NCBI GenBank assembly: GCA_028683385.1
Contig: JAQUIJ010000011.1
Span: forward strand, 62,001-126,000
Length of the DNA: 64,000 nt
From: Prolixibacteraceae bacterium
GTDB lineage: Bacteria; Bacteroidota; Bacteroidia; Bacteroidales; Prolixibacteraceae
Direction of reading: 5' to 3'
The notes beneath the pieces are model-generated. The model did not search any database and was not told where the DNA came from. It worked only from the letters and a program-made list of their open reading frames with translations. Position numbers and translations under genes: made by a program. Shown here piece after piece: positions 1 through 64,000 of the stretch; the first letter of the stretch is position 1; each line of letters starts with the position of its first letter.

Positions 1-1613
1 TAGCGCAAGGTAGCCCGCGGACTAAGCAAAAACTCTTTGGAATATGACCAGTATTGTGAGCGAATTCCGACAGTGGCGTACAGAGATCCTTTTCCAATTG
101 GTATCTGGTAGGTATCCTGAATGAAGGCCGTTGTTCGGGTTGAATTCATATTGTACTTCATATTAGTTGAACTGTACAATTCGAGCTTATCGCCGTGATA
201 CGGAATTGCATAACCGGTTGAATCTCGCAGAACCCATTCATTCATCCGGTCGTCAATTTTTTCAATCTGCGATTTGATGCCCCAGTTTAATAAATGGTGT
301 TCCGAATTATATGCGCCTTTGTGTTCCAGACTGTAAACGCTTACATCCAGATAATTTCGTGCATGGTTTATAAATTCACCAACGCCAATGTTAAGAGCAC
401 TGTCTGCGGCTCCAGTTTGTGTGTTCTGCTCCAATTCATTCAGGTAATAAGACCCATCAATATCGTAGGTTTCAGCTTCTTTCGATTGAAAGGCAGAAGC
501 AATTATTTTTAAATTTAATTTTTCGCTGGGATGGTAATTCGCAACCAGAGCGCCGGTAGTTGTTACAAACTGATCAGCTTCCTGACCTTCAAAATAAATC
601 TTTGCTCCGTACTGCTGACTAATTGTTCCAAAGCTGGTTTCGCGACTTTGAGGCATGAAATTGTATTGGTTTTTAGCCAGATTACCCAGAAATGAAACAT
701 CGAAAGATTTGTTGAATTTGTAGATCAGGTAGGTTTGAAAATCGACGAAGTTCGGATTGTATTCGCCTTTTTCGTCAAGCGAACCAAGTAAATATCTGTT
801 GGTCTTATAGCGAACGCCGGTAATGTGCGAGAATTTGCCGTTTTTGCTCAAATCTTCGACATGCAGCGAACCTCCCAGAAAACTGGCAGAAACGGATGCT
901 GCAAACTCGGTTGGCTTGCGGTATTTGATGTCGAGAACCGATGCCATTTTATCGCCGTATTTGGCATCGAACCCACCTGCGGAAAATTCGATTGACGAAA
1001 CCATATCGGAATTAATGGAGCTCATTCCTTCCTGTTGTCCTGAACGAGTTAGTAACGGACGGTACACTTCAATGTCGTTGACATAGACCAGATTCTCATC
1101 GAAGTTTCCGCCCCGTACTGAATATTGTGAACTCAATTCATTGTTGGTTGATACACCTGGCAAGGTTTTAATCAATGCTTCAACGCCGCCGGTTCCCGCA
1201 TCGGTCATGTTGGTCATGTATTTCGCATCGATCCGGTTCATGTTGGTTTTGGTGCGGCGATTTTGAGTGACCTGCACTTCTTCAATTTCCTGATCAATTT
1301 GTTTCAGCGCGATATTTAGCTCAATCTTCTGTTCTTCCGAAGCTTTAATACTTTTTTCGACTGATTGGTACCCAACCATTGAATACACAATAATTACGAT
1401 TTTTTTCGCTGGAATTCGCAAAAGGTAAGCTCCATCACGATCTGAAATAGTTCCAATCGATGAGTTTTTCAATGAAATATTAGCTAATTCAAGAGGTTTC
1501 CCGTTCCCATCGGTAACTTTGCCAATTAAGGTAGCGTTATTGCTTTGTGCAAGTAAACTCGGGGCGTTCAGAAACAGTAGGATGATTGATAATAGTAGTT
1601 GAATTGACCTCAT
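1..1613 (-). CDS. TonB-dependent receptor, N-terminal part (truncated by window edge)
   Basis: The reading frame is open from the ATG at 1613 to the left edge (about 537 codons), so the C-terminal barrel end lies outside. Residues 1-23 look like a signal peptide ending LLAQ. A carboxypeptidase-regulatory-like (CarboxypepD_reg) domain follows (about 25-110, with the segment IGTISDRDGAYLL). Then comes a plug domain (about 130-230) containing the YSVRGGNFDENLVYVNDIEV motif, and the start of a beta-barrel rich in aromatic strands. It would be an outer-membrane, TonB-energised transporter. No SusD partner is adjacent, so its substrate (metal chelate, vitamin or peptide) cannot be told. The -7-like box is almost on top of the start codon (see 1619-1626). 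Confidence 0.88.
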   Translation of the reverse strand, partial: MRSIQLLLSIILLFLNAPSLLAQSNNATLIGKVTDGNGKPLELANISLKNSSIGTISDRDGAYLLRIPAKKIVIIVYSMVGYQSVEKSIKASEEQKIELNIALKQIDQEIEEVQVTQNRRTKTNMNRIDAKYMTNMTDAGTGGVEALIKTLPGVSTNNELSSQYSVRGGNFDENLVYVNDIEVYRPLLTRSGQQEGMSSINSDMVSSIEFSAGGFDAKYGDKMASVLDIKYRKPTEFAASVSASFLGGSLHVEDLSKNGKFSHITGVRYKTNRYLLGSLDEKGEYNPNFVDFQTYLIYKFNKSFDVSFLGNLAKNQYNFMPQSRETSFGTISQQYGAKIYFEGQEADQFVTTTGALVANYHPSEKLNLKIIASAFQSKEAETYDIDGSYYLNELEQNTQTGAADSALNIGVGEFINHARNYLDVSVYSLEHKGAYNSEHHLLNWGIKSQIEKIDDRMNEWVLRDSTGYAIPYHGDKLELYSSTNMKYNMNSTRTTAFIQDTYQIPIGKGSLYATVGIRSQYWSYSKEFLLSPRATLR

Positions 1614-1618
1614 ACGGG

Positions 1619-1626
1619 CAAAAATA
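1619..1626 (-). promoter_or_regulatory. Candidate -7 box (TATTTTTG) of the TonB receptor gene
   Basis: Read on the minus strand this is TATTTTTG, a full match to the Bacteroidota -7 consensus TAnnTTTG. Its G lies only 5 bases before the ATG at 1613, so transcription would begin at or very near the start codon, giving a leaderless or near-leaderless mRNA. No good -33 TTTG is visible at the usual spacing, so this is tentative. Confidence 0.3.
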
Positions 1627-1679
1627 ATACTTCCGGAATAATAAACTGTTTAGTACACCATAAATTGTTTAATTCAACT

Positions 1680-1687
1680 TATTTTTG
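1680..1687 (+). promoter_or_regulatory. Candidate -7 box (TATTTTTG) for the gene at 1740
   Basis: TATTTTTG matches the Bacteroidota -7 consensus TAnnTTTG and would give a leader of about 45 bases before the ATG at 1740. A clear -33 element at 19-21 nt spacing is not seen. Together with the minus-strand box at 1619-1626 it makes the 1614-1739 gap a divergent promoter region. Confidence 0.3.
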
Positions 1688-1739
1688 TTACGCTTCATCG
1701 ACTTTTCAGAGGAGCCAATTCTATAAATCTTAAATTGGT

Positions 1740-2168
1740 ATGGCATCTCGCGATTATCTTATACGTCAGTTTGAAGAAATGGGAATTTTCCTGTCTATTT
1801 TGTTTCGCCGTCTTTTGAAGATGAAAGAAGAAAATCAGCAGGAACAAATGGCATCGACCGTTCGTGAAGAACTCAATCAGGAATTGAAGTTGGATATCGA
1901 TCAGGTGATTATGCTCGAAAATGAAGAATTTTTGTCGCTGATTAAAACGTATTTTACATCAATTGATCAATTGGATAAACTGGCTGATATATTGAAAGTT
2001 ATTGGGCAGGATTCTGGTCAGTCTTTTTCGTTAACCAAAGCCAATTATCTCCTGAAATCTTTGTTTTTGTTTACCCATCTTCAGGAAACAAGTTCGGCGT
2101 TTTCGTATGAGCGACGGGCCAAAATTCTGGAACTCCAGAAAACGATTCTTGAAAAGGGTCTTGCATAA
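1740..2168 (+). CDS. DUF6483-like cytoplasmic protein of unknown function
   Basis: This is a 142-residue, helix-rich soluble protein with no signal peptide or membrane segment. The start (MASRDYLIRQFEEMGIFLSILFRRLL) resembles DUF6483-family proteins, which begin DYLxRQIExLxxxLxxIL; this assignment is from memory and approximate. The rest is amphipathic helices, with an acidic and glutamine-rich stretch around residues 30-50. It lies 28 bases upstream of yjbQ in the same direction and may be co-transcribed with it. No catalytic motif is seen, and no function is assigned. Confidence 0.72.
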   Translation: MASRDYLIRQFEEMGIFLSILFRRLLKMKEENQQEQMASTVREELNQELKLDIDQVIMLENEEFLSLIKTYFTSIDQLDKLADILKVIGQDSGQSFSLTKANYLLKSLFLFTHLQETSSAFSYERRAKILELQKTILEKGLA

Positions 2169-2196
2169 ATTTTAAATAATTCATTCTGTTGACATA

Positions 2197-2607
2197 ATGA
2201 CTGAACAATTTGAAATAACACTTCCAGCCTTCAAACGCGGTTACCATCTGATTACCGATTTGATTGAACGGCAATTGCCAAAACTTCCGGAGAAAGGGCT
2301 GGTAAATATTTTGATTCAGCATACTTCGGCAGGAATCAGCCTGAATGAAAATGCTGATCCTTCAGTGCGATATGATTTTGAAACTTTTATGAATAAATTA
2401 GTTCCGGAGAATGATCCAGATTTTACACATATTTTGGAAGGTTTGGACGATCAACCTGCCCACCTGAAATCCTCATTAATTGGCGCAAGTCTGACCATTC
2501 CAATTACAAATCACCAGTTAAATTTGGGAACATGGCAAGGAATTTATTTGTGCGAATTCCGGAATTTTGGTGGCCGACGCAAATTGGTAGTAACAATCAT
2601 ATCATAG
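2197..2607 (+). CDS. yjbQ: YjbQ/UPF0047 family protein
   Basis: 136 residues, the normal length of the YjbQ (UPF0047) family. Family hallmarks are visible: the HTSAGISLNENAD segment (about 43-55), the RYDFETFMNKLVP stretch, HLKSSLIGASLTIPI (about 89-103), and the closing LGTWQGIYLCEFRNFGGRRKLVVTI. Members are small cytosolic beta-sandwich trimers with conserved His/Glu residues; some complement thiamin-phosphate synthase defects weakly, but the natural reaction is unsettled. It is probably the second gene of a pair with the 1740 gene. It converges on uvrA, with the two stop codons separated by an inverted repeat. Confidence 0.9.
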   Translation: MTEQFEITLPAFKRGYHLITDLIERQLPKLPEKGLVNILIQHTSAGISLNENADPSVRYDFETFMNKLVPENDPDFTHILEGLDDQPAHLKSSLIGASLTIPITNHQLNLGTWQGIYLCEFRNFGGRRKLVVTIIS

Positions 2608-2613
2608 AAAAGC

Positions 2614-2655
2614 GTCAATAGTCATCAGTAAACCCTTTTTCTAATGACTATTGAC
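2614..2655. repeat. Inverted repeat with 7-nt phased words between yjbQ and uvrA
   Basis: Arms GTCAATAGTCAT (2614-2625) and ATGACTATTGAC (2644-2655) are perfect 12-bp inverted repeats. The right side continues in a 7-nt phase with CTAATGA words up to about 2670, close to the uvrA stop codon at 2676. It sits between two convergent genes and can act as a bidirectional transcription end. It belongs to the heptad-element set described in the findings. Confidence 0.8.
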
Positions 2656-2675
2656 ACTTTCCTAATGACTTGTTC

Positions 2676-5480
2676 TCAGAGTTTGTCCTTTAAAGCTGAG
2701 CCAGTATACGATTCCTGAACTTTTATCAGATCTTCAGGAGTTCCCTGAAATAAAATATTTCCTCCCTCTTTACCGCCTTCCGGACCAATGTCGATCACCC
2801 AGTCAGCACATTTTATCACATCCAGGTTGTGCTCAATGATAATGATGCTGTGGCCTCGCGCAATGAGTGCATTAAACGAGTCGAGCAATTTGCGGATGTC
2901 GTGGAAATGAAGTCCGGTGGTTGGTTCGTCAAAAATAAATAGTGACGGACTTCCCTTTTCTTTGGCCAGAAAAGAGGCCAGTTTGATGCGTTGGCTTTCA
3001 CCGCCCGACAAGGTACTTGATGATTGTCCGAGTTTAACGTATCCCAATCCAACATCTTGCAAAGGTTTCAGCAGTTTTGCAATTTTTTTTGCGGAGGTTG
3101 ATTTGTGGCTTCCAAAGAAATCAATAGCTTCATCAACCGTCAGATCCAGAATGTCGAAGATATTTTTGCCTTCAAAGGTAATTTCCAGAATTTCATCTTT
3201 AAAACGCTTTCCTTTACAGCTTTCGCACTCCAAATGAATGTCGGCCATAAACTGCATTTCAACTGTAATTTCACCTTCTCCCTGGCATTCTTCGCATCGT
3301 CCACCTTCAATATTGAATGAAAAATGCGACGGTTTAAATCCATTGTATTTTGAGCTTTGCAGCTCCGAATATAATTTTCGAATCTCGTCGTAAACTTTCA
3401 GGTAAGTTGCCGGATTCGATCTCGATGATTTCCCGATTGGATTCTGATCGACAAATTCAACTGAAGTAATTAGGTTGAAATCGCCCCGAATAATGTCGTG
3501 TTGTCCGGTTTTTTCGCTGAATCCTCCAAACATTTTTGCCATTGCCGGATATAAAACCTTTGTAACGAGCGATGATTTCCCGGAGCCACTCACGCCGGTT
3601 ACCACACAAATGGTATTCAGCGGAAATTTGACATTTATATTTTTCAAATTGTTCTCTCGAGCGCCGGTAATTTCGATGTAGTTACTCCATTTGCGACGTG
3701 TTTTTGGTACGTCAATTTTTTCTTTCCCGGTGAGGTACTTGGCAGTCATGCTTTCTGAATTTGACTCCAGTTGGTCGTGTGTACCCTTAAAAACAACTTC
3801 GCCGCCTAGCCTACCGGCCAGTGGACCGATATCGATAATTTCATCGGCTTCGCGGATAATTTCTTCGTCGTGTTCAACAACAATAACCGTATTTCCTAGT
3901 TTTTGCAGTTTCCTCAAAACACGAATGAGTCGTTGAGTGTCTCTGGAATGAAGCCCAATGCTGGGTTCATCCAGAATGTACATCGATCCAACCAAACTAC
4001 TTCCCAGTGAAGTTGCCAGATTTATGCGTTGAGATTCGCCGCCTGATAATGTTGCAGAAAGCCGGTTCAGGGTTAAATAGCCCAAACCTACATCGGTCAA
4101 AAAATCAAGTCGGTTGTTTATTTCGGTCAGAATACGTTCGGCTATTTTTGTTTCGTGTTCAGTGAGTCTCAGGTTTAGAAAGAATTTTTGCAGTTCGTCA
4201 ATCGGTAGCAATACCAAATCCTGAACTGATTTTTCGCCGACCTTTACATACATGGCCTCCTTTTTAAGGCGAGTGCCCAAACAATCGGGGCAGTTGGTTT
4301 TTCCACGGTAACGCGAAAGCATGACCCGATACTGAATTTTGTACGTGTTTTCTTCAAGCATTTTGAAGAACTGGTTCAACCCTTGAAAGTGCTTGTTACC
4401 CGTCCATAAAAGGTGTTTTTGTTCTTCGGTCAGTTCGTAATAGGGTTTGTGTATCGGAAAATTAAATTTTTCGGCAGCATAAACCAGTGCATCTTTCCAT
4501 TCTCCCATTTTCTCGCCTTTCCAGCATGCAACTGCATCCTGATAAACTGATAGGGATTTATTCGGAATAACCAGGTCTTCATCAATCCCGATTACTTTTC
4601 CGTAACCTTCGCAGGTTTTACAAGCGCCAATCGGGTTGTTAAAACTGAACATGTGGACGGTAGGTTCTTCGAATTCGATGCCGTCGGCCTCAAAGAGATT
4701 TGAAAAATGCTCTTCCTTAATGATTTCCCCGTCGTAAATTTTAATGATGCACTCGCCATGACCTTCAAAAAAAGCAGTCTGTACCGAGTCGGCGATCCGG
4801 CTCAAGTTGTCTTCATCGTTTATTACGGTAGCACGGTCGATTACAATGTTGCAGGTCGCATCTTTGCATTCTTCCTGATTATTTTCTTTCAGAATTTCAT
4901 CGATTCTCCGAACTTCTCCGCTTATTTCCAGTCGGGAAAAACCTTGCTGTAACAACAATTCAGCTTCCTGAAGTAATGTTCGTCCGTTCTTGAATTTTAG
5001 AGGTGAACACACCATGAAACGGGTATTTTCAGGAAAAGATTGAATGAAGTTGATTACATCGCTCACATGATGCTGTTTGACTTCTTTTCCGGAAATAGGG
5101 GAGATGGTCTTTCCAATTCGGGCAAAAAGCAATTTAAGGTAATCGTAAATCTCGGTGGACGTACCAACAGTCGAACGTGGATTGCGCGTGTTCACTTTTT
5201 GCTCAATGGCAATCGCTGGTGGAATCCCTTTAATATAATCAACTTCAGGCTTATTAATGCGCCCGAGAAACTGGCGGGCATAGGAGGATAAACTTTCGAC
5301 ATACCTTCGTTGACCTTCGGCGTAAAGCGTATCAAAAGCCAGTGATGACTTACCTGATCCTGATAATCCGCTGATTACAATAAATTTATTTCGATCTATT
5401 TTTAAATCAATATTTTTGAGATTATGAACCCTGGCGCCCTTAATTTGGATATATGATGAATAATTTGTTGGAGAACTCAT
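2676..5480 (-). CDS. uvrA: Excinuclease ABC subunit A
   Basis: 934 residues, full length. UvrA binds DNA lesions as a dimer and loads UvrB in nucleotide excision repair. Two ABC ATPase halves are clear. The first has Walker A GLSGSGKSSLAF (about 38-49), the UvrB-binding and insertion region, a zinc finger (CKTCEGYGK...CPDCLGTR), a signature LSGGESQRINLA and DEPSIGLH. The second has GVSGSGKSSLV, a CEECQGEGE...CESCKGKR zinc finger, LSGGESQRIKLA and DEPTTGLH. The ATG at 5480 gives a normal N-terminus. It is monocistronic, with convergent yjbQ downstream and the ECF sigma gene divergent upstream. It shows no defect and looks like the housekeeping copy. Confidence 0.97.
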   Translation of the reverse strand: MSSPTNYSSYIQIKGARVHNLKNIDLKIDRNKFIVISGLSGSGKSSLAFDTLYAEGQRRYVESLSSYARQFLGRINKPEVDYIKGIPPAIAIEQKVNTRNPRSTVGTSTEIYDYLKLLFARIGKTISPISGKEVKQHHVSDVINFIQSFPENTRFMVCSPLKFKNGRTLLQEAELLLQQGFSRLEISGEVRRIDEILKENNQEECKDATCNIVIDRATVINDEDNLSRIADSVQTAFFEGHGECIIKIYDGEIIKEEHFSNLFEADGIEFEEPTVHMFSFNNPIGACKTCEGYGKVIGIDEDLVIPNKSLSVYQDAVACWKGEKMGEWKDALVYAAEKFNFPIHKPYYELTEEQKHLLWTGNKHFQGLNQFFKMLEENTYKIQYRVMLSRYRGKTNCPDCLGTRLKKEAMYVKVGEKSVQDLVLLPIDELQKFFLNLRLTEHETKIAERILTEINNRLDFLTDVGLGYLTLNRLSATLSGGESQRINLATSLGSSLVGSMYILDEPSIGLHSRDTQRLIRVLRKLQKLGNTVIVVEHDEEIIREADEIIDIGPLAGRLGGEVVFKGTHDQLESNSESMTAKYLTGKEKIDVPKTRRKWSNYIEITGARENNLKNINVKFPLNTICVVTGVSGSGKSSLVTKVLYPAMAKMFGGFSEKTGQHDIIRGDFNLITSVEFVDQNPIGKSSRSNPATYLKVYDEIRKLYSELQSSKYNGFKPSHFSFNIEGGRCEECQGEGEITVEMQFMADIHLECESCKGKRFKDEILEITFEGKNIFDILDLTVDEAIDFFGSHKSTSAKKIAKLLKPLQDVGLGYVKLGQSSSTLSGGESQRIKLASFLAKEKGSPSLFIFDEPTTGLHFHDIRKLLDSFNALIARGHSIIIIEHNLDVIKCADWVIDIGPEGGKEGGNILFQGTPEDLIKVQESYTGSALKDKL

Positions 5481-5646
5481 TAGTTATGTTATTATAAATG
5501 CAAATAAATTTGGTTTATTCGAAAAATTGATCGATTTTTACCAGCACAAAATTAGCAAATTGTTTAACTCTCATTAAAAAAAGCTTGCCTATCGACAGAA
5601 CTATACTCTTTAATTATTGAAAACAGTCACATAATAATTCAGAGTC

Positions 5647-6240
5647 ATGTTCAGAACAGAAGATCTGAGCGACAATTCGCTCGTAAAACAATTTGTCGAT
5701 GGTGATCAGGCAGCTATTGAACTATTAATTGCCCGCCATAAAAAGAGAGTTTTTACCTACATCGTTTTAATTGTAAAAAACCATCATCTCGCTGAGGACA
5801 TCTTTCAGGATACTTTTATTAAAGTTATCCGTTCGTTGAAAGCCGGAAAATATACCGAAAACGGTAAATTTATTTCCTGGGTGCTTCGCATTTCACACAA
5901 CCTGATCATCGATCATTTTAGGAAAGAGAAATTGCTAAGCACAACTTCGAATGATGATACGAACATCGATCTTTTTAATTCTCAGAAGTATTCGGAAGAG
6001 AATATAGAAGATAAGTTGGTTTACGATCAGATTACCAGTGATGTACGCCTTTTAATTGAAGAATTGCCCGACGATCAGCGAGAGGTGATCATGATGCGGC
6101 ACTATCAGGGCTTAAGCTTTAAGGAAATTTCAGATTTAACGGATGTCAGTATTAATACGGCTTTGGGGCGTATGCGTTATGCGTTGATCAATCTCCGGAA
6201 ATTGATTGAGAAAAAAAATCTAAGCCTTACGAAAATTTAA
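5647..6240 (+). CDS. ECF-type RNA polymerase sigma factor
   Basis: 197 residues with sigma-70 region 2 (about 20-95; RHKKRVFTYI...HLAEDIFQDTFIKVIRS...FISWVLRISHNLIIDHFRKEK) and region 4 (about 135-190; LPDDQREVIMMRHYQGLSFKEISDLTDVSINTALGRMRYAL). This is the plain two-domain ECF layout; no C-terminal extension is seen. No anti-sigma factor with a membrane helix is encoded next to it; the following gene encodes only a small soluble protein 71 bases downstream. The regulon cannot be deduced from sequence. It is divergent from uvrA, with 166 bases between the start codons. Confidence 0.93.
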   Translation: MFRTEDLSDNSLVKQFVDGDQAAIELLIARHKKRVFTYIVLIVKNHHLAEDIFQDTFIKVIRSLKAGKYTENGKFISWVLRISHNLIIDHFRKEKLLSTTSNDDTNIDLFNSQKYSEENIEDKLVYDQITSDVRLLIEELPDDQREVIMMRHYQGLSFKEISDLTDVSINTALGRMRYALINLRKLIEKKNLSLTKI

Positions 6241-6311
6241 GGAATTGATAACAATATTACTTCTGAGGTTGCGTTATTTCTTCATAACTAAAACAAGTAT
6301 AACGTTAGCCT

Positions 6312-6536
6312 ATGAGTAAATTCTCTACCTTGAACTATTTGATCAATTCATATTATGCCGGTAAAAAGGAAGTTGAAATCCTACATCTTGATAATTTAGA
6401 TGAATTAGATGTTGATTTTAATTCGATCGGATTCGAACCTTCACAAAGTAGTATTGATGCAATTTTGAACTTTGCATCGCAACTGGAAGTCTTAAAATCT
6501 GGAAATGTCGGAAATATTGAATTGAATTTGAATTGA
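6312..6536 (+). CDS. Small acidic hypothetical protein downstream of ECF sigma factor
   Basis: 74 residues, strongly acidic in the middle (DNLDELDVDFNSIGFEP) and ending KSGNVGNIELNLN. There is no signal peptide, membrane segment or zinc motif, so it is not a classical membrane anti-sigma factor or ZAS protein. It follows the sigma gene in the same orientation and is followed at once by an intrinsic terminator, so the two are probably one transcript. A role in regulating or being tied to the sigma factor is inference only. Confidence 0.65.
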   Translation: MSKFSTLNYLINSYYAGKKEVEILHLDNLDELDVDFNSIGFEPSQSSIDAILNFASQLEVLKSGNVGNIELNLN

Positions 6537-6552
6537 ATCTGAAAAAGTATTT

Positions 6553-6585
6553 AAAAGCATCTTGACAAAGGTGCTTTTTTTATTT
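6553..6585 (+). terminator. Intrinsic terminator of the ECF sigma operon
   Basis: AAAAGCATC (6553-6561) pairs with GGTGCTTTT (6570-6578) around an 8-base loop, with one A-to-G mismatch position, and is followed by a run of T. It closes the sigma factor plus 74-aa gene unit. The loop contains TTGACAAA, which can also serve as the -33 element of the next promoter. Confidence 0.75.
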
Positions 6586-6592
6586 ATATTTG
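6562..6592 (+). promoter_or_regulatory. Bacteroidota-type promoter of the SPFH operon
   Basis: TTG at 6562-6564 and TATATTTG at 6585-6592 are separated by 20 bases, fitting the TTTG-N19-21-TAnnTTTG consensus. It would start transcription around 6598, about 35 bases before the SPFH start codon. The -33 part is the loop of the upstream terminator hairpin. Confidence 0.55.
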
Positions 6593-6632
6593 TGATATCA
6601 TATTAATATCATTATAATTTAAATCTGATAGT

Positions 6633-7481
6633 ATGGAAAAATCATTTACCGCCCGTTCTGGTTATTTTGTCTTAGCTATTGAAGCTTTACTTCTTGTGCT
6701 GGCCGTTGTTTCGATTGTAAATTCAGTTATTGTTGTTGGAGCTTTGCTGATTGTCTTTTTTCTTTTCATTGCTCCGGGTTTTATGGCCGTCGATCCAAAT
6801 CAATGCTATGTATTGATTCTCTTTGGGGAATACAAAGGAACTCTGAAGGATAATGGATTCTTCTGGGTAAATCCATTCTTCGTAAAAAAGAAATTTTCAC
6901 TTCGAGCCCGAAATTTTAACAGCGAACCCATTAAGGTAAACGACAAATTAGGGAATCCGATTATGATTGGATTAGTGCTGGTTTGGAAGGTTGAAGAGAC
7001 TTATCGTGCTGCATTTGGGGTTGATGAGTACGAACATTTTGTGGTGGTTCAAAGCGAAGCTGCTTTAAGAAAATTGGCTGGCTTATATCCTTACGATAAC
7101 ATCGAAGACGATCATGCCAAGATTACTTTGCGTGATGGGGGTGAAGAAGTGAATCATGAATTAGAAAATGAAATTCGCGAACGGTTAGATATTGCAGGAA
7201 TTCATGTGATTGAAGCTCGTATTAATTACATTGCTTATGCACAAGAAATTGCGCAAGCTATGCTGAAACGCCAACAAGCTACAGCTATTGTTGCCGCTAG
7301 GTTTAAAATTGTGGAAGGTGCAGTCAGTATGGTTGAAATGGCTTTGGATGAATTGAGCAAACGCGAAATTGTAACCTTGGATGAGGATAAGAAAGCAACT
7401 ATGGTAAGCAATCTTTTGGTTGTTTTATGCGGCGACAAGGAAGCTACTCCTGTTGTAAATACTGGTACGCTTTATCAATAA
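6633..7481 (+). CDS. SPFH-domain (stomatin/prohibitin-like) membrane protein
   Basis: 282 residues. Two hydrophobic helices at the N-terminus (about 10-55) form a membrane anchor. An SPFH/Band 7 domain follows (about 58-235; GFMAVDPNQCYVLILFGEYKGT, then the NPFFVKKKFSLRARN segment). A short helical tail (RQQATAIVAARFKIVEGAVSMVEMAL) follows, as in stomatin relatives. These proteins form membrane microdomain scaffolds or large ring assemblies. It is the first gene of a likely four-gene unit: the next coding region begins four bases after the stop, followed by an alpha/beta hydrolase and a ribbon-helix-helix protein. No NfeD partner is adjacent. Confidence 0.9.
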   Translation: MEKSFTARSGYFVLAIEALLLVLAVVSIVNSVIVVGALLIVFFLFIAPGFMAVDPNQCYVLILFGEYKGTLKDNGFFWVNPFFVKKKFSLRARNFNSEPIKVNDKLGNPIMIGLVLVWKVEETYRAAFGVDEYEHFVVVQSEAALRKLAGLYPYDNIEDDHAKITLRDGGEEVNHELENEIRERLDIAGIHVIEARINYIAYAQEIAQAMLKRQQATAIVAARFKIVEGAVSMVEMALDELSKREIVTLDEDKKATMVSNLLVVLCGDKEATPVVNTGTLYQ

Positions 7482-7484
7482 GTG

Positions 7485-8024
7485 ATGAACAAAATTTTAT
7501 TTAAAGAAGAGCAACAATTTAGGCAGTGGTGGTGGATTGTTCTGATTTTGGGAGCCACAATTCCTGCTATGGTTATGTGTGTATATGCACTATACCAACA
7601 AACTGTTCGAGGCATTCAGGTTGGCAATAGTCCTGCCCCTAATGGGGTGCTGATTATCGTACTTATTTTTCTATGCGTAATGCTCTGGGGGTATTACAAG
7701 CTTAAACTTGAGGTCTGGATTGATCAGGATGGGATTCATTATCGGTTTTTTCCTTTGATTTTAAGTAATAAGCTTATTTCTAAGGAGGAAATTCAACGAT
7801 ATGAAATACGGAAATACAATCCAATCATTGATTATGGTGGTTGGGGTGTTCGTCGTGGTTTTGGTCGAAAATGGCAACGAGCATACAATGTGAGTGGAAA
7901 TATTGGATTGCAAATCTACCTGACCAATGGGAAGAAAGTTCTGTTTGGAACTCAACGGTCGCAGGCCATCCTATATGCTATGGATGAAATGATGAAATTA
8001 AAATCAGAAACCAGAAAATATTAG
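7485..8024 (+). CDS. Two-TM membrane protein with PH-like cytoplasmic domain
   Basis: About 179 residues from the ATG at 7485; a GTG at 7482 directly after the upstream stop is also in frame, but the ATG is preferred. Two transmembrane helices (about 17-38 and 55-75) precede a soluble domain with alternating strands (LEVWIDQDGIHYRFFPL...KLISKEEIQRYEIRKYNP...GLQIYLTNGKKVLFGTQ). That pattern is typical of bacterial PH-like/DUF6141-type domains; the family name is given cautiously. It is translationally coupled to the SPFH gene, suggesting that the two work together in the membrane. Confidence 0.8.
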   Translation: MNKILFKEEQQFRQWWWIVLILGATIPAMVMCVYALYQQTVRGIQVGNSPAPNGVLIIVLIFLCVMLWGYYKLKLEVWIDQDGIHYRFFPLILSNKLISKEEIQRYEIRKYNPIIDYGGWGVRRGFGRKWQRAYNVSGNIGLQIYLTNGKKVLFGTQRSQAILYAMDEMMKLKSETRKY

Positions 8025-8028
8025 AATC

Positions 8029-8967
8029 ATGAGAATAAACATTATTGCTTTTTTGCTTGGGGTGATAGCCACAACTTTGGCATTTGGTCAGACTGAATTA
8101 AATCTTACTTTGAAAACTAAAACTGGCAATATTGAAGGGACATTAATGTATCCATCCGCCCCAATACCAGTTCCTGTTGCTTTAATTATTGCTGGTTCAG
8201 GTCCGACTGACCGGAATGGCAACAATCCAATGATGACCAATAATTCCCTTAAAATGTTGGCTGCAGATTTAGCAAGTATTGGAATTGCTTCATTAAGGTA
8301 TGATAAGCGTGGAATTTCCCAAAGTAAGAGTGCCGGGTTGCAAGAGTCTGAGCTGAAGTTTGAAATATATGTTAATGATGCTGTTGAATGGATTAATCTT
8401 CTGAAAGATGATAAAAGTTTTAATCAATTGGTCGTGATTGGTCACAGTGAAGGGTCGTTAATTGGAATGATTGCCTCACAGAATTCAAAAGTTGATAAGT
8501 TTATTTCGATTGCTGGTGCTGGACAGACAGCTGATAACCTGATCAGGGAACAGTTGAAAGCACAACCACCAATGGTCATGGAACAATCGGCTCCAATCTT
8601 GGACGAACTTGTTAAAGGAAATACTGTTGAATATGTTCCTCCATTCTTAAATTCATTGTTCCGTACCAGTGTTCAGCCCTACCTGATTTCCTGGTTTAAA
8701 TATGATCCGCAAAAAGAAATAGTAAAATTGGAAAAGCCTGTTTTGATTATTCAAGGGACTACTGATATTCAGGTAAATGTTGAGGATGCCAATCGACTTC
8801 ATGCTGCAAAACCAGATTCAAAATTGGCACTTATTGATGGCATGAACCATATTTTTAAAAATGCAGATGCCAATCCTTTGACGAATATGATGACCTACAG
8901 ACAGCCAGATCTTCCTCTGAATGGCGAATTGGTGAAAGTTATTGGTGAATTTATTTTAACCAAATAG
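8029..8967 (+). CDS. Secreted alpha/beta hydrolase
   Basis: 312 residues. A signal peptide is visible at 1-20 (ending TTLAFGQ). The alpha/beta-hydrolase core shows the oxyanion segment LIIAGSGPTDRNG (about 52-64), the nucleophile elbow GHSEGS (about 139-144, Ser at its centre flanked by Glu), the late Asp in IIQGTTDIQVN, and the His in GMNHIFK. The family includes peptidase/esterase-like enzymes annotated S9-like or DUF-type hydrolases; the substrate is unknown. It begins 5 bases after the preceding stop codon, so it belongs to the SPFH operon. Its export to the periplasm contrasts with the cytosolic side of its SPFH and PH-like neighbours. Confidence 0.88.
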   Translation: MRINIIAFLLGVIATTLAFGQTELNLTLKTKTGNIEGTLMYPSAPIPVPVALIIAGSGPTDRNGNNPMMTNNSLKMLAADLASIGIASLRYDKRGISQSKSAGLQESELKFEIYVNDAVEWINLLKDDKSFNQLVVIGHSEGSLIGMIASQNSKVDKFISIAGAGQTADNLIREQLKAQPPMVMEQSAPILDELVKGNTVEYVPPFLNSLFRTSVQPYLISWFKYDPQKEIVKLEKPVLIIQGTTDIQVNVEDANRLHAAKPDSKLALIDGMNHIFKNADANPLTNMMTYRQPDLPLNGELVKVIGEFILTK

Positions 8968-9040
8968 AAAAGAAAATAGAATATCCGGAATATGAATTGT
9001 TCATATCTATTTTGAATGAGTAAAATGTGGAGGTAAGGAA

Positions 9041-9229
9041 ATGGCTAAGAAAAAATCATTTGTTCTTCGGATTGATCCTGACGTGTATGATGCTATCGAA
9101 AAGTGGGCAGCGCAGGAATTTCGCAGTGCAAACGGACAAATAGAATGGATTATCAATAAAGCACTTCGTGATGCCCGGAGAACTGTTGAAAAGACAGTTA
9201 AGGAGGAAACTGAAGATGATTCGGAATGA
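9041..9229 (+). CDS. Arc-type ribbon-helix-helix protein
   Basis: 62 residues: the beta strand KKSFVLRIDPDVYDAIEKWAA, then EFRSANGQIEWIINKALRDARR, matches the MetJ/Arc/CopG ribbon-helix-helix fold; a charged tail follows. A strong GGAGG ribosome-binding site sits just upstream, unusual in this phylum, where Shine-Dalgarno sites are rare. Such proteins bind DNA as dimers. Its position at the end of the SPFH cluster suggests either autoregulation of this operon or a non-DNA role with the SPFH protein. There is no adjacent toxin gene, so a toxin-antitoxin pair is not supported. Confidence 0.85.
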   Translation: MAKKKSFVLRIDPDVYDAIEKWAAQEFRSANGQIEWIINKALRDARRTVEKTVKEETEDDSE

Positions 9230-9295
9230 TTTTATAAATACGGTCTCTATCTGTTTAAATTTACTTTAAATAAGCCGAATATGCTTTCAATCTGA

Positions 9296-9325
9296 TTGCG
9301 GAACCATGGTTTTAGATTAATTTCG
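9296..9325 (+). promoter_or_regulatory. Bacteroidota-type promoter of the PPi-phosphofructokinase gene
   Basis: TTG at 9296-9298 and TAATTTCG at 9318-9325 are separated by exactly 19 bases. The -7 box has one deviation (TTCG for TTTG). The leader to the ATG at 9367 would be about 35 bases. Confidence 0.5.
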
Positions 9326-9366
9326 CGTCGGTTTAAAAAGTAAATCCTATCAAAAAATAAAAACCT

Positions 9367-11022
9367 ATGACAATTAGCGCATTACAATCAGAAAGGGCTA
9401 AATATCAGCCAAAGCTTCCTAATTCATTACAGTCATCAGTAAAACTCGTTGAAGGTAAAAATACCCAATCGGTTGCCGATCAGGATGAGATTAAGAAACT
9501 TTTTCCAAATACTTATGGTATGCCATTGATTACATTCGAGGCTGGGGAGAAAAAACAATATCCGGCGGTGAATGTTGGTGTGATTCTTTCAGGAGGTCAG
9601 GCTCCAGGCGGACACAATGTGATTTCAGGTATTTTCGATGGTATTAAAAATATCAATCCTGAAAGTAAACTTTATGGTTTTTTAGGTGGTCCCGGGGGGT
9701 TAGTCGATCATGAGTATGTAGAACTTACCGCTTCTATTATCGACGAATTCCGTAATACCGGAGGGTTCGATATCATTGGTTCTGGTCGTACCAAACTTGA
9801 AGAAACTGCTCAGTACGACAAGGGTACTGAAATTATGAAAGAATTGGGTATTAAGGCACTCATTATTATTGGGGGTGACGATAGCAACACCAATGCTTGT
9901 GTTTTGGCCGAATATTATGCTGCTCAAAATACTGGAATTCAGGTTATTGGTTGCCCAAAAACAATTGATGGTGACTTGAAAAACGACATGATCGAAACTT
10001 CATTTGGCTTTGATACTGCAACTAAAGTTTATTCTGAATTGATTGGTAATGTTGAACGCGATGCCACATCAGCAAAAAAATACTGGCACTTCATTAAACT
10101 GATGGGTCGTTCTGCTTCGCACATTGGGTTAGAATGTGCTTTACAAACTCAGCCAAATATTACGCTGATTTCGGAAGAAGTGGAGTTGAAGAAACAAACT
10201 TTGGGCGAAATCGTTGATTACATGGCCGGAATCGTTGCTAAACGTGCTGCCAATGGCGAAAATTTTGGTGTCGCATTAATTCCAGAAGGGTTGGTTGAAT
10301 TTGTTCCTGAAATGAAAATCCTGATTTCGGAATTAAACGATTTGTTGGCTGAAGGTTCAGAAACAGAACAAAAATTCAAATCGTTTACAAGTAAAACTGA
10401 AGGTCGCGCATTTGTTGCCGGAATTTTATCAGCCGAATCTGCAAAAGTATATACATCACTTCCTTCAGGAATTGCAGACCAGTTAACTCTTGACCGCGAC
10501 CCACACGGAAACGTACAGGTATCGCTTATCGAAACCGAAAAGCTGTTGGGCGAAATGGTGAAGAGCAAATTGAAAGAAATGAAGAAAGCTGGCGAATTCA
10601 AAGGCAAATTCGGAACACAGTATCACTTCTTCGGTTACGAAGGACGTTGTGCTGCTCCATCAAACTTTGATGCTGATTATTGCTATTCTTTGGGGTACAA
10701 CGCGTCATTCCTGATTGCTGAAGGCAAAACGGGATACATGTCGTCGGTTCGTAACCTGACTGCTCCTGCTGCCGAATGGATTGCTGGTGGAGTTCCGGTA
10801 ACGATGATGATGAATATGGAACGTCGCCACGGACACATGAAACCTGTAATTCAGAAAGCTTTGGTTGAACTCGATAGCGCTCCATTCAAGTTCCTGGCTG
10901 CAAATCGCGAAAAATGGGCTATTGAAACTTCATTTGTTTACCCAGGACCAATCCAGTATTGGGGACCAGCCGAAGTCTGTGATCAGCCAACAAAAACATT
11001 AACTCTGGAAAGAGCAAAATAA
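9367..11022 (+). CDS. pfp: Diphosphate--fructose-6-phosphate 1-phosphotransferase
   Basis: 551 residues, the long PPi-dependent phosphofructokinase type. It interconverts fructose 6-phosphate and fructose 1,6-bisphosphate using pyrophosphate, so it is reversible and serves glycolysis and gluconeogenesis. Phosphoryl-donor specificity is readable: GGDDS (169-173) has Asp where ATP enzymes have Gly, and PKTIDGD has Lys198 before the catalytic Asp pair region (201-203), both marks of PPi use. The N-terminal [18 protein letters not shown] binding loop is present, as is the [12 protein letters not shown] segment. It is monocistronic between a recognisable promoter and a strong terminator. Confidence 0.95.
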
Positions 11023-11049
11023 TTCCGATCATTCAATTCGATTAAATAG

Positions 11050-11077
11050 AAAACCCCGAAAGCAATTTCGGGGTTTT
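11050..11077 (+). terminator. Intrinsic terminator of pfp
   Basis: AAAACCCCGAAA (11050-11061) and TTTCGGGGTTTT (11066-11077) form a perfect 12-bp stem with a GCAA loop, followed by T-rich DNA. It lies 28 bases after the pfp stop. Confidence 0.92.
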
Positions 11078-11093
11078 TATTTTTTGTGCTTCA

Positions 11094-11142
11094 ACTTCCA
11101 ACTTCCGTCTTCTGACTTCTGACTTCGGTCTTCCGTCTCCAT
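11094..11142. repeat. Seven tandem 7-nt words between pfp and the thioredoxin gene
   Basis: From 11094 the sequence runs in an unbroken 7-base phase of ACTTCCA/TCTTCTG/ACTTCGG-like words, ending about where the thioredoxin gene stops (11144). All units are pyrimidine-rich on the plus strand and share a CTTC core. No inverse arm is visible here, unlike at the sister elements. It lies 3' of both convergent genes. Confidence 0.7.
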
Positions 11143-11143
11143 T

Positions 11144-11647
11144 TCACTTCTTCACCAAAAGATACTTTTCAATATTCTCGATGAACATTTTTTTCGTATC
11201 TTCTTTCGATCTGCCAATTCCTGACATCATGACCGGTTTCCCGTTGGCTGGAATATAAAGGAATGCCGGAATTCCGGTGATGCCAAATACCTGCGCCAAT
11301 TCACGTTCCTGATCGGTATTGATTTTATAGACCAGAATTTTGCCCGCATATTCTTCACCAACTTCATCAAGTATCGGGCTTGCAATTTTGCATGGGCCGC
11401 ACCAATCGGCATAAAAATCAATAATTGCCGGTTTATTTCCCAGGTATTTCCAGTCGTTTGGCGACTTGGTAAAATCCCAAACTTTCTCAACAAACAGGGC
11501 TTTTGTCAACTTTTCAGAACTATTTGTTTCTGTTGTTTTTACTGAAGAGTTTGTAATCCCAGTGTTTTTATTGGTTTCCTGTTTTTTATTTCCGCAGGCC
11601 GAAAACACAATTGCGACCACGGCTACAGTTAAAAATAGATGTTTCAT
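11144..11647 (-). CDS. Thioredoxin-fold lipoprotein
   Basis: 167 residues. A lipoprotein signal with lipobox FSAC (Cys about 18) is followed by a Thr/Asn/Ser-rich linker (about 20-45) and a thioredoxin domain with FYADWCGPCKIASPIL and the cis-Pro loop GITGIPAFLYIP. The CGPC active site is that of a general disulfide reductase or oxidase. With the lipid anchor it would act in the periplasm facing either membrane, in cytochrome maturation, redox repair or oxidative folding. No partner such as DsbD is adjacent, so the pathway is open. Confidence 0.92.
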   Translation of the reverse strand: MKHLFLTVAVVAIVFSACGNKKQETNKNTGITNSSVKTTETNSSEKLTKALFVEKVWDFTKSPNDWKYLGNKPAIIDFYADWCGPCKIASPILDEVGEEYAGKILVYKINTDQERELAQVFGITGIPAFLYIPANGKPVMMSGIGRSKEDTKKMFIENIEKYLLVKK

Positions 11648-11954
11648 AACTTATTGGTATTTATCTGTTTATATTTTGGTGTATAACCACTCATATAAAT
11701 TCATGCATAAAAAGATGAATTAAATATGTATGTATGTAGATATGATATATCAATAGCTGTGCCAGAAATAATATTACTAAGCATTTCGAAATTTTATTAA
11801 AAAAGCAAAGCCTGACGCAACCAAAGAACGGTTATCTGTATCTATAGTTTGAACAATTATTACTGGAAAGCCTGCGTATTGCTGTGTTAGTTCGTCAAAT
11901 TGAGCTGCCATTGAGGATATGCAATTGAAAACAATTTTTAAATATAGAATTAAA
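11648..11954. other. Divergent intergenic region, AT-rich
   Basis: This 307-base gap lies between the thioredoxin gene and the NigD-like gene. It has a short TATG tandem (about 11725-11738). A 44-codon minus-strand frame (11777-11911) looks protein-like at its end (VASGFAFLIKFRNA), which may be a degraded gene fragment, but I recognise no family. No convincing promoter pair was found. Confidence 0.4.
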
Positions 11955-12644
11955 ATGAAAAAGCTATTTATTTTATTATTGGTTGGTTCCTTATTCGGCC
12001 TAATGTCAGGCTGCGATATGGATGATGATAACTGCTTAAATTCCGTTAACGATGCCTGGGTTGGATTTGGATTGGTGAATAAAGATGCCTCATCTGAATC
12101 ATACACGATTGCAATGGATGACGGCGAAGTGCTTTACCCTGCAACCAATTCCGTTTTTGATAAGGATGTCTTTAATAATGAACGGGTTTTGGTCAACTTT
12201 ACTATTTTGGGGAATAAGAGTAATCCGGATCACAATGAATACTATTATGTGCAAATCAATTCATTACGAAAGATATTGTACAAGGGTATTTTCGACATTA
12301 CGCCTGCGAAAGAAGATAGCATTGGTAATGATCCCATTCTTGTTAAAGATAAATGGGTAAAAAATAATATGCTGAATTTCGAATTGAAATACTGGGGTGG
12401 CAACAAGACTCATTTCATAAATCTAGTGAAACAAGCTGGAGCAATAAATACTGAAAGTGGTCCTGTGATCCTTGAGTTAAGGCACAATAACAATGACGAT
12501 ACCGATGGATTACCACTTTCGGCCTATGTGTCATTCGATTTAAGCGCTTTAAAGGTTGCAGGTAAAAACAGTACATCTTTCAAGGTTGTCGCCAAGGGAT
12601 TCGATGGAAAGGAATTTGAATACACAGGAGAATACAAATACTAG
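11955..12644 (+). CDS. NigD-like lipoprotein
   Basis: About 229 residues from the ATG at 11955. An in-frame ATG at 11919 would add MQLKTIFKYRIK in front of the signal and is less likely. A lipobox-like GLMSGC precedes an acidic DMDDDNC stretch. WVGFGLVNKDASSESYTIAMDDGEVLYPATN then resembles the NigD N-terminal OB domain, with a C-terminal beta domain (about 110-225). NigD-family proteins are Bacteroidota surface or periplasmic lipoproteins first noted in a bacteriocin-related locus; their role is unclear. No bacteriocin genes are near. A terminator follows. Confidence 0.75.
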   Translation: MKKLFILLLVGSLFGLMSGCDMDDDNCLNSVNDAWVGFGLVNKDASSESYTIAMDDGEVLYPATNSVFDKDVFNNERVLVNFTILGNKSNPDHNEYYYVQINSLRKILYKGIFDITPAKEDSIGNDPILVKDKWVKNNMLNFELKYWGGNKTHFINLVKQAGAINTESGPVILELRHNNNDDTDGLPLSAYVSFDLSALKVAGKNSTSFKVVAKGFDGKEFEYTGEYKY

Positions 12645-12674
12645 AAGCTGTTTCAATCAATTCGGTTTTTTTGT

Positions 12675-12718
12675 GAAAGCATCTGTTATTAAAAGCAGAT
12701 GCTTTTCATTTTTTTATT
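12675..12718 (+). terminator. Intrinsic terminator after the NigD-like gene
   Basis: GAAAGCATCTG (12675-12685) pairs with CAGATGCTTTT (12696-12706) around a 10-base loop, with T-rich sequence following. Confidence 0.8.
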
Positions 12719-12785
12719 GCCCTACAATCCTTACATTCACAACCTTTAAATCACACGTAATAAGGGAATATTTAAATTAGCCAGC

Positions 12786-14870
12786 ATGATAAAGTCTGTT
12801 TGTTTATTAGCCATAGCAGCTACTTTGTTTTCATTTACAAATCCGAAAACGACTAAAGAAATGACAATGAATTCGAATCCTGAAGTTAAAAAACTGGCTT
12901 CAGATGTGATGACACCCGAAGTGTTGTGGAGTTTTGGCCGGATTGGCGACCCAACAGTTTCGCCCGACGGAACTAAAGTTCTTTACTCGGTTACGAATTA
13001 CAACATCGAAGAAAACAAATCGTATCGCGATTTATACATCGTTTCAGTTAATGGTGGTGTTCCTGTCCAAATTACTTCAACCCCTGAAAAAGAATCTTCA
13101 GCAGCCTGGAGACCTGACGGCAAAAAGATAGGTTTTCTATCATCAAAATCCGGAGAAATGCAGCTTTGGGAAATGAACTTAGATGGCTCCGAACCTGTTC
13201 AGGTTTCAGAAATAAAGGGTGGAATTTCGGGATTCAAATATTCTCCAGATGGATCTAAGATCCTGTTTACTGCAGATGTGAAAATGAAGAAGGATGTTCA
13301 TGATTTGTTCCCCGATTTGCCCAAAGCCAATGCGTATTTGGAAACTGATTTGATGTATAAACATTGGGACGAATGGGTGCAAACGGTGCCTCATCCTTTT
13401 GTTGCTGATTATAAAGACGGAAAAATTGCTAATGCTGTTGATTTGCTCGAAGGCGAACCTTACGAAAGCCCGATGAAGCCATTTGGTGGCGTTGAACAAT
13501 TGGATTGGAGCCCTGATAGCAAAACGATAGCTTATACTTGCCGGAAAAAGACGGGGAAAGAATATGCACTTTCTACCAATTCTGATATATATTTCTACAA
13601 CGTTGAAACCCGGAAGACGGAAAATAAAACTCAGGGAATGATGGGTTACGATCAGAATCCGGTTTTCTCTCGTGATGGAAAATGGTTGGCATGGGAAAGT
13701 ATGGAGCGTGACGGATACGAAGCTGACAAAATCCGCTTGTTTGTGATGAATCTGCAAACTGGCGAGAAAATTGACTATTCCGCAGAATTTGATCAGAACT
13801 CAACGAATCTTTCCTGGAGCGCAAATAGTAAATCAATCTATTTTATTAGCTGTTGGCATGCATTAACACAAGTTTACCGTTTAGATCTTGCCAGTAAAAA
13901 AATCGCACAGATTACAAAAGGAATTCAGGATTATGCTTTTGTTGCTGAAGCAAAAGATAAGCTTATTGGCATGAAACACTCGATGAGCAAACCCGATGAA
14001 ATTTATGCGATCGATCCTAAAACCGGCGCAGAAACTGAACTTTCATTCCAGAATAAGCCCATTTTAGATCAACTGACTTTATCAAAAGTGGAAGAGCGCT
14101 GGATAAAAACTACCGATGATAAACAAATGCTTACCTGGGTGATTTATCCACCTCATTTTGATCCGAACAAGAAATACCCGACTATTTTGTTTTGCGAAGG
14201 TGGCCCGCAATCAACCGTTAGCCAGTTTTGGTCGTATCGTTGGAATTTCCAACAGATGGCAGCAAACGGATATATTGTTGTAGCGCCAAACCGTCGCGGA
14301 CTGCCAAGCTTCGGGCAAGAATGGCTGGAACAAATCAGCGGTGATTATAGTGGCCAGAATATGAAAGATTACCTCTCTGCCATTGATGCAGTGGCAAAAG
14401 AACCGTTTGTTGATAAAGACAAATTGGGTTGTGTTGGAGCAAGTTATGGCGGATATTCAGTGTATTGGCTGGCTGGCCATCACGAAAAACGGTTTAAGGC
14501 TTTCATTGCGCATGACGGGATGTTCAATCTGGAACAGCAATATTTGGAAACCGAAGAAATGTGGTTTGTCAATTGGGATTTGGGCGGACCGTATTGGGAT
14601 AAAGCAAATGCAGTAGCGCAACGGTCATATGCCAATTCACCTCACTTGTTTGTCGATAAATGGGATGCTCCAATCTTGGTTATTCACGGTGAAAAAGACT
14701 ATCGTATTTTGGCATCTCAAGGCATGGCAGCCTTTAATGCTGCTGTTTTACGCGGAGTTCCGGCTCAAATGTTAATCTTTCCAGATGAAAATCATTGGGT
14801 TTTACAACCTCAAAATGGCATTTTGTGGCAGCGGGTTTTTAAGCAGTGGCTCGACAAATGGCTCAAATAG
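12786..14870 (+). CDS. S9 family prolyl oligopeptidase-type peptidase, exported
   Basis: 694 residues. A signal peptide (1-17) precedes a beta-propeller of TolB/WD40-like repeats (about 50-430; SPDGTKVLYSV, RPDGKKIGFLS, SPDGSKILFTA, SPDSKTIAYTC). The C-terminal alpha/beta-hydrolase catalytic domain (about 445-694) has the triad Ser553 in GASYGGYS, Asp638 in GEKDYRI and His670 in ENHWV. The layout matches DPP-like/acylaminoacyl peptidases, which cut short peptides in the periplasm. It faces the cytidylate-kinase-like gene across an inverted repeat and appears intact and monocistronic. Confidence 0.94.
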   Translation: MIKSVCLLAIAATLFSFTNPKTTKEMTMNSNPEVKKLASDVMTPEVLWSFGRIGDPTVSPDGTKVLYSVTNYNIEENKSYRDLYIVSVNGGVPVQITSTPEKESSAAWRPDGKKIGFLSSKSGEMQLWEMNLDGSEPVQVSEIKGGISGFKYSPDGSKILFTADVKMKKDVHDLFPDLPKANAYLETDLMYKHWDEWVQTVPHPFVADYKDGKIANAVDLLEGEPYESPMKPFGGVEQLDWSPDSKTIAYTCRKKTGKEYALSTNSDIYFYNVETRKTENKTQGMMGYDQNPVFSRDGKWLAWESMERDGYEADKIRLFVMNLQTGEKIDYSAEFDQNSTNLSWSANSKSIYFISCWHALTQVYRLDLASKKIAQITKGIQDYAFVAEAKDKLIGMKHSMSKPDEIYAIDPKTGAETELSFQNKPILDQLTLSKVEERWIKTTDDKQMLTWVIYPPHFDPNKKYPTILFCEGGPQSTVSQFWSYRWNFQQMAANGYIVVAPNRRGLPSFGQEWLEQISGDYSGQNMKDYLSAIDAVAKEPFVDKDKLGCVGASYGGYSVYWLAGHHEKRFKAFIAHDGMFNLEQQYLETEEMWFVNWDLGGPYWDKANAVAQRSYANSPHLFVDKWDAPILVIHGEKDYRILASQGMAAFNAAVLRGVPAQMLIFPDENHWVLQPQNGILWQRVFKQWLDKWLK

Positions 14871-14877
14871 TTTTAGC

Positions 14878-14947
14878 GTTTAAGGTTCAAAGTTTAAGGT
14901 TCAATTTCTTTTTAGGAACTTTAAACTTTGAACATGGAACGTTGACC
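14878..14947. repeat. Heptad-phased inverted repeat between S9 peptidase and cytidylate-kinase-like gene
   Basis: Arms GTTCAAAGTTTAAGGTTC (14885-14902) and GAACTTTAAACTTTGAAC (14916-14933) are 18-nt inverted repeats with a single G-T-type mismatch that still pairs in RNA. Both arms are made of 7-nt words (GTTTAAG/GTTCAAA against AAACTTT/GAACTTT), and the word series runs right up to the stop codon at 14948. It probably ends transcription in both directions. Confidence 0.82.
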
Positions 14948-15664
14948 TCAGAAAACTTCGACCTTACTTTTGTTTGTTTCGAGCAGTCCTTTGATTTGCG
15001 AGGCTTGGCTAATTAACGAAATTACATTTTCAATTTTCATTCGGGCTAAGTTAATTGTCAGATCAAATTCTTCTGTCCGGTCGCCAGCAATGTGTTTCCT
15101 GAAATTCTCGCGTTCTTTCTCTGTCTTTTCAATAAATTCAACGGCTTCTCTGAGGTTTAGCTTATTCTTTTCCATGATTTTTTTGATACGCCAATCGAGT
15201 GGCGCAGTCAATTTGACGAGTAGCGATTTTTCAATGTCTTTGGTAATAATATGACCAGCTCGTCCAACAATAATGCAGAATCCATCGTTAGCGAAACTAA
15301 GTTCCAGATCAATAAGGGTTTTGCTGATTTTTCGATCACTTTTAAATCTTTTCTCACTGAAGGCTGATAAAACATCATCAAAGAGACCCCGATCTCCCTC
15401 TTTTAAATAATTCCGAAGTTTATTCGGCTCCATGTCTAAGCCACGGGCACTTTCCTGAAGAATTTCTTTGCTTAATACTTTCCATTTCTTGCATACACAT
15501 TGCTTGTCAAGCTCGTTAGCGAGTAGTTTGGCAATATTTAAGCCCCCGCAGCCAACTTCTCTTGAAATACAAATTACTGGCCCGGGTTGGCTGCTGTGTC
15601 CCAAATATTTTGGATCATTTTGGTGCAGCCTCTTGTTTAGGTAAACCATCAAAGTATTGTTCAT
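14948..15664 (-). CDS. Cytidylate kinase-like family protein
   Basis: 238 residues. The start of the P-loop-like region reads ICISREVGCGGLNIAKLLANEL (about 31-52), typical of the cytidylate_kin2 family, in which the Walker A is degenerate (RExGxGG). Later motifs are DGFCIIVGRAGHII (about 126-139), the LTAPLDWRIKKI segment and the arginine-containing lid TEKERENFRKHIAGDRTEEFDLTIN. The fold suggests a nucleotide or small-molecule kinase, but the true substrate of this family is not established, and CMP kinase proper is a different gene. It is monocistronic, divergent from the aminopeptidase P gene. Confidence 0.87.
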   Translation of the reverse strand: MNNTLMVYLNKRLHQNDPKYLGHSSQPGPVICISREVGCGGLNIAKLLANELDKQCVCKKWKVLSKEILQESARGLDMEPNKLRNYLKEGDRGLFDDVLSAFSEKRFKSDRKISKTLIDLELSFANDGFCIIVGRAGHIITKDIEKSLLVKLTAPLDWRIKKIMEKNKLNLREAVEFIEKTEKERENFRKHIAGDRTEEFDLTINLARMKIENVISLISQASQIKGLLETNKSKVEVF

Positions 15665-15834
15665 GGCGCAGAGATTTTTGGTTATTATAAGTTACGAAAT
15701 ATTTCATTTGCAGTTGGAGTTTTTTGGATCTGATTTCATGTTAAATTATATGGTATAAAACATTAGTATGAATTAAATCGTTTCTTATGAAAGGTATTTT
15801 TTCTACCTTCCCTACTTAATTTAAAATTGAAAGC

Positions 15835-17223
15835 ATGTTTAGTTCAGATACATATATTACTCGTCGCCGGTATTTAAAACACAATATATCCGAGGGCTTA
15901 ATTGTTCTGCTTGGGAATGTTGATGTTCCAATGAATTATACTGATAATACTTATTATTTCAGGCAGGATAGTTCATTTCTTTACTTTTTTGGACTTGATT
16001 TTCAGCGATTAGCAGGTGTTATCGATGCTGATTCGGGTGACGAAATTATTTTTGGAGATGATGTAAGTATTGAAGATATTATCTGGATGGGACCTCAGGT
16101 CTCATTAAAGGAGAAAGCTGCCAGGGTAGGAATTACCAAAACAGATTCCTACAAAAATCTTCAGGTGATTATAGATAAGGCTATTCAATCTGGCCGGAAA
16201 ATACATTTTCTGCCTCCATATAGAGCCGAAAATAAACTTTTACTCAGCGATCTTTTTGGAATTTCTCCATCTAAATTAACGTCGTATTCTTCGCTTGAAT
16301 TGATTAAAGCGATAGTCTCTTTGCGGTCGGTGAAAGAGGAACAGGAAATAGCCGAGATTCGGAAAGCCTGTGCTGTTGGTTACCAGATGCATGTTACTGC
16401 CATGAAAATGGCTAAGGCTGGTGTTCAGGAACAAACCATTGCCGGAACTATCGAAGGAATTGCCAATGCTGGCGGAGGAATGGTTTCGTTCCCGGTTATC
16501 CTATCACAAAATGGCGAAACACTTCACAACCACGATCATTCGCAACTGTTGAAAGATGGGCGGTTATTGCTGGTTGATGCCGGTGCAGAGATTGGCTCTC
16601 ATTATGCATCCGATTTCACGAGAACCGTTCCGGTTAGCGGAAAATTTACCCAGAAACAGCGTGAAATTTACGAGATTGTATTGGCTGCTAACAACAGAGG
16701 TCGCGAATTAACCAAGCCAGGTACAACTTATTTGTCAGTTCATTTGGCAGCAGCCGAAGTTATTGCTTCAGGCTTAAAAGATTTGGGTTTGATGAAAGGC
16801 GATGTTAAAGAAGCCGTAAGGAATGGGGCACATGCTTTATTTATGCCACACGGATTGGGCCACATGCTTGGTTTAGACGTTCATGATATGGAAGATTTGG
16901 GACAGATTTATGTGGGATATGACGACGAAACCCGGCCAGTTGATCAGTTTGGAACCGCTTATATACGCATGGGGCGAAAACTTCAATCTGGATTTGTAAT
17001 AACCAATGAACCGGGAATCTACTTTATTCCGGCATTGATCGAAAAATGGAAGGCCGAGAAAATAAATACTGATTTTATCAACTTTGATCGACTTTCAGGC
17101 TACCTGGATTTTGGCGGAATTCGACTTGAAGACGATATTCTGGTCACTGAAACCGGAAGCGAAATCATTGGCGACCGGATACCAATTACTCCGGATGAAA
17201 TTGAGGATTTGATGAAGTTATAG
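15835..17223 (+). CDS. pepP: Xaa-Pro aminopeptidase (M24B)
   Basis: 462 residues, with an N-terminal creatinase/AMP_N domain (1-170) and a pita-bread metallopeptidase domain (175-450). The five dinuclear metal ligands are visible: Asp in LLLVDAGAE, Asp in YASDFTRTVP, His in GLGHMLGLDVHD, Glu in ITNEPGIYF and Glu in GIRLEDDI. It removes N-terminal residues preceding proline. No signal peptide is present, so it is cytoplasmic. A terminator follows 47 bases after the stop. A gene symbol by homology is reasonable, since the domain order equals that of aminopeptidase P. Confidence 0.93.
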   Translation: MFSSDTYITRRRYLKHNISEGLIVLLGNVDVPMNYTDNTYYFRQDSSFLYFFGLDFQRLAGVIDADSGDEIIFGDDVSIEDIIWMGPQVSLKEKAARVGITKTDSYKNLQVIIDKAIQSGRKIHFLPPYRAENKLLLSDLFGISPSKLTSYSSLELIKAIVSLRSVKEEQEIAEIRKACAVGYQMHVTAMKMAKAGVQEQTIAGTIEGIANAGGGMVSFPVILSQNGETLHNHDHSQLLKDGRLLLVDAGAEIGSHYASDFTRTVPVSGKFTQKQREIYEIVLAANNRGRELTKPGTTYLSVHLAAAEVIASGLKDLGLMKGDVKEAVRNGAHALFMPHGLGHMLGLDVHDMEDLGQIYVGYDDETRPVDQFGTAYIRMGRKLQSGFVITNEPGIYFIPALIEKWKAEKINTDFINFDRLSGYLDFGGIRLEDDILVTETGSEIIGDRIPITPDEIEDLMKL

Positions 17224-17269
17224 ACTTCTGATTTCGATGTAATCAACCTGTATTATCGAAATTGAATAG

Positions 17270-17299
17270 TAGCCCGTTTCTGAGATCAGAGACGGGCTA
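17270..17299. terminator. Bidirectional hairpin between pepP and the holin gene
   Basis: TAGCCCGTTTCTG (17270-17282) pairs with CAGAGACGGGCTA (17287-17299) across a 4-base loop, with one G-T pair. It separates convergent genes and can terminate both. Confidence 0.85.
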
Positions 17300-17305
17300 T
17301 TAAAT

Positions 17306-17800
17306 TTAGGTTGTCTCTTTTTTCATTTGACTGGCAAGAGTATGCGATTTAGCTGCACTGCCAGCCGATGATCCAAAGTAGTAACTGTAAATCTGGGTCA
17401 GAACGGCACTTAAAACACCTAGGATATAAAGGATAATCTCTTTACTCTCCTGGGGTACATTTCCTGGCCTGAATATCAGGACAAAAAATAATGTAAGTGT
17501 GATGAAAGTTGTTCCAAGAGCCAAATAAGGTGCGACATTTTTTGCGAGTTGGGTGGCATATTCACTGGTCTGCACCTGAACCTCGCGCTGACGGGCACTG
17601 TTGATGTCTCCCAAAATCATTTGTTGCTCTTCGTTCGAAAGTTTTTGCATGTCCAATTGATATTGCATCTCCGACTTTCTGATTTCATTGTCGAGCGACA
17701 TTTTTTCTTCCTTGGTAGTAATCACATTATCGAGCACTTTGCCCACCGAATCGACAAGTGTACCGGCTCCTCCTGAAAATAGGTTTTGTAGAAATCCCAT
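17306..17800 (-). CDS. 3TM-type phage-like holin
   Basis: 164 residues. The start (MGFLQNLFSGGAGTLVDSVGKVLDNV) is followed by a charged coiled segment (about 30-85; KEEKMSLDNEIRKSEMQYQLDMQKLSNEEQQ). Two strong membrane helices follow (about 90-112 and 122-145), and the tail is Ser/Ala-rich. This organisation matches the Holin_3TMs family of phages and gene transfer agents. It lies 87 bases downstream of the GH108 muramidase on the same strand. Holins form membrane lesions that release an endolysin. No other phage gene is nearby, so this pair is isolated. Confidence 0.78.
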   Translation of the reverse strand: MGFLQNLFSGGAGTLVDSVGKVLDNVITTKEEKMSLDNEIRKSEMQYQLDMQKLSNEEQQMILGDINSARQREVQVQTSEYATQLAKNVAPYLALGTTFITLTLFFVLIFRPGNVPQESKEIILYILGVLSAVLTQIYSYYFGSSAGSAAKSHTLASQMKKETT

Positions 17801-17887
17801 GATTTGAATGATTTGCGATTTTGATATTTACCATTTACGATAGACAGTACAAAATTGTAAATCGGAAATAGTCAAATTGAAAATAAT

Positions 17888-18424
17888 TTAGGCGTTTTCG
17901 CCTAAAGCTCTGATTACCCAGCCATAGAAGTATTTTCGGCTGGTCGGTCTTTTCTTTACGATGTTTACATAGCGTGCAATTTTGGCCACTGTAAATGATG
18001 CCAAAAAATGTTCGGGATCAAAGTTGTTGATTGCTGAGATTGAATTTGGTCCGATTACCCCGTCAGATTTGGCGCCAACCACCATTTGTGCCAATGAAGC
18101 ACTTGTTGCTACACCGGCATTAACACCAAAATCGAAGATGGAATTGGCGATATCCTGATTAGTAATTTGATCACCGTTTATTTTATCCCAGAAAGTGACC
18201 CGATAGAAGTCAGATATGTTTTGCTGAAGTTCAGGATCTTTGTCGAGACTGGCCGGAAAACCAGCCTGTCGTTTCAAAATATCGACTTTTGTCCATCCGT
18301 CCCATTTGCTGAAAATCTTGCGCGCTACACCTTTATAGGTTTCGCCTCCCGGATCATCCGGATCGTTGCCATAGCCTCCTTCGTGGGCTATCATCAACTG
18401 AAATGCTTGAGTAAAATCAGCCAT
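17888..18424 (-). CDS. GH108 endolysin-like N-acetylmuramidase
   Basis: 178 residues with two domains. The GH108 catalytic domain (about 8-95) contains the signature IAHEGGYGNDPDDPGGETYKGVA, with catalytic Glu15. The C-terminal peptidoglycan-binding domain (about 95-175) contains GVIGPNSISAINNFDP. There is no signal peptide, so export would need the holin encoded downstream. It hydrolyses the glycan backbone of peptidoglycan. The length and domain order equal those of phage-type endolysins. With the following holin it forms a complete two-gene lysis cassette without spanins or structural genes. Confidence 0.88.
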   Translation of the reverse strand: MADFTQAFQLMIAHEGGYGNDPDDPGGETYKGVARKIFSKWDGWTKVDILKRQAGFPASLDKDPELQQNISDFYRVTFWDKINGDQITNQDIANSIFDFGVNAGVATSASLAQMVVGAKSDGVIGPNSISAINNFDPEHFLASFTVAKIARYVNIVKKRPTSRKYFYGWVIRALGENA

Positions 18425-18682
18425 AAGAATTGTGTTTTAAGTGAAACCAATCATACCTCATCAATAACAAAAGACAAATTTGTCTTTAAATGTTTATTCA
18501 CTTAAAATTGAAAAGGTTACCCTAATTTTTGTTAATTCTTTCAAATCCAGTATCCTGTAGATTTTGCTGAGTAACACTTGTATTTAAATTGTTATGTTTC
18601 CCTTTAGTGGTTTTCAATAGAGCTATTCAAGATTTTATTGTTTTGTGGTTGATAGTGTGACGTTTATAAGCTATTGAATGGA

Positions 18683-19321
18683 TCAAAAAATACTTTGTTC
18701 GATAAATATCCCGAAATTACTGAAGCTCTTGTAATTTGGACCAACCTGTTCCAACCCTGCCGCAATTCCGACTTGAGTATTCTTAAATCCAAGACCCAGA
18801 CGAAGATCCTGCGCGGATTTAATGTTCCCGTCGCGGTTGAATAAAAACAAACTTTGGACACCAACAACAAAATCAAGCTGCTCATTGATCTTGGGAGTGA
18901 ACTGAAGGATTGAAAAAATATCGCCTTCATTTTTTCCGTTGTTGAAATTAATTCGTGGCGAGAGTAATAAGAACAGCGATTTTTTGTTCAATTTATACTG
19001 CAATCCGGCGGTTGGCAAAAGACCAGCTTTACCGGTATAAAGTCCACCACCGGTTATCCTGAAATTTTTAATGGGTTCGAAAAATACCAAATCTTGTAGC
19101 ATTAAATCATTCTCGCTGTTATGGAGATAGTCGAACTGGAGAATATTGATGTGGAAAATACCAAACTTTGATGTTTGACTGAAATTTTTGCTTACGATCA
19201 TTTTTAAAGTTCCATACTTATTTCCTAACATCAATTCTGCCGGAATGGGTTGCGCTTTAGCCATGAATCCATTCAAGATCAAGAGCAAAAACAACGAGAT
19301 AAGCATTTTCATTTTTATCAT
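18683..19321 (-). CDS. Outer-membrane beta-barrel protein, unknown
   Basis: About 212 residues from the ATG at 19321. A longer frame to 19399 exists but would overlap the upstream gene and bury the signal peptide. The signal sequence MLISLFLLLILNGFMAKAQ is followed by alternating polar/hydrophobic strands with a terminal aromatic (EQSIF), typical of small beta-barrels (YGTLKMIVSKNF, LFLLLSPRINF, VVGVQSLFLF). No family is recognised. It starts 23 bases after the DUF4405-like gene and is likely co-transcribed with it. Confidence 0.72.
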   Translation of the reverse strand: MIKMKMLISLFLLLILNGFMAKAQPIPAELMLGNKYGTLKMIVSKNFSQTSKFGIFHINILQFDYLHNSENDLMLQDLVFFEPIKNFRITGGGLYTGKAGLLPTAGLQYKLNKKSLFLLLSPRINFNNGKNEGDIFSILQFTPKINEQLDFVVGVQSLFLFNRDGNIKSAQDLRLGLGFKNTQVGIAAGLEQVGPNYKSFSNFGIFIEQSIF

Positions 19322-19344
19322 TTGTATAAATTCTAAGGAATAAA

Positions 19345-19920
19345 TTATGCAGTCGCAGTTTTCTTTGTGATGAAGTATTGGGTTATGGTGATGTACCATT
19401 TAAATCGCTGAACAATGTGGATTAGCACTAAACCCAGTAATATCTGGCTTGTGATTTCGTGGATTTCTTTGAAATTGACAATATTACGCGGCACAACCTG
19501 TGTCCAAAGTAGTATCCCGGAAACAGCCATCGCGATAAAAAATACGACTGTAATCGAAAGCAGTTTGTTTTTTAACAGATGTTGGGTCGAAAAAAGTTTT
19601 TTAAACCAACCCCAGTGTTGTATGGTATGTAACAACATCAATGCAAGAAGAGATAAACCCAGATAAACATGCGTGCTATCTTTTCCTTTGACTGGTTCTG
19701 AACTAGTTCCTTCACCGCTGATGAGGTCAATTACGTCAGCCTCGTTCATGGAGCGACTGCTGTATTCAATGTATGAACTCTCTTCCCGGAAATGGCCCCT
19801 TTCCCCATGATGTTCTCCTCCTCCGTCAAATAATCCTGTTTGGGCTGTGATACCAAAAATAACGATCAAAAGTACATTTACCAGATACTTTAGCTTGAGT
19901 GATTTTAATAATGTTTTCAT
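19345..19920 (-). CDS. DUF4405-like four-helix membrane protein
   Basis: 191 residues. Hydrophobic helices lie at about 12-30, 85-103, 120-142 and 152-172, with His residues in or near the helices (LLHTIQHWGWF, EIHEITSQILLGLVLIHIVQRFKW). The arrangement resembles cytochrome-b-like DUF4405 proteins, where such His residues may bind heme. A periplasmic-type loop after helix 1 is rich in His, Gly and Glu (GGGEHHGERGHFREE) and could bind metal. It is upstream of the barrel protein gene and 149 bases downstream of a LytTR response regulator gene on the same strand. Confidence 0.72.
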   Translation of the reverse strand: MKTLLKSLKLKYLVNVLLIVIFGITAQTGLFDGGGEHHGERGHFREESSYIEYSSRSMNEADVIDLISGEGTSSEPVKGKDSTHVYLGLSLLALMLLHTIQHWGWFKKLFSTQHLLKNKLLSITVVFFIAMAVSGILLWTQVVPRNIVNFKEIHEITSQILLGLVLIHIVQRFKWYITITQYFITKKTATA

Positions 19921-20069
19921 GTTCTTCGCATTTAATAATTGATTTTTTAGTTTTCCTGTAATACAAACATAAACAGCAAGTATTGCTCTAATTCGGAATT
20001 CTAAATGAAGCGAAGATTTTCAGGAGTGAAATGCTCTAAAATAGAGTTGAAATGTAATCGGTAATTGGG

Positions 20070-20828
20070 TTACTTCCCGTCAAACCATTCTCTGAATTCG
20101 GTTACGCGTGTACGGCTGATGAGAATTTTTTCAGGAATGGCTACTTTTAGGTTGATTGATAGTCGGTTGTTGAACCAGAAATCAACTTCTTGAATTGAAT
20201 TTTTTGAGATGATGAATTGCCTGTTTGCTCTAAAAAAGTCATTAGGATTTAGTTTTCCAGCCAATTCATCAAGGGTAAAATCGAGGTTCCAAGATTTACC
20301 ATCAAAAGCTTTAGCGATTACAATTCCCGAATCGATGTAGATGTAGGCAATATCGCAGGCTAAAAGAGGAATCATTTTATCGCCTTTTACCGATACCAGA
20401 AAATGTGTTTTGTATGATTTCTCTTGTTTCAGGGAGTCAATAAGTTGTTGGATATCTGACTTGATATTATTACTCGCTGAAAGTGTTTTGAGTTTAACCA
20501 TAGCCTTTTCAACAGCTTCATTTGTTATTGGTTTAAGCAAATAGTCAATGCTGTTTACCTTGAACGCTTTGACCGCATATTCGTCGTAGGCAGTTGTGAA
20601 GATGATGGGGCAGGTGATATTTACGTGATCGAAAATCTTAAAAGCTGATCCGTCAGCAATGTGTATATCCATAAAAACCAGATCGGGTAGGGGATGATTC
20701 TCAAACCATGCGACCGAAGATTTGATACTATCTAATATGTCGATTATTTCAATGTCGCCAACTTCGTTCAGCACGCTTACCAGATGTCGTGCTGCCAGCA
20801 TTTCGTCTTCAATCACAAGAGCTTTCAT
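20070..20828 (-). CDS. LytTR-family response regulator
   Basis: 252 residues. The receiver domain (1-120) has the acidic pair EDE near the start, phosphoacceptor Asp54 in LVFMDIHIADG, Thr in FTTAYDEYAV and the Lys in LLKPI. A LytTR DNA-binding domain (about 150-250) follows (FLVSVKGDKMIPLLACDIAYIYIDSG...FRANRQFIISKNSI). It binds direct repeats as a dimer to activate transcription. It is encoded four bases after the histidine kinase gene, so the pair is a two-component system. The barrel and DUF4405 genes downstream are plausible, unproven targets. Confidence 0.94.
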   Translation of the reverse strand: MKALVIEDEMLAARHLVSVLNEVGDIEIIDILDSIKSSVAWFENHPLPDLVFMDIHIADGSAFKIFDHVNITCPIIFTTAYDEYAVKAFKVNSIDYLLKPITNEAVEKAMVKLKTLSASNNIKSDIQQLIDSLKQEKSYKTHFLVSVKGDKMIPLLACDIAYIYIDSGIVIAKAFDGKSWNLDFTLDELAGKLNPNDFFRANRQFIISKNSIQEVDFWFNNRLSINLKVAIPEKILISRTRVTEFREWFDGK

Positions 20829-20832
20829 CTTT

Positions 20833-21879
20833 TTACGGTTTGATTAAGGGTACTTCTACTTTAAACTCCTGATCAATCTTAAATATCTGAATGTCATAGT
20901 TTCCTAATAGCCGAAAAAGTTTCGACAGGTTAGTCAACCCTATTCCGTTACCTTCTTCCTGTGTCAGTTTCTCCTGAATTTTATTGCTGACCTCAAGGAA
21001 GCCTTTTTCTGTTGTTTGTATTTTAATTAGAAACGGGTATTCTTTGCTAATTTCATTGTGTTTTACCGCATTTTCAACGAGAGTCTGTATCGTTAATGGT
21101 GGAAGTTCGAAGTCTTTAAGTTGATCGTCAATTTTTGTTTCTATGGTCAGATTGGTGCCGTACCTCATTTTCAAAAGAAAAATATACGATTCGGTAAATT
21201 CAAGTTCTTCGCTCAGGGTGACGAGTTGTTTACGGTTGCTTTGTAACGTATAGCGCAAAACCTGAGAAAGGTGACTGATGTATTGCTTGGCCAGTGATGG
21301 TGAATCTTCTACAAGTATTTTTAATGCTGTCAGCGAGTTGAAAAGAAAATGTGGACTGACTTGATTTTTAAGCGATTCGAATTGGCTTTTTAAACTCTCG
21401 CTTCGCAATTTTTCGTTCTCAACTTCAATAGTCTGCTTTTGAAAGATAAGTCTCAGAATTAAGATGCTAATTAATACAATTGATGAACAAAAGAAATTTC
21501 TAACGAGAAGGTCTTCACCACGTCTATGAATGTAGACCTGAGATTCAACTGAATGTTTTGTGATAATAAATAGTTGAGCAAAAATGAAAGCGAATAGAAA
21601 TGTAAGGACAATCGATGCAGCAATCTTTTTAAAATTTAGCTTGTAATGGGCATCGAATGGTTTGTATAACGGATAATTCAGAAGAAAAATAAGAAATGCA
21701 AGGATGAAGGTCGATAAAAAATCAAAGCTGGCATGAGACAGTGTTAATATTTCGCCATGACGACCCACGCCATCATCGAATAAAGTTTGGGCAATCAATG
21801 AGAAATGGATTGTTAGGCTTATCGCAAATGACAGAAGCAATGATATCCAGATGTATTTCTTCGGCATAGTTGTACTCAT
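20833..21879 (-). CDS. LytS/YehU-type sensor histidine kinase
   Basis: 348 residues from the ATG at 21879 (a TTG further up is unlikely). Four membrane helices (about 8-28, 46-66, 80-100, 123-143) have little periplasmic mass between them, so the sensed signal is probably in the membrane or a very small ligand. The His_kinase region has QVSPHFLFNSL, with His177 as the likely phosphorylated residue. An HATPase follows, with VENAVKH and GIGLTNL. It is coupled to the LytTR gene four bases downstream. Confidence 0.93.
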   Translation of the reverse strand: MSTTMPKKYIWISLLLSFAISLTIHFSLIAQTLFDDGVGRHGEILTLSHASFDFLSTFILAFLIFLLNYPLYKPFDAHYKLNFKKIAASIVLTFLFAFIFAQLFIITKHSVESQVYIHRRGEDLLVRNFFCSSIVLISILILRLIFQKQTIEVENEKLRSESLKSQFESLKNQVSPHFLFNSLTALKILVEDSPSLAKQYISHLSQVLRYTLQSNRKQLVTLSEELEFTESYIFLLKMRYGTNLTIETKIDDQLKDFELPPLTIQTLVENAVKHNEISKEYPFLIKIQTTEKGFLEVSNKIQEKLTQEEGNGIGLTNLSKLFRLLGNYDIQIFKIDQEFKVEVPLIKP

Positions 21880-21977
21880 GATTCTCAAAGGTACAAATAA
21901 CCAGAAGCTATTTGTGTGGAAAATGTTTTGAAATGATCAATTGCTAGGTTGAAATGATAAAAAACAGAACTGAAATA

Positions 21978-22013
21978 AAAAGACCCGTTTCGCAAGCACG
22001 AAACGGGTCTTTT
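21978..22013 (-). terminator. Terminator of the M3 peptidase pair
   Basis: AAAAGACCCGTTTCG (21978-21992) and CGAAACGGGTCTTTT (21999-22013) form a perfect 15-bp stem with a 6-base loop. On the minus strand it is followed by a T run. It lies 24 bases past the stop of the second peptidase gene. Confidence 0.93.
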
Positions 22014-22037
22014 CCCTGAGAGAATATCCTGTATGTT

Positions 22038-24146
22038 TTATTTCAAACCCTTGCGTTTCAAAAGTGGTTCTATCGAAGGTTCCTGACCACGGAAATTTTT
22101 GTAAATAGTCATTCCTTCGTCCGATCCTGATTTGGTTAACAGTGTACGGAATCTGGCAGCAATTTCAGGATTAAAAATATTACCGCTTTGTTTGAAAGCA
22201 TCGAAAGCATCGGCATCGAGTACGGCAGCCCAGGTGTACACATAGTAACCGGCAGAATAACCTCCGGAGAAAATATGTGAAAAATAAGTACTACGGTAGC
22301 GTGGGGCAATTTCTTTAATCAACCCGATTTTATCCATCGATGCTTTTTCAAAGGCTTCCACATCTCCGCTGAACGGAATCGTGTGCCAGTCCATATCGAG
22401 CATTGAAGCTGCCAGTAATTCAACGGTTTCGAAACCCTGATTAAACTGAGCGCTTTTTTCGAGTTTGGTAATCAATTGTTGCGGAATCACTTCTCCGGTT
22501 TTATAATGTTTGGCGTACACGCGAAGAACTTCAGGCTCAGATGCCCAGTTTTCCATGATTTGAGAAGGAAGTTCAACAAAGTCGTTCGGAACACTTCCGG
22601 CAGTGCGGCGGTATGGCCCGTCGGTAAATAATGCATGAAGCGCATGTCCTGATTCATGAAACAAGGTGGTTACTTCGTCGAAACTCAACAATGCAGGAAC
22701 ATCTCCGGATGGGCGGGTGAAGTTGCAAACGATGGAAACCACCGGAGTAATCATTTTGCCATCTTTATATGCCTGGTTGCGGAAAGAAGTACACCAGGCT
22801 CCGTTACTTTTTCCGGCGCGTGGATGAAAATCCATGTAGAAAATACCAATGTGCTTGCCATTAGCTTCCTGAACTTCGTAAGTCATAACTTCAGGATCAT
22901 AAATCGGCAAGTCGGTTCTTTTTATGAATTTGATTCCGTAAAGTTTGTTGGCAGTGTAAATCATGCCGTCGATCACATTTTCGAGCTTGAAATAAGGCTT
23001 CAACTGAGCTTCGTCCAGATCGTATTTGGCTTTCCGGACTTTTTCGGCATAAAACCACCAATCCCACATGTCCAGTTTAAACTTTCCGCCTTCTTTGTCA
23101 ATCATGGCTTGCATATCATCACGCTCTTTTTTTGCACGTTCAAGTGCCGGAGTCCAGAGCTTCATCAGAAGTTCGTTCACCTTTTCAGGCGTTTTAGCCA
23201 TATTCACATCAACCACATAGGCTGCCCAGTTATTAAAACCAAGTAGTTTTGCTTTCTGTTCGCGCAGTTTTACCAGTTTGCCAAGCACTTCTTTGTTGTC
23301 GTTGGCATTTCCGTTATTGCCCCGCATGAGGTAACCTTTATACAATTTCTCGCGAAGTGCGCGGTTTTCGGCAAACTGAAGGAATGGAAGCATGCTTGGT
23401 TTTTGTAGGGTAAAAACCCATTTGCCTTCCAGACTGTCTGCTTTAGCCAGATCGGCAGCAGCAGAAACAACATCGGCTGGCAAACCTTTCAGGTCGGCTT
23501 CATTGTCGATCACCAACTTGAAGTTTTTATTGGTTTCGGCCAATGCATTTTCACCGAATTTAAGTTCTGCCATCGAAAGTTCGTCGTTTAGCTTGCGAAG
23601 TTCGGCTTGTTTTTCTTCAGGCAAATTAGCGCCGCTACGTTCAAAATCCTGGTAATATTTTTCAACAACCCGAAGTTGTTCTGCATTAAGATTTAGATCA
23701 TGCCGTTTTTCATACACTGCTTTCACCCGTTTGAAAAGGTCTTTGTTCAGCATGATGTTGTCGCGGTGCGCCGAAAGTTTTGGAGTGATTTCGCGCGCCA
23801 GAGCCTGCATTTCGTCGTTGGTATTGGCCGAATTCAGGTTAAAAAATACATTGCCTACATTGTTCAGCAAATCGCCCGATACATCAAGTGCCAATATGGT
23901 ATTTTCGAAAGTAGCTTCGTCTTTGTTGTCGGTAATTGCTTTTATTTCAGCGATCTGATTCTCAATTCCGGCATCGATGGCTGGCATGTAATGCTCCAGC
24001 TTGATTTCGTTGAATGGCGGAACCTGAAAAGGAGTGGTGTACTCTTTAAAGAATGGATTGTTCATGTCTTTTTTTTGTTCTTTGGCTGTGTTGCAGGCAT
24101 TAAACATCAATGCAAGTGCAACAAGCGATAACCCGATTTTCTTCAT
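22038..24146 (-). CDS. M3 family metallopeptidase (Dcp-like), lipoprotein
   Basis: 702 residues. The signal sequence ends in the lipobox MFNAC, so it is predicted to be a lipoprotein. The M3 thimet-oligopeptidase/peptidyl-dipeptidase fold follows. The zinc site HEXXH is at 497-501 (FHESGHALHALF), with the third ligand Glu in the downstream ELPSQIMENWASEP helix and the YYVYTWAAVLDADAFDAF substrate-binding segment near the end. It removes dipeptides or cuts oligopeptides in the periplasm. It is a tandem paralogue of the gene at 24177, 30 bases downstream of it, and the two look very similar over their whole length. Confidence 0.95.
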   Translation of the reverse strand: MKKIGLSLVALALMFNACNTAKEQKKDMNNPFFKEYTTPFQVPPFNEIKLEHYMPAIDAGIENQIAEIKAITDNKDEATFENTILALDVSGDLLNNVGNVFFNLNSANTNDEMQALAREITPKLSAHRDNIMLNKDLFKRVKAVYEKRHDLNLNAEQLRVVEKYYQDFERSGANLPEEKQAELRKLNDELSMAELKFGENALAETNKNFKLVIDNEADLKGLPADVVSAAADLAKADSLEGKWVFTLQKPSMLPFLQFAENRALREKLYKGYLMRGNNGNANDNKEVLGKLVKLREQKAKLLGFNNWAAYVVDVNMAKTPEKVNELLMKLWTPALERAKKERDDMQAMIDKEGGKFKLDMWDWWFYAEKVRKAKYDLDEAQLKPYFKLENVIDGMIYTANKLYGIKFIKRTDLPIYDPEVMTYEVQEANGKHIGIFYMDFHPRAGKSNGAWCTSFRNQAYKDGKMITPVVSIVCNFTRPSGDVPALLSFDEVTTLFHESGHALHALFTDGPYRRTAGSVPNDFVELPSQIMENWASEPEVLRVYAKHYKTGEVIPQQLITKLEKSAQFNQGFETVELLAASMLDMDWHTIPFSGDVEAFEKASMDKIGLIKEIAPRYRSTYFSHIFSGGYSAGYYVYTWAAVLDADAFDAFKQSGNIFNPEIAARFRTLLTKSGSDEGMTIYKNFRGQEPSIEPLLKRKGLK

Positions 24147-24176
24147 GTTTTTATTTCTTTTTTTATGGTGTGAATT

Positions 24177-26282
24177 TTAATTTAGTCCACGACGTTTCAG
24201 TAATGGTTCAATTGATGGTTCCTGACCGCGGAAGTTTTTATAAATCGTCATGCCTTCGTCTGATCCCGATTTGGTTAACAGCGTCCGGAATTTGGCTGCC
24301 AGTTCAGGATTAAACAAGTCGCCACTTTGTTTAAAGGCATCAAAAGCATCGGCGTCGAGCACTGCAGCCCACGTGTAAACATAGTATCCGGCAGAATAAC
24401 CTCCGGAGAAAATGTGCGAAAAGTAGGTGCTGCGATAGCGCGGTGCAATTTCGGGGATTAAACCAATTTTGTCCATCGAAGCCTTTTCGAAAGCTGCAAC
24501 GTCGCCGTTAAACGCATTGGTGTGGTAATCCATGTCAAGCAACGAGGCGGCCAATAATTCAACCGTTTCAAATCCCTGATTGAATTGTGCACTCTTCGTT
24601 AATTTTGAAATCAATTCTTCAGGAATTACCTGACCAGTTTTATAGTGTTTGGCATAAACGCGCAATACTTCAGGCTCAGAAGCCCAGTTCTCCATAATTT
24701 GCGAAGGAAGTTCTACAAAATCGCGCGGAACATCGCGGGCCGTGCGTTTGTAAGGTCCATCGGTAAACAGCGAGTGGAAAGCGTGACCCGATTCGTGAAA
24801 CAATGTGGTAACCTCTTCGAAACTAAGCAGGGCTGGAACATCGCCGGAAGGACGGGTAAAGTTGCAAACAATGGAAACTACCGGAGTAATTTTTTGTCCG
24901 TCTTTGTATGATTGAGAACGAAAGGTGGTGCACCATGCGCCGTTGTTTTTTCCTGCTCGCGGATGAAAATCCATGTAGAAAATACCAATGTGGCGGCCAT
25001 CAGCTTCCTGAACTTCGTAGGTCATCACTTCATCGTTGTAAACCGGAATATCGGTTCGTTTGATAAATTTCACGCCATAAAGTTTGTTGGCTACATAAAA
25101 CATTCCGTCGATCACATTTTCAAGCTTGAAATAGGGTTTCAACTGGGCTCCATCCAGATCGTATTTGGCTTTACGAACCTTTTCGGCATAATACCACCAA
25201 TCCCACGATTCGAGTTTGAACTTGCCACCTTCCTTGTCAATCATGGCCTGCATGTCGTTGCGTTCCGTTTTCGCCCGTTCGAGCGCAGGAACCCAAAGTT
25301 TCATCAGGAAATTATCAACATTTTCAGGTGTTTTGGCCATATTCTCATCAACTACATAGGCTGCATAATTTGGAAATCCCAGAAGTTTTGCCCGTTCGTT
25401 GCGCAATTTGATAATGTTTGCAATAACTTGTTTGTTGTCGAATGCATTGTCGTAGTTTCCGCGGTTCAGGTAGCCTTTATACAACTTTTCGCGCAGGCTG
25501 CGGTTTTCGGCATACTGAAGAAATGGCAACATGCTTGGTTTCTGAAGTGTGAAAATCCATTTTCCTTCCTGACCGGCTTTTTTTGCCAGTTCAGCAGCAG
25601 CGGTAATTACATCATCAGGCAAACCTTTCAGGTCATCTTTATTGTCGATTACCAATTTGAAATTTTTGTTGGTTTCGGCCAGCGTATTTTCGCCAAATTT
25701 GAGCGTCTGCATCGAAAGTTGCTTGTTCAGTTCGCGCAATTCGGCCTGTTTATCCTCCGGAAGATTTGCTCCACCGCGTTCAAAATCTGTATAGATTTTT
25801 TCAACCAGTCGCACTTGGTCATGATTCAGATTCATGGAATTTCGTTTTTCATAAACGGCTTTTACCCGTTTAAACAAATCCATATTTAGCATGATGTTAT
25901 CGCGGTGAGCCGACAGCATTGGGGTTATTTCGCGTGCAAGTGCCTGCATCTGGTCGTTCGTGTTGGCCGAATTCAGGTTTGAAAAGATGCGGGTTTTATT
26001 CAGTAATTCACCTGAATTATCGAATGCCAGAATGGTATTCTCAAAGGTTGGCGTTTCCTTATTCTCAGTTATCGCTTTGATTTCAGCCATTTGATCGGCA
26101 ATGCCTGCTTCCATAGCCGGTTTAAAATGCTCCAGCTTAATTTCGTTGAATGGTGGAACCTGAAAAGGTGTTTTGTATTCGCTAAAAAATGGGTTACTCA
26201 TATCTCTCGTTTGGGCATTGACATTGAAGCAAGAATATAGACATAGTGAAAATATGCCAATAGAAATTCCGATCTTTTTCAT
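24177..26282 (-). CDS. M3 family metallopeptidase (Dcp-like), exported
   Basis: 701 residues, nearly co-linear with the neighbouring copy and identical at most positions by eye. The zinc site HEXXH is at 496-500 (FHESGHAFHSLF), with the same ENWASEP helix and C-terminal GSDEGMTIYKNFRGQEPSIEPLL block. The main difference is the signal: this copy ends LYSCFNVNAQ, with a Cys but an ordinary signal-peptidase-I-like AQ site, so one copy may be soluble and one lipid-anchored. It is the first gene of the two-gene unit and was probably produced by tandem duplication. Confidence 0.95.
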   Translation of the reverse strand: MKKIGISIGIFSLCLYSCFNVNAQTRDMSNPFFSEYKTPFQVPPFNEIKLEHFKPAMEAGIADQMAEIKAITENKETPTFENTILAFDNSGELLNKTRIFSNLNSANTNDQMQALAREITPMLSAHRDNIMLNMDLFKRVKAVYEKRNSMNLNHDQVRLVEKIYTDFERGGANLPEDKQAELRELNKQLSMQTLKFGENTLAETNKNFKLVIDNKDDLKGLPDDVITAAAELAKKAGQEGKWIFTLQKPSMLPFLQYAENRSLREKLYKGYLNRGNYDNAFDNKQVIANIIKLRNERAKLLGFPNYAAYVVDENMAKTPENVDNFLMKLWVPALERAKTERNDMQAMIDKEGGKFKLESWDWWYYAEKVRKAKYDLDGAQLKPYFKLENVIDGMFYVANKLYGVKFIKRTDIPVYNDEVMTYEVQEADGRHIGIFYMDFHPRAGKNNGAWCTTFRSQSYKDGQKITPVVSIVCNFTRPSGDVPALLSFEEVTTLFHESGHAFHSLFTDGPYKRTARDVPRDFVELPSQIMENWASEPEVLRVYAKHYKTGQVIPEELISKLTKSAQFNQGFETVELLAASLLDMDYHTNAFNGDVAAFEKASMDKIGLIPEIAPRYRSTYFSHIFSGGYSAGYYVYTWAAVLDADAFDAFKQSGDLFNPELAAKFRTLLTKSGSDEGMTIYKNFRGQEPSIEPLLKRRGLN

Positions 26283-26617
26283 TCTGAATGGGTTTGATTT
26301 TTATTTGGGTTGAAATATAGAAATTTAGAGCTGCTTCAATACTGATAAATGTCGTGAAATTCATAGAAATATGATTTAATTCAGGAAAAGGAGGAAATAC
26401 AAGGACCAATGAAGTTAGGTCAACTGAAAATGAGAAACCGTTCGGGAAGAGAATCTTCAGCAGCAAAATCTATTTTCGCCAAAATATTTGCTGTCGTGTA
26501 TGTTTCATTTTGACCCATGGCATAAAACCTGCCCCAAAATTGACAGAATCTGGAACAAGGCTGACATTTTAATCAACTATTCAGAAATACTTTCGCTTCG
26601 AACAAAACTCCTAACTT
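26283..26617. other. Divergent intergenic region between M3 operon and GH2 locus
   Basis: 335 bases. A TACTTTCG box at 26588-26595 resembles a -7 element and would put the GH2 start codon close downstream. No -33 at the right spacing was found. TTGACA at 26540-26545 is of uncertain meaning. An HTCS binding site for the polysaccharide locus would be expected here, but I cannot define one by eye. Confidence 0.4.
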
Positions 26618-29062
26618 GTGAAAAAGACGTTCGTATTTCTATGCCTGATTATTTTTACTTCAGGAACACAGGCACAAAATATATCTAGCTATAAAAAGCA
26701 ATTAATTGCTAATTGGCAGTTTCTTCGTCAGGATATTGGAGGCGTATGGGAAGCCGTTCGTCCAACAGAACCCGGAAGTCCTCAGGCAGCGCTGATCTGG
26801 AAAGATGTGACTTTACCACATTGTTTTAATGCATTTGATGCTGTTGATCCGGATATAAACTATTATCAAGGGCCTGGTTGGTACCGCACCAACTTAAAAA
26901 TCGAAAATCCTTATAAAAAAGGCCGTACTCTGCTTCATTTTGAAGGAGCCGGACAAAAAACGGAAGTGTATATTGGTTTAAAGAAAGCCGCTACACATGT
27001 GGGGGGCTATGATGAATGGACAGTGGATATTACAGATCTGGCAAAGGCGGAAACGAGCAATCCGCTTTTTAAAAACCAGATTCCACTGTCTGTTCGTTGC
27101 GATAACTCGCGCGATTTGCAAATGATTCCTTCTGACTTGTCTGATTTTAATGTGTATGGCGGACTTTACCGGATCGTCAACCTTGTTTATGTGCCTGAAA
27201 GTTATATTGAGCAAGTACACATTTCACCTAAGATTTCCTCTGATAAAAAAAATGGAAGCATTCAATTAAATGGTTTGCTGGTCAATCCTTCTTCAAAATT
27301 AGTTTTGATAAATGTAAAAGTGATCGGACAGAATAATAATGTGGTTGAAACAGCTTCTTATTCCATCCGGAACAATGAATTTAACGAATCCATTCAACTC
27401 AAAAATATACAATGTTGGTCGCCTGATCATCCAAATTTATACTGTTTAGAAATTGAACTAAACATCGACGGCGACAAACAGCTTTATACCGATTATTTTG
27501 GATTTCGCGAGTTTAAGTTTGAAACGAAAGGGCCTTTCTACCTGAATGGTGAGCGATTATTACTTCTCGGAACACATCGCCACGAAGACCATGCCGGAGT
27601 TGGTGCGGCAATGACCGAACCCATGATTCGCAAGGAATTGAAGATGATTAAGGAAATGGGCGCCAATTTTATACGGTTGGGACATTACCAGCAATCGCGA
27701 ATTGTTCTGAATTTATGTGATAGCCTTGGAATCTTGGTTTGGGAAGAAATTCCGTGGTGTCGTGGTGGCTTGGGAGGCGAAATTTATCAGCAACAGGCCC
27801 GCCGAATGCTTACCAATATGATCAATCAGCATTATAACCATCCTTCTGTCATTATTTGGGGGCTGGGAAACGAAAATGACTGGCCCGGGGATGCTCCCGT
27901 TTACGACAAAAAGGCAATTCAGGATTTTATGTCGGAATTAAATAACCTCGCTCATCAATTGGATAATTCCAGAAAAACGGCTATTCGCCGCTGCGATTTT
28001 TGTAAAGATATTGTAGATGTTTATTCTCCGTCGATCTGGGCTGGCTGGTATCGTGGCAAATACATCGAGTATATGCAGGAATCGCGAAAGCAGATGGAAC
28101 AGGTTGACCATTTTTTGCATGTTGAATGGGGTGCTGACAGCCAGGCCGGTCGTCACTCAGAAAATCCTGATCTGGGGCTTGATCAGATTTCTACCAATAA
28201 TGGCACCGACGAGCGTGTCGGAGATGCGTCACTTGTTGGTGGTCAGGCTCGTGTTTCAAGAGATGGCGACTGGACAGAAACCTATGCCTGTAATTTGTAT
28301 GACTGGACTTTAAAAGAGCAGGAAAAAATGCCCTGGTTAACCGGATCGGCATTCTGGACTTTCAAAGATTTTTCAACTCCTATCCGTCCTGAAAATCCGG
28401 TTCCTTATGTCAATCAAAAGGGAGTGGTTACGCGTGATTTAACACCAAAAGAAATTTATTATGTGATTCAGTCCTACTGGACTCAAAAGCCCATGATTCA
28501 TATTTATGGACATGGCTGGCCGATTCGTTGGGGCGATGCGGGGCAGGCAAGAATGGTAAAGGTTTATTCCAACTGCAGTGAAGTTGAACTATTCCTGAAT
28601 GGAAAAAGCATAGGACTTAAAAAACGTGATTCGCAAAATTTTCCGGCAGCCGGACTTAACTGGAATGTAAAGTTTGAAAGTGGAATGAACCATTTAAAAG
28701 CTGTTTCGAAAGTCGACGAAAAATTGCTTTCTGATGAAATTGATGTAAGATACCAAACTGAGAAATGGGATGTCCCGGCTACACTGCAATTGGAAGAAAT
28801 AAAAATTGATAAGGAATTTAGTTGGCTGGAAGTCAGTGCAAAGGATAAAAATCAGGTGTTATGTCTCGATGCCCGAAACACAGTAGAATTTTCGGTGGCA
28901 GGAGATGCTGATTTAATTGATAATCTGGGAACTCCAACAGGTTCGCGGGTTGTACAGTTGTGTAATGGGAAGGCAAAAATTAAAATAAGAAAAAATGGCC
29001 CGGTTTATTCCGGCGCGGTACAATCGTCTGGTTTAAAAACAGCTGCTATTAATGCTCAATAG
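26618..29062 (+). CDS. Glycoside hydrolase family 2 (beta-galactosidase/beta-glucuronidase type)
   Basis: 814 residues from a GTG start at 26618, chosen because it gives a complete signal peptide (ending TSGTQAQ). Domains: the GH2 N-terminal sugar-binding domain (about 40-200; PHCFNAFD, GPGWYRT, LHFEGAGQKTEVYIG), an immunoglobulin-like domain (210-300) and the TIM barrel (300-600). The acid/base is Glu419 in GLGNEND, and the nucleophile is Glu503 in HVEWGAD. C-terminal Ig-like domains follow. GH2 enzymes release beta-galactose, -mannose or -glucuronate. As first gene of the locus it probably trims imported oligosaccharides in the periplasm. Confidence 0.93.
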   Translation: MKKTFVFLCLIIFTSGTQAQNISSYKKQLIANWQFLRQDIGGVWEAVRPTEPGSPQAALIWKDVTLPHCFNAFDAVDPDINYYQGPGWYRTNLKIENPYKKGRTLLHFEGAGQKTEVYIGLKKAATHVGGYDEWTVDITDLAKAETSNPLFKNQIPLSVRCDNSRDLQMIPSDLSDFNVYGGLYRIVNLVYVPESYIEQVHISPKISSDKKNGSIQLNGLLVNPSSKLVLINVKVIGQNNNVVETASYSIRNNEFNESIQLKNIQCWSPDHPNLYCLEIELNIDGDKQLYTDYFGFREFKFETKGPFYLNGERLLLLGTHRHEDHAGVGAAMTEPMIRKELKMIKEMGANFIRLGHYQQSRIVLNLCDSLGILVWEEIPWCRGGLGGEIYQQQARRMLTNMINQHYNHPSVIIWGLGNENDWPGDAPVYDKKAIQDFMSELNNLAHQLDNSRKTAIRRCDFCKDIVDVYSPSIWAGWYRGKYIEYMQESRKQMEQVDHFLHVEWGADSQAGRHSENPDLGLDQISTNNGTDERVGDASLVGGQARVSRDGDWTETYACNLYDWTLKEQEKMPWLTGSAFWTFKDFSTPIRPENPVPYVNQKGVVTRDLTPKEIYYVIQSYWTQKPMIHIYGHGWPIRWGDAGQARMVKVYSNCSEVELFLNGKSIGLKKRDSQNFPAAGLNWNVKFESGMNHLKAVSKVDEKLLSDEIDVRYQTEKWDVPATLQLEEIKIDKEFSWLEVSAKDKNQVLCLDARNTVEFSVAGDADLIDNLGTPTGSRVVQLCNGKAKIKIRKNGPVYSGAVQSSGLKTAAINAQ

Positions 29063-29097
29063 CAAAACGAAATACACACAAAAATATCACTGTTGAA

Positions 29098-30303
29098 ATG
29101 AGAAAATTAAAATACGTTTTCGCCGTAATGGTTTTTCTTGCTCTTGGGTATCAGTCCATAGCAACATCGGGCAATCCGCCAACAGGATTGGTGTGGAACG
29201 AATTGGAAAAGCAATTGGGGATCCTGGATCAATCGGTAAAAAAAATCATGCCAGAAAACAGAACGAAGAACCAGGGAATCGCCCCTAGAGCATTGGAGAA
29301 CAAAGAGCTTAAGCTGGTTCCAGCGACTGACTGGTGCAGTGGTTTTTTTGCAGGCTGTTTGTGGCTTATGTATGAGCATACCAATGATGAAAAGTGGAAA
29401 AGTGAAGCAGAGAAATTTACTGAATTGTTAACCGATCAGCAATGGAATTTACGCACCCATGATATGGGTTTTAAAATGTATTCAAGCTTTGGCAACGGAT
29501 TTCGTCTCATAAACAATAATTCGTACAGGGAAACTCTTATTCAGTCGGCCAAAACACTGATTACCCGCTACAATGAAAAAGTAGGTTGTCTGCGTTCATG
29601 GGATCACAATCAGGATAAATGGCAATTTCCTGTGATTATTGATAATATGATGAACCTGGAGCTGCTGTTTTGGGCGACACGCGAAACAGGCGATTCAGTT
29701 TATTACAAAATAGCCGTGACTCATGCCCTCACCACAATGAAAAATCATTTCAGACCCGACTATAGTTGCTACCATGTGATTGGTTATGACCCCGAAACAG
29801 GTAAAGTACTTCAGCGAAATACTCACCAAGGTTACAGCGACGAGTCAGCATGGTCGCGTGGACAGGCCTGGGCATTGTATGGATACACTATGGTTTATCG
29901 TGAGACTTTAAATCCGGTTTTTCTGGAACAGGCTAAACACATTGCCAACTTTCTATTCTCGAATCGGAATATGCCTGCCGATTTGATTCCCTACTGGGAT
30001 TTTGATGCACCCGGAATTCCCAATGAGCCACGCGATGTTTCGGCAGCAGCCGTAATTGCTTCGGCTTTATTGTGCCTGAAAAATTTTGTACCTGAAAAGG
30101 CTGCTGAATATCAAGTCAAAGCCAGTTTAATTCTAAAGCAACTGACAAAAAATTACCGTTCTGAACCTGGCTCAAATCAAGGTTTTTTGCTTGATCATTC
30201 AACTGGTTCAAAGCCTCATGGTTCGGAGGTAGATGTACCTCTGATTTATGCAGACTATTATTACCTCGAAGCTCTTAGCCGCAATGAAATATTTCAACAT
30301 TAA
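29098..30303 (+). CDS. Glycoside hydrolase family 88 (unsaturated glucuronyl hydrolase)
   Basis: 401 residues with a signal peptide (1-22). The alpha/alpha-barrel family hallmarks are ATDWCSGFFAGCLWLMYE, VIIDNMMNLELLFWATRETGD (with a candidate catalytic Asp), THQGYSDESAWSRGQAWALYGYTM and RDVSAAAVIASALL. The enzyme hydrates the enol ether of 4,5-unsaturated uronic acids, releasing the cap left by polysaccharide lyases. It pairs logically with the two lyases encoded downstream. It starts 35 bases after the GH2 gene and 21 bases before susC, so it is part of the operon. Confidence 0.93.
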   Translation: MRKLKYVFAVMVFLALGYQSIATSGNPPTGLVWNELEKQLGILDQSVKKIMPENRTKNQGIAPRALENKELKLVPATDWCSGFFAGCLWLMYEHTNDEKWKSEAEKFTELLTDQQWNLRTHDMGFKMYSSFGNGFRLINNNSYRETLIQSAKTLITRYNEKVGCLRSWDHNQDKWQFPVIIDNMMNLELLFWATRETGDSVYYKIAVTHALTTMKNHFRPDYSCYHVIGYDPETGKVLQRNTHQGYSDESAWSRGQAWALYGYTMVYRETLNPVFLEQAKHIANFLFSNRNMPADLIPYWDFDAPGIPNEPRDVSAAAVIASALLCLKNFVPEKAAEYQVKASLILKQLTKNYRSEPGSNQGFLLDHSTGSKPHGSEVDVPLIYADYYYLEALSRNEIFQH

Positions 30304-30324
30304 TACCAAATTAAATTTCTACCT

Positions 30325-33300
30325 ATGAAGAAAATTATTCAACTATTCATGCTTATGACATGCTTGGTGATGTTCATGACACCCGATTTATGGGCTCAGA
30401 ACAAAACACTGAGCGGCACAGTAACCGCTGTTGATGGTAGCAGGCTACCGGGCGTTACTGTAGTTTTTAAAGGCACTTCTATTGGAACCGTTACCGACTT
30501 TGATGGTAACTTCACCTTAAAAGTAGCCGACCAGACCATTCCTTTGGTTTTCTCGTTCGTTGGGATGGAAACCAAAGAAGTTGCAATTAAAGGACTTTCA
30601 GTATTGAATGTAACTTTGGCTGATGCTACTATTGGTCTTGAAGAAGTGGTTGCAGTTGGTTATGGCACCCAGAAAAAAGTCAACCTCACTGGTGCTGTTG
30701 CAGCAATTGAAGGTGAAACAATCACGCGCAAATCGGCTACTGATGTGCTAAGTGCGATGCAGGGTGAAATGGCCGGAGTTGCTGTTTTACGCAGCAGCGG
30801 ACAGCCCGGATCTGAAACTTCGGGTATTCGAATTCGTGGTTTTTCATCCGTCAATTCAACTTCAGCGCTGGTTTTGATTGATGGTGTTGAGGGAGATATG
30901 ACCCTGATTAATCCCAATGACATCGAATCGGTCTCAATTTTGAAAGATGCGGCTGCTGCATCGATATACGGAGCGAGAGCTGCTGCTGGTGTAATTTTAA
31001 TTACTACCAAATCCGGCGAAAAATCGGGTGAGGTTAAAGTATCATACAATGGTTATTTTGGAGTAAATACTCCCGGAAATATGCCAAAACGCGTAACTGC
31101 GTGGGAAGAGCAGGACATGATTAATGTGGGAAGGATAAATGCTGCAGGATCACCTGAATGGAATGCGGAGCAAACTTCGTGGGTTGCCAATCCGAACTTC
31201 AATTATCGGCCGAATATCAGTAATGGACGTTGGGATTATTTTCAGGCAACCAATTGGGTGGCTGAAGGAACCAAAGACTACACAACACAACAGAGTCACT
31301 CACTCTCGATAAGTGGTGGTACCAAACAAACCAACTATCTGATGTCGGGAGAATATTATACCAAAAATGGTATTTTGGAATATGGACCAGACGGTTATGA
31401 TCGTTATAATTTCCGCTTTAAACTAAACTCTGAGGTTAATAAATATGTAACCATCGGTGCTCAGGTTAACTACAACGGAGCTTTTACCAAAACAAATCCT
31501 TTTGGAGTTACCAATATTTTAGAGCGACTTTACCGAATCCGTCAGCGGCAGCCAATTTTTGCACCGGCTGAAGATATTAATGATAACCCTTACAACGGCG
31601 ACTTGCAGGTGAATCCCATTGATTTGATGATTAACGGCGGAGTGACTCAAAACCGATATGAATCGTACATGGGGAAAGGTGATGTTACCATTCATGACAT
31701 TATTCCCGGATTGAAACTGAAGCTCAGCGCTTCGCGTCAAAATTCAAACTATAACTCGCAGGAAAACAGACGTCTTTTGGCTTGGTACGATATGAGAGGC
31801 ACTGGTATCCGGTTTCAGGCCAACAATCCAAACTCGCTGACAAAAACCAAAAATTTTGATTATCATGACAACATCGAATCAACATTAAATTATGATTTGA
31901 AATTGGGGAAACATGCTTTCAACGTTTTGTTGGGATCGTCATACGAGAATTACAGGAAAGACGAATCGGAAGGAATAGTAAGAAACCTGAATTCGAACGA
32001 CTTCTTTAGTTTTAACTATTACGATGCATCTGTGATTACCAATACAAGTGTTTCAGATAAAATTCAAACCTGGGCGATGAATTCTTACTTCGGCCGCTTT
32101 AATTACAACTACGACAATCGTTATATTCTTGAGGCAAACATGCGTTACGATGGGAGTTCCCGACTTTCTCCTGAAAACCGATGGAAATCATTCCCTTCGT
32201 TTTCAGCCGCCTGGCGTGTTAACGAGGAAAAGTGGTTTAAATTTGGTCAAATTTCCAACTTAAAAGTTCGTGCCTCATGGGGCCAATTGGGTAACGGTGC
32301 TGTATTAGGATTGTACGATTACATCGCAACCATCTCAAATGGCAACCAAATGGGCGAAGGATATTACTACCAGACTGCTCTTGCTTCGCAATCGAAAACA
32401 TGGGAAATCATTGAAACAACTAACCTGGGTCTTGATTTTGGCCTCTTCAATAATCGGTTGAGTTTTAGCGGCGATTATTACTGGAAATACAATAAAAACA
32501 TGTTGGCTTCGCTACAACTGCCTAGTTTATTAGGTATTGGAGTCTCTAATGCGAATGTAGGCGAACTTAAAACATGGGGTTGGGAATTCGACACCAAATG
32601 GAACGACAAGATTGGTGAAGTATCCTACCAAATTGGATTTAATATTTCTGATAGTCAGAATAAATTAATGAAATATGATGGTAAAAGTACCATTAATGAA
32701 GGAACCGTTGAGCTGCTCGAAGGATATCCGCTCAATACGATATGGGGATATAAGACCGATGGTTACTGGTCGAGCAGAGATGAATACCTGGCTTATAAAA
32801 CTGCAAATCCAGGTTATCAGACATTTAACGATGCGAAAATTGCCGGTGGCGACGTGAAATACCTTGCACAAGGTACTGCCGATCACCAGATTGGTGCCGG
32901 TGGTGGTACTCCTGCAAAACCTGGCGATTTAGTTAAATTGGGCGATGCCAACGGACGCTACCTGTTTGGTATGAATCTTTCAGCTCAATACAAAGGTTTC
33001 GACTTTTCGATGTTCTTTCAAGGTGTTGGGAAACGTTATTTCCTGATTGAAACAGGAACGATTACCCCTTTCTTTTCTACATCAACAATGCCTTGGACCA
33101 TACATCAGGACTATTGGACTGAAAACAATCAGGACGCTTTTTGGCCCAGAATGTATAACAACAATGGTAATGACTTCAACTTTAAAGCTTCCGATAAGTG
33201 GTTACAAAACGGAGCTTACATTCGCCTGAAAAATATTCAGTTAGGTTATACAATTCCTGTCAGCAAAAAGATTATCGAAAAGGCAAGAATCTATGTCTCT

Positions 33301-33426
33301 GGTTCCGATGTATGGGAATACTCTAAAGTATTGTCGGTTTTCGATCCTGAAGTAGGGAATAATGCCAGTGCAAGTTATTATCCTTTCTTCCGTACATGGT
33401 CGTTGGGTCTTAATGTAACATTCTAA
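30325..33426 (+). CDS. SusC/RagA family TonB-linked outer-membrane transporter
   Basis: 1033 residues. The signal peptide ends DLWAQ, followed by a CarboxypepD_reg domain (about 28-110; LSGTVTAVDGSRLPGVTVVFKGTS) and the LEEVVAVGYGTQKKVNLTGAV segment characteristic of SusC (111-131). A plug (about 130-235) contains GIRIRGFSSVNSTSALVLIDGVEGD and SILKDAAAASIYGARAAAGVI, and a large barrel ends TWSLGLNVTF. With SusD it forms a lidded import channel for oligosaccharides. It is the third gene of the locus, followed 13 bases later by susD. Confidence 0.97.
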   Translation: MKKIIQLFMLMTCLVMFMTPDLWAQNKTLSGTVTAVDGSRLPGVTVVFKGTSIGTVTDFDGNFTLKVADQTIPLVFSFVGMETKEVAIKGLSVLNVTLADATIGLEEVVAVGYGTQKKVNLTGAVAAIEGETITRKSATDVLSAMQGEMAGVAVLRSSGQPGSETSGIRIRGFSSVNSTSALVLIDGVEGDMTLINPNDIESVSILKDAAAASIYGARAAAGVILITTKSGEKSGEVKVSYNGYFGVNTPGNMPKRVTAWEEQDMINVGRINAAGSPEWNAEQTSWVANPNFNYRPNISNGRWDYFQATNWVAEGTKDYTTQQSHSLSISGGTKQTNYLMSGEYYTKNGILEYGPDGYDRYNFRFKLNSEVNKYVTIGAQVNYNGAFTKTNPFGVTNILERLYRIRQRQPIFAPAEDINDNPYNGDLQVNPIDLMINGGVTQNRYESYMGKGDVTIHDIIPGLKLKLSASRQNSNYNSQENRRLLAWYDMRGTGIRFQANNPNSLTKTKNFDYHDNIESTLNYDLKLGKHAFNVLLGSSYENYRKDESEGIVRNLNSNDFFSFNYYDASVITNTSVSDKIQTWAMNSYFGRFNYNYDNRYILEANMRYDGSSRLSPENRWKSFPSFSAAWRVNEEKWFKFGQISNLKVRASWGQLGNGAVLGLYDYIATISNGNQMGEGYYYQTALASQSKTWEIIETTNLGLDFGLFNNRLSFSGDYYWKYNKNMLASLQLPSLLGIGVSNANVGELKTWGWEFDTKWNDKIGEVSYQIGFNISDSQNKLMKYDGKSTINEGTVELLEGYPLNTIWGYKTDGYWSSRDEYLAYKTANPGYQTFNDAKIAGGDVKYLAQGTADHQIGAGGGTPAKPGDLVKLGDANGRYLFGMNLSAQYKGFDFSMFFQGVGKRYFLIETGTITPFFSTSTMPWTIHQDYWTENNQDAFWPRMYNNNGNDFNFKASDKWLQNGAYIRLKNIQLGYTIPVSKKIIEKARIYVSGSDVWEYSKVLSVFDPEVGNNASASYYPFFRTWSLGLNVTF

Positions 33427-33439
33427 AATTAAAATCATT

Positions 33440-35095
33440 ATGAGAAAAATATATTATTCATTAATGTTGTTATCCATTTTATTTCTTGCGAGTTGCGATT
33501 TGACAAGAGAGCCAGAAACAACATTTACTGACAATTCATTTTGGAAAACCGATAAAGACTTAGGCGGTGCCGATAACCGGTTATACAATCTTCTTTCAGG
33601 ATTTTCGCATGACACCCGTTCCGATGAGTTGGTTAAAACTTCAGCCGACAATACCTCGAGTGGTAGCTGGACCGTTCCTTCCACTTCTTCAAACTGGACA
33701 GATCCCTATTATCGCATATTTACTGCCAATAACATTATAGGTAAAGGAAGCAATGCTTTGTTAAGTGATAATGTTAAGAATCGTTGGTTGGCAGAAGCCT
33801 ATTTTTTCCGCGCTTATTATCATTTTGAACTGGTACAGAAATACGGCGATGTGCCAATGATGTTGAAAGCAATCGAAAATACTGATGATCCGATGTTGCT
33901 TTCTACCCGCACTCCACGTGAAGAAGTTATTCAGCAATGCTATAAAGATCTCGATTTTGCGGTTCAATGGTTGCCAACAATTACAAATCTCCCCGCGTCA
34001 GATTGGGGACGTGTTACCCGTTCTGCTGCTTTGGCAATGAAAGTAAGAATTGGTCTTTACGAAGGAACCTGGGCAAAGTATCATAACTTAAGCAGCGATT
34101 ATAAAAGTCACCTGAAAATTGCAATCGACGCAGCAGAGTTGATTATTAACGGGAAAGAACATGCTTTGTATCCAAACTTCCAGAAATTATTTCTGTTCGA
34201 TGGCGAAGGACGTCAAAACAAAGAAAATATTTTTGTGAAAGTTTACGGACCAAACGGAGAAGGTACCGTTACGCACAACAACAGCCGTTTGATGGAAAAT
34301 ACAGTGTCGGTTACCCGGCAAATGGTCGATCAGTTCCTTTATACCGATGGACTTCCACGCGAAAAGTCTCCACTGAAAGTTTCACCTGAACCGAGTTTCA
34401 ATACTATTTTCGAAAACCGGGATCCTCGTTTAGGAATGACTTTATACAAGCTTGGTGAAGACGCTTATAAAGGTGCATACATTCCATTTAATAATCAGCA
34501 TGGTTATGGCTATTCATTGAAAAAGGGTTTCTTACTTTCGGAATGGGAAACAAACTCAAAAGAAACCATCGATAAAATGTTGATTCGTTATGCCGAAGTA
34601 TTGATTTCGTATGCTGAAGCTTTATACGAATACAATGGGGCAATTACCGATGCTCAACTTGACCAAACAGTTAACGCTCTGCGCAGCCGGGTTGGCTTTA
34701 CCGCAAAACTGACCAATGCTTTTGCTTCAACAAATGGCCTGAACATGCTGAACGAAATTCGTCGTGAACGCACAGTTGAACTGTTGGATGAAGGATTCAG
34801 ATATAATGACATTATTCGTTGGAAGATCGCTGAAAATGTACTGACAACCAATATGCTTGGAGCTAAATTTGTTGATTCGGAATGTACAAAAACACGCGCT
34901 GAGTTAGCCAAACGCCTTACCGATGCACAAGGAAAACTGAATGGAACTCAGGTTTATGACGAGCCCGATATTTATGTGATTGAAATTGCTGCCGACCGTA
35001 AGTTTAATCCGGCAAAAGACTACCTGTATCCGGTTCCTTTGAATGAAATTTCACTTTCAGGAGGAGCTGTTACTCAAAACCCAGGATGGGAATAA
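33440..35095 (+). CDS. SusD/RagB family glycan-binding lipoprotein
   Basis: 551 residues. The lipobox is LASC (Cys19). TPR-like helical segments follow (NNIIGKGSN..RWLAEAYFFRAYYHFELVQKYGDVP, a family signature near 100-135) and the C-terminal RagB block (LLDEGFRYNDIIRWKIAENVL) with NPGWE at the end. It binds glycan at the cell surface and caps SusC. It is intact and translationally close to susC. Confidence 0.96.
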   Translation: MRKIYYSLMLLSILFLASCDLTREPETTFTDNSFWKTDKDLGGADNRLYNLLSGFSHDTRSDELVKTSADNTSSGSWTVPSTSSNWTDPYYRIFTANNIIGKGSNALLSDNVKNRWLAEAYFFRAYYHFELVQKYGDVPMMLKAIENTDDPMLLSTRTPREEVIQQCYKDLDFAVQWLPTITNLPASDWGRVTRSAALAMKVRIGLYEGTWAKYHNLSSDYKSHLKIAIDAAELIINGKEHALYPNFQKLFLFDGEGRQNKENIFVKVYGPNGEGTVTHNNSRLMENTVSVTRQMVDQFLYTDGLPREKSPLKVSPEPSFNTIFENRDPRLGMTLYKLGEDAYKGAYIPFNNQHGYGYSLKKGFLLSEWETNSKETIDKMLIRYAEVLISYAEALYEYNGAITDAQLDQTVNALRSRVGFTAKLTNAFASTNGLNMLNEIRRERTVELLDEGFRYNDIIRWKIAENVLTTNMLGAKFVDSECTKTRAELAKRLTDAQGKLNGTQVYDEPDIYVIEIAADRKFNPAKDYLYPVPLNEISLSGGAVTQNPGWE

Positions 35096-35116
35096 ATCAA
35101 TTAAAGTTTTAAAATT

Positions 35117-35656
35117 ATGAAGAAGTTAATTATATTATTCATTACTGTTGTTGCCGTTTCCAGCTTGTTTGTGAGTTGCAAAAAGGATGAATGGAGCAAA
35201 GGTGATCCAGCGTTGGCAAATGTTTACTATGTGGGTTTTCAAAATTGGGCTGACTTTAAAAACTCAGTAAAATTTAATGTGAACAGAAACGATACGGTAA
35301 GCATTCCGGTGCAGTTTTATAGCGAACAAGTTTGTTCGTACGATGTGGTAACTAAATACTATGTGACAGGCGCTGCTGTTTTAGGTACCGACTTTAACAT
35401 TGTTGATAAAAGTGGAACCGTTTTGACACCCGATGCCAACGGCGCATTTTCATTGACATGGCCACAAGCCATTAAAGGGGTAAAGAGGGTTTATGTAAAA
35501 GCATTAAATGGATCGGCCAAAACATTCTTAGTTCAAACATTCGATCCAAATGATACTGAAGTAATTTCATATACGCATACACCAAATAATGCTACCGATC
35601 AGTATCAGGTTAATGCATTTACCCAGAATTACAAAGTAACTGTGACCATAAAATAA
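35117..35656 (+). CDS. Lipoprotein of the polysaccharide locus, unknown
   Basis: 179 residues. The lipobox is FVSC (Cys about 21), then KKDEW and a beta-rich domain with Calx-beta-like features (NDTVSIPVQFYSEQVCSYDVVTKYYVTGAAVLGTDFNIVD; ...SAKTFLVQTFDPND). No family name is certain. It sits 21 bases after susD, the usual position of a surface glycan-binding protein, though it is shorter than most of these. A binding or structural role is inferred from position. Confidence 0.78.
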   Translation: MKKLIILFITVVAVSSLFVSCKKDEWSKGDPALANVYYVGFQNWADFKNSVKFNVNRNDTVSIPVQFYSEQVCSYDVVTKYYVTGAAVLGTDFNIVDKSGTVLTPDANGAFSLTWPQAIKGVKRVYVKALNGSAKTFLVQTFDPNDTEVISYTHTPNNATDQYQVNAFTQNYKVTVTIK

Positions 35657-35684
35657 GCGTTTTAGCATTTTTTGATTGAAATGA

Positions 35685-35821
35685 AAATGAGGTTGTTTCA
35701 AAAGTTATTAATCCAGTCATCCTGAACTTGTTTCAGGATCTCAAGACGTTGAATGTCAGATTCCGAAATGTATTCGGAATGACAAGAAATGGGACTTTTA
35801 ACTTTTGAGACAGCCTCATTT
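35685..35821. mobile_element. 137-bp MITE-like element with 22-bp terminal inverted repeats
   Basis: The left end (35685-35706) and right end (35800-35821) are 22-nt inverted repeats with two mismatches, both pairable as G-U in RNA; the shared core is ATGAGG...TTTCAAAAGTT. Inside are two small stems: CCTGAA/TTCAGG (within the GTCATCC... stretch) and TTCCGAA/TTCGGAA. Nothing in it is coding. It interrupts the polysaccharide operon between the lipoprotein and first lyase genes. Elements with GTCATCCTGA-like interiors are common in Bacteroidota genomes, as I recall; a matching transposase is not present here. Confidence 0.72.
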
Positions 35822-35888
35822 ATATCTTTATCCAAGGTCAACACGAAAAGAATAATTAAGTCAATCTGAAGAACTTAGCTAAAAAATC

Positions 35889-37235
35889 ATGCAGCGAATA
35901 TTTCTAACCTGTATTTCAATACTCATTGTGCAATTCGTTTGCCTGGCGCAAGCTCCTGCAACGTTTATTCATCCCGGAGTATTATCAGGAAAGGCAGAAC
36001 TCGATGAATTAAAAGCTGCTGTTGACGACAATGATGGAAGTCCAAAAGTGGCAGGATATAACCAATTGGCAGAAGAGAGTTTGGGTAATCTCAACTATCA
36101 ACCAACTCCGTATGCCGATGTTTATGTAATCGCTTCGGGAAGTTGCCCTGAGGAGAAGGCCTTTCGCCAGGATGCTCATGCGTTGTACATTCACGCCATA
36201 AAATGGGTGGTTACCGGAAACCTTGCTCATCGCGATAAAGCCATCGAAATTGCCGATGCTTGGGCAAGTAAGTTTGTTCGGATTATTCCTGAAACCAATA
36301 AACCGAACCAATCAACCCTTGAAGCATCATGGGCACTACCCATTTGGGTGGCAGGTGCCGAAATCTTGAAATACTATAATAATGGAGCGTCAGGTTGGTC
36401 GTCGGTTAAATTTGATTGGTTTGTGAGGGAGATACTGAATTATGTCAACGGTAATATCTATCAAACAGCAAACTGGTTAATTTCAAAAGATTTGTCGTTG
36501 ATGGCTTCCGGAGTATTTTTGAATGACAAAGATTTATACAATCAAGGCTATAACCATGTTGTCGGGCAAATTGATCAGATCACTGACGAAGGCGCAATTC
36601 CTGAATTGACGCGTGATTTTGTACATTCGCAATATGTGTTAATTGGCTTGACTCAATGCGCTGAAGTTGCCTTTCAACAAGGCGATAAAGGACTTTTTAT
36701 CAGGCCCGATTCGCGATTGCGAACTGGTGCCGAAGCTTATGTCCAGAACGTTACCGGAGAAAAGGAACCCAATTATTTTACGAGTTCCGTCTGGGCCCGA
36801 CAAAGCGCTCCTTACGAAATATTGCTCAATCGATATACTGCTCTTGGGATTCCGGTTCCGAACGTTAAAAACTATGTCGAAAAATACAACCGGCCAGAAA
36901 ATGGGAGTGAAGACCATTTCGTAGGTTGGTTATCGGCTACATATGCAATTTCAATTTCAGTTAGCACTGGTTCAACAAAAAATCTAAGGAATATTGAAGA
37001 AGCAAAACCGAAGGTTTATCCTAATCCGGCTAACGATTTATTACACATAAGTGGCAAATCATTAATCAGTACAATTCAGGTATATGATAGTTTGGGTAGT
37101 GTTGTTTTAAACTCAAATTCTGTAAATTCATGTTCTGCCAATCTGGACACATCATCATTTAAACCAGGAATGTATCTTTATCGTGTTTCTGATTTGAAAG
37201 GGAATAATAATTCAGGTCGGTTTATCGTGAAATAA
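35889..37235 (+). CDS. Alginate-lyase-family polysaccharide lyase with T9SS sorting domain
   Basis: 448 residues. A signal peptide (about 1-20, ending CLAQ) is followed by an Alginate_lyase (PF05426-type) alpha/alpha toroid domain (about 35-355; FIHPGVLSGKAELDELKAAV, then QSTLEASWALPIWVAGAEIL). The C-terminal 80 residues (about 370-448; KVYPNPANDLLHISGK...GMYLYRVSDLKGNNNSGRFIVK) are a type A sorting domain for type IX secretion, so the enzyme should be displayed at or released from the cell surface. It probably makes the first extracellular cuts in an acidic polysaccharide; the exact uronan is not established. Confidence 0.85.
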   Translation: MQRIFLTCISILIVQFVCLAQAPATFIHPGVLSGKAELDELKAAVDDNDGSPKVAGYNQLAEESLGNLNYQPTPYADVYVIASGSCPEEKAFRQDAHALYIHAIKWVVTGNLAHRDKAIEIADAWASKFVRIIPETNKPNQSTLEASWALPIWVAGAEILKYYNNGASGWSSVKFDWFVREILNYVNGNIYQTANWLISKDLSLMASGVFLNDKDLYNQGYNHVVGQIDQITDEGAIPELTRDFVHSQYVLIGLTQCAEVAFQQGDKGLFIRPDSRLRTGAEAYVQNVTGEKEPNYFTSSVWARQSAPYEILLNRYTALGIPVPNVKNYVEKYNRPENGSEDHFVGWLSATYAISISVSTGSTKNLRNIEEAKPKVYPNPANDLLHISGKSLISTIQVYDSLGSVVLNSNSVNSCSANLDTSSFKPGMYLYRVSDLKGNNNSGRFIVK

Positions 37236-37329
37236 GGAGTTCGATAAAATTCAAAATTCAAAAAAAATGAAAATGAATCGAGCCATGAGAGATAGCCACA
37301 AACACGAGAATGACTATTTTGGCGAGTTC

Positions 37330-37349
37330 CCTGTCTGCCGACAGGCAGG
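37330..37349. repeat. Short imperfect palindrome of the CCTGTCTGCCGACAGGCAGG type
   Basis: The 20-base palindrome is nearly self-complementary with a few G-T-pairable positions. I recall this class as a widespread Bacteroidota intergenic repeat. It lies in the 250-base gap between the two lyase genes and can form a hairpin in mRNA. Confidence 0.6.
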
Positions 37350-37385
37350 CATTTGGCAATTAAAAAACAAATTATAGACAGATGA

Positions 37386-37438
37386 AATAGCCATAAGAGC
37401 AAATGCTCATACAAACCGAAAATGTATAAATGGCTATT
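37386..37438. promoter_or_regulatory. Nested hairpin in the leader of the second lyase gene
   Basis: AATAGCCAT (37386-37394) and ATGGCTATT (37430-37438) are perfect 9-bp inverted repeats. They enclose a small GAGC-AAAT-GCTC stem. The structure ends about 48 bases before the start at 37486. It could be a transcript-stabilising or attenuating leader; function is untested. Confidence 0.4.
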
Positions 37439-37485
37439 CCATGAGTACGTTATAAATTTCAACAAAGCAAAAACATTTTATACGA

Positions 37486-38661
37486 ATGAAAATAAATAGT
37501 TGGTTGATATTTCTTTTAACCATTTCAATGTCGGGGGCTTGTAATGCTGCACAACAAAATCTTCGGAATAAAGTGATTGAGAATGTCAGGCAGCAAACTA
37601 TTCAGCGAGCCGATTCTTTTCTCCAAATAGTGCCTGTTACGGTAACTGCATCGGTTTGTAAACGTAGCGCTGGTGGCAAGCACGATTTTTATTCGGAGGG
37701 TGATTATTGGTGGCCCGATCCTGAAAATCCTGATGGGCCATACATCCGCAAAGACGGGCAAAGCAATCCGGATAATTTTTCCGATCACCGTTTGGCAATG
37801 ATTCGGTTAAACGACATTGTTTCAACTTTAACTTCTGCCTGGCTGTTGACTGGCAAGGAAGAATACGCAAAAAAAGCTATTGTGCACCTGAATGCCTGGT
37901 TTGTTGATACCACAACGCTGATGAATCCCAACATGCTTTATGCACAGGCCATCTGGGGACGATTTACAGGACGGGGCATTGGTCTTATTGATGCGTATCA
38001 TTTGGTCGAGGTTGCTCAATCGGTAAAAATACTTTCAGCAAAAAATGGAATTTCGTTGGATGAATCAGCCAAAATTAAGAAATGGTTTGCAAGTTTTCTT
38101 ACCTGGATGACTACTCACCCTTATGGCATAGAGGAGATGAAGGCAAAAAATAATCATGGGACTTGTTGGGCGGTAACCGCTTCGATGATGGCCGTAATGA
38201 CTGAAAATGCCCAAATGATTGAATTTTGCCGAACTCGTTTCAAAAGTGTTTTGTTGCCGAATCAAATGGCTGCTAATGGAAGCTTTCCGCTCGAACTGGA
38301 ACGCACCAAGCCTTATGGATATTCATTGTTTAATCTGGATGCAATGGCCAATCTGGCTCAAATTTTATCAACTCCGGAAGATAATCTATGGACTTATCAA
38401 ACTCAAGATGGCCGATCACTTCAGAGAGGAATGGATTATTTATTTCCCTATATTCAGGATAAGAACAGCTGGCCATTTGCGCACGACATATTTATCTGGG
38501 AAGAATGGCCGGTGCGCCAATCCTGTTTGTTATTTGCCGGATTGGCCTATCAAAATACCAATTATATTGAAACTTACCTGAAATTACCTGCCCTGGTAAT
38601 TCATCCTGAAGTTATCCGGAATCTGCCAGTCAGTCATCCGGTTATTTGGCTGATGAATTAG
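37486..38661 (+). CDS. Alginate-lyase-family (PL38-like) polysaccharide lyase
   Basis: 391 residues. The signal sequence ends SGACNAA and may be a lipobox (SGAC). The alpha/alpha-toroid domain has KHDFYSEGDYWWPDPENPDGPYIRKDGQSNPDNFSDHRLAMIRLND (about 65-110), YAQAIWGRFTGRGIGLIDAYHLVE, KNNHGTCWAVTASMMAVM and GSFPLELERTKPYGYSLFNLD. These segments resemble PL38-type lyases that act on alginate or glucuronan; the assignment is by recall. No T9SS domain is present, so it should be periplasmic or anchored. Its stop is 5 bases from the convergent HTCS stop, the end of the locus. Confidence 0.82.
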   Translation: MKINSWLIFLLTISMSGACNAAQQNLRNKVIENVRQQTIQRADSFLQIVPVTVTASVCKRSAGGKHDFYSEGDYWWPDPENPDGPYIRKDGQSNPDNFSDHRLAMIRLNDIVSTLTSAWLLTGKEEYAKKAIVHLNAWFVDTTTLMNPNMLYAQAIWGRFTGRGIGLIDAYHLVEVAQSVKILSAKNGISLDESAKIKKWFASFLTWMTTHPYGIEEMKAKNNHGTCWAVTASMMAVMTENAQMIEFCRTRFKSVLLPNQMAANGSFPLELERTKPYGYSLFNLDAMANLAQILSTPEDNLWTYQTQDGRSLQRGMDYLFPYIQDKNSWPFAHDIFIWEEWPVRQSCLLFAGLAYQNTNYIETYLKLPALVIHPEVIRNLPVSHPVIWLMN

Positions 38662-38666
38662 ACGGT

Positions 38667-41600
38667 TCACTCCGTGTTTTTAAGGTCATTCATATAGGCC
38701 GATGGTGTTTTCCCAAATTGCTTCTTAAAACTTTGTGTGAAATACGAGTGCGAGTTAAAACCAACCGCATAACCAATTTCATCGATGTTGTAGTTGCCAT
38801 CCTTCATTAATTGAATCGCTTTTTTTAAGCGGATATACCGGATAAATTCGGAGCTCGACTGGTTAGTGAGCGCCCTTATTTTGCGGTGTAACGAACTTCT
38901 ACTGATGTTTAATTCGAAAGCAAGCGTTTCAACGCTGAAGTTTACATCCTGCAAATGACGGTCGATAATACGGATTGATTTATTGACCAGATGTTTGTCG
39001 GCTGGCATCAAAGAAGTATCGCCTTCCCATTCCTCCTGAGACTTGAAAAATACCTCCTGAAGCTTTTTACGCGATTTCATCAGGTTTTTTACCTGAGCCA
39101 TCAGCAACTGATCCTCAAATGGTTTGGTCATATAAGCATCGGCTCCGGTTTGTAAGCCACTGATATGCTTATCGGTGTCCGACAATGCGGTTAGCAAAAT
39201 AACAGGAATGTGGCTGGTTAAGGTATCTTCTTTTAATTGGGAACACAATTCGAAGCCATTTTTACCAGGCATCATCACGTCTGAAATAATCAGATCAGGA
39301 GAAAATTCTGCGGCAACTTCGAATCCCTGAATACCGTTTGAAGCTGTTAAAATATGAAATTCTTTCTGAAAGATGTGTCGCATGTGCTTTTGCATTTCCA
39401 GATTATCTTCAACAATCAGAATGGTTTGCCCACTCGGGTGAGATTCCTCAGCTATTTCATTCTCAGTTTTTGGGGCCGACCATCTTTCCTCCAATTTTGT
39501 ATTTTCAGGAACTATCATGCTTTGTGCCGGAATAATCAGTGTGAAAACTGATCCTTTTTCGGGTTCCGATTCTACATAAATGGCACCATTGTGCATCTTT
39601 GCGTATTCGCGGCACAGATGGAGTCCAATGCCAGTTCCCTGATTCAACGATCCTGACCCTTGATAAAAACGATCGAAAATAAGTGGCAATTCATTCTCGG
39701 CAATACCACTCCCGGAATCTTCAACCCGCAACTCAATACATGGACCTTCGGGAATTTCATTGGTACAATAACCCAATTTTAAGAGCTTACTGCACGTTGA
39801 ATGCTGCGAAAGACTGATCTTTATTTTGCCGCTTTCAGGAGTGTATTTAAAAGAATTAGATAAGAAATTAAAGATGATTTTATCAATCTTTTCTTCATCT
39901 ATCGGGCAAAACAATGGTGATGTTTCCGAATAAAAGCTAAAATCGATTTTATTATCTTCAGCGTAAACTTTATAAAAATCACAAATTTCCAGGCACAACT
40001 TCACAAGGTCTTTTTGTTCCGGATGAAAGGTTGATTTACCAAGTTCAATCTTTCTGAAATCAATTACCTGAGCAATAAGACGCTTCAGCCGTTCCGCATT
40101 GCGACGTATCATTTGTAAATGATCGTTTGTATCGGGATCAAATTTTCGTTGGCTAATAATATGCTCTAGTGGCGACAGAATCAACGTGAGCGGCGTTTTG
40201 AATTCGTGCGAAATATTGGTAAATAGCTGAAGTTTAGATTGGTGCAATTCTTCTTCTTTCTCGTTTTTTACGCGTTCAATCAAAAGTTCGTTTTTGAGGT
40301 TCTGTCGATTCAATATTTCCTTTCTAATAAAAATTGAAGTAATAACGAAAAAACACAGGTAAAAGAAATAAGCATATCCGGTTCTCCAAAATGGAGGTTG
40401 AATGGTAATATTTAAGTGGGCGAGATGTGAACTCCAGATTCCATCGTTATTCGATGCCATTATCTCTAATGTATATTTTCCCTCCGGAATTTTGGTGAAG
40501 GTTGCTTTTCCTTCGGTTCCGGCATCAATCCATTCTTCGTTATAATTTATCAACCTATATTTAAAATGATTTCGTTCAGGGAGAATATAATTGGTGGCTA
40601 TAAACTCAAACGATAATGAATTGTCATTAAATGGTAGTTTGATTGCTGAAAGTGTTGTAATAAAATCAAATTTGCTATTGGAGTTGCTATCTACAAGGTC
40701 GTTGTTAATAAACATTTTAGTGATCCTAACTTCAGGTTCATAGGTGTTTAGCACTATTTTGTTTGGAGTTAAAAAGTTGTATCCGTTGGGTCCTCCAAAG
40801 AGGAAAAGTCCTTTTGAAGTTTTAAATGCAGCTCCAGGATTAAACTGGTTTCCCTGTAACCCATCTTCCTCATGAAAATTCCGGAAATATTTTTTTTCGG
40901 GATTATAGCATGAAATCCCGTTCTCGGTTGAAAACCACATAAAGTGTTGATCATCTTCCAGAATGCCGTAAACATTATCACCAGCCAGTCCATCGTTCTT
41001 TGTTAAATTGCTAAATTTTCCGGTGTTCGGATCATAAAAATCGACACCATTACCTCCTGTACCAATCCACACTTTACCTGAATGATCTTCGCAAAGGGCA
41101 AAAATCTCATTGTTACTGATACTGTTTTTGTTTGGAGATCGCATATAGCGCATAAACTTACTGCTCCCTTTGGGAAGGTAATCTAGTCCATTGTTTGTTC
41201 CCACCCAAATACCGCCATAATTGTCGTAGATCAGGCATCGGGCATTTGGTGATGAAAGCGAAGTTGTATCAGAAGTTACATTGTTAAATTGTTTGATGTC
41301 ATGCGTTTTGAAATCGTAAAAAAGCACCCCGTGACTGAAGCTCGCCAGCCAAAGGCCTTCAGGGATAGGGCAAATTCCGTAAATATGAATCCGTTGATCT
41401 TTTAAGATATTCAATTGGACAAATGTTTTCTTGCTTTTATCGAAGTACCACAATCCCTTCGAAAAAGTGCCTAGCCAAAGTTTGTTTTCACGATCAACAG
41501 CCATGCATTTAATGTTTGCAGTTTCAACGGTTTCCTGCGGAATTTGGTAATTGCTAAATGACATGGTTTTTAAATCGACAGAGCACAAACTGCCATTTTC

Positions 41601-42707
41601 GCTACCCACCCAAATATTCCCATCTAAATCTTCGGCAAACGAACTAATTACCGATCCTTCGGTATTATTACCTGACGGCACTTGCTGGATATGCAAAAAC
41701 CGGTTGCCATTCGGATTGATATAAGCCAATCCACCCGACCATGTTCCGATCCAAATGCCATTCTGTGAATCGGTATAAAGCGAATAAATACTGTTTGCCG
41801 GTAAATTATTAAAACGGTTGCTCTTAATAATCTGATTTCCTTTTTTTGAGACTTGCAAAATGCCATTGTAAGTTGCAATCCAAATCTGGTTTTGAGGATC
41901 TTTCAGTATCTGCCGAACCCTGTTGTGAGGAATGTAGGTTTTCGATGGTTGATTCTGGTCATAATGCTCTATGATTGTTCCATTTTCATTGACGTGATCG
42001 GCGCCACCCCAATCATAGCCAATCCACATCGTATTATTATCTGAGCATAACGACAAAACCGTTTCTGATTGGTGCTTGCAAAAGAATTCTAGGGTTTGAT
42101 AAGGTGGCGAACTGCGATAAATGGCTCCGCGATTGGTTCCGATCCACAGTTGATTAGAACTGTCGAACGTCACTACGGTCAGATTTTCATTGGCGCCGAA
42201 TCTAAACGGAAGAATTTCGATTTGATCGTTACTTCCCGATTTGAAAATTCCAATGTGGTTGTTAAAAACAGCGAATAATTGCCCATTTTTATTTTCGGCC
42301 AAATCTAATATGCCTGATAAATTGGGTGTTTTCGGGCTGGCGGATAGTTTGACAGGAACAAATTGTTGAGTGCGGTAATTTAAGTAACAAGGTCCATTTA
42401 AGGTAATCACCCAAAATTTACCGTTCTGAGTTGTAAAAAGCTTTCGGATGTTATTCGACGGGAGCGAATTTGTGTTGCCAGATGCAGGTATATATTTATT
42501 GAATTCTTTACTGTTGTAATTGTATAATCCATGCTCGGTACCAAACCAGATGTATCCCAGTGAATCTTGCGTTATTGTCCGGATGGCGCCATAGGTAAAT
42601 CCACCTTTTGGAGATACTTGTCTGAAAATTATTGGATCGTTTTGTCCAATAACTTTGAGTTGAAAAAGAATGCAAATTAGTAATATCCGGAGGTGTTTCC
42701 CTGTCAT
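38667..42707 (-). CDS. Hybrid two-component system (HTCS) sensor-regulator
   Basis: About 1346 residues from the ATG at 42707, which puts the signal peptide (KHLRILLICILFQLKVIGQ) first; an ATG at 42746 would add 13 residues. It has two periplasmic beta-propellers of Reg_prop repeats (about 30-690; DSLGYIWFGTEHGLYNYN, NNIWVGSENGSL, GKVWIGTGGNGVDFYD) and a Y_Y_Y domain (about 690-770). A membrane helix follows. HisKA contains His834 in SHEFKTPLTLILSP, followed by an HATPase with DSGSGIAENEL. The receiver has Asp1143 in IISDVMMPG, and an AraC-type HTH follows (NISRSSLHRKIRALT). It senses an oligosaccharide and activates the adjacent locus. Confidence 0.96.
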   Translation of the reverse strand: MTGKHLRILLICILFQLKVIGQNDPIIFRQVSPKGGFTYGAIRTITQDSLGYIWFGTEHGLYNYNSKEFNKYIPASGNTNSLPSNNIRKLFTTQNGKFWVITLNGPCYLNYRTQQFVPVKLSASPKTPNLSGILDLAENKNGQLFAVFNNHIGIFKSGSNDQIEILPFRFGANENLTVVTFDSSNQLWIGTNRGAIYRSSPPYQTLEFFCKHQSETVLSLCSDNNTMWIGYDWGGADHVNENGTIIEHYDQNQPSKTYIPHNRVRQILKDPQNQIWIATYNGILQVSKKGNQIIKSNRFNNLPANSIYSLYTDSQNGIWIGTWSGGLAYINPNGNRFLHIQQVPSGNNTEGSVISSFAEDLDGNIWVGSENGSLCSVDLKTMSFSNYQIPQETVETANIKCMAVDRENKLWLGTFSKGLWYFDKSKKTFVQLNILKDQRIHIYGICPIPEGLWLASFSHGVLFYDFKTHDIKQFNNVTSDTTSLSSPNARCLIYDNYGGIWVGTNNGLDYLPKGSSKFMRYMRSPNKNSISNNEIFALCEDHSGKVWIGTGGNGVDFYDPNTGKFSNLTKNDGLAGDNVYGILEDDQHFMWFSTENGISCYNPEKKYFRNFHEEDGLQGNQFNPGAAFKTSKGLFLFGGPNGYNFLTPNKIVLNTYEPEVRITKMFINNDLVDSNSNSKFDFITTLSAIKLPFNDNSLSFEFIATNYILPERNHFKYRLINYNEEWIDAGTEGKATFTKIPEGKYTLEIMASNNDGIWSSHLAHLNITIQPPFWRTGYAYFFYLCFFVITSIFIRKEILNRQNLKNELLIERVKNEKEEELHQSKLQLFTNISHEFKTPLTLILSPLEHIISQRKFDPDTNDHLQMIRRNAERLKRLIAQVIDFRKIELGKSTFHPEQKDLVKLCLEICDFYKVYAEDNKIDFSFYSETSPLFCPIDEEKIDKIIFNFLSNSFKYTPESGKIKISLSQHSTCSKLLKLGYCTNEIPEGPCIELRVEDSGSGIAENELPLIFDRFYQGSGSLNQGTGIGLHLCREYAKMHNGAIYVESEPEKGSVFTLIIPAQSMIVPENTKLEERWSAPKTENEIAEESHPSGQTILIVEDNLEMQKHMRHIFQKEFHILTASNGIQGFEVAAEFSPDLIISDVMMPGKNGFELCSQLKEDTLTSHIPVILLTALSDTDKHISGLQTGADAYMTKPFEDQLLMAQVKNLMKSRKKLQEVFFKSQEEWEGDTSLMPADKHLVNKSIRIIDRHLQDVNFSVETLAFELNISRSSLHRKIRALTNQSSSEFIRYIRLKKAIQLMKDGNYNIDEIGYAVGFNSHSYFTQSFKKQFGKTPSAYMNDLKNTE

Positions 42708-42734
42708 AATCCTGCGCCTGTATGAATTTGGTTT

Positions 42735-42742
42735 CAAAATTA
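42735..42742 (-). promoter_or_regulatory. Candidate -7 box (TAATTTTG) of the HTCS gene
   Basis: On the minus strand the bases read TAATTTTG, matching TAnnTTTG. It lies about 28 bases before the ATG at 42707, supporting that shorter start; the ATG at 42746 would be upstream of the promoter. Confidence 0.4.
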
Positions 42743-42943
42743 GCAATAATTCATACCCATTGGTTAATTGTTTGCTATTATGAATTTTACAGTTGTTTCA
42801 ATTTGGAACATGATTGACAATTGCGACTTGAAAATCTTACAAATTTGTTTTTCTGAAATTTGGGCATAAATATCTTGTTATGTGATGAATCAACTTATCG
42901 TTATTTACAACTCATTTTTCTTCCCATCCCCTGAAATTTTATT

Positions 42944-42951
42944 TACTTTTG
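42944..42951 (+). promoter_or_regulatory. Candidate -7 box (TACTTTTG) of pheT
   Basis: TACTTTTG matches TAnnTTTG and would give a leader of about 30 bases before the ATG at 42988. No clear -33 was found at the expected distance. The 280-base gap between HTCS and pheT starts holds nothing else obvious. Confidence 0.4.
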
Positions 42952-42987
42952 CCGATCATTGAATTTCAGACATAAAAGACATTTATC

Positions 42988-45438
42988 ATGAACATATCTT
43001 ACCGCTGGTTAAAAGAATACATCAATCTCGATTATACTGCCGATGAAGTTTCTGCTTTCCTTACGCAGATTGGACTGGAAGTTGGAAGCATGGAAGAAGT
43101 GGAAACCATAAAAGGTGGTTTACGCGGCTTGGTGATTGGTGAAGTTCTGACCTGTGAACAGCACCCGGATTCGGATCACTTGAGCAAAACTACAGTAAAT
43201 GTAGGTAATGGCGAAGTTCTACCTATTGTTTGTGGTGCGCCTAACGTGGCTGCCGGACAAAAAGTGGTGGTTGCTACCGTTGGCACAACGTTGTACGATG
43301 GGGACGCAGAATTTAAAATCAAGAAATCAAAAATCAGAGGTGAAGTTTCTGAGGGCATGATTTGTGCCGAAGATGAAATTGGACTGGGAGCAAGTCACGA
43401 CGGAATTATGGTGCTCGACCCATTGGCGGTTCCCGGAACTCCAACCAGTGAATACTTTAAAATCGAGTCGGATTTTGTGCTTGAAGTTGACCTTACAGCG
43501 AACCGGATTGATGCGGCTTCTCACATTGGTGTTGCCCGCGATTTGGCTGCCTACATCAACCAAAAACATCCGATTAGCTATCAACGCCCTTCAGTTGAAG
43601 CTTTTAAAGTCGATAATCATTCTCTCTCGATTCCGGTTGAGGTTCTCAATTTCGCTGCTTGTCCTCGTTATTCCGGAGTTACAGTTTCAAACGTTACTGT
43701 AAAAGAATCTCCTGAATGGTTGAAAAATAAATTGAAACTCATTGGTTTAAAGCCAATCAACAATATTGTTGACGTTACCAACTTTGTTCTTTTCGAAACT
43801 GGTCAGCCGCTTCATGCGTTTGACGCAGCCGAAATTAAGGGTGGTAAAGTGGTTGTTCGCACTGCCGAAGCGGGCTCTAAATTCGTTACACTCGATGGCG
43901 TTGAACGCGAAATGCATCCTGATGATCTGATGATTTGTAACGAATCGGCTGCCATGTGCATTGCCGGTGTTTTTGGAGGTCTCCATTCAGGAGTAAAAGA
44001 CTCGACAACCAGTGTGTTTCTGGAAAGTGCCTGGTTCGATGCGGTTTATATCCGCAAAACAGCCCGACGCCATACCTTGAGCACCGATGCTTCGTTCCGC
44101 TTTGAGCGTGGAACAGACCCGAACGGAACTATTTATGCGCTGAAACGTGCAGCCTTGCTGATTAAAGAAGTGGCTGGCGGCGAAATTTCTTCGGAAATTG
44201 TTGATGTTTACCCAAGTCCGGTTGAGGGTTTTAAAGTGGATTTGTCATATGCCAATGTAAAACGATTGATTGGTGTTGATTTGGGTAAAGAAATGATCAA
44301 ACAAATTTTGGGAGCCCTTGAAATACGTATCGAAAATGAAACAGAAACAGGTCTTTCGCTTTTGGTTCCGCCATATCGTGTTGACGTTACTCGCGAATGT
44401 GATGTGATTGAAGATATTTTGCGCATTTATGGGTACAACAACATTGAACTGCCAACTCAGGTTAACGCTTCACTGCAATATTCGGTGAAGCCAAATCCAA
44501 CCAAACTACGCAATTTGATTGCTGAAATGCTTACCGCACAAGGTTTCAACGAAATTTGGTCGAATTCGCTTACCAAAACATCCTATTACGAAAATAATCT
44601 GGCGCTTCCGATTGAAAGTACGGTTAAGCTGTTTAACCCTTTAAGTAACGATTTGGGAAGCATGCGCCAGACTTTGCTTTATGGTGGTTTGGAGTCGATT
44701 GCCCACAATGCGAATCGTAAAAATCCAGACTTGCGTTTGTACGAATTCGGGAACTGCTATTTCTTTAACGGCAGCAGCCTGAAAGAAAATCCGGTGCGCA
44801 ATTACCGCGAAGAAGAACATTTAGGCGTGTTTATTTCTGGTGATAAAGAAGCGGCCAACTGGTCGGTTCCAGCCAACAAAACCTCATTCTTTCTCCTGAA
44901 ATCGTATGCTGAAAATATTCTGAAACGTCTGGGCTTTTCTGTCCTGAACCTGAAGTCTGAAGGTTTTTCAAACGAGTTGATCAGCGAAGGCGTGCAGTAT
45001 TTTATTAATGGTAAGAAACTCGTTGAATTTGGTGTGGTTTCAGGAAAAACACTGAAAACTTTCGGTATTGAAAACCCGGTGTATTTTGCCGATTTCAGTA
45101 TGGATGTCGTATTTGTTGAGCTGAAAAACAACAAAGTTGTATTTGCCGAATTACCTAAATATCCTGAAGTACGCCGCGATTTGGCTTTGCTACTCGATAA
45201 AACAGTTCAATTCAACCAACTTCGCGATTTGGCGTTCCGTTCAGAACGAAAATTACTGCAATCGGTTGATCTGTTTGATGTTTACGAAGGGAAGGGCGTT
45301 CCTGAAGGCAAAAAGTCGTATGCGGTCAGCTACATTTTGCGCAACGATGAAATGACGCTGAACGACAAACAGATTGAAAAAATTATGCAGAAGCTGGTTT
45401 CGACTTACGAACGTGAATTGGGCGCACAGTTGAGGTAG
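42988..45438 (+). CDS. pheT: Phenylalanine--tRNA ligase beta subunit
   Basis: 816 residues, full length. Domains: EMAP-type tRNA-binding (about 40-155; GEVLTCEQHPDSDHLSKTTVNVG), B3/B4 (about 215-390; PINNIVDVTNFVLFETGQPLHAFDAAEI, the editing region), B5 (about 405-475), the class II core-like domain (about 480-700) and the C-terminal ferredoxin-fold anticodon-binding domain (about 725-816; FAELPKYPEVRRDLALLLD). It forms an alpha2-beta2 tetramer with PheS, which is not in this window, so pheS and pheT are separated here. A terminator follows. Confidence 0.97.
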   Translation: MNISYRWLKEYINLDYTADEVSAFLTQIGLEVGSMEEVETIKGGLRGLVIGEVLTCEQHPDSDHLSKTTVNVGNGEVLPIVCGAPNVAAGQKVVVATVGTTLYDGDAEFKIKKSKIRGEVSEGMICAEDEIGLGASHDGIMVLDPLAVPGTPTSEYFKIESDFVLEVDLTANRIDAASHIGVARDLAAYINQKHPISYQRPSVEAFKVDNHSLSIPVEVLNFAACPRYSGVTVSNVTVKESPEWLKNKLKLIGLKPINNIVDVTNFVLFETGQPLHAFDAAEIKGGKVVVRTAEAGSKFVTLDGVEREMHPDDLMICNESAAMCIAGVFGGLHSGVKDSTTSVFLESAWFDAVYIRKTARRHTLSTDASFRFERGTDPNGTIYALKRAALLIKEVAGGEISSEIVDVYPSPVEGFKVDLSYANVKRLIGVDLGKEMIKQILGALEIRIENETETGLSLLVPPYRVDVTRECDVIEDILRIYGYNNIELPTQVNASLQYSVKPNPTKLRNLIAEMLTAQGFNEIWSNSLTKTSYYENNLALPIESTVKLFNPLSNDLGSMRQTLLYGGLESIAHNANRKNPDLRLYEFGNCYFFNGSSLKENPVRNYREEEHLGVFISGDKEAANWSVPANKTSFFLLKSYAENILKRLGFSVLNLKSEGFSNELISEGVQYFINGKKLVEFGVVSGKTLKTFGIENPVYFADFSMDVVFVELKNNKVVFAELPKYPEVRRDLALLLDKTVQFNQLRDLAFRSERKLLQSVDLFDVYEGKGVPEGKKSYAVSYILRNDEMTLNDKQIEKIMQKLVSTYERELGAQLR

Positions 45439-45460
45439 TATTTTAACCGATAAAACTTTT

Positions 45461-45497
45461 AAAAGGTGTTGCTGTTCAATTCGGTGGCACCTTTTTT
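45461..45497 (+). terminator. Intrinsic terminator of pheT
   Basis: AAAAGGTG (45461-45468) pairs with CACCTTTT (from 45488), followed by a T run. It begins 23 bases after the pheT stop codon. Confidence 0.75.
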
Positions 45498-45529
45498 ATT
45501 CGAAGGAAATGTTACGTATTGCGAGATTC

Positions 45530-45563
45530 GAGTTGCGGGTTTTTATCTCGGAACCCGCAACTC
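45530..45563. repeat. Heptad-type inverted repeat upstream of the first EamA gene
   Basis: GAGTTGCGGGTT (45530-45541) and AACCCGCAACTC (45552-45563) are perfect 12-bp inverted repeats with a 10-base centre. The words AACCCGC/AACTCGG run in a 7-nt phase. The same GTTGCGGGTT word recurs in the element at 55545-55599 and in the array at 48645-48728. Confidence 0.78.
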
Positions 45564-45585
45564 GGAACGATTTAAAACTTCTCAA

Positions 45586-46500
45586 ATGAGCAATCAGACA
45601 AAAGGAATTGTATATACACTAATCACTGTATTGATGTGGGGAGTTTTGGCTATTGCGCTGAAAGTTGCCTCTAAAGCGATTGATTCGCCTACTATCGTGT
45701 GGTTTCGATTTTCACTGGCATTTTCAGGAATGGCCATTTGGGCTCTTTTTAACGATACCAAAGCCCTGAAAATATTGTACAAACCTTCGCTAATTCTGGT
45801 TATTTCTACTTTAATGCTGGCCTGGAATTACATTGGTTTTATGTGGGGCGTTCAGTACACCACGCCTGGGAATGCACAGGTTGCAGTTCAAACGGGGCAG
45901 GTTGTACTGGCCATTTTTGGAGTCGTTTTTTTCAAAGAAAAACTTTCGTGGATGCAGGGGTTTGGATTTTTGTTAGCACTTATCGGATTCTGGATTTTTT
46001 ACCAGCAGCACTTAACCGCATTACCCGCCAATAAAAGCGAATACACCAAAGGGACACTTCTGACCGTTTCCGCGGCTTTGACATGGGCAGTTTATGCGGC
46101 TATGCAGAAAAAACTAATACGTCAACATCCGGTAACCACCTTGAATTTATTCATTTTCGGATTGCCAATTTTGCTGTACTTCCCGTTTGCCAATTTCGCG
46201 AGTCTGGCTCACTTAAGTTTAGGTTATTGGCTGCTTTTAATTTTTCTGGGGATGAACACATTAATTTCCTATGTCTGCCTGACGCTCGCCCTGAAATACA
46301 TGGAAGCGGGAAAAGTCAGCGTTTTGCTGATAATGAACCCAATCATCACATTTGTAATCATGGGTATTCTAACCTGGCTTCAGATTACCTGGATAGCGCC
46401 TGAACATTTTTCGGTACTTTCCATTTTTGGGGCGTTACTTGCATTGTCGGGAGCAATTTTAGTGGTGCGTAAAAAAAAGAAAACGGAAGTTGTATCGTGA
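45586..46500 (+). CDS. EamA/DMT-family transporter
   Basis: 304 residues from the ATG at 45586 (MSNQTKGIVYTL). The frame is open further upstream but runs through a terminator and an inverted repeat, so that extension is rejected. Ten predicted membrane helices form two EamA halves (about 8-145 and 160-290; segments GVQYTTPGNAQVAVQTGQVVLAIFGVVFFKEKLSW and MNPIITFVIMGILTWL). The family moves metabolites across the inner membrane; the substrate cannot be told. It ends with a basic tail (RKKKKTE). Confidence 0.9.
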   Translation: MSNQTKGIVYTLITVLMWGVLAIALKVASKAIDSPTIVWFRFSLAFSGMAIWALFNDTKALKILYKPSLILVISTLMLAWNYIGFMWGVQYTTPGNAQVAVQTGQVVLAIFGVVFFKEKLSWMQGFGFLLALIGFWIFYQQHLTALPANKSEYTKGTLLTVSAALTWAVYAAMQKKLIRQHPVTTLNLFIFGLPILLYFPFANFASLAHLSLGYWLLLIFLGMNTLISYVCLTLALKYMEAGKVSVLLIMNPIITFVIMGILTWLQITWIAPEHFSVLSIFGALLALSGAILVVRKKKKTEVVS

Positions 46501-46607
46501 AATCCTCGGAGAACATTAAGTTTCAATAAACAAATACTTCTGCCGACGATCAATCGATCTGTTGGTGTTCAAGTCTTTCTAGTTTTGCTGTTGAGATTGT
46601 ACTGTAC

Positions 46608-46627
46608 AGACGCAACGCATTGCGTCT
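46608..46627. repeat. Hairpin AGACGCAA/TTGCGTCT, degenerate GTAGAGACG-type repeat
   Basis: An 8-bp perfect stem (46608-46615, 46620-46627) with a 4-base loop sits between the two EamA genes. The flanks GTAC..CTAGC echo the GTAGAGACG...CGTCTCTAC element at 59403-59431. Confidence 0.65.
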
Positions 46628-46643
46628 CTAGCATAGATAATTT

Positions 46644-47546
46644 ATGTGGGTAATTTTAGCCTTGTCGTCTGCCATTCTATTAGGGATTTACGAAGTTTTC
46701 AAGAAACTTTCGGTTCATAAAAATGCAGTCATTCCGGTACTTTTTATCTCCACATTAACCAGTGCCTTAATTTTTTTGCCAATCACGGTTGGCTCAGGTT
46801 TTTATCCTGAATTTTTCAAAAGCATTCAGCTTTTTGTTCCTGAAATTACGTTGGGGCAGCACGGATTTATCTTCCTGAAATCAATGTTGGTGGTTTCGAG
46901 CTGGATTTTGGGTTTCTATGCTGTTAAAAACCTGCCAATCACTATCGTGGCACCAATTCGAGCAACAGGACCAATCTGGACTTTAATAGGCGCCATTGTG
47001 ATCTTCAGCGAACACCTCAATTCTCAGCAATGGGCGGGCGTGAGCATTACGCTGTTTTTCTTCTATTTATTATCCACTGCCGGAAAATTGGAAGGTATTA
47101 ATTTTTCAGCGAACAAATGGGTGTTTCTCATCATGGCAGGAACATTCCTTGGAGCGGTGAGTGGTTTGTACGATAAGTTCCTGATGCGTCGAATCGATCG
47201 GATGGCTGTTCAGGCATGGTTCTCGTTTTATCAGGTAGTCATATTACTCCCTATTTTGGCTGTCAATCGTTGGCGTTTGCCTAAAGAAGAGCGAACTCCA
47301 TTTCACTGGCGCTGGTCCATTCCGCTGATTGGATTTTTTTTGGTGCTTGCCGATTATCTCTATTTTAATTCTTTGAGCCATCCCGAATCGATGATTTCAA
47401 TTGTTTCTGCGTTACGCCGTGGGGGAGTAGTTATTTCGTTTGCGGTGGGAGCGCTCGTCTTCAAAGAGAAAAATATTCCCCGAAAAGCGCTGTATCTGGT
47501 TGGTATTCTGATTGGTATTTTATTAATTTCGCTGGGGTCGAAATAG
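46644..47546 (+). CDS. EamA/DMT-family transporter
   Basis: 300 residues with about ten membrane helices in two EamA repeats (about 3-135 and 150-297). The first begins MWVILALSSAILLGIYEVFKKLSV. The repeat ends contain the KNLPITIVAPIRATGPIWTLIGAIVIFSEHLN segment and the SIVSALRRGGVVISFAVGALVFKEKN segment, typical of the family. The substrate is unknown. It is next to another EamA gene but differs considerably from it, so recent duplication is not indicated. Confidence 0.9.
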   Translation: MWVILALSSAILLGIYEVFKKLSVHKNAVIPVLFISTLTSALIFLPITVGSGFYPEFFKSIQLFVPEITLGQHGFIFLKSMLVVSSWILGFYAVKNLPITIVAPIRATGPIWTLIGAIVIFSEHLNSQQWAGVSITLFFFYLLSTAGKLEGINFSANKWVFLIMAGTFLGAVSGLYDKFLMRRIDRMAVQAWFSFYQVVILLPILAVNRWRLPKEERTPFHWRWSIPLIGFFLVLADYLYFNSLSHPESMISIVSALRRGGVVISFAVGALVFKEKNIPRKALYLVGILIGILLISLGSK

Positions 47547-47550
47547 TTTC

Positions 47551-47569
47551 GGCTTCGACAAGCTCAGCC
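47551..47569. repeat. GGCTTCGACAAGCTCAGCC intergenic palindrome
   Basis: A 19-base sequence with GGCT/AGCC ends lies 4 bases after the EamA stop codon. It resembles the CTTCGACAAGCTCAG repeat that I recall as recurrent in Bacteroidota; only one copy is visible here. Confidence 0.5.
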
Positions 47570-47633
47570 ATCGATTTAACACAGATTTGAGACTTTCTTA
47601 TTTCTTGCTCGATGTTTAATATTTATTCAGGTT

Positions 47634-48101
47634 ATGAAGACGACAATACTTTTACTGCTGATCATTTTTGTTTTGTTTTCCTGTACCGAAAAGAAACCAG
47701 CCGCCAATCCACAGGTTTTGCTGGATGCTGATATTGCCTTTTCTGATTATTCAGTCAAACATGGCATTCAAAAGGCATTCATTGAATTTGCCGACGATAG
47801 CGTGGTTTTGCTGAAACCCAAACGGATGCCCATCGTCGGGAAATTAAACCTGATTAAGAGTTACGAAGGCAAAAGTGACAGCGGAGTTGTGCTAACCTGG
47901 AGCCCTGCTAAAGCGATAATTGCAAAAAGTGGCGAGCTTGGCTACACTTATGGCTTTTGGACATTTATAGCTAAAACCGATACTTCACACGGGACTTACA
48001 TGACAGTCTGGAAGAAAGATCCAACGGGCCTGTGGAAATACATTGCTGACACTGGGAATGAAGGACTTTCAAACAAACAGGAAAATGGAAACAGTCATTA
48101 G
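47634..48101 (+). CDS. DUF4440/SnoaL-like lipoprotein
   Basis: 155 residues. The signal ends with lipobox LFSC (Cys17). The domain from about 30 to 145 (VLLDADIAFSDYSVKHGIQKAFIEFADDSVVLLKPKRMPIVGKLNLIKSYEG...TYGFWTFI...GTYMTVWKKDPTGLWKYIADTGNEG) matches the DUF4440/NTF2-like cone fold. Such proteins bind small molecules, but many have no known activity. Its last codons are part of the downstream inverted repeat. Confidence 0.88.
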   Translation: MKTTILLLLIIFVLFSCTEKKPAANPQVLLDADIAFSDYSVKHGIQKAFIEFADDSVVLLKPKRMPIVGKLNLIKSYEGKSDSGVVLTWSPAKAIIAKSGELGYTYGFWTFIAKTDTSHGTYMTVWKKDPTGLWKYIADTGNEGLSNKQENGNSH

Positions 48102-48156
48102 TCATTCGGAAAGCTGGTTTTCAATGACTTTTTCCCAATGACTAATGACTATTTCC
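48087..48156. repeat. Heptad-type inverted repeat between convergent genes
   Basis: Arms 48087-48106 and 48137-48156 are 20-nt inverted repeats with one mismatch; the core is AGTCATT twice against AATGACT twice, 7-nt periodic. The left arm includes the last codons and stop of the 47634 gene; the right arm abuts the stop codon of the 48157 gene exactly. It is a likely bidirectional terminator. Confidence 0.85.
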
Positions 48157-48543
48157 TTATTGCTTAAACAGCTCGTTCAATCCGTTGAAATAGTCTTCTT
48201 CCCAACCTTCAGAAATGTTGCGATAAGCTTCGTCAGGAATGTTGGTTTGTACCACTTCCATGCTGGTGCCGCCTTTGTCAGGATGTAGTTTGATGGTTAC
48301 AATCGATTTTTTATCGTCGTCCTCTTCGCCAAAGAACCATTCCTGAACGATTTTTTTATCCTGTTCGAATTCGAGGTTGATTCCGCAGATACTTTCCTCC
48401 CACATCGAGAATTCAGTGCCGGCAACTGGTTCCATTACGGCATCTTCCCCAGTCCAGATTTCAATCATCACTTTATTGGTAAGTGCATTGTAAACATCGG
48501 ATGGTTGGGCGGTTATCTTGAAGTATTTTTTATATGTTTTCAT
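48157..48543 (-). CDS. SRPBCC (AHSA1-like) protein
   Basis: About 128 residues from the ATG at 48543; an upstream in-frame ATG (48648) would add 35 residues that run into a repeat array and look non-coding. The START/SRPBCC pattern is present: KKYFKITAQPSDVYNALTNKVMIEIWTGEDAVMEPVAGTEFSMW and the C-terminal helix EAYRNISEGWEEDYFNGLNELF. This is an activator-of-Hsp90-like small fold with an internal hydrophobic pocket; the ligand is unknown. Confidence 0.88.
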   Translation of the reverse strand: MKTYKKYFKITAQPSDVYNALTNKVMIEIWTGEDAVMEPVAGTEFSMWEESICGINLEFEQDKKIVQEWFFGEEDDDKKSIVTIKLHPDKGGTSMEVVQTNIPDEAYRNISEGWEEDYFNGLNELFKQ

Positions 48544-48644
48544 TGAGTCGTTTTTTAATGATGATTTCTCAGAATAAAGGTAGAGCATCCAAATATAGGT
48601 TAATTTCTGAGATTCCACACTTCGAAAGCCTGGGAGCGGCACCT

Positions 48645-48728
48645 CCAACTTCTATCTTCCGTCTTCCGGTATTTGAATTTGTTGCGGGTTCCGAGTTAAG
48701 CTTCGGTCTTCCGACTCCCGACTTCTCC
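48645..48728. repeat. Array of twelve 7-nt words flush with the DUF3078 stop codon
   Basis: Counting from 48645 gives exactly twelve 7-base units to 48728, ending at the base before the stop codon of the next minus-strand gene (48729). Several units share CTT/CCG (CCGTCTT, CTTCCGA, CTTCGGT), and the centre contains TGTTGCG/GGTTCCG. It is the longest uninterrupted member of the heptad-element set. Confidence 0.75.
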
Positions 48729-50720
48729 TCAAATCTTCCTCCGCTGATAAACGTGTTTGTTTATTTTATAAGAGAACCCGATCGTACTAAGCTCTTTGGT
48801 TTGCCATTTGGGTTTAAATATTTCGGTGCCATTCGCTTCAAATCTTCCGGTAGGGAAAGTTACATTGCTATCGTACAGCATATACAGCATAAAAGTCATG
48901 CTAATTCGGTTGGTAAGTTGGGCAACTATGGTATTTTCCCAGTTTACATCAATCTTTTTAAATGGTCGCTGGTAATTCAGGAACATTTTATACTTGGTTT
49001 CATAACTAATCCGTGGCGTAATATCTATTTTATAACGGAGATCGATGTTAAGACCAGGTTCCCAGAAGCTTCGGCTATGAGCCGATACGCCAAATTTGGT
49101 CTGGTCTATCAGCGCAGTATCGCGTACAAAAACATTTTTTGCTGTGATTGGCGAAAGGAATAACGAGAAATTTTTGTTCGGTTTATAGTCGAATCCAAGT
49201 TTGATAAACGTTGTAGCAGGCGACATGAAAGTTGAAATCGGAACAGAATCATTTGGATAGTTGTACCCTTTAAAAAACTGAGTTTTATAATCAATTTCAG
49301 TACTGTAATACCAATCTTTAAAAGCGTTTACACCCAGGCGTGAAATCAGTTCCAATTTATCGTCATTTTTCTGTGTCTGGTTTATGTCACCACCTTGCCT
49401 GATCCAGCCGTTCCGAAATTCAACACTATTTTCCCATTTTAGTTTGCTGTCGTTCGAATAATTGGCATATCCTTTCAATACAGTCAGGAATGAAAATGAA
49501 CTTCGCCCTCCGGCTTTCCAATTGCTAAGGTACAATTGTGTAAACCCTAAGTTTCCGTTTCCTCCCAAATCCCAGGGTGCAACGACATTGTATTTCTTTT
49601 GGATTTTGGTTAGTTTCTGATCGGGAGTGTACTTCTGAAATACATAATCGCGGTGCTGTTTATGCTCAATCCGGTTAAATGTAATGTTGTCCTCAATGGC
49701 AATTCCAATGGTTTGTTTGTCGAGGTTCATCAGTTGAATTCCGATGGAATCGTTTTGTATGTTTTTGATGTACATGCGGCTAATTGAACGTTGGTTATTT
49801 CGTAGCCAAAGTTGCGTCGGCCTTCCGGTTAAGCTTTGTACGTTAAGAGAAACCGAATCGTTTAGAGCATATCGCTGTAGTGTTTGCACATAAAGACAGA
49901 TCGAATCATTAACCGCCCGGACAATCGAATCGTTGTAAGTAGCCAGGATTTGCTGGTTCCGCAGTTTTAACGAATCGCTTAGTTGGTTCTGAAGCGAGTC
50001 GGAGAATACCCGCACAGCATATTTTCGGTAGGCTGTGATGGCCGAATCAAGATTCATCTTTTCGAGCCGGCTATTGAATCGCTGGCGGGCAGCTTCAAGT
50101 ATAGAACTGCGCGCATTCTGCCGATTTTTGATCTTCTCAAAATTGTTTGGCGCTTTTCCAAGCGAATCCTGAATCGCAAAAATATTCAGCAAACTGTCGG
50201 GTAAAACGATTTTTGTTCGGCGAATGATTGCCTCTTCATCACCCTTGGCTATGAGTTGACTTTTTTTGTCCGGACTGACAGTCAGGTTTTCAGGCAACGG
50301 AATAGTTTTCATATCAACTCCATTCCAGATGGCTCGGTCGAGTTGTTTCATTTTCTCCAGAATAGTACGATAACCCAAATACCCTTTAACCTGAAGCGAA
50401 TCGCTTACGTTTTCAGGCGAGCGGTTGATGTACCTTAGATCTTTGTTCGTCTGGAATTTTTGAAGTTTTATTAGGATGGTATCAATGCGTTCATCCTCTG
50501 CAAAATGGATTAATCCGTTTACTGTGCCTAATATTTCAGGATTCTCCGATTGCCATACCGTATTGGGCTGGATGTGTTTTTTCAGGAAATCGATCCCCAA
50601 TTTGATGGAATCTGCATTGCTGAGTATTACTTCTTTCTTTTTGTCAACGGGATTGGTTTCTGCGAATAAGGAAACACTGATCAGGACGATAAATCCTGCA
50701 CAAAGTTTTTTAAGCTGCAT
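48729..50720 (-). CDS. DUF3078-domain outer-membrane protein with long N-terminal helical region
   Basis: 663 residues. A signal peptide (1-20) is followed by about 350 residues rich in Asp/Ser/Leu with coil-like stretches (DSLQNQLSDSLKLRNQQILATYNDSIVRAVNDSI), which repeatedly use a DSL/DSI motif. DUF3078 then covers about 365-663 (YNVVAPWDLGGNGNLGFTQLYLSNWKAGGRSSFSFLT...), a beta-barrel ending HVYQRRKI. DUF3078 proteins are Bacteroidota outer-membrane proteins of unknown role. The N-terminal extension is longer than in ordinary family members, as I recall. It lies 79 bases from the CYTH gene on the same strand. Confidence 0.86.
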   Translation of the reverse strand: MQLKKLCAGFIVLISVSLFAETNPVDKKKEVILSNADSIKLGIDFLKKHIQPNTVWQSENPEILGTVNGLIHFAEDERIDTILIKLQKFQTNKDLRYINRSPENVSDSLQVKGYLGYRTILEKMKQLDRAIWNGVDMKTIPLPENLTVSPDKKSQLIAKGDEEAIIRRTKIVLPDSLLNIFAIQDSLGKAPNNFEKIKNRQNARSSILEAARQRFNSRLEKMNLDSAITAYRKYAVRVFSDSLQNQLSDSLKLRNQQILATYNDSIVRAVNDSICLYVQTLQRYALNDSVSLNVQSLTGRPTQLWLRNNQRSISRMYIKNIQNDSIGIQLMNLDKQTIGIAIEDNITFNRIEHKQHRDYVFQKYTPDQKLTKIQKKYNVVAPWDLGGNGNLGFTQLYLSNWKAGGRSSFSFLTVLKGYANYSNDSKLKWENSVEFRNGWIRQGGDINQTQKNDDKLELISRLGVNAFKDWYYSTEIDYKTQFFKGYNYPNDSVPISTFMSPATTFIKLGFDYKPNKNFSLFLSPITAKNVFVRDTALIDQTKFGVSAHSRSFWEPGLNIDLRYKIDITPRISYETKYKMFLNYQRPFKKIDVNWENTIVAQLTNRISMTFMLYMLYDSNVTFPTGRFEANGTEIFKPKWQTKELSTIGFSYKINKHVYQRRKI

Positions 50721-50799
50721 ATCTATTCGGTTAATTGGCTATCAAGTAAAACGTTTTTGTCATCAACTTGTTGTCAGGCATTTCAAAAATCAGGCCATC

Positions 50800-51267
50800 C
50801 TAGTCTGTCCATTCCAGAAAAGGGTGCTCCGAAAGAAAGGAATTATAGTATCTCCTGTCGCCCGAAACTTCCGCTAAAAGCCAGTCAGGCCGCGGAAATG
50901 CCTGGTTTCCTGATTCAAGTTCCAGCTCAGCAATAACCAGCCCCTCATTTTTTCCTGAAAAAACATCAACTTCCCATAAAAAACCTTCGTGCATGATTTT
51001 GTAGCGAATTTTTTCAACCGGATTGGAAATGGCCAAATTCATCATTTCCTGTGCTTCATCAACTGGTATTTGGTATTCATACTCCGGACGTGAAATGGTT
51101 TCAGACCGACCTTTGATGGTCAGGAATGCTTTTTTTCCGGCAATTCGGACGCGCACCGTTGGGTTGGGGTCAATACTCAGGTAAGCTTGCACCAATCGGG
51201 TTCCCTTATCTGTCGGATTCCATTTTCGGGTGTCGACTAAAAATTTACGTTCAATTTCGAGAGGCAT
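50800..51267 (-). CDS. CYTH-domain protein (triphosphate tunnel family)
   Basis: 155 residues starting MPLEIERKFLV, the E-x-E-x-K signature of CYTH/TTM enzymes. The tunnel residues are spread over the strands: RLVQAYLSIDPNPTVRVRIAGKKAFLTIKG, EYEYQIPVDEAQEMM, KIRYKIMHEGFLWEVDVFSG and LVIAELELES. These enzymes use divalent metal to hydrolyse tripolyphosphate or ThTP, or make cAMP; short bacterial members of this type are mainly inorganic tripolyphosphatases. No partner CHAD domain is fused or adjacent. It is divergent from the HD-domain gene. Confidence 0.92.
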   Translation of the reverse strand: MPLEIERKFLVDTRKWNPTDKGTRLVQAYLSIDPNPTVRVRIAGKKAFLTIKGRSETISRPEYEYQIPVDEAQEMMNLAISNPVEKIRYKIMHEGFLWEVDVFSGKNEGLVIAELELESGNQAFPRPDWLLAEVSGDRRYYNSFLSEHPFLEWTD

Positions 51268-51320
51268 CTGGTTTCGGTTTGTTTTTGCTAATTTGCAGCA
51301 GCAAAATTAAGACTACTGAA

Positions 51321-51875
51321 ATGATTTCACGAGAAAATGCCTACAAACTTTTGAATCAACACATTCAAAACGCAAATATGATCAAGCACAGTGTGGCGAG
51401 TGAGGCCGTTATGCGTGCCATTGCCCGAAAACTGGATACTGATCAGGAAGAGTGGGGGATCGCCGGATTACTCCACGATATTGATGTTGAAGTTACACAT
51501 GCCGATCCGTATCAGCATGGCCCACATGCTACCTTAATGCTTGATGGTTTACTTTCTCCTGAAGCCATTGACGCCATTGTGATGCACAACGAAATGGCTA
51601 CCGGAAAAGAACGGGCAACCGTTTTTCAACATGCGCTGGCGGCTGGCGAAACCATCACCGGGCTGATTATGGCTACGGCAATGGTTTATCCTGATCGAAA
51701 ACTGGCATCGGTGAAAACCAAATCAATCACCAAACGCATGAAAGAAAAGGCATTTGCAGCTTCGGTAAAACGCGAAAATATCCTGGAATGCGAACTTATT
51801 GGCATTCCGATCAACGATTTTGCTGAACTGGCTTTGGTCGCCATGCAGGAAATCAGCGACGAGTTGGGGTTTTAA
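51321..51875 (+). CDS. HD-domain protein, phosphohydrolase-like
   Basis: About 184 residues from the ATG at 51321; the frame is open upstream but runs antisense to the CYTH gene. Conserved residues of an HD fold are seen: His in MIKHSVASEAVMRAIA (about 21-34), the HD pair in GIAGLLHDIDVE, His in YQHGPHATLMLDG, and a late DAIVMHNEMATG. It is shorter than, but similar to, HDIG-type hydrolases of nucleotides; the substrate is unknown. It is monocistronic, next to a region of palindromic repeats. Confidence 0.86.
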   Translation: MISRENAYKLLNQHIQNANMIKHSVASEAVMRAIARKLDTDQEEWGIAGLLHDIDVEVTHADPYQHGPHATLMLDGLLSPEAIDAIVMHNEMATGKERATVFQHALAAGETITGLIMATAMVYPDRKLASVKTKSITKRMKEKAFAASVKRENILECELIGIPINDFAELALVAMQEISDELGF

Positions 51876-52322
51876 TCGGCCTATTGCCTTTTTTCGCCCT
51901 GAAAGGCAATGTCCTTCGGTTAAGGAAAATATTAAATTTTTATTCAGCGATTCGCAAGCTATATTTCGGTGCGCTGCACCTACAAAAGTCCTGATAATTC
52001 AATTTCTACAACTATTTCGCAGCTCTGCTGCTTTGCTTTATCGAAAAGGTGCAGAGCACCATGATATTTGTAGAAAAATATAAGTGCCTGTCGGTAAGAT
52101 GCAAAGCACCGAAATAGAGGATGAAGAATTCTTTGAACTTGGTTACATTTAATGAATACTCTGAGCGAGATTGTTAGCTTTTATAACCATTCAAGGAACA
52201 GTCTAAATTTTATACTAAACACCTGAGTAAATATATCCACATTTTGTCAACGTTCATTGGATATCAGTCTATTAAAATTTAACTTTGATGATAATAATTT
52301 AGGCATAATTAAATATAAAACT
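51876..52322. repeat. Cluster of four GGTGCAGAGCACC-type repeats in a gene-free stretch
   Basis: In 447 bases without a gene, four relatives of a GGTGCAGAGCACCGAAATA...TGTAGAAA element occur: inverted at 51959-51983 and 52003-52031, direct at 52045-52079 and 52098-52119. The inverted and direct copies face each other and can form a long imperfect cruciform. The next gene is AT-rich and of unknown origin. I recall similar GGTGCAGAGCACC repeats as scattered in Bacteroidota genomes. Confidence 0.7.
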
Positions 52323-52859
52323 ATGACTACTTCTACAATAATTACTATCGCACTTGCTATAATCAGCCCAATTCTAGCTATTATTTTACCGGCTTATTTA
52401 AAATATTACAAAATAGATAATGCAAAAATAGTATCAAGTTTTAATAATGGATTACACTTCTTTTTTGCATATATTCTACCCATTACTTCATCTGTTATTG
52501 GTTCTTTATATTTTCCTTTTAATAAGCTTTTTGTACTTCTAATAGCTATGAATACCATGTCTCTGTCGGTTAATCTTGTTGTTGAAATACTAAAATTAAA
52601 AGATAAGGCAGATGAGAAATTTAGAAAAGGGATTTATGAAGTCATATATAAAATAGCTGAATCTAATTATGCAGAGCATAATAAAATATTGGATATTACT
52701 GATGACAGTTTAAATTTTTCAAATGTGAGTCTTAAAAGGTTATCGGAAATAGTTGAGAAAATGGCTGATGTAATTTATAAAACAAATATTGAGGTTATTG
52801 AAGCAAAAATTGAGGTGCAGAACGAAATATCCACCAGCCATCACAAGAATATAGAGTGA
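52323..52859 (+). CDS. AT-rich two- or three-helix membrane protein, unknown
   Basis: About 178 residues from the ATG at 52323 (an alternative TTG at 52257 is unlikely). Hydrophobic helices lie at about 4-24, 45-63 and 68-85. A soluble C-terminal half (about 90-178) is rich in Lys/Glu/Ile and probably helical or coiled (EVIYKIAESNYAEHNKILDITDDSL...RLSEIVEKMADVIYKTNIEVIEAKIEVQNE). No domain is recognised. Base composition is visibly AT-richer than in the neighbours, and repeat DNA lies upstream, which suggests acquired DNA. A terminator follows. Confidence 0.75.
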   Translation: MTTSTIITIALAIISPILAIILPAYLKYYKIDNAKIVSSFNNGLHFFFAYILPITSSVIGSLYFPFNKLFVLLIAMNTMSLSVNLVVEILKLKDKADEKFRKGIYEVIYKIAESNYAEHNKILDITDDSLNFSNVSLKRLSEIVEKMADVIYKTNIEVIEAKIEVQNEISTSHHKNIE

Positions 52860-52910
52860 GATATATTAAAAATGCAGATTTAGAATGAAATTATTATTCA
52901 CAGTCATAAA

Positions 52911-52948
52911 GCAAAAAGGAGAACGAACCCAGTTCTCTTTTTTTTTGC
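52911..52948 (+). terminator. Intrinsic terminator after the AT-rich gene
   Basis: GCAAAAAGGAGAAC pairs with GTTCTC followed by nine T and GC; the stem includes the A and T runs. It begins 52 bases past the stop codon. Confidence 0.8.
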
Positions 52949-53077
52949 GTTCAACGGATTGTTTATTAATCGGATTTATCCTAGCAATGTCTTTTCTTTT
53001 CTTTTGACAATTCTTGTGTCTTTCTTCAATTTTGCTGATAAATCATCAGGAAAGGTTATCGCTTTGAATTAGATTAT

Positions 53078-53085
53078 TATTTTTG
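53078..53085 (+). promoter_or_regulatory. Candidate -7 box (TATTTTTG) of the chorismate mutase gene
   Basis: TATTTTTG matches TAnnTTTG. The start codon at 53104 lies 19 bases after the box, implying a very short leader. No -33 box at the usual spacing is seen. Confidence 0.4.
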
Positions 53086-53103
53086 CGACAAATTTAGTTG
53101 CAA

Positions 53104-53412
53104 ATGAAGAATCCGGAAAGCTGCAAAAACATCGAAGAAGTAAGGGAAGCGATTGATGAGATTGACTACCAAATTATGAAGCTCTTTAGCCAACGCTATG
53201 ATTTTGTGAAAGAGATCGTGAAATTCAAGACCGACGAAGCTTCTGTAATTGCCGAAAGCCGTCAAAAGGAAGTGATTGAAAAAAGGAGGGAATGGGCAGT
53301 TGAACTGGGTCTCAATCCCGATTTGTTTGAAGATATTTTCTGGACCCTCATGCGCTATAATGTGACGAAAGAACTTGAAATACTGAAAAATACGAGTACT
53401 AAACCTGTGTAG
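53104..53412 (+). CDS. Chorismate mutase, AroQ type
   Basis: About 102 residues from the ATG at 53104 (a TTG two codons earlier is unlikely). All-helical AroQ pattern: the N-terminal helix VREAIDEIDYQIMKLFSQRYDFVKEIVKFK with the conserved Arg/Asp/Lys, then ESRQKEVIEKRREWAVELGLNPDLFEDIFWTLM. It converts chorismate to prephenate, the first step toward Phe and Tyr; PchB-like isochorismate pyruvate lyases share the fold. It is not fused to prephenate dehydratase or DAHP synthase. The next gene, a DRE-TIM aldolase, starts 24 bases later, so the two are co-transcribed. Confidence 0.9.
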   Translation: MKNPESCKNIEEVREAIDEIDYQIMKLFSQRYDFVKEIVKFKTDEASVIAESRQKEVIEKRREWAVELGLNPDLFEDIFWTLMRYNVTKELEILKNTSTKPV

Positions 53413-53435
53413 CTAACCCCTCAAAATCTGAGATA

Positions 53436-54386
53436 ATGTTTAAGCAAGAAATAAAAGTAATGGACTGTACCGTTCGCGATGGCGGGCTGATGAATAAATG
53501 GCAATTCTCCGACGATTTTGTCCGGGGCGTTTACAATGCCTGCGTGGAAGCTGGTGTCGATTACATGGAAATCGGTTATCTGAGCAGCGAAAAAGCGTTT
53601 AGCCGTAAAGAAATGGGACCATGGAAATTCTGTCATCAGAAAGATTTGGAGCGCATCGTGGGCAAAAACGAGACCAACCTGAAACTTTCGGCCATGGCTG
53701 ATATTGGCCGCATCGATCTCGATGATATTCCAATGGCTTCGGATAGTTTGCTGGATATGATCCGCGTGGCCTGTTATGTGCATCAGGTTGATAAAGCCAT
53801 TGCGTTGGCTCATCATTGTATGGACAAAGGTTACGAAGTGTGCATCAATCTGATGGCCGTTTCGACAGTGAATGAGCATGAACTCGACGAGGCGTTGAAA
53901 GACATTGCCCAGTCGCGCGTGAAGGTTTTTTATGCTGTTGATAGTTTTGGCAGCATGTATTTTGAATCAATTCAACATTTGGTTCGCAAATACATCAATG
54001 CATTGCCTGGAAAGGAAATTGGGATTCATGCCCACAACAACATGCAGATGGCCATGTCGAACACCTATACCGCTATTATGGAAGGCTGCACCATGCTCGA
54101 TGCCACTTTAATGGGACTTGGACGCGGTGCCGGAAATTGCCCGATTGAAATTCTGATTGCTTTCCTTAAAAATCCGAAATACCGTTTGCTGCCTTTGTTG
54201 CAAGTGATTCAGGATCATGTTCACCCGATGCAAAAAGAAATTGATTGGGGCTATCATATTCCATACCTGATTTCAGGAGCCTTGAATGCTCATCCGCGTC
54301 GCAGCATGGAATGGATGGATTCGGACCGCAAAAACGACTTTGTGACTTTCATGAAAGAAATGCACGATAACGAGTTGTTGGAGTAA
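53436..54386 (+). CDS. DRE-TIM metallolyase (HMGL-like aldolase)
   Basis: 316 residues. The DRE-TIM signature reads DCTVRDGGLMNKW (about 10-22), with Asp for metal and Arg for the carboxylate. Metal-binding His pair: GIHAHNNMQMA (about 196-206), followed by ATLMGLGRGAGNCPIE (about 224-239). The family includes HMG-CoA lyase, isopropylmalate synthase and 4-hydroxy-2-oxovalerate aldolase; the GRGAGN segment is typical of the last type. It lies in an apparent operon with a chorismate mutase gene, which is not a pairing of any standard pathway that I know. Confidence 0.88.
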   Translation: MFKQEIKVMDCTVRDGGLMNKWQFSDDFVRGVYNACVEAGVDYMEIGYLSSEKAFSRKEMGPWKFCHQKDLERIVGKNETNLKLSAMADIGRIDLDDIPMASDSLLDMIRVACYVHQVDKAIALAHHCMDKGYEVCINLMAVSTVNEHELDEALKDIAQSRVKVFYAVDSFGSMYFESIQHLVRKYINALPGKEIGIHAHNNMQMAMSNTYTAIMEGCTMLDATLMGLGRGAGNCPIEILIAFLKNPKYRLLPLLQVIQDHVHPMQKEIDWGYHIPYLISGALNAHPRRSMEWMDSDRKNDFVTFMKEMHDNELLE

Positions 54387-54390
54387 AAAA

Positions 54391-54454
54391 GTGTTCAGTG
54401 TTCAGTCGCAGTTTTCAGTTTTACCAATTGCGACTGATCACTGCGACTGATTAC
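54391..54454. repeat. Heptad-type repeat between the aldolase and GntR genes
   Basis: Nine 7-nt units run from 54391, the first two both GTGTTCA. Arms TCAGTCGCAGT (54402-54412) and ACTGCGACTGA (54440-54450) form a perfect 11-bp inverted repeat. It starts 5 bases after the aldolase stop and ends 4 bases before the stop codon of the convergent GntR gene. Confidence 0.75.
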
Positions 54455-54457
54455 TTT

Positions 54458-55471
54458 TTAAAGCGAATTTCTCCGGATGAATTGAAACGGGCTTTTGATC
54501 CGTTCAAATTTTTGGGTTAGTATCATTTGGGCTGCCAGTTGCCCAATTTCTTCGTGACTCGTTGAAATGGTGGTTATCCCCTCGCACAGTATTTCCTTAA
54601 CCTGATTTTCGTTATATGCCACCACGCCACAATCTTTTCCTAATGTCCAGTTCTTTTGTTTGATTCGGCGGATAAAAGCATACAAATCATCATCAGAAAC
54701 AATGATGTAAGCTTCTCCGGCATTGATTTCAGAATCTTCCATCCGGTCAATCACTGCACTATCAAATCCGTGAACCTTGCAAAAAATACGAAACCCGCGA
54801 ACAATGTATGGCGGATAGTATTCGGCCTGCGGGAAAACGAGATTCAAACGGCTGTATTTCCGTAAAAGGTCGATTCCACAAGTGAGAGCCGACTGAATGT
54901 CTTTGTCGTATTCCTGATAAACCACCGGATAATCTTTCAATTCTTCCAAAAAACGATCGACAATCAAAACCTTTTCGCGTGGTATTTTCTTGATGACTTC
55001 GCTGATATTGGCATTTTCGTTCCTGACGTGAGGCAGAATCACAAAATAGTCGTAGCTGTTCAGGTTTTTATTTACAATGGCCTCAAATTCATCCAGATCG
55101 TAGTTGTAAATGAACACGTCGACACTGGCTTTTGCGCCCATCGTTTTTACAAATGAGTAATAGATGCTACGCTTGTAATTGCTGAGTTTGTTGAAGATCA
55201 TACATATTTTGAGCTTTTTGCTCACGTTCACCCGATTGATGTAATATCCCTTGCCGCGAACTGCTAAAACAATGCCTTTTTTCTTCATGTAAACGTAAGC
55301 CTTTTCAACCGTGTCGCGCGAAAGGAGCAATTCTTCACTCGTTTCGTTGATCGACGGAATACGCTGTCCCTGTTTGAAAATACCGGCCTCAATGTCAGAA
55401 ATAAACAAGTCGACAACCTGTTTGTATTTTGGGATTCCCGATTCCGAGTCTATTTTAAGATAATTCAGCAT
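54458..55471 (-). CDS. GntR-family regulator with LacI-type effector domain
   Basis: 337 residues. A winged helix-turn-helix of GntR type lies at about 10-80 (IPKYKQVVDLFISDIEAGIFKQGQRIPSINETSEELLLSRDTVEKAYVYMKKKGIVLAVRGKGYYI). A periplasmic-binding-protein-like effector domain follows (about 88-330; KICMIFNKLS..YYSFVKTMGAKASVDVFIYNYD, IVSDDDLYAFIRRI, GVVAYNENQVKEILCEGITTIST). The arrangement is that of sugar-responsive regulators such as AraR. Its effector and targets are not shown. It is convergent with the aldolase gene. Upstream lie the SucD terminator and a heptad inverted repeat. Confidence 0.92.
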   Translation of the reverse strand: MLNYLKIDSESGIPKYKQVVDLFISDIEAGIFKQGQRIPSINETSEELLLSRDTVEKAYVYMKKKGIVLAVRGKGYYINRVNVSKKLKICMIFNKLSNYKRSIYYSFVKTMGAKASVDVFIYNYDLDEFEAIVNKNLNSYDYFVILPHVRNENANISEVIKKIPREKVLIVDRFLEELKDYPVVYQEYDKDIQSALTCGIDLLRKYSRLNLVFPQAEYYPPYIVRGFRIFCKVHGFDSAVIDRMEDSEINAGEAYIIVSDDDLYAFIRRIKQKNWTLGKDCGVVAYNENQVKEILCEGITTISTSHEEIGQLAAQMILTQKFERIKSPFQFIRRNSL

Positions 55472-55501
55472 GTTCCTGCGATTGAAAGCCCGAAATTACG
55501 A

Positions 55502-55532
55502 AAAAAAGGCAAACCAAACGGCTGCCTTTTTT
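55502..55532 (-). terminator. Terminator hairpin downstream of sucD
   Basis: AAAAAAGGCA (55502-55511) pairs perfectly with TGCCTTTTTT (55523-55532). On the minus strand it ends in T's and is well placed to terminate the sucCD transcript; the AT-rich ends could also work the other way. Confidence 0.78.
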
Positions 55533-55544
55533 GATGTTTTAGCT

Positions 55545-55632
55545 GTTGCGGGTTGCGTGTTACGGGTTAACTTGCAACCCGAAACTCGCAACTCGCAACA
55601 TCAATACTGTAAACTGCGACTGACTACTGATC
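55545..55632. repeat. Long heptad inverted repeat after sucD
   Basis: A left arm at 55545-55568 (starting GTTGCGGGTTGCG) and a right arm at 55576-55599 (ending CGCAACTCGCAAC) are 24-nt inverted repeats with 21 of 24 positions pairing. The words repeat every 7 nt. A second word family, ACTGCG/ACTGAT, runs in nearly 7-nt steps from about 55607 almost to the sucD stop codon at 55635. Confidence 0.82.
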
Positions 55633-55634
55633 AC

Positions 55635-56513
55635 TTATTTCAATTCTGCCAGTTTTTTTCGTAGTAACTCGGGAATCTCGGCAGGTTCTTTGGCTACCGG
55701 TACTCCGGCACGGTTAAACGCTGCTATTTTTTCTGCAGCAGTTCCCGATCCGCTCGAAATGATGGCGCCTGCATGACCCATCCGTTTTCCCGGAGGTGCT
55801 GTTTGACCTGCAATGAATGCAACAACAGGTTTAGTCATTTTCTCAGCAATAAACTGAGCGGCTTGTTCTTCGGCATCGCCACCAATCTCACCAATTAAAA
55901 CTACAGCGATGGTTTCCGGATCGTTTTCAAATCGTTCCAAAAGATCGATAAAATATAATCCGGCAACAGGGTCGCCGCCGATACCAACGCAGGTAGTTTG
56001 TCCGAAGTCGTTCAGTGTAAGTAAATTGACAACTTCGTATGTCAAAGTGCCGCTTCTGGAAATAAAACCAATATTACCTTCCTTGAAAATCATGGCAGGC
56101 AAGATTCCCACCAGCGATTGTCCGGGGGTAATTAATCCGGGGCAATTGGGGCCAATCAAAAGTGTGCCGTTTTGTTTCAGAATTGGAGTTACCCGAATCA
56201 TATCCTGAACCGGAACGCCCTCGCTTATGGCAATGACCAATGCGATTCCAGCTTCGGAAGCTTCAAGAATGGCATCGGCAGCATAAGCCGCTGGAACAAA
56301 AATGATGGAAGTATTTGCTCCGGTAGCTTTTACCGCATTCTCTACCGAGTTGAAAACGGGTACGCCTTCAACGGTTTCACCTTCTTTGCCCGGCGAAACC
56401 CCGGCAACGATATTGGTTCCGTATTTATTCATCAGGCCGGTATGAAATTTCCCGTCGCGTCCGGTTATTCCCTGAACAACCAGCTTTGTATCTTTATTGA
56501 CTAAAATGCTCAT
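55635..56513 (-). CDS. sucD: Succinate--CoA ligase, alpha subunit
   Basis: 292 residues, full length. A CoA-binding Rossmann domain is at the N-terminus ([36 protein letters not shown]). [10 protein letters not shown] is the mononucleotide segment. The ligase domain has the [32 protein letters not shown] stretch, and the active-site His is in [18 protein letters not shown]. With SucC it interconverts succinyl-CoA and succinate with ADP or GDP in the TCA cycle. It is encoded 91 bases downstream of sucC. Confidence 0.97.
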
Positions 56514-56604
56514 TTGAATTATGAATTATAAGTTATGATTTTTGGTTGAGAAATTGGATGATAGTGAGCAGGTGACTTTATGTCACCCACTCACTAAACA
56601 ACTT

Positions 56605-57738
56605 TTATCGTTTGCTTAGTTCAATGGCTTTTTTAGCTGCTTCGCTCATCGAACTGACGGTTGGCAGACCAGTTTCCTTGAGAATAGCCAAACCTTCGGC
56701 AGCATTTGTTCCCGATAAACGAACTACAATTGGGATGTCAGTCATCAGGACTTCGAGCGCTTTAAGGAGGCCTTTGGCTACATCATCGCAGCGAGTAATA
56801 CCTCCAAAAATATTGATCATCACAGCCTTCACATTTTTATCGCCAAGTAAGATATTCATGGCATCAATCACTTTCTGAGGATTTGAACTTCCGCCGATAT
56901 CCAGAAAGTTCGCTGGTGAACCGCCATACAATTTAATCATGTCCATGGTTGCCATTGCAAGTCCGGCGCCATTGACCATACAACCAATATTGCCATCGAG
57001 TTTGATGTACGATAAGCCTTTTTCGTGTGCAGCAATTTCCTGAAGTTCATCTTCGTCGGGTTCGCGCATAGCCAATATTTTGGGCTGGCGATAAAGTGCA
57101 TTGTCGTCAAAATTCATCTTGCCGTCAATAGCCAGTACTTCATTTTCAGGAGTAAGAACAAGCGGATTAATTTCAGCAAGCGTAGCATCGGTTTCAACAA
57201 ATAATTTGTAAAGTTTAGTGAAAATGGAAGCGGCTTTGTTTGCCAGCTTAATGTCTCCAAATAATTGCAGAGCAACATTTCGGGCCTGATAATCCAATAA
57301 ACCGGTCAAAGGATTGATCGAGAATTTAATGATTTTTTCAGGGGTTTCCCTGGCAACTTCTTCAATTTCAACGCCACCTTCAGCACTGGCCATCAAGGTA
57401 ATGCTTTTGGTATTGCGGTCGTTAATCAGTCCAACATAGAATTCTTTGGAAATATTTACAGCATCAGCAACCAATACTTTCTCAACTTTGAAGCCTTTAA
57501 TGTCCATTCCAAGGATTTGTTTCCCTGCGGCTACAGCATCTTCAACTGTCCTTGCCAATTTTACTCCACCGGCTTTTCCTCGTCCGCCTACTAAAACCTG
57601 AGCTTTTACTACAACCATACGGTTCATGTCACGGGCCGCTTTTTCGACTTCGCTGACGGTATAACACAACACACTGTCGGGTACAGGAATGCCATAATCC
57701 CTGAAAATTTGTCTGGCTTGATATTCATGAATCTTCAT
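56605..57738 (-). CDS. sucC: Succinate--CoA ligase, beta subunit
   Basis: 377 residues, full length. The ATP-grasp region starts MKIHEYQARQIFRDYGIPVPDS; Mg-nucleotide contacts lie in VVKAQVLVGGRGKAGGVKLA and ETDATLAEINPLVLTPENEVLAIDGKMNFDDNAL. GGSSNPQKVIDAMNILL and INIFGGITRCDDVAKG mark the CoA-ligase half. The enzyme is a SucCD heterodimer or heterotetramer. Gene order is beta then alpha on the minus strand, as is usual. The 91 bases between the two genes hold no obvious terminator. Confidence 0.97.
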   Translation of the reverse strand: MKIHEYQARQIFRDYGIPVPDSVLCYTVSEVEKAARDMNRMVVVKAQVLVGGRGKAGGVKLARTVEDAVAAGKQILGMDIKGFKVEKVLVADAVNISKEFYVGLINDRNTKSITLMASAEGGVEIEEVARETPEKIIKFSINPLTGLLDYQARNVALQLFGDIKLANKAASIFTKLYKLFVETDATLAEINPLVLTPENEVLAIDGKMNFDDNALYRQPKILAMREPDEDELQEIAAHEKGLSYIKLDGNIGCMVNGAGLAMATMDMIKLYGGSPANFLDIGGSSNPQKVIDAMNILLGDKNVKAVMINIFGGITRCDDVAKGLLKALEVLMTDIPIVVRLSGTNAAEGLAILKETGLPTVSSMSEAAKKAIELSKR

Positions 57739-58073
57739 TTCAAAAAATAATTATGGGTTAGTATGATTTTTATTGGTTATCGAACGATGTTCAGGTTTTT
57801 TTGGACTGAATTACCCGACCAATAACCGCATTATCTATCAGCATTTAAATATCTGCATAATTAGATTAATCAGAATGATCTTTTCTGCATTTTTAAAACA
57901 TATCAACATTTTAATTCCGGTTTGGTTTTTGAAATTTCTAAAGAAACGCATAAAAGAAAGTTAAATTTTAATATTTCTGAATTGCGATTGTTCCGATTCG
58001 CTTAAAATGGAAGTGTATTTGCGCCTGATTAAACTTTTTTAGCCTATTTTTGCAGCTCATAAAAACAAACCAA
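57739..58073. other. Divergent intergenic region between sucC and kdsD
   Basis: 335 bases. The kdsD side has TATTTTTG at 58045-58052, a full match to the -7 consensus, giving a leader of about 15 bases before the ATG at 58074. On the sucC side I see no clear box. Short frames here are not convincing genes. Confidence 0.5.
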
Positions 58074-58682
58074 ATGCTCGAAGATATTAAACAGGTTTTA
58101 CGGCAGGAAGCCGAGGCCATTCAAAATATTCCGGTAACTGAGGCGTACGAAAAGGCAATCAACATCATCGAAGAACGTGTTCATCAATTGAAAGGTAAAC
58201 TGGTTGCTTCCGGAATGGGGAAAGCCGGGCAAATAGCCTTGAACATAGCCACTACTTTTAGCTCTACCGGCACGCCTGCTGTATTTTTGCACCCGAGCGA
58301 TGCGCAACATGGCGACTTAGGTGTAATTCAGCCGAATGACGTACTTTTACTTATTTCAAACTCCGGGAAAACTCGCGAAATACTTGAACTGGTTCAGTTG
58401 GCTGAAAATCTTTATGAAGGACTACCGTTAATTGTGATTACCAGTAATAGCGAATCGGAACTTGCGCAAATGGCAGATGTTTGCCTTGAAACCGGTAACC
58501 CAAAAGAAGTTTGTATTCTCGGACTGACGCCAAGTACTTCAACCACGGTAATGACTGTTATCGGCGATGTTTTGGTTGTTATGATGATGAAACGAATTGG
58601 CTTCAACAACGAAGAATACGCCAAACGCCATCATGGCGGTTATCTGGGACATAAATCGCGGATGCAGGCGGGATTGAAATAG
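58074..58682 (+). CDS. kdsD: D-arabinose 5-phosphate isomerase, SIS-only
   Basis: About 202 residues from the ATG at 58074; the TTG at 58050 overlaps the -7 box and is rejected. Sugar isomerase (SIS) motifs are present: VASGMGKAGQIALNIATTFSSTGTPAVFLHPSDAQHGDLGVIQ (about 43-85), LLISNSGKTREILELVQLAENL and HHGGYLGHKSRM near the end. There is no CBS pair, as in the short Bacteroides-type enzymes. It makes D-arabinose 5-phosphate for Kdo synthesis (LPS). Its stop codon is directly followed by a 7-nt phased repeat. Confidence 0.88.
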   Translation: MLEDIKQVLRQEAEAIQNIPVTEAYEKAINIIEERVHQLKGKLVASGMGKAGQIALNIATTFSSTGTPAVFLHPSDAQHGDLGVIQPNDVLLLISNSGKTREILELVQLAENLYEGLPLIVITSNSESELAQMADVCLETGNPKEVCILGLTPSTSTTVMTVIGDVLVVMMMKRIGFNNEEYAKRHHGGYLGHKSRMQAGLK

Positions 58683-58815
58683 TGATCAGTGCACAGTCAC
58701 AGTTCCCAGTAAATTAGTCATTTTATGGTCAATTACTTCGTGTCATTCATAGTAGAAATGAGTCTGAATTTACGATCAATGACAATTGAATGACCTAATG
58801 ACAATGAATGACAAC
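58683..58815. repeat. Heptad-type repeat between kdsD and the hydrolase gene
   Basis: Starting at the kdsD stop codon, words such as TGATCAG and TGCACAG follow in an approximately 7-nt phase. A second block with TGTCATTCAT (58741-58750) is inverted relative to ATGAATGACA (58804-58813), a perfect 10-bp pair. AATGAC words are shared with the element at 48087-48156. The ATG triplets in this element are part of the words, not starts. Confidence 0.65.
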
Positions 58816-58848
58816 AAATTAAGATTTGAAACTTTTAACTTTTATAGA

Positions 58849-59391
58849 ATGCGCATTTTAAGAGAAAATACCATTGGATTGGTGATTGATATTCAGGAAC
58901 GATTGGTTCCGGTGATGGAAGAAAGCGAACAGTTAGTTGAAAATTGCAGCAAACTGATACAAGGGTTACAAATTCTGGGTTTGCCGCTTTTGGTAACTCA
59001 ACAATATACCAAAGGATTGGGCGAAACCATTGACGAAATTAAATCGCTGATTCCAGACTTTCAGTACATTGAAAAGAAAGATTTTAGTTGTCTGGATGAA
59101 CCTGTTTTTGCTGAAAAACTTGCCCTTTCAGGAGCAAAAAATGTAATCATCTGCGGAATCGAATCGCATGTTTGTGTGTTGCAAACGGCTCTCGATTTGA
59201 AAGCTTCTGGATATCATCCAGTAGTGGTTTTCGATTGCGTTTCGTCGCGCTCGTTTGATAATGTTGATTTGGTGGCTGAACGTTTCCGCTACGAAGGAAT
59301 CATGATGACTTCAATGGAATCGATTCTTTTCGAACTGACCCGTAGCGCCGGAGCTCCCGGATTTAAAGAGATTTCGAAATTGGTGAAATAA
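58849..59391 (+). CDS. Isochorismatase-fold hydrolase
   Basis: About 180 residues from the ATG at 58849. Upstream in-frame ATGs (58786 on) lie inside a repeat element and would add a non-family tail. The isochorismatase fold is clear: LVIDIQERLVPVM (catalytic Asp about residue 13), LVTQQYTKGLG, KKDFSCLDEPVF (Lys region) and the nucleophile Cys in IICGIESHVCVLQTALDL. Members hydrolyse amides or vinyl ethers, for example nicotinamidase-like or YcaC-like enzymes; the exact substrate is unknown. It converges with the esterase gene across a hairpin. Confidence 0.9.
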   Translation: MRILRENTIGLVIDIQERLVPVMEESEQLVENCSKLIQGLQILGLPLLVTQQYTKGLGETIDEIKSLIPDFQYIEKKDFSCLDEPVFAEKLALSGAKNVIICGIESHVCVLQTALDLKASGYHPVVVFDCVSSRSFDNVDLVAERFRYEGIMMTSMESILFELTRSAGAPGFKEISKLVK

Positions 59392-59402
59392 ATATTTGTG
59401 GG

Positions 59403-59431
59403 GTAGAGACGCCCTATTAGGGCGTCTCTAC
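59403..59431. repeat. Perfect GTAGAGACGCCCTA hairpin between convergent genes
   Basis: Arms 59403-59416 and 59418-59431 are perfect 14-base complements around a single central T. It ends 8 bases before the esterase stop at 59440. GTAGAGACG...CGTCTCTAC palindromes are a recurrent repeat type in Bacteroidota and cyanobacteria, as I recall. It may act as a terminator. Confidence 0.85.
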
Positions 59432-59439
59432 GATACCAT

Positions 59440-62016
59440 CTATTTGTTCACATAAAAATACCTGATCCGGCAGGCTGTTCCTTTGCTCTGAATGTTCTTT
59501 TCAGGCAAAACCCGGATTTCCAGACGATGTTTCCCTGCGTTTAATCCATATCCCATTGTGTAAAACCAGGGCAGGTGCAATTGCGAACTCCATTGGGTAT
59601 ATAAATCCTGTTTTTTCCAGTCGCCTTTATCAATGCGGTATTCAATCATTCCGGCATCGGAGCCAGAAGCCACAGCAATGCCAATTGCATTTCCCTCGAA
59701 ATCAAATTTCAATGTTCCTCCGGGAGTTTCGGCAACCAACATCGGTACTTTGGTGAAATCGTCGCGCGTACCAATATTGTCGGTGGGTGTCCAGTTTTGT
59801 ACGGCTTGCCAACCTTTTACCGGTTTAGCTTCGATCGCAGGGATCAAAATTCCTTTGTTGTAGCTGGCTTCATTTAATTTGGCCGGAAGCGGATAGGCCG
59901 TCAGTTTATCGTCGTCGGCTACAAAACTGCTCCAGCATTCATCCAGAAACGATTTCATTGACTGGTAATAAATGTGCTGGCCAAATGGGGACGGGTGGAG
60001 GTTCTTAAAATCATTTTCCCAGGTAAACTCTTCGTTGTCAATTCGATCGGTCACTTCTTTGGCCAGATTGATGGTTGAAATTTGGTAATGTGCAGCCACC
60101 TTTTCGTGGTTCTCAATTTCCGGTGGTGTGATGCCTTTTCGGTATTCAGCCATTTTATCCGGATCGACAAAGTGCATGATTACAATATCTATTGCCGGGT
60201 TCGACTCGCGGGCGTGACGGACAATTCCTTCCATTCCCAGAATCTGCGTTTCAGACCCAAACCCATTGACGCGGTCGTTTACGGCAGCTTCCTCGAAAAG
60301 CAGATCAACTTTCCCGTTTTTCAGCACATCGCGCTCAAAACGAAATGCCCCCGGCGTACTTCCCATCGATGGAATTCCGGCAGCAATAAAGTCGAATTTA
60401 GTTTCTGGAAATCGTTTTTGCAGGTAGTTGCAGATACTATCGCGCCAACCATTCATGGCAGTAATTGAGCCGCCAAGAAATGCAACCCGGCCTTTCTTTT
60501 CGCGCTCAAAAACCATTTGGACGTTGTGCATTTTGCTCCGGAAGGTATGGTAATTCTTGCTTTCAAGCTTAGGATTGATTTCAGGAAAACTATTCCGGAT
60601 AAAACCGGCACTGCCTTTCACGTCATCAATCTGGAAATGATGCCCTTGAAGGGATTGTTTGCCCAGTGTATTGGGGTAAATCATGGCCGGACCACCCAGA
60701 CGGATGTATTTATTAGCCAGAATGTAGGTATTTTCATCAGGAGGAACAATGCTGTCGTGCAAACCGATTTGAAAGAGCAACGGAACTTTGGCTGCTGCCA
60801 GGTTTTCCAGGTTGTCGATGGGATTGTCTTTATAATCGAGCGCTTCCTGTTCGGTTTTGAAATTGTAGGCTTTTAGCAGCAATTTCCACGATTCAGGGTC
60901 GCCTTTGCTGAAGCCTTTTCCACCAGGCCAGCTTTTGAAATCGCAAACCGGCGCTTCGGCATAAATGGCGCTTATTCGTTCAGGATACTTTTTTGCAAAG
61001 TTGAAAACATACAAGCCACCCCGACTGACGCCTTCGAGCGCTACTTTTTTGTTGAAACCGTATTGGGTTGTCAGGTAATTGTAGAAACCGTTCCAGATTT
61101 CGACGCATCCGGGAGATCCCAAAAGTTCATCGGTATCAATATAAACCACGTGAAATCCTTTGCGGATAAGGATGCTGTCCGTTTGATAATGCCAGTCGGG
61201 GAACCGGGCTCGCCAAACCCAGGGCTTTCCGGGAGCAGCTTTCTCGGGCACGACGATGCGGGCATTCCGCCGGTCGATTTGGAAATCGTATTTGGTGAAA
61301 CCATGCCAAACGGTTGATTTTCCGGGATATTGAGCCGAAACCAGCGATGTGTCTTTCCCGGTCAGCGCTTTGTAAATGGTTTGCGCCATCAGTCCTGCCC
61401 CTTCAGGGTTGGGGTGAATTTGGTCGGGAAAGAGTGCTGCTTTTCCGGAGAGAGCTGTATATAAATCGATCACCGGAAGATTTTCTTCAGTGGAAAGTTT
61501 TTCTATCGACGGAATTACCCCGTGAACAATGATGGAATCGTTGATTCCCCAGCGACTGACATATGCAGGAACCGGCTTGCACAGGTAGATTTTGGGATGC
61601 GACGAAAGTGCTTTCAACTCTTTCACCATCGCCCGGTAATCGGACAAAAACTCACCGGAATATTTCCAGTTTTGTGGCTTGGTGTCGTTTGTTCCCAGTT
61701 TAATAATAACCACGTCAGGTAAAAAAGCTTTGGCTTGTGCGTACGCTTCTTCATTCCAGAAGGGATAGTCGCCTTTTTTTAGCAGCGTTCGGCCACCCAC
61801 TCCAAAGTTGCGGACTTCCCACTTTTGTCCCAACATACGCCCCAATTGCGATGGATACGAATCGCGTGGTCGGTCGGCAATTCCTGAACCATAAGTGATA
61901 CTGTTGCCAATGCAGGCTACTTTAATCGGAGAAGAGTATTTGGAAGGATCGATGGGTTGGGCAAAGCCGGTTATAACCAGAACGGAAAAGGCCAGGAAAA
62001 GTAAGACAGCTTTCAT
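59440..62016 (-). CDS. Multi-domain carbohydrate esterase: SGNH, alpha/beta hydrolase, SGNH, beta-sandwich
   Basis: 858 residues with a signal peptide (1-19). Domain 1 (about 30-215) is an SGNH esterase: GNSITYG, GVGGRT, LGTNDTKP and DQIHPNPEG. Domain 2 (about 230-500) is an alpha/beta hydrolase: GVSRGGLYVFN nucleophile elbow, HDSIVPPDEN and GHHFQIDD. Domain 3 (about 515-715) is a second SGNH-like domain: FLGGSITAMNGWR, GIPSMGST, EEAAVNDRV and LHPSPFGQ. Domain 4 (about 745-858) is a beta-sandwich, likely carbohydrate-binding. All three catalytic sets look intact. It probably removes acetyl or other esters from a polysaccharide taken up by the SusCD locus at the right edge. Confidence 0.88.
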   Translation of the reverse strand: MKAVLLFLAFSVLVITGFAQPIDPSKYSSPIKVACIGNSITYGSGIADRPRDSYPSQLGRMLGQKWEVRNFGVGGRTLLKKGDYPFWNEEAYAQAKAFLPDVVIIKLGTNDTKPQNWKYSGEFLSDYRAMVKELKALSSHPKIYLCKPVPAYVSRWGINDSIIVHGVIPSIEKLSTEENLPVIDLYTALSGKAALFPDQIHPNPEGAGLMAQTIYKALTGKDTSLVSAQYPGKSTVWHGFTKYDFQIDRRNARIVVPEKAAPGKPWVWRARFPDWHYQTDSILIRKGFHVVYIDTDELLGSPGCVEIWNGFYNYLTTQYGFNKKVALEGVSRGGLYVFNFAKKYPERISAIYAEAPVCDFKSWPGGKGFSKGDPESWKLLLKAYNFKTEQEALDYKDNPIDNLENLAAAKVPLLFQIGLHDSIVPPDENTYILANKYIRLGGPAMIYPNTLGKQSLQGHHFQIDDVKGSAGFIRNSFPEINPKLESKNYHTFRSKMHNVQMVFEREKKGRVAFLGGSITAMNGWRDSICNYLQKRFPETKFDFIAAGIPSMGSTPGAFRFERDVLKNGKVDLLFEEAAVNDRVNGFGSETQILGMEGIVRHARESNPAIDIVIMHFVDPDKMAEYRKGITPPEIENHEKVAAHYQISTINLAKEVTDRIDNEEFTWENDFKNLHPSPFGQHIYYQSMKSFLDECWSSFVADDDKLTAYPLPAKLNEASYNKGILIPAIEAKPVKGWQAVQNWTPTDNIGTRDDFTKVPMLVAETPGGTLKFDFEGNAIGIAVASGSDAGMIEYRIDKGDWKKQDLYTQWSSQLHLPWFYTMGYGLNAGKHRLEIRVLPEKNIQSKGTACRIRYFYVNK

Positions 62017-62145
62017 CGCAGTTTAGTTGTTTCTTGAGTTAGTTTTGATTTCTCAAAGATAGAAATATTCTGATGTGCCGATGTGTGCTGATAGTGTTTT
62101 GTGTGTATTGATTATTCGTCAATCCTTCATTTTTTTAATAAAAAG

Positions 62146-62178
62146 ACCCCTTGCACTGCCTAAGCAATAGCAAGGGGT
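62146..62178 (-). terminator. Intrinsic terminator of the SusD gene
   Basis: ACCCCTTGC (62146-62154) and GCAAGGGGT (62170-62178) form a perfect 9-bp stem. On the minus strand it is followed by a T-rich run. It lies about 70 bases past the susD stop, so the esterase downstream may have its own promoter. Confidence 0.85.
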
Positions 62179-62249
62179 TGAAAGGTTTAGTTGATTATTT
62201 CTCGTATTTGTTGTAATGCCTGTGAACTTACCGGCAAATTCAATATTTG

Positions 62250-63995
62250 CTAATATCCCGGATTTTGCGTAATCAACTGGTTACTGGCCATTGCCTGTTC
62301 TGGTATAGGAAAACGGTTTTGAAATGCTTTGCCTTCTCCATCTGCAGGGTGATCCCACCACGATTGAGTGGTGTATTTATTCCAGCGCACCAAATCGGTA
62401 CGGCGGCGGCCTTCACCAATAAATTCAATCATCCATTCATCCAACATTCGCCACTCATCGAGATTGGTTGCTGTTACAGGATCAGGATCAGCGCTTATAA
62501 AGTAACGCTTGCGCACATCATTGATGAGTTTAGCTGCACCAGCTTTGTCATTTGCACGTAGTTTACATTCGGCCAACATGTAATATGCTTCAGCCAGGCG
62601 GAAGACAGGGATGTCCGGATTACCCCTTAATGTTTGATTCGAAGCCCATGGAATAGGCGAAAACTTGGCTAAACGAACGCCTGAGTTTTCTTCACCCCAA
62701 CGTGCGCCTTCTTTGCCATTATCGGTTTCGGAGCCCGGCATCGGAATGATACGGGCTATCTGGTCAACAATCACCAATGTATCAGTTGGCTTAAACTGAC
62801 GGTTGCCACCATGGCACACTTTGCCGTTGACGGGATTAACCATTTTCCCAAAATAGAACATGCCCCGGAACTTACCGTTGCCTTCGTATGCAGCTAATTG
62901 TTTGCGCACATCCTGGTTGTTGAATTTGGCAAAGGGGCTACCTAAACGATAGGTTTGTCCTTCTCTGGCATTTGGGCTGCCGGTCAAGTACGATTTGCCA
63001 TCTTTATCAAGCGATGGAACAAGACAGTAGCCATTGTTGCGGTTGCCTATTGTTCCGTTGTCCCAGTACTCGCCCATGCCGTAGTGATTGGAATGTGGTC
63101 CTACACTGCGTTCGCTAACAGCATACTGGCTTGGTACCGACCAAATGATTTCGGTAGAACGGTCGTTGTTGAAACCATAAATATTCGTCCAGTCATTGTC
63201 CAGTTTATAGGCGCCATATTTTCCATCGATAATGTCCTGGCAGATAACGGCACATTGGGCATACATATCTTTGCCAATGTATGACTGTGCATTAAAGTAA
63301 AGCCTTGCTTGTAACATGGCAGCTGCTGCCTGGTTGATTGCTCCTGTTTCCTGTGCTCCCAGAGTTGCTTTCTTCGGCAATTTAGGTATTGCTTCAGTTA
63401 GCAGTTTGTCGATAAAATTGAATGTTTCAACATCAGTGGCACGTGGTTGAATATCACCTTGTGTTGAGGTATAAAGCGGTACACCGCCAAACATGTCGAG
63501 CCCAAACCAGTAAAAGAAGGCCGACAATGTTTGCAACTGCATCAGCACAGCATCACGACTACCTTCAGGGAAACCCAGTTTATTAAAATCAACATACTGG
63601 TCGATGTCATCTTTTGCACTCCATGCCTGGGCAACACCCATTGAAAAAGCGCGCCATGCGTCGTACACGCCGGGAGTTGTTGGTGTGAAATCGTGATTGT
63701 AACCACGAAGGTAAGCGCCGCCATCGTACCAGTCGTTATAACGAGAGGGTACCAGCATCTCGTCGGTTGTGAATTCCTGAAGGCGAATAAAGTTTGAATG
63801 GGCTTGCCCGTCGGCCATACACCATGCCCAGTGGGTAAATGCACGTCCCATGCGCTGATAGACTTTCGGTTGGGTGTCGAAAAACAATTCGGGTACCGAT
63901 TGCGAGTAATACTCTGGCTCAACCGAACACGACTGGAAAGATACGGATAACGTGATAACAGCAACGGTGGCTGTTATATACTTATATATTTTCAT
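62250..63995 (-). CDS. SusD/RagB family glycan-binding lipoprotein (second locus)
   Basis: 581 residues, complete, with a lipobox SFQSC (Cys23). SusD features: the TPR-like segment DAVLMQLQTLSAFFYWFGLDMFGGVPLY, the TGAINQAAAAMLQARLYFNAQSYIG stretch, the C-terminal RLAEAYYMLAECKLRANDKAGAAKLINDVRKRYF and EFIGEGRRRTDLVRWNKYTTQSWW, ending NPGY. It binds oligosaccharide at the outer surface with a SusC partner that must lie beyond the right edge. The esterase encoded downstream suggests an acylated plant or algal glycan. Confidence 0.95.
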   Translation of the reverse strand: MKIYKYITATVAVITLSVSFQSCSVEPEYYSQSVPELFFDTQPKVYQRMGRAFTHWAWCMADGQAHSNFIRLQEFTTDEMLVPSRYNDWYDGGAYLRGYNHDFTPTTPGVYDAWRAFSMGVAQAWSAKDDIDQYVDFNKLGFPEGSRDAVLMQLQTLSAFFYWFGLDMFGGVPLYTSTQGDIQPRATDVETFNFIDKLLTEAIPKLPKKATLGAQETGAINQAAAAMLQARLYFNAQSYIGKDMYAQCAVICQDIIDGKYGAYKLDNDWTNIYGFNNDRSTEIIWSVPSQYAVSERSVGPHSNHYGMGEYWDNGTIGNRNNGYCLVPSLDKDGKSYLTGSPNAREGQTYRLGSPFAKFNNQDVRKQLAAYEGNGKFRGMFYFGKMVNPVNGKVCHGGNRQFKPTDTLVIVDQIARIIPMPGSETDNGKEGARWGEENSGVRLAKFSPIPWASNQTLRGNPDIPVFRLAEAYYMLAECKLRANDKAGAAKLINDVRKRYFISADPDPVTATNLDEWRMLDEWMIEFIGEGRRRTDLVRWNKYTTQSWWDHPADGEGKAFQNRFPIPEQAMASNQLITQNPGY

Positions 63996-64000
63996 CTTCG

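What the first reader, a model, noticed from the sequence alone, without database searches (positions are those of the whole stretch)
2608..58848. Nine intergenic elements built from 7-nt words, all just 3' of genes
Seen directly: at 2614-2670, 11094-11142, 14878-14947, 45530-45567, 48087-48156, 48645-48728, 54391-54454, 55545-55632 and 58683-58815 the sequence falls into a steady 7-nt phase. The words differ between sites (GTTCAAA/GTTTAAG, AATGACT/AGTCATT, ACTTCCG, GTTGCGG, GTGTTCA/ACTGCGA), yet the architecture is shared. Most fold into inverted repeats whose two arms obey the same phase. All nine follow a gene end, five between convergent genes, and several touch stop codons. Bidirectional termination is plausible, but simple terminators need no heptad rule and no word sharing. 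Inference: an unnamed repeat family or a templated duplication process that rewrites 3' spacers.
Basis: partly seen in the sequence, partly recalled or inferred. Interest (0 to 1): 0.78.

Follow-up and report, generated by a model that had tools for sequence, protein, structure and literature searches.

The report
Scrambled seven-letter repeats between genes
Gaps between genes in these Bacteroidota genomes often hold mirror-facing runs of seven-letter DNA words, partly fixed and partly scrambled, that are swapped for other words between close relatives; the pattern is real, but what writes or spreads it is unknown.

Summary
The observation largely holds. In 0.89 Mb of this Paludibacter-like genome, spacers show excess self-matching at lags 7, 14 and 21 (z 15.3, 7.6, 6.2), in convergent and tandem spacers but hardly in divergent ones. 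Seven of the nine sites pass a strict 7-nt test; two (54391, 58683) do not. A close relative (G012) repeats the pattern.

The elements are arrays of degenerate heptads (GTTNCGN, GTTYCAR, GRAGWCN, TNGTCAN and others), often paired as facing arms: 42 convergent pairs to 1. Two or three positions per heptad vary, and neighbouring units of the GTTNCGN family are no more alike there than random units, so they are not fresh slippage copies. Of 39 element-bearing spacers with a G012 ortholog, 21 have changed, 12 of these still with a heptad array; slot 54387-54457 carries three families in three sister species. No close copy (40 nt at 90%) was found for any of 105 element regions in the sequence held. 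The terminator scans flag none of the nine, and no clear link to RAYT genes was seen.

Best reading: a phylum-wide, REPIN-shaped, fast-turnover spacer element with unknown machinery; a new variant of a known kind.

The parts
2614..2670 (.). AATGACT-type heptads and inverse (GTCAT...ATGAC) between convergent genes
   Evidence: score 8.8, 0/300 shuffles; conserved in G012 with small changes
11092..11140 (-). single-arm array, GRAGWCN family read on the minus strand (ACTTC/GTCTTC on plus), abutting the stop of the minus-strand gene
   Evidence: in G012 the spacer is 101 instead of 121 nt
11049..11078 (.). separate terminator-like hairpin before the array (context, not part of it)
   Evidence: conserved in G012
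14871..14947 (.). doublet of GTTTAAG/GTTCAAA heptads facing CTTTAAA/GAAC heptads; fills the whole convergent spacer
   Evidence: G010 has a GTTCCAA-type doublet in the same spacer
45530..45567 (.). GTTNCGN-type doublet, downstream of a terminator-like hairpin; left end inside a called ORF that probably starts later
   Evidence: GTTCAAG-type words in G018
48122..48156 (.). CAATGAC/TAATGAC heptads; with TCATTCGGAAA at the stop codon they form facing arms between convergent genes
   Evidence: conserved in G012
48641..48728 (.). CTTCCGT-type arrays flanking a GTTGCGG piece, tandem genes; replaced in G012
54387..54457 (.). slot A: AGTGTTC/ACTGATC doublet with mixed 6- and 7-nt steps, convergent genes; not significant on the strict 7-nt test
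   Evidence: RNA fold z -7.7
55545..55632 (.). slot B: GTTNCGN doublet plus ACTGCGA-type words next to the stop of the minus-strand CoA-ligase gene
   Evidence: score 11.9
58683..58815 (.). CAGT words at the stop codon, then spaced GTCAT/ATGAC words; not significant on the strict 7-nt test; replaced by CCCTCTCC palindromes in G012 and G003

Best explanation
A real class of dispersed spacer elements, which I call inverted heptad doublets: two arrays of mostly 2-6 degenerate 7-nt units facing each other across a short loop (single arms also occur), each family with fixed positions and two or three nearly free ones. They work like REPIN- or MITE-type passengers: they sit in spacers that are not promoter-only, spread or are rebuilt as palindromic units, and turn over fast at the same slots, where other heptad families or other palindromes replace them. 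The fixed positions are kept because something reads them: an unknown mobilising enzyme, or ectopic recombination and gene conversion in 7-nt register among family members. Shown: phase, facing polarity, fixed and free positions, independence of neighbouring GTTNCGN units, slot turnover, occurrence in other Bacteroidota. Inferred: that they spread as units, that conversion scrambles them, that most are passengers.
For: Period-7 excess in spacers of G000 and G012. Polarity: facing pairs 19 to 0 over five families, 42 to 1 for GTTNCRN doublets pooled over the genus, with overlaps and orthologs, and 18 spacers to 1 when each G000 or G012 spacer counts once. Fixed and free columns found without a preset skeleton. 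Skeleton positions change less than free ones in retained arrays: ratio 0.26 (24 arrays) and 0.39 (31 arrays) against 0.85 and 0.99 in neutral simulation. Turnover: 21 of 39 spacers changed against about 32% of 193 segments of other spacers; slot B held by a GTTNCGN doublet in 10 of 17 distinct genus sequences, another heptad doublet in 2, plain palindromes in 4, a long composite in 1. GTTNCGN x3 in 30, GRAGWCN x3 in 34, GTTYCAR x3 in 21 of 296 phylum genomes.
Against: No near-identical copies, which a recently active copy-and-paste element should leave: 0 of 105 element regions with a same-genome match of at least 40 nt at 90% (15%-19% of each genome searched; 4 of 109 regions over 220 nt dropped), against 32 of 684 other windows, which are longer (median 90 against 65 nt). 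At 30 nt the elements do have more such matches, 15 of 105 against 46 of 684. Whole-genome searches with two doublets found best full-length matches of 86% and 82% (in one search only 40 of 47 G012 candidates were scored). No target-site duplication or clean empty site was shown. No clear heptad doublet beside the 8 Y1_Tnp loci. A column-based test found no significant constraint on fixed columns (0.072 against 0.086, p 0.34).
Confidence: 0.45

Rival explanations
1. Functional transcript-end or insulating hairpins: spacers are selected to carry some stem after a gene, any word will do, and the heptad phase is a by-product of how stems arise.
For: At slot B each of 17 distinct genus sequences has some palindrome after the terminator-like hairpin (by eye). 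Slot-A elements fold strongly (z -7.7 G000, -5.8 G003, -4.1 G012, -2.9 G007). GTTNCRN doublets fold somewhat better than with their free bases permuted (mean z -0.76, s.e. 0.19, 42 elements).
Against: Element windows as a class fold little better than other convergent or tandem spacers (median z -1.28, n 104, against -0.88, n 280). Free positions pair less than fixed ones (59% against 77%), and between GTTNCGN arms they match at chance in a cruder count (GTTNCAN arms slightly above chance). No T tract rule; the scans flag none of the nine. Hairpins need neither a 7-nt rule nor a fixed polarity.
Confidence: 0.25
2. Slipped-strand replication makes 7-nt tandem copies, which then decay; inverted arms come from snap-back copying. 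The 7-nt step reflects the polymerase, as others proposed for heptameric repeats (cited in PMC4692102, passage).
For: Some phylum genomes carry long perfect arrays of the same words. Position 6 of GTTNCRN keeps memory along arrays: 0.80, 0.76, 0.66 at distances 1-3, global 0.59. TNGTCAN position 7 and, less, GRAGWCN positions 5 and 7 are alike within arrays. Single spacers differ by about three units (11092 array).
Against: In GTTNCGN arrays neighbours are independent at positions 4 and 7 (0.27 and 0.31, global 0.26 and 0.33; identical neighbours 0.068 against 0.070 permuted). Plain decay would not spare the same columns in all arrays of a family. No excess of 7-nt indels between G000 and G012 (spacer length differences show only 7 pairs at 7 against 3 at 6 and 3 at 8). 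No explanation for facing polarity.
Confidence: 0.15
3. Repeat writing: an enzyme working in 7-nt steps from a partly degenerate template extends both 3' ends at a break or cut loop in a spacer, and the ends are joined. New words appear in the same phase and polarity without a donor copy.
For: Facing polarity is what 3' extension of both ends would give. Neighbour independence. Arrays that switch family in phase and doublets nested inside other doublets (by eye). No close donor for the G012 slot-A element among the scored matches in 7 genus genomes.
Against: No enzyme, RNA template or intermediate was looked for successfully. Constraint on fixed positions after birth. Many families per genome would need many templates. 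Arm lengths are weakly if at all correlated (rho 0.26, p 0.09), which does not decide.
Confidence: 0.1
4. Artefact of gene calling, composition or assembly.
For: Gene calls are home-made and the genome is a 54-contig draft.
Against: Shuffles keep dinucleotides; the pattern recurs in a single-contig relative and not in 200 kb of E. coli K-12 (lag-7 z 1.0, 0 of 90 segments).
Confidence: 0.02

Closest known systems
REPINs / REP doublets with RAYT transposases (PMC3116915, passages read)
   Same: Inverted doublets of short repeats in spacers, able to form hairpins, found in many places of a genome
   Different: Arms here are arrays of degenerate 7-nt units in many families; no near-identical copies found; no clear heptad doublet beside the genome's Y1_Tnp genes
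Heptameric intergenic repeats: TAACTGA of Beggiatoaceae, Cyanobacteria and five Bacteroidetes (PMC4679880, abstract and sections 7, 10); GGGAATC and GGGGA(C/T)T of Xanthomonas and Nostoc (PMC4692102, passages)
   Same: 7-nt units in spacers, sometimes interrupted by related heptamers or mixed with other heptamers; Xanthomonas has some facing pairs; length and sequence vary between relatives; most Beggiatoa sets point toward start codons, which matches the direction seen here near starts (my comparison)
   Different: Those are near-perfect repeats of one word; here skeletons with free positions, many word families per genome and facing doublets as the usual form
GTAG/CGTC-tagged REP families (PMC3733652, passages read)
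   Same: Palindromes in spacers, CGTC type reported in Bacteroidetes
   Different: 20-40 bp stem-loops; no heptad phase in the passages read. Plain palindromes replace heptad doublets at slot B in G011, G012, G018 and G329
Short tandemly repeated repetitive (STRR) sequences and small dispersed repeats of cyanobacteria (recalled; the main paper, PMC2527708, is not held)
   Same: Heptamer units, dispersed small elements
   Different: Not compared here

Membership tests
REPIN / REP | Inverted doublet of a short repeat, hairpin-forming, in spacers | tested here: met
   42 to 1 facing pairs, 18 to 1 spacers; folding of slot A
REPIN / REP | Conserved repeat in many similar copies | tested here: not met
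   0 of 105 regions with a 40-nt match at 90% in the held sequence; best full-length 86% and 82% in whole genomes
REPIN / REP | Same repeat beside a RAYT gene | tested here: not met
   8 Y1_Tnp loci: own short palindromes by eye; in about 530 nt each side no doublet, one loose three-unit GTTNCRN match at L240 and a T-rich score at L241
Heptameric simple sequence repeat | Tandem 7-nt units in spacers | tested here: met
Heptameric simple sequence repeat | Units near-identical, neighbours most alike | tested here: not met
   81 distinct units among 304; neighbour identity 0.068 against 0.070 permuted (GTTNCGN)
Intrinsic terminator | GC-rich stem with a T tract | tested here: not met
   none of the nine elements flagged; crude scan, loop limit 8
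Rfam family | Match at the curated threshold | tested here: not met
   0 matches in the window
MITE / transposable element | Target-site duplication or clean empty site | not tested
   changed spacers were printed but no systematic junction test was made

The most novel reading that the evidence does not exclude
A bacterial repeat-writing activity, telomerase-like in logic, rewrites spacers with 7-nt words from a partly degenerate template by extending both 3' ends at breaks or hairpin loops, so that phase and polarity persist while the words change and no donor copy exists.
Probability: 0.1. Interest if true: 0.95.

Novelty: new variant of a known kind. Interest (0 to 1): 0.66.

Why it matters
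If right, spacers of many Bacteroidota are occupied by a fast-evolving element class that obeys a rule (7-nt step, facing polarity, fixed and free positions) which neither REP elements nor plain microsatellites explain. It poses a testable question: what reads or writes a degenerate heptad skeleton. It also bears on annotation, on promoter and terminator choice in Bacteroidota, and perhaps on the unexplained heptamer repeats of Beggiatoa and Cyanobacteria.

Tried and rejected
Terminator reading as the main account: not supported. RAYT link: looked for, no clear link. Fresh slippage as the source of the variation: not supported for GTTNCGN; TNGTCAN and part of GRAGWCN are less clear. Indels in multiples of 7 between G000 and G012: no excess. 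Folding as the unifying feature: weak. A first polarity count with two-unit arrays and one mismatch was mixed (GTTNCRN 39 facing, 21 back to back; TATTGRN 3 and 5; TNGTCAN 28 and 1); I then used stricter settings (8 to 0 and 19 to 0). In some searches the family patterns fix some positions in advance, so their conservation there is by construction; the relatives' contigs were scanned unmasked, coding included. Three high-scoring 'elements' (C2:343818, C17:314665, C17:314812) look like longer repeats whose period is a multiple of 7 (by eye). The Rfam scan gave nothing. Searches stopped on script errors: 16 gave only counts, 18 gave its spacer results but not the coding control, which came.
Full report
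What the window is. It is G000:C37:62001-126000 of a 5.9-Mb, 54-contig genome. The best named matches to one window protein are MAGs labelled Bacteroidales, Bacteroidetes and Paludibacter (records of the genome itself may be left out). Relatives G012 (single contig; 99% identity at the CoA-ligase protein) and G003 (98%) are in the same genus. G012 is syntenic with most of the window; gene ends flanking 380 of 536 spacers were found in the fetched part of G012, median identity 93.2%.

Is it real? I analysed 891,717 bases of G000 (C2, C17 complete; C37 2001-146000) with a home-made gene caller and 536 spacers of at least 25 nt. Self-matching at lag 7 has z 15.3, lag 14 7.6, lag 21 6.2; convergent 5.7, 5.3, 3.5; tandem 14.5, 5.8, 3.4; divergent 2.0, 0.2, 2.3. 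Nearby lags are raised too (6: 11.0; 8: 10.4; 15: 4.4; 20: 3.5), 7 being the peak. A column-consistency scan gives 54 elements above score 10 for period 7; periods 4, 5, 6, 8, 9, 10, 11, 12, 13 give 10, 3, 3, 17, 5, 2, 0, 1, 3, and 14 gives 16. In G012: 60, against 10, 7, 4, 14, 4, 3, 0, 1, 3 and 14. E. coli K-12 (200 kb): z 1.0, 0 of 90 segments. Named Paludibacter-like contigs: lag-7 z 7.7 but lag 8 7.9, and 14 of 260 segments for period 7 against 12 and 10 for 8 and 9, so the peak is not specific there. Other Bacteroidota: z 6.4, 13 of 355 segments, 10 for period 8. Non-Bacteroidota: z 2.2, 3 of 78 segments, 0 for the four other periods. Seven of the nine listed sites pass individually.

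Where they lie. Regions with an element (score over 10): tandem 36 of 359, convergent 6 of 84, divergent 2 of 93 in G000; 41 of 449, 6 of 107, 1 of 125 in G012. In tandem spacers they are not clearly tied to the stop (24 nearer the stop, 21 nearer the start).

Anatomy. De novo clustering of 135 elements (score over 9; 64 in G000, 71 in G012) gave 16 clusters: GAAGaCc (28), cCGcAAC which is GTTNCGN read on the other strand (27), tAGTcAa (19), taAACTT (15), AAtTCAT (10), and smaller ones. In the second the column maxima are 0.45, 0.84, 0.86, 0.37, 0.99, 0.91, 0.94. Arrays of one family in one spacer face each other: 19 to 0 over five families with three or more units, 8 to 0 with two exact units; 42 to 1 for GTTNCRN doublets over the genus (overlaps and orthologs included); 18 G000 and G012 spacers to 1. 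Near stops arrays are sense 65 to 19, near starts antisense 31 to 6; for doublets this follows from their polarity. In the capped hit lists, every opposite-strand pair within 150 nt that I could see by eye, 12 of them, faces inward. Stretches fetched around hits in other families show the same doublets, with arms nearly complementary in genus g19 (chosen because they were hits); L251 and L255 look like the same trpD-trpC spacer in two genomes (my reading, untested).

Unit independence. GTTNCGN: 82 distinct arrays, 304 units, 81 distinct units. Neighbours match at position 4 with 0.27 (global 0.26) and at position 7 with 0.31 (0.33); identical neighbours 0.068, permuted 0.070. Position 6 keeps memory (0.80, 0.76, 0.66; global 0.59). 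GTTNCAN: 0.30 (0.31) and 0.39 (0.36). GRAGWCN: position 5 0.54 (0.47), position 7 0.36 (0.28). TNGTCAN, 24 arrays: position 7 0.56 (0.34), so its arrays do differ from each other; within arrays no family shows an excess of identical neighbours clearly beyond permutation.

Pairing. In a crude count free positions of GTTNCGN arms match at chance (0.27 and 0.26, shuffled 0.27 and 0.35), those of GTTNCAN slightly above (0.35 and 0.42, shuffled 0.28 and 0.35); registers may be wrong. By folding, 42 doublets are somewhat more stable than with free bases permuted (mean z -0.76, s.e. 0.19); 59% of free and 77% of fixed positions are paired.

Turnover. Of 44 element-bearing spacers 39 had an ortholog in the fetched part of G012: 18 conserved at 75% or more, 21 changed, 12 of the changed still with a heptad element; 68% of 193 random segments of other spacers were conserved. 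Slot A (54387-54457): G000 AGTGTTC words, G012 GTTNCGN, G003 GTTYCAR, G007 AGTGTTC words, 71-78 nt; 14 further genomes had only the right anchor. Slot B (55472-55634), 17 distinct sequences: 10 GTTNCGN doublets with different free bases, 2 GTCATT doublets, 4 plain palindromes, 1 composite. Between G000 and G003 the slot-B doublet differs at 4 places, all at free position 4 (by eye). In retained GTTNCRN and GRAGWCN arrays fixed positions change less than free ones: ratios 0.26, 0.39, 0.58 at three thresholds, neutral simulations 0.85, 0.99, 0.71. A noisier test by columns shows no difference.

Copies. None of 105 element regions (4 of 109 over 220 nt left out) has a same-genome match of 40 nt at 90% in the held sequence, against 32 of 684 other windows, which are longer and include ordinary repeats; at 30 nt it is 15 of 105 against 46 of 684. 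The window's slot-B doublet has a best other match of 86% over 56 nt in its whole genome. The G012 slot-A doublet, searched in seven genus genomes, has full-length matches up to 82%, and short ones up to 100% over about 20 nt (40 of 47 G012 candidates scored). At least one of the G000 and G012 slot-A elements is younger than their split; the G000 one was not searched.

Distribution. Of 296 phylum genomes 30 hold GTTNCGN x3, 34 GRAGWCN x3, 21 GTTYCAR x3. Some carry scrambled versions, others long perfect arrays. The reversed control pattern is rare for the first, but for GRAGWCN it is frequent in several genomes, so that pattern is less specific.

What is known. See Closest known systems. Nine full-text searches of an open-licence library listed no account of inverted doublets of degenerate heptads; I read parts of three papers and looked for terms in two more (PMC2442094, PMC3733652).

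Judgement. Phase, polarity, fixed and free positions and turnover are shown. Spread as units, or writing in place, is not. I favour a REPIN-shaped passenger class with an unknown sequence-reading agent (0.45), then transcript-end hairpins (0.25), slippage (0.15) and in-place writing (0.1).

Noticed in passing
window 26393-42892: About 16.5 kb of the window is missing at the syntenic place in G012, where the two sides lie 47 nt apart; a possible island.
   Followed up: no
window 22038-24146 and 24177-26282: Two neighbouring minus-strand genes of 702 and 701 aa cross-match between G000 and G012 at about 77% nucleotide identity: tandem paralogs.
   Followed up: no
L236-L243: Eight Y1_Tnp (PF01797) loci in the own genome, several flanked by short palindromes such as GAGCCTACGGCTC or GACGGCAAAGGATA-type repeats.
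   Followed up: partly
slot B in G011, G012, G018, G329; slot 58683 in G012 and G003: Plain palindromes (TGTAGAGAC...GTCTCTACA; CCCTCTCCAAAGGAGAGGG) sit where other species have heptad elements.
   Followed up: partly
L263 (G322:C1:691600-691900): A GRAGWCN-type doublet lies in a stretch open over its whole length on both strands in at least one frame, as if inside a gene.
   Followed up: no
G012 ortholog of G000 C2:214443: A GTTNCGN-type doublet nested inside an AGT/ACTG doublet, where G000 has a single ACTTC array: concentric nesting.
   Followed up: no
slot B of G006: A 285-nt composite of several palindromes folds with z -17.4.
   Followed up: no
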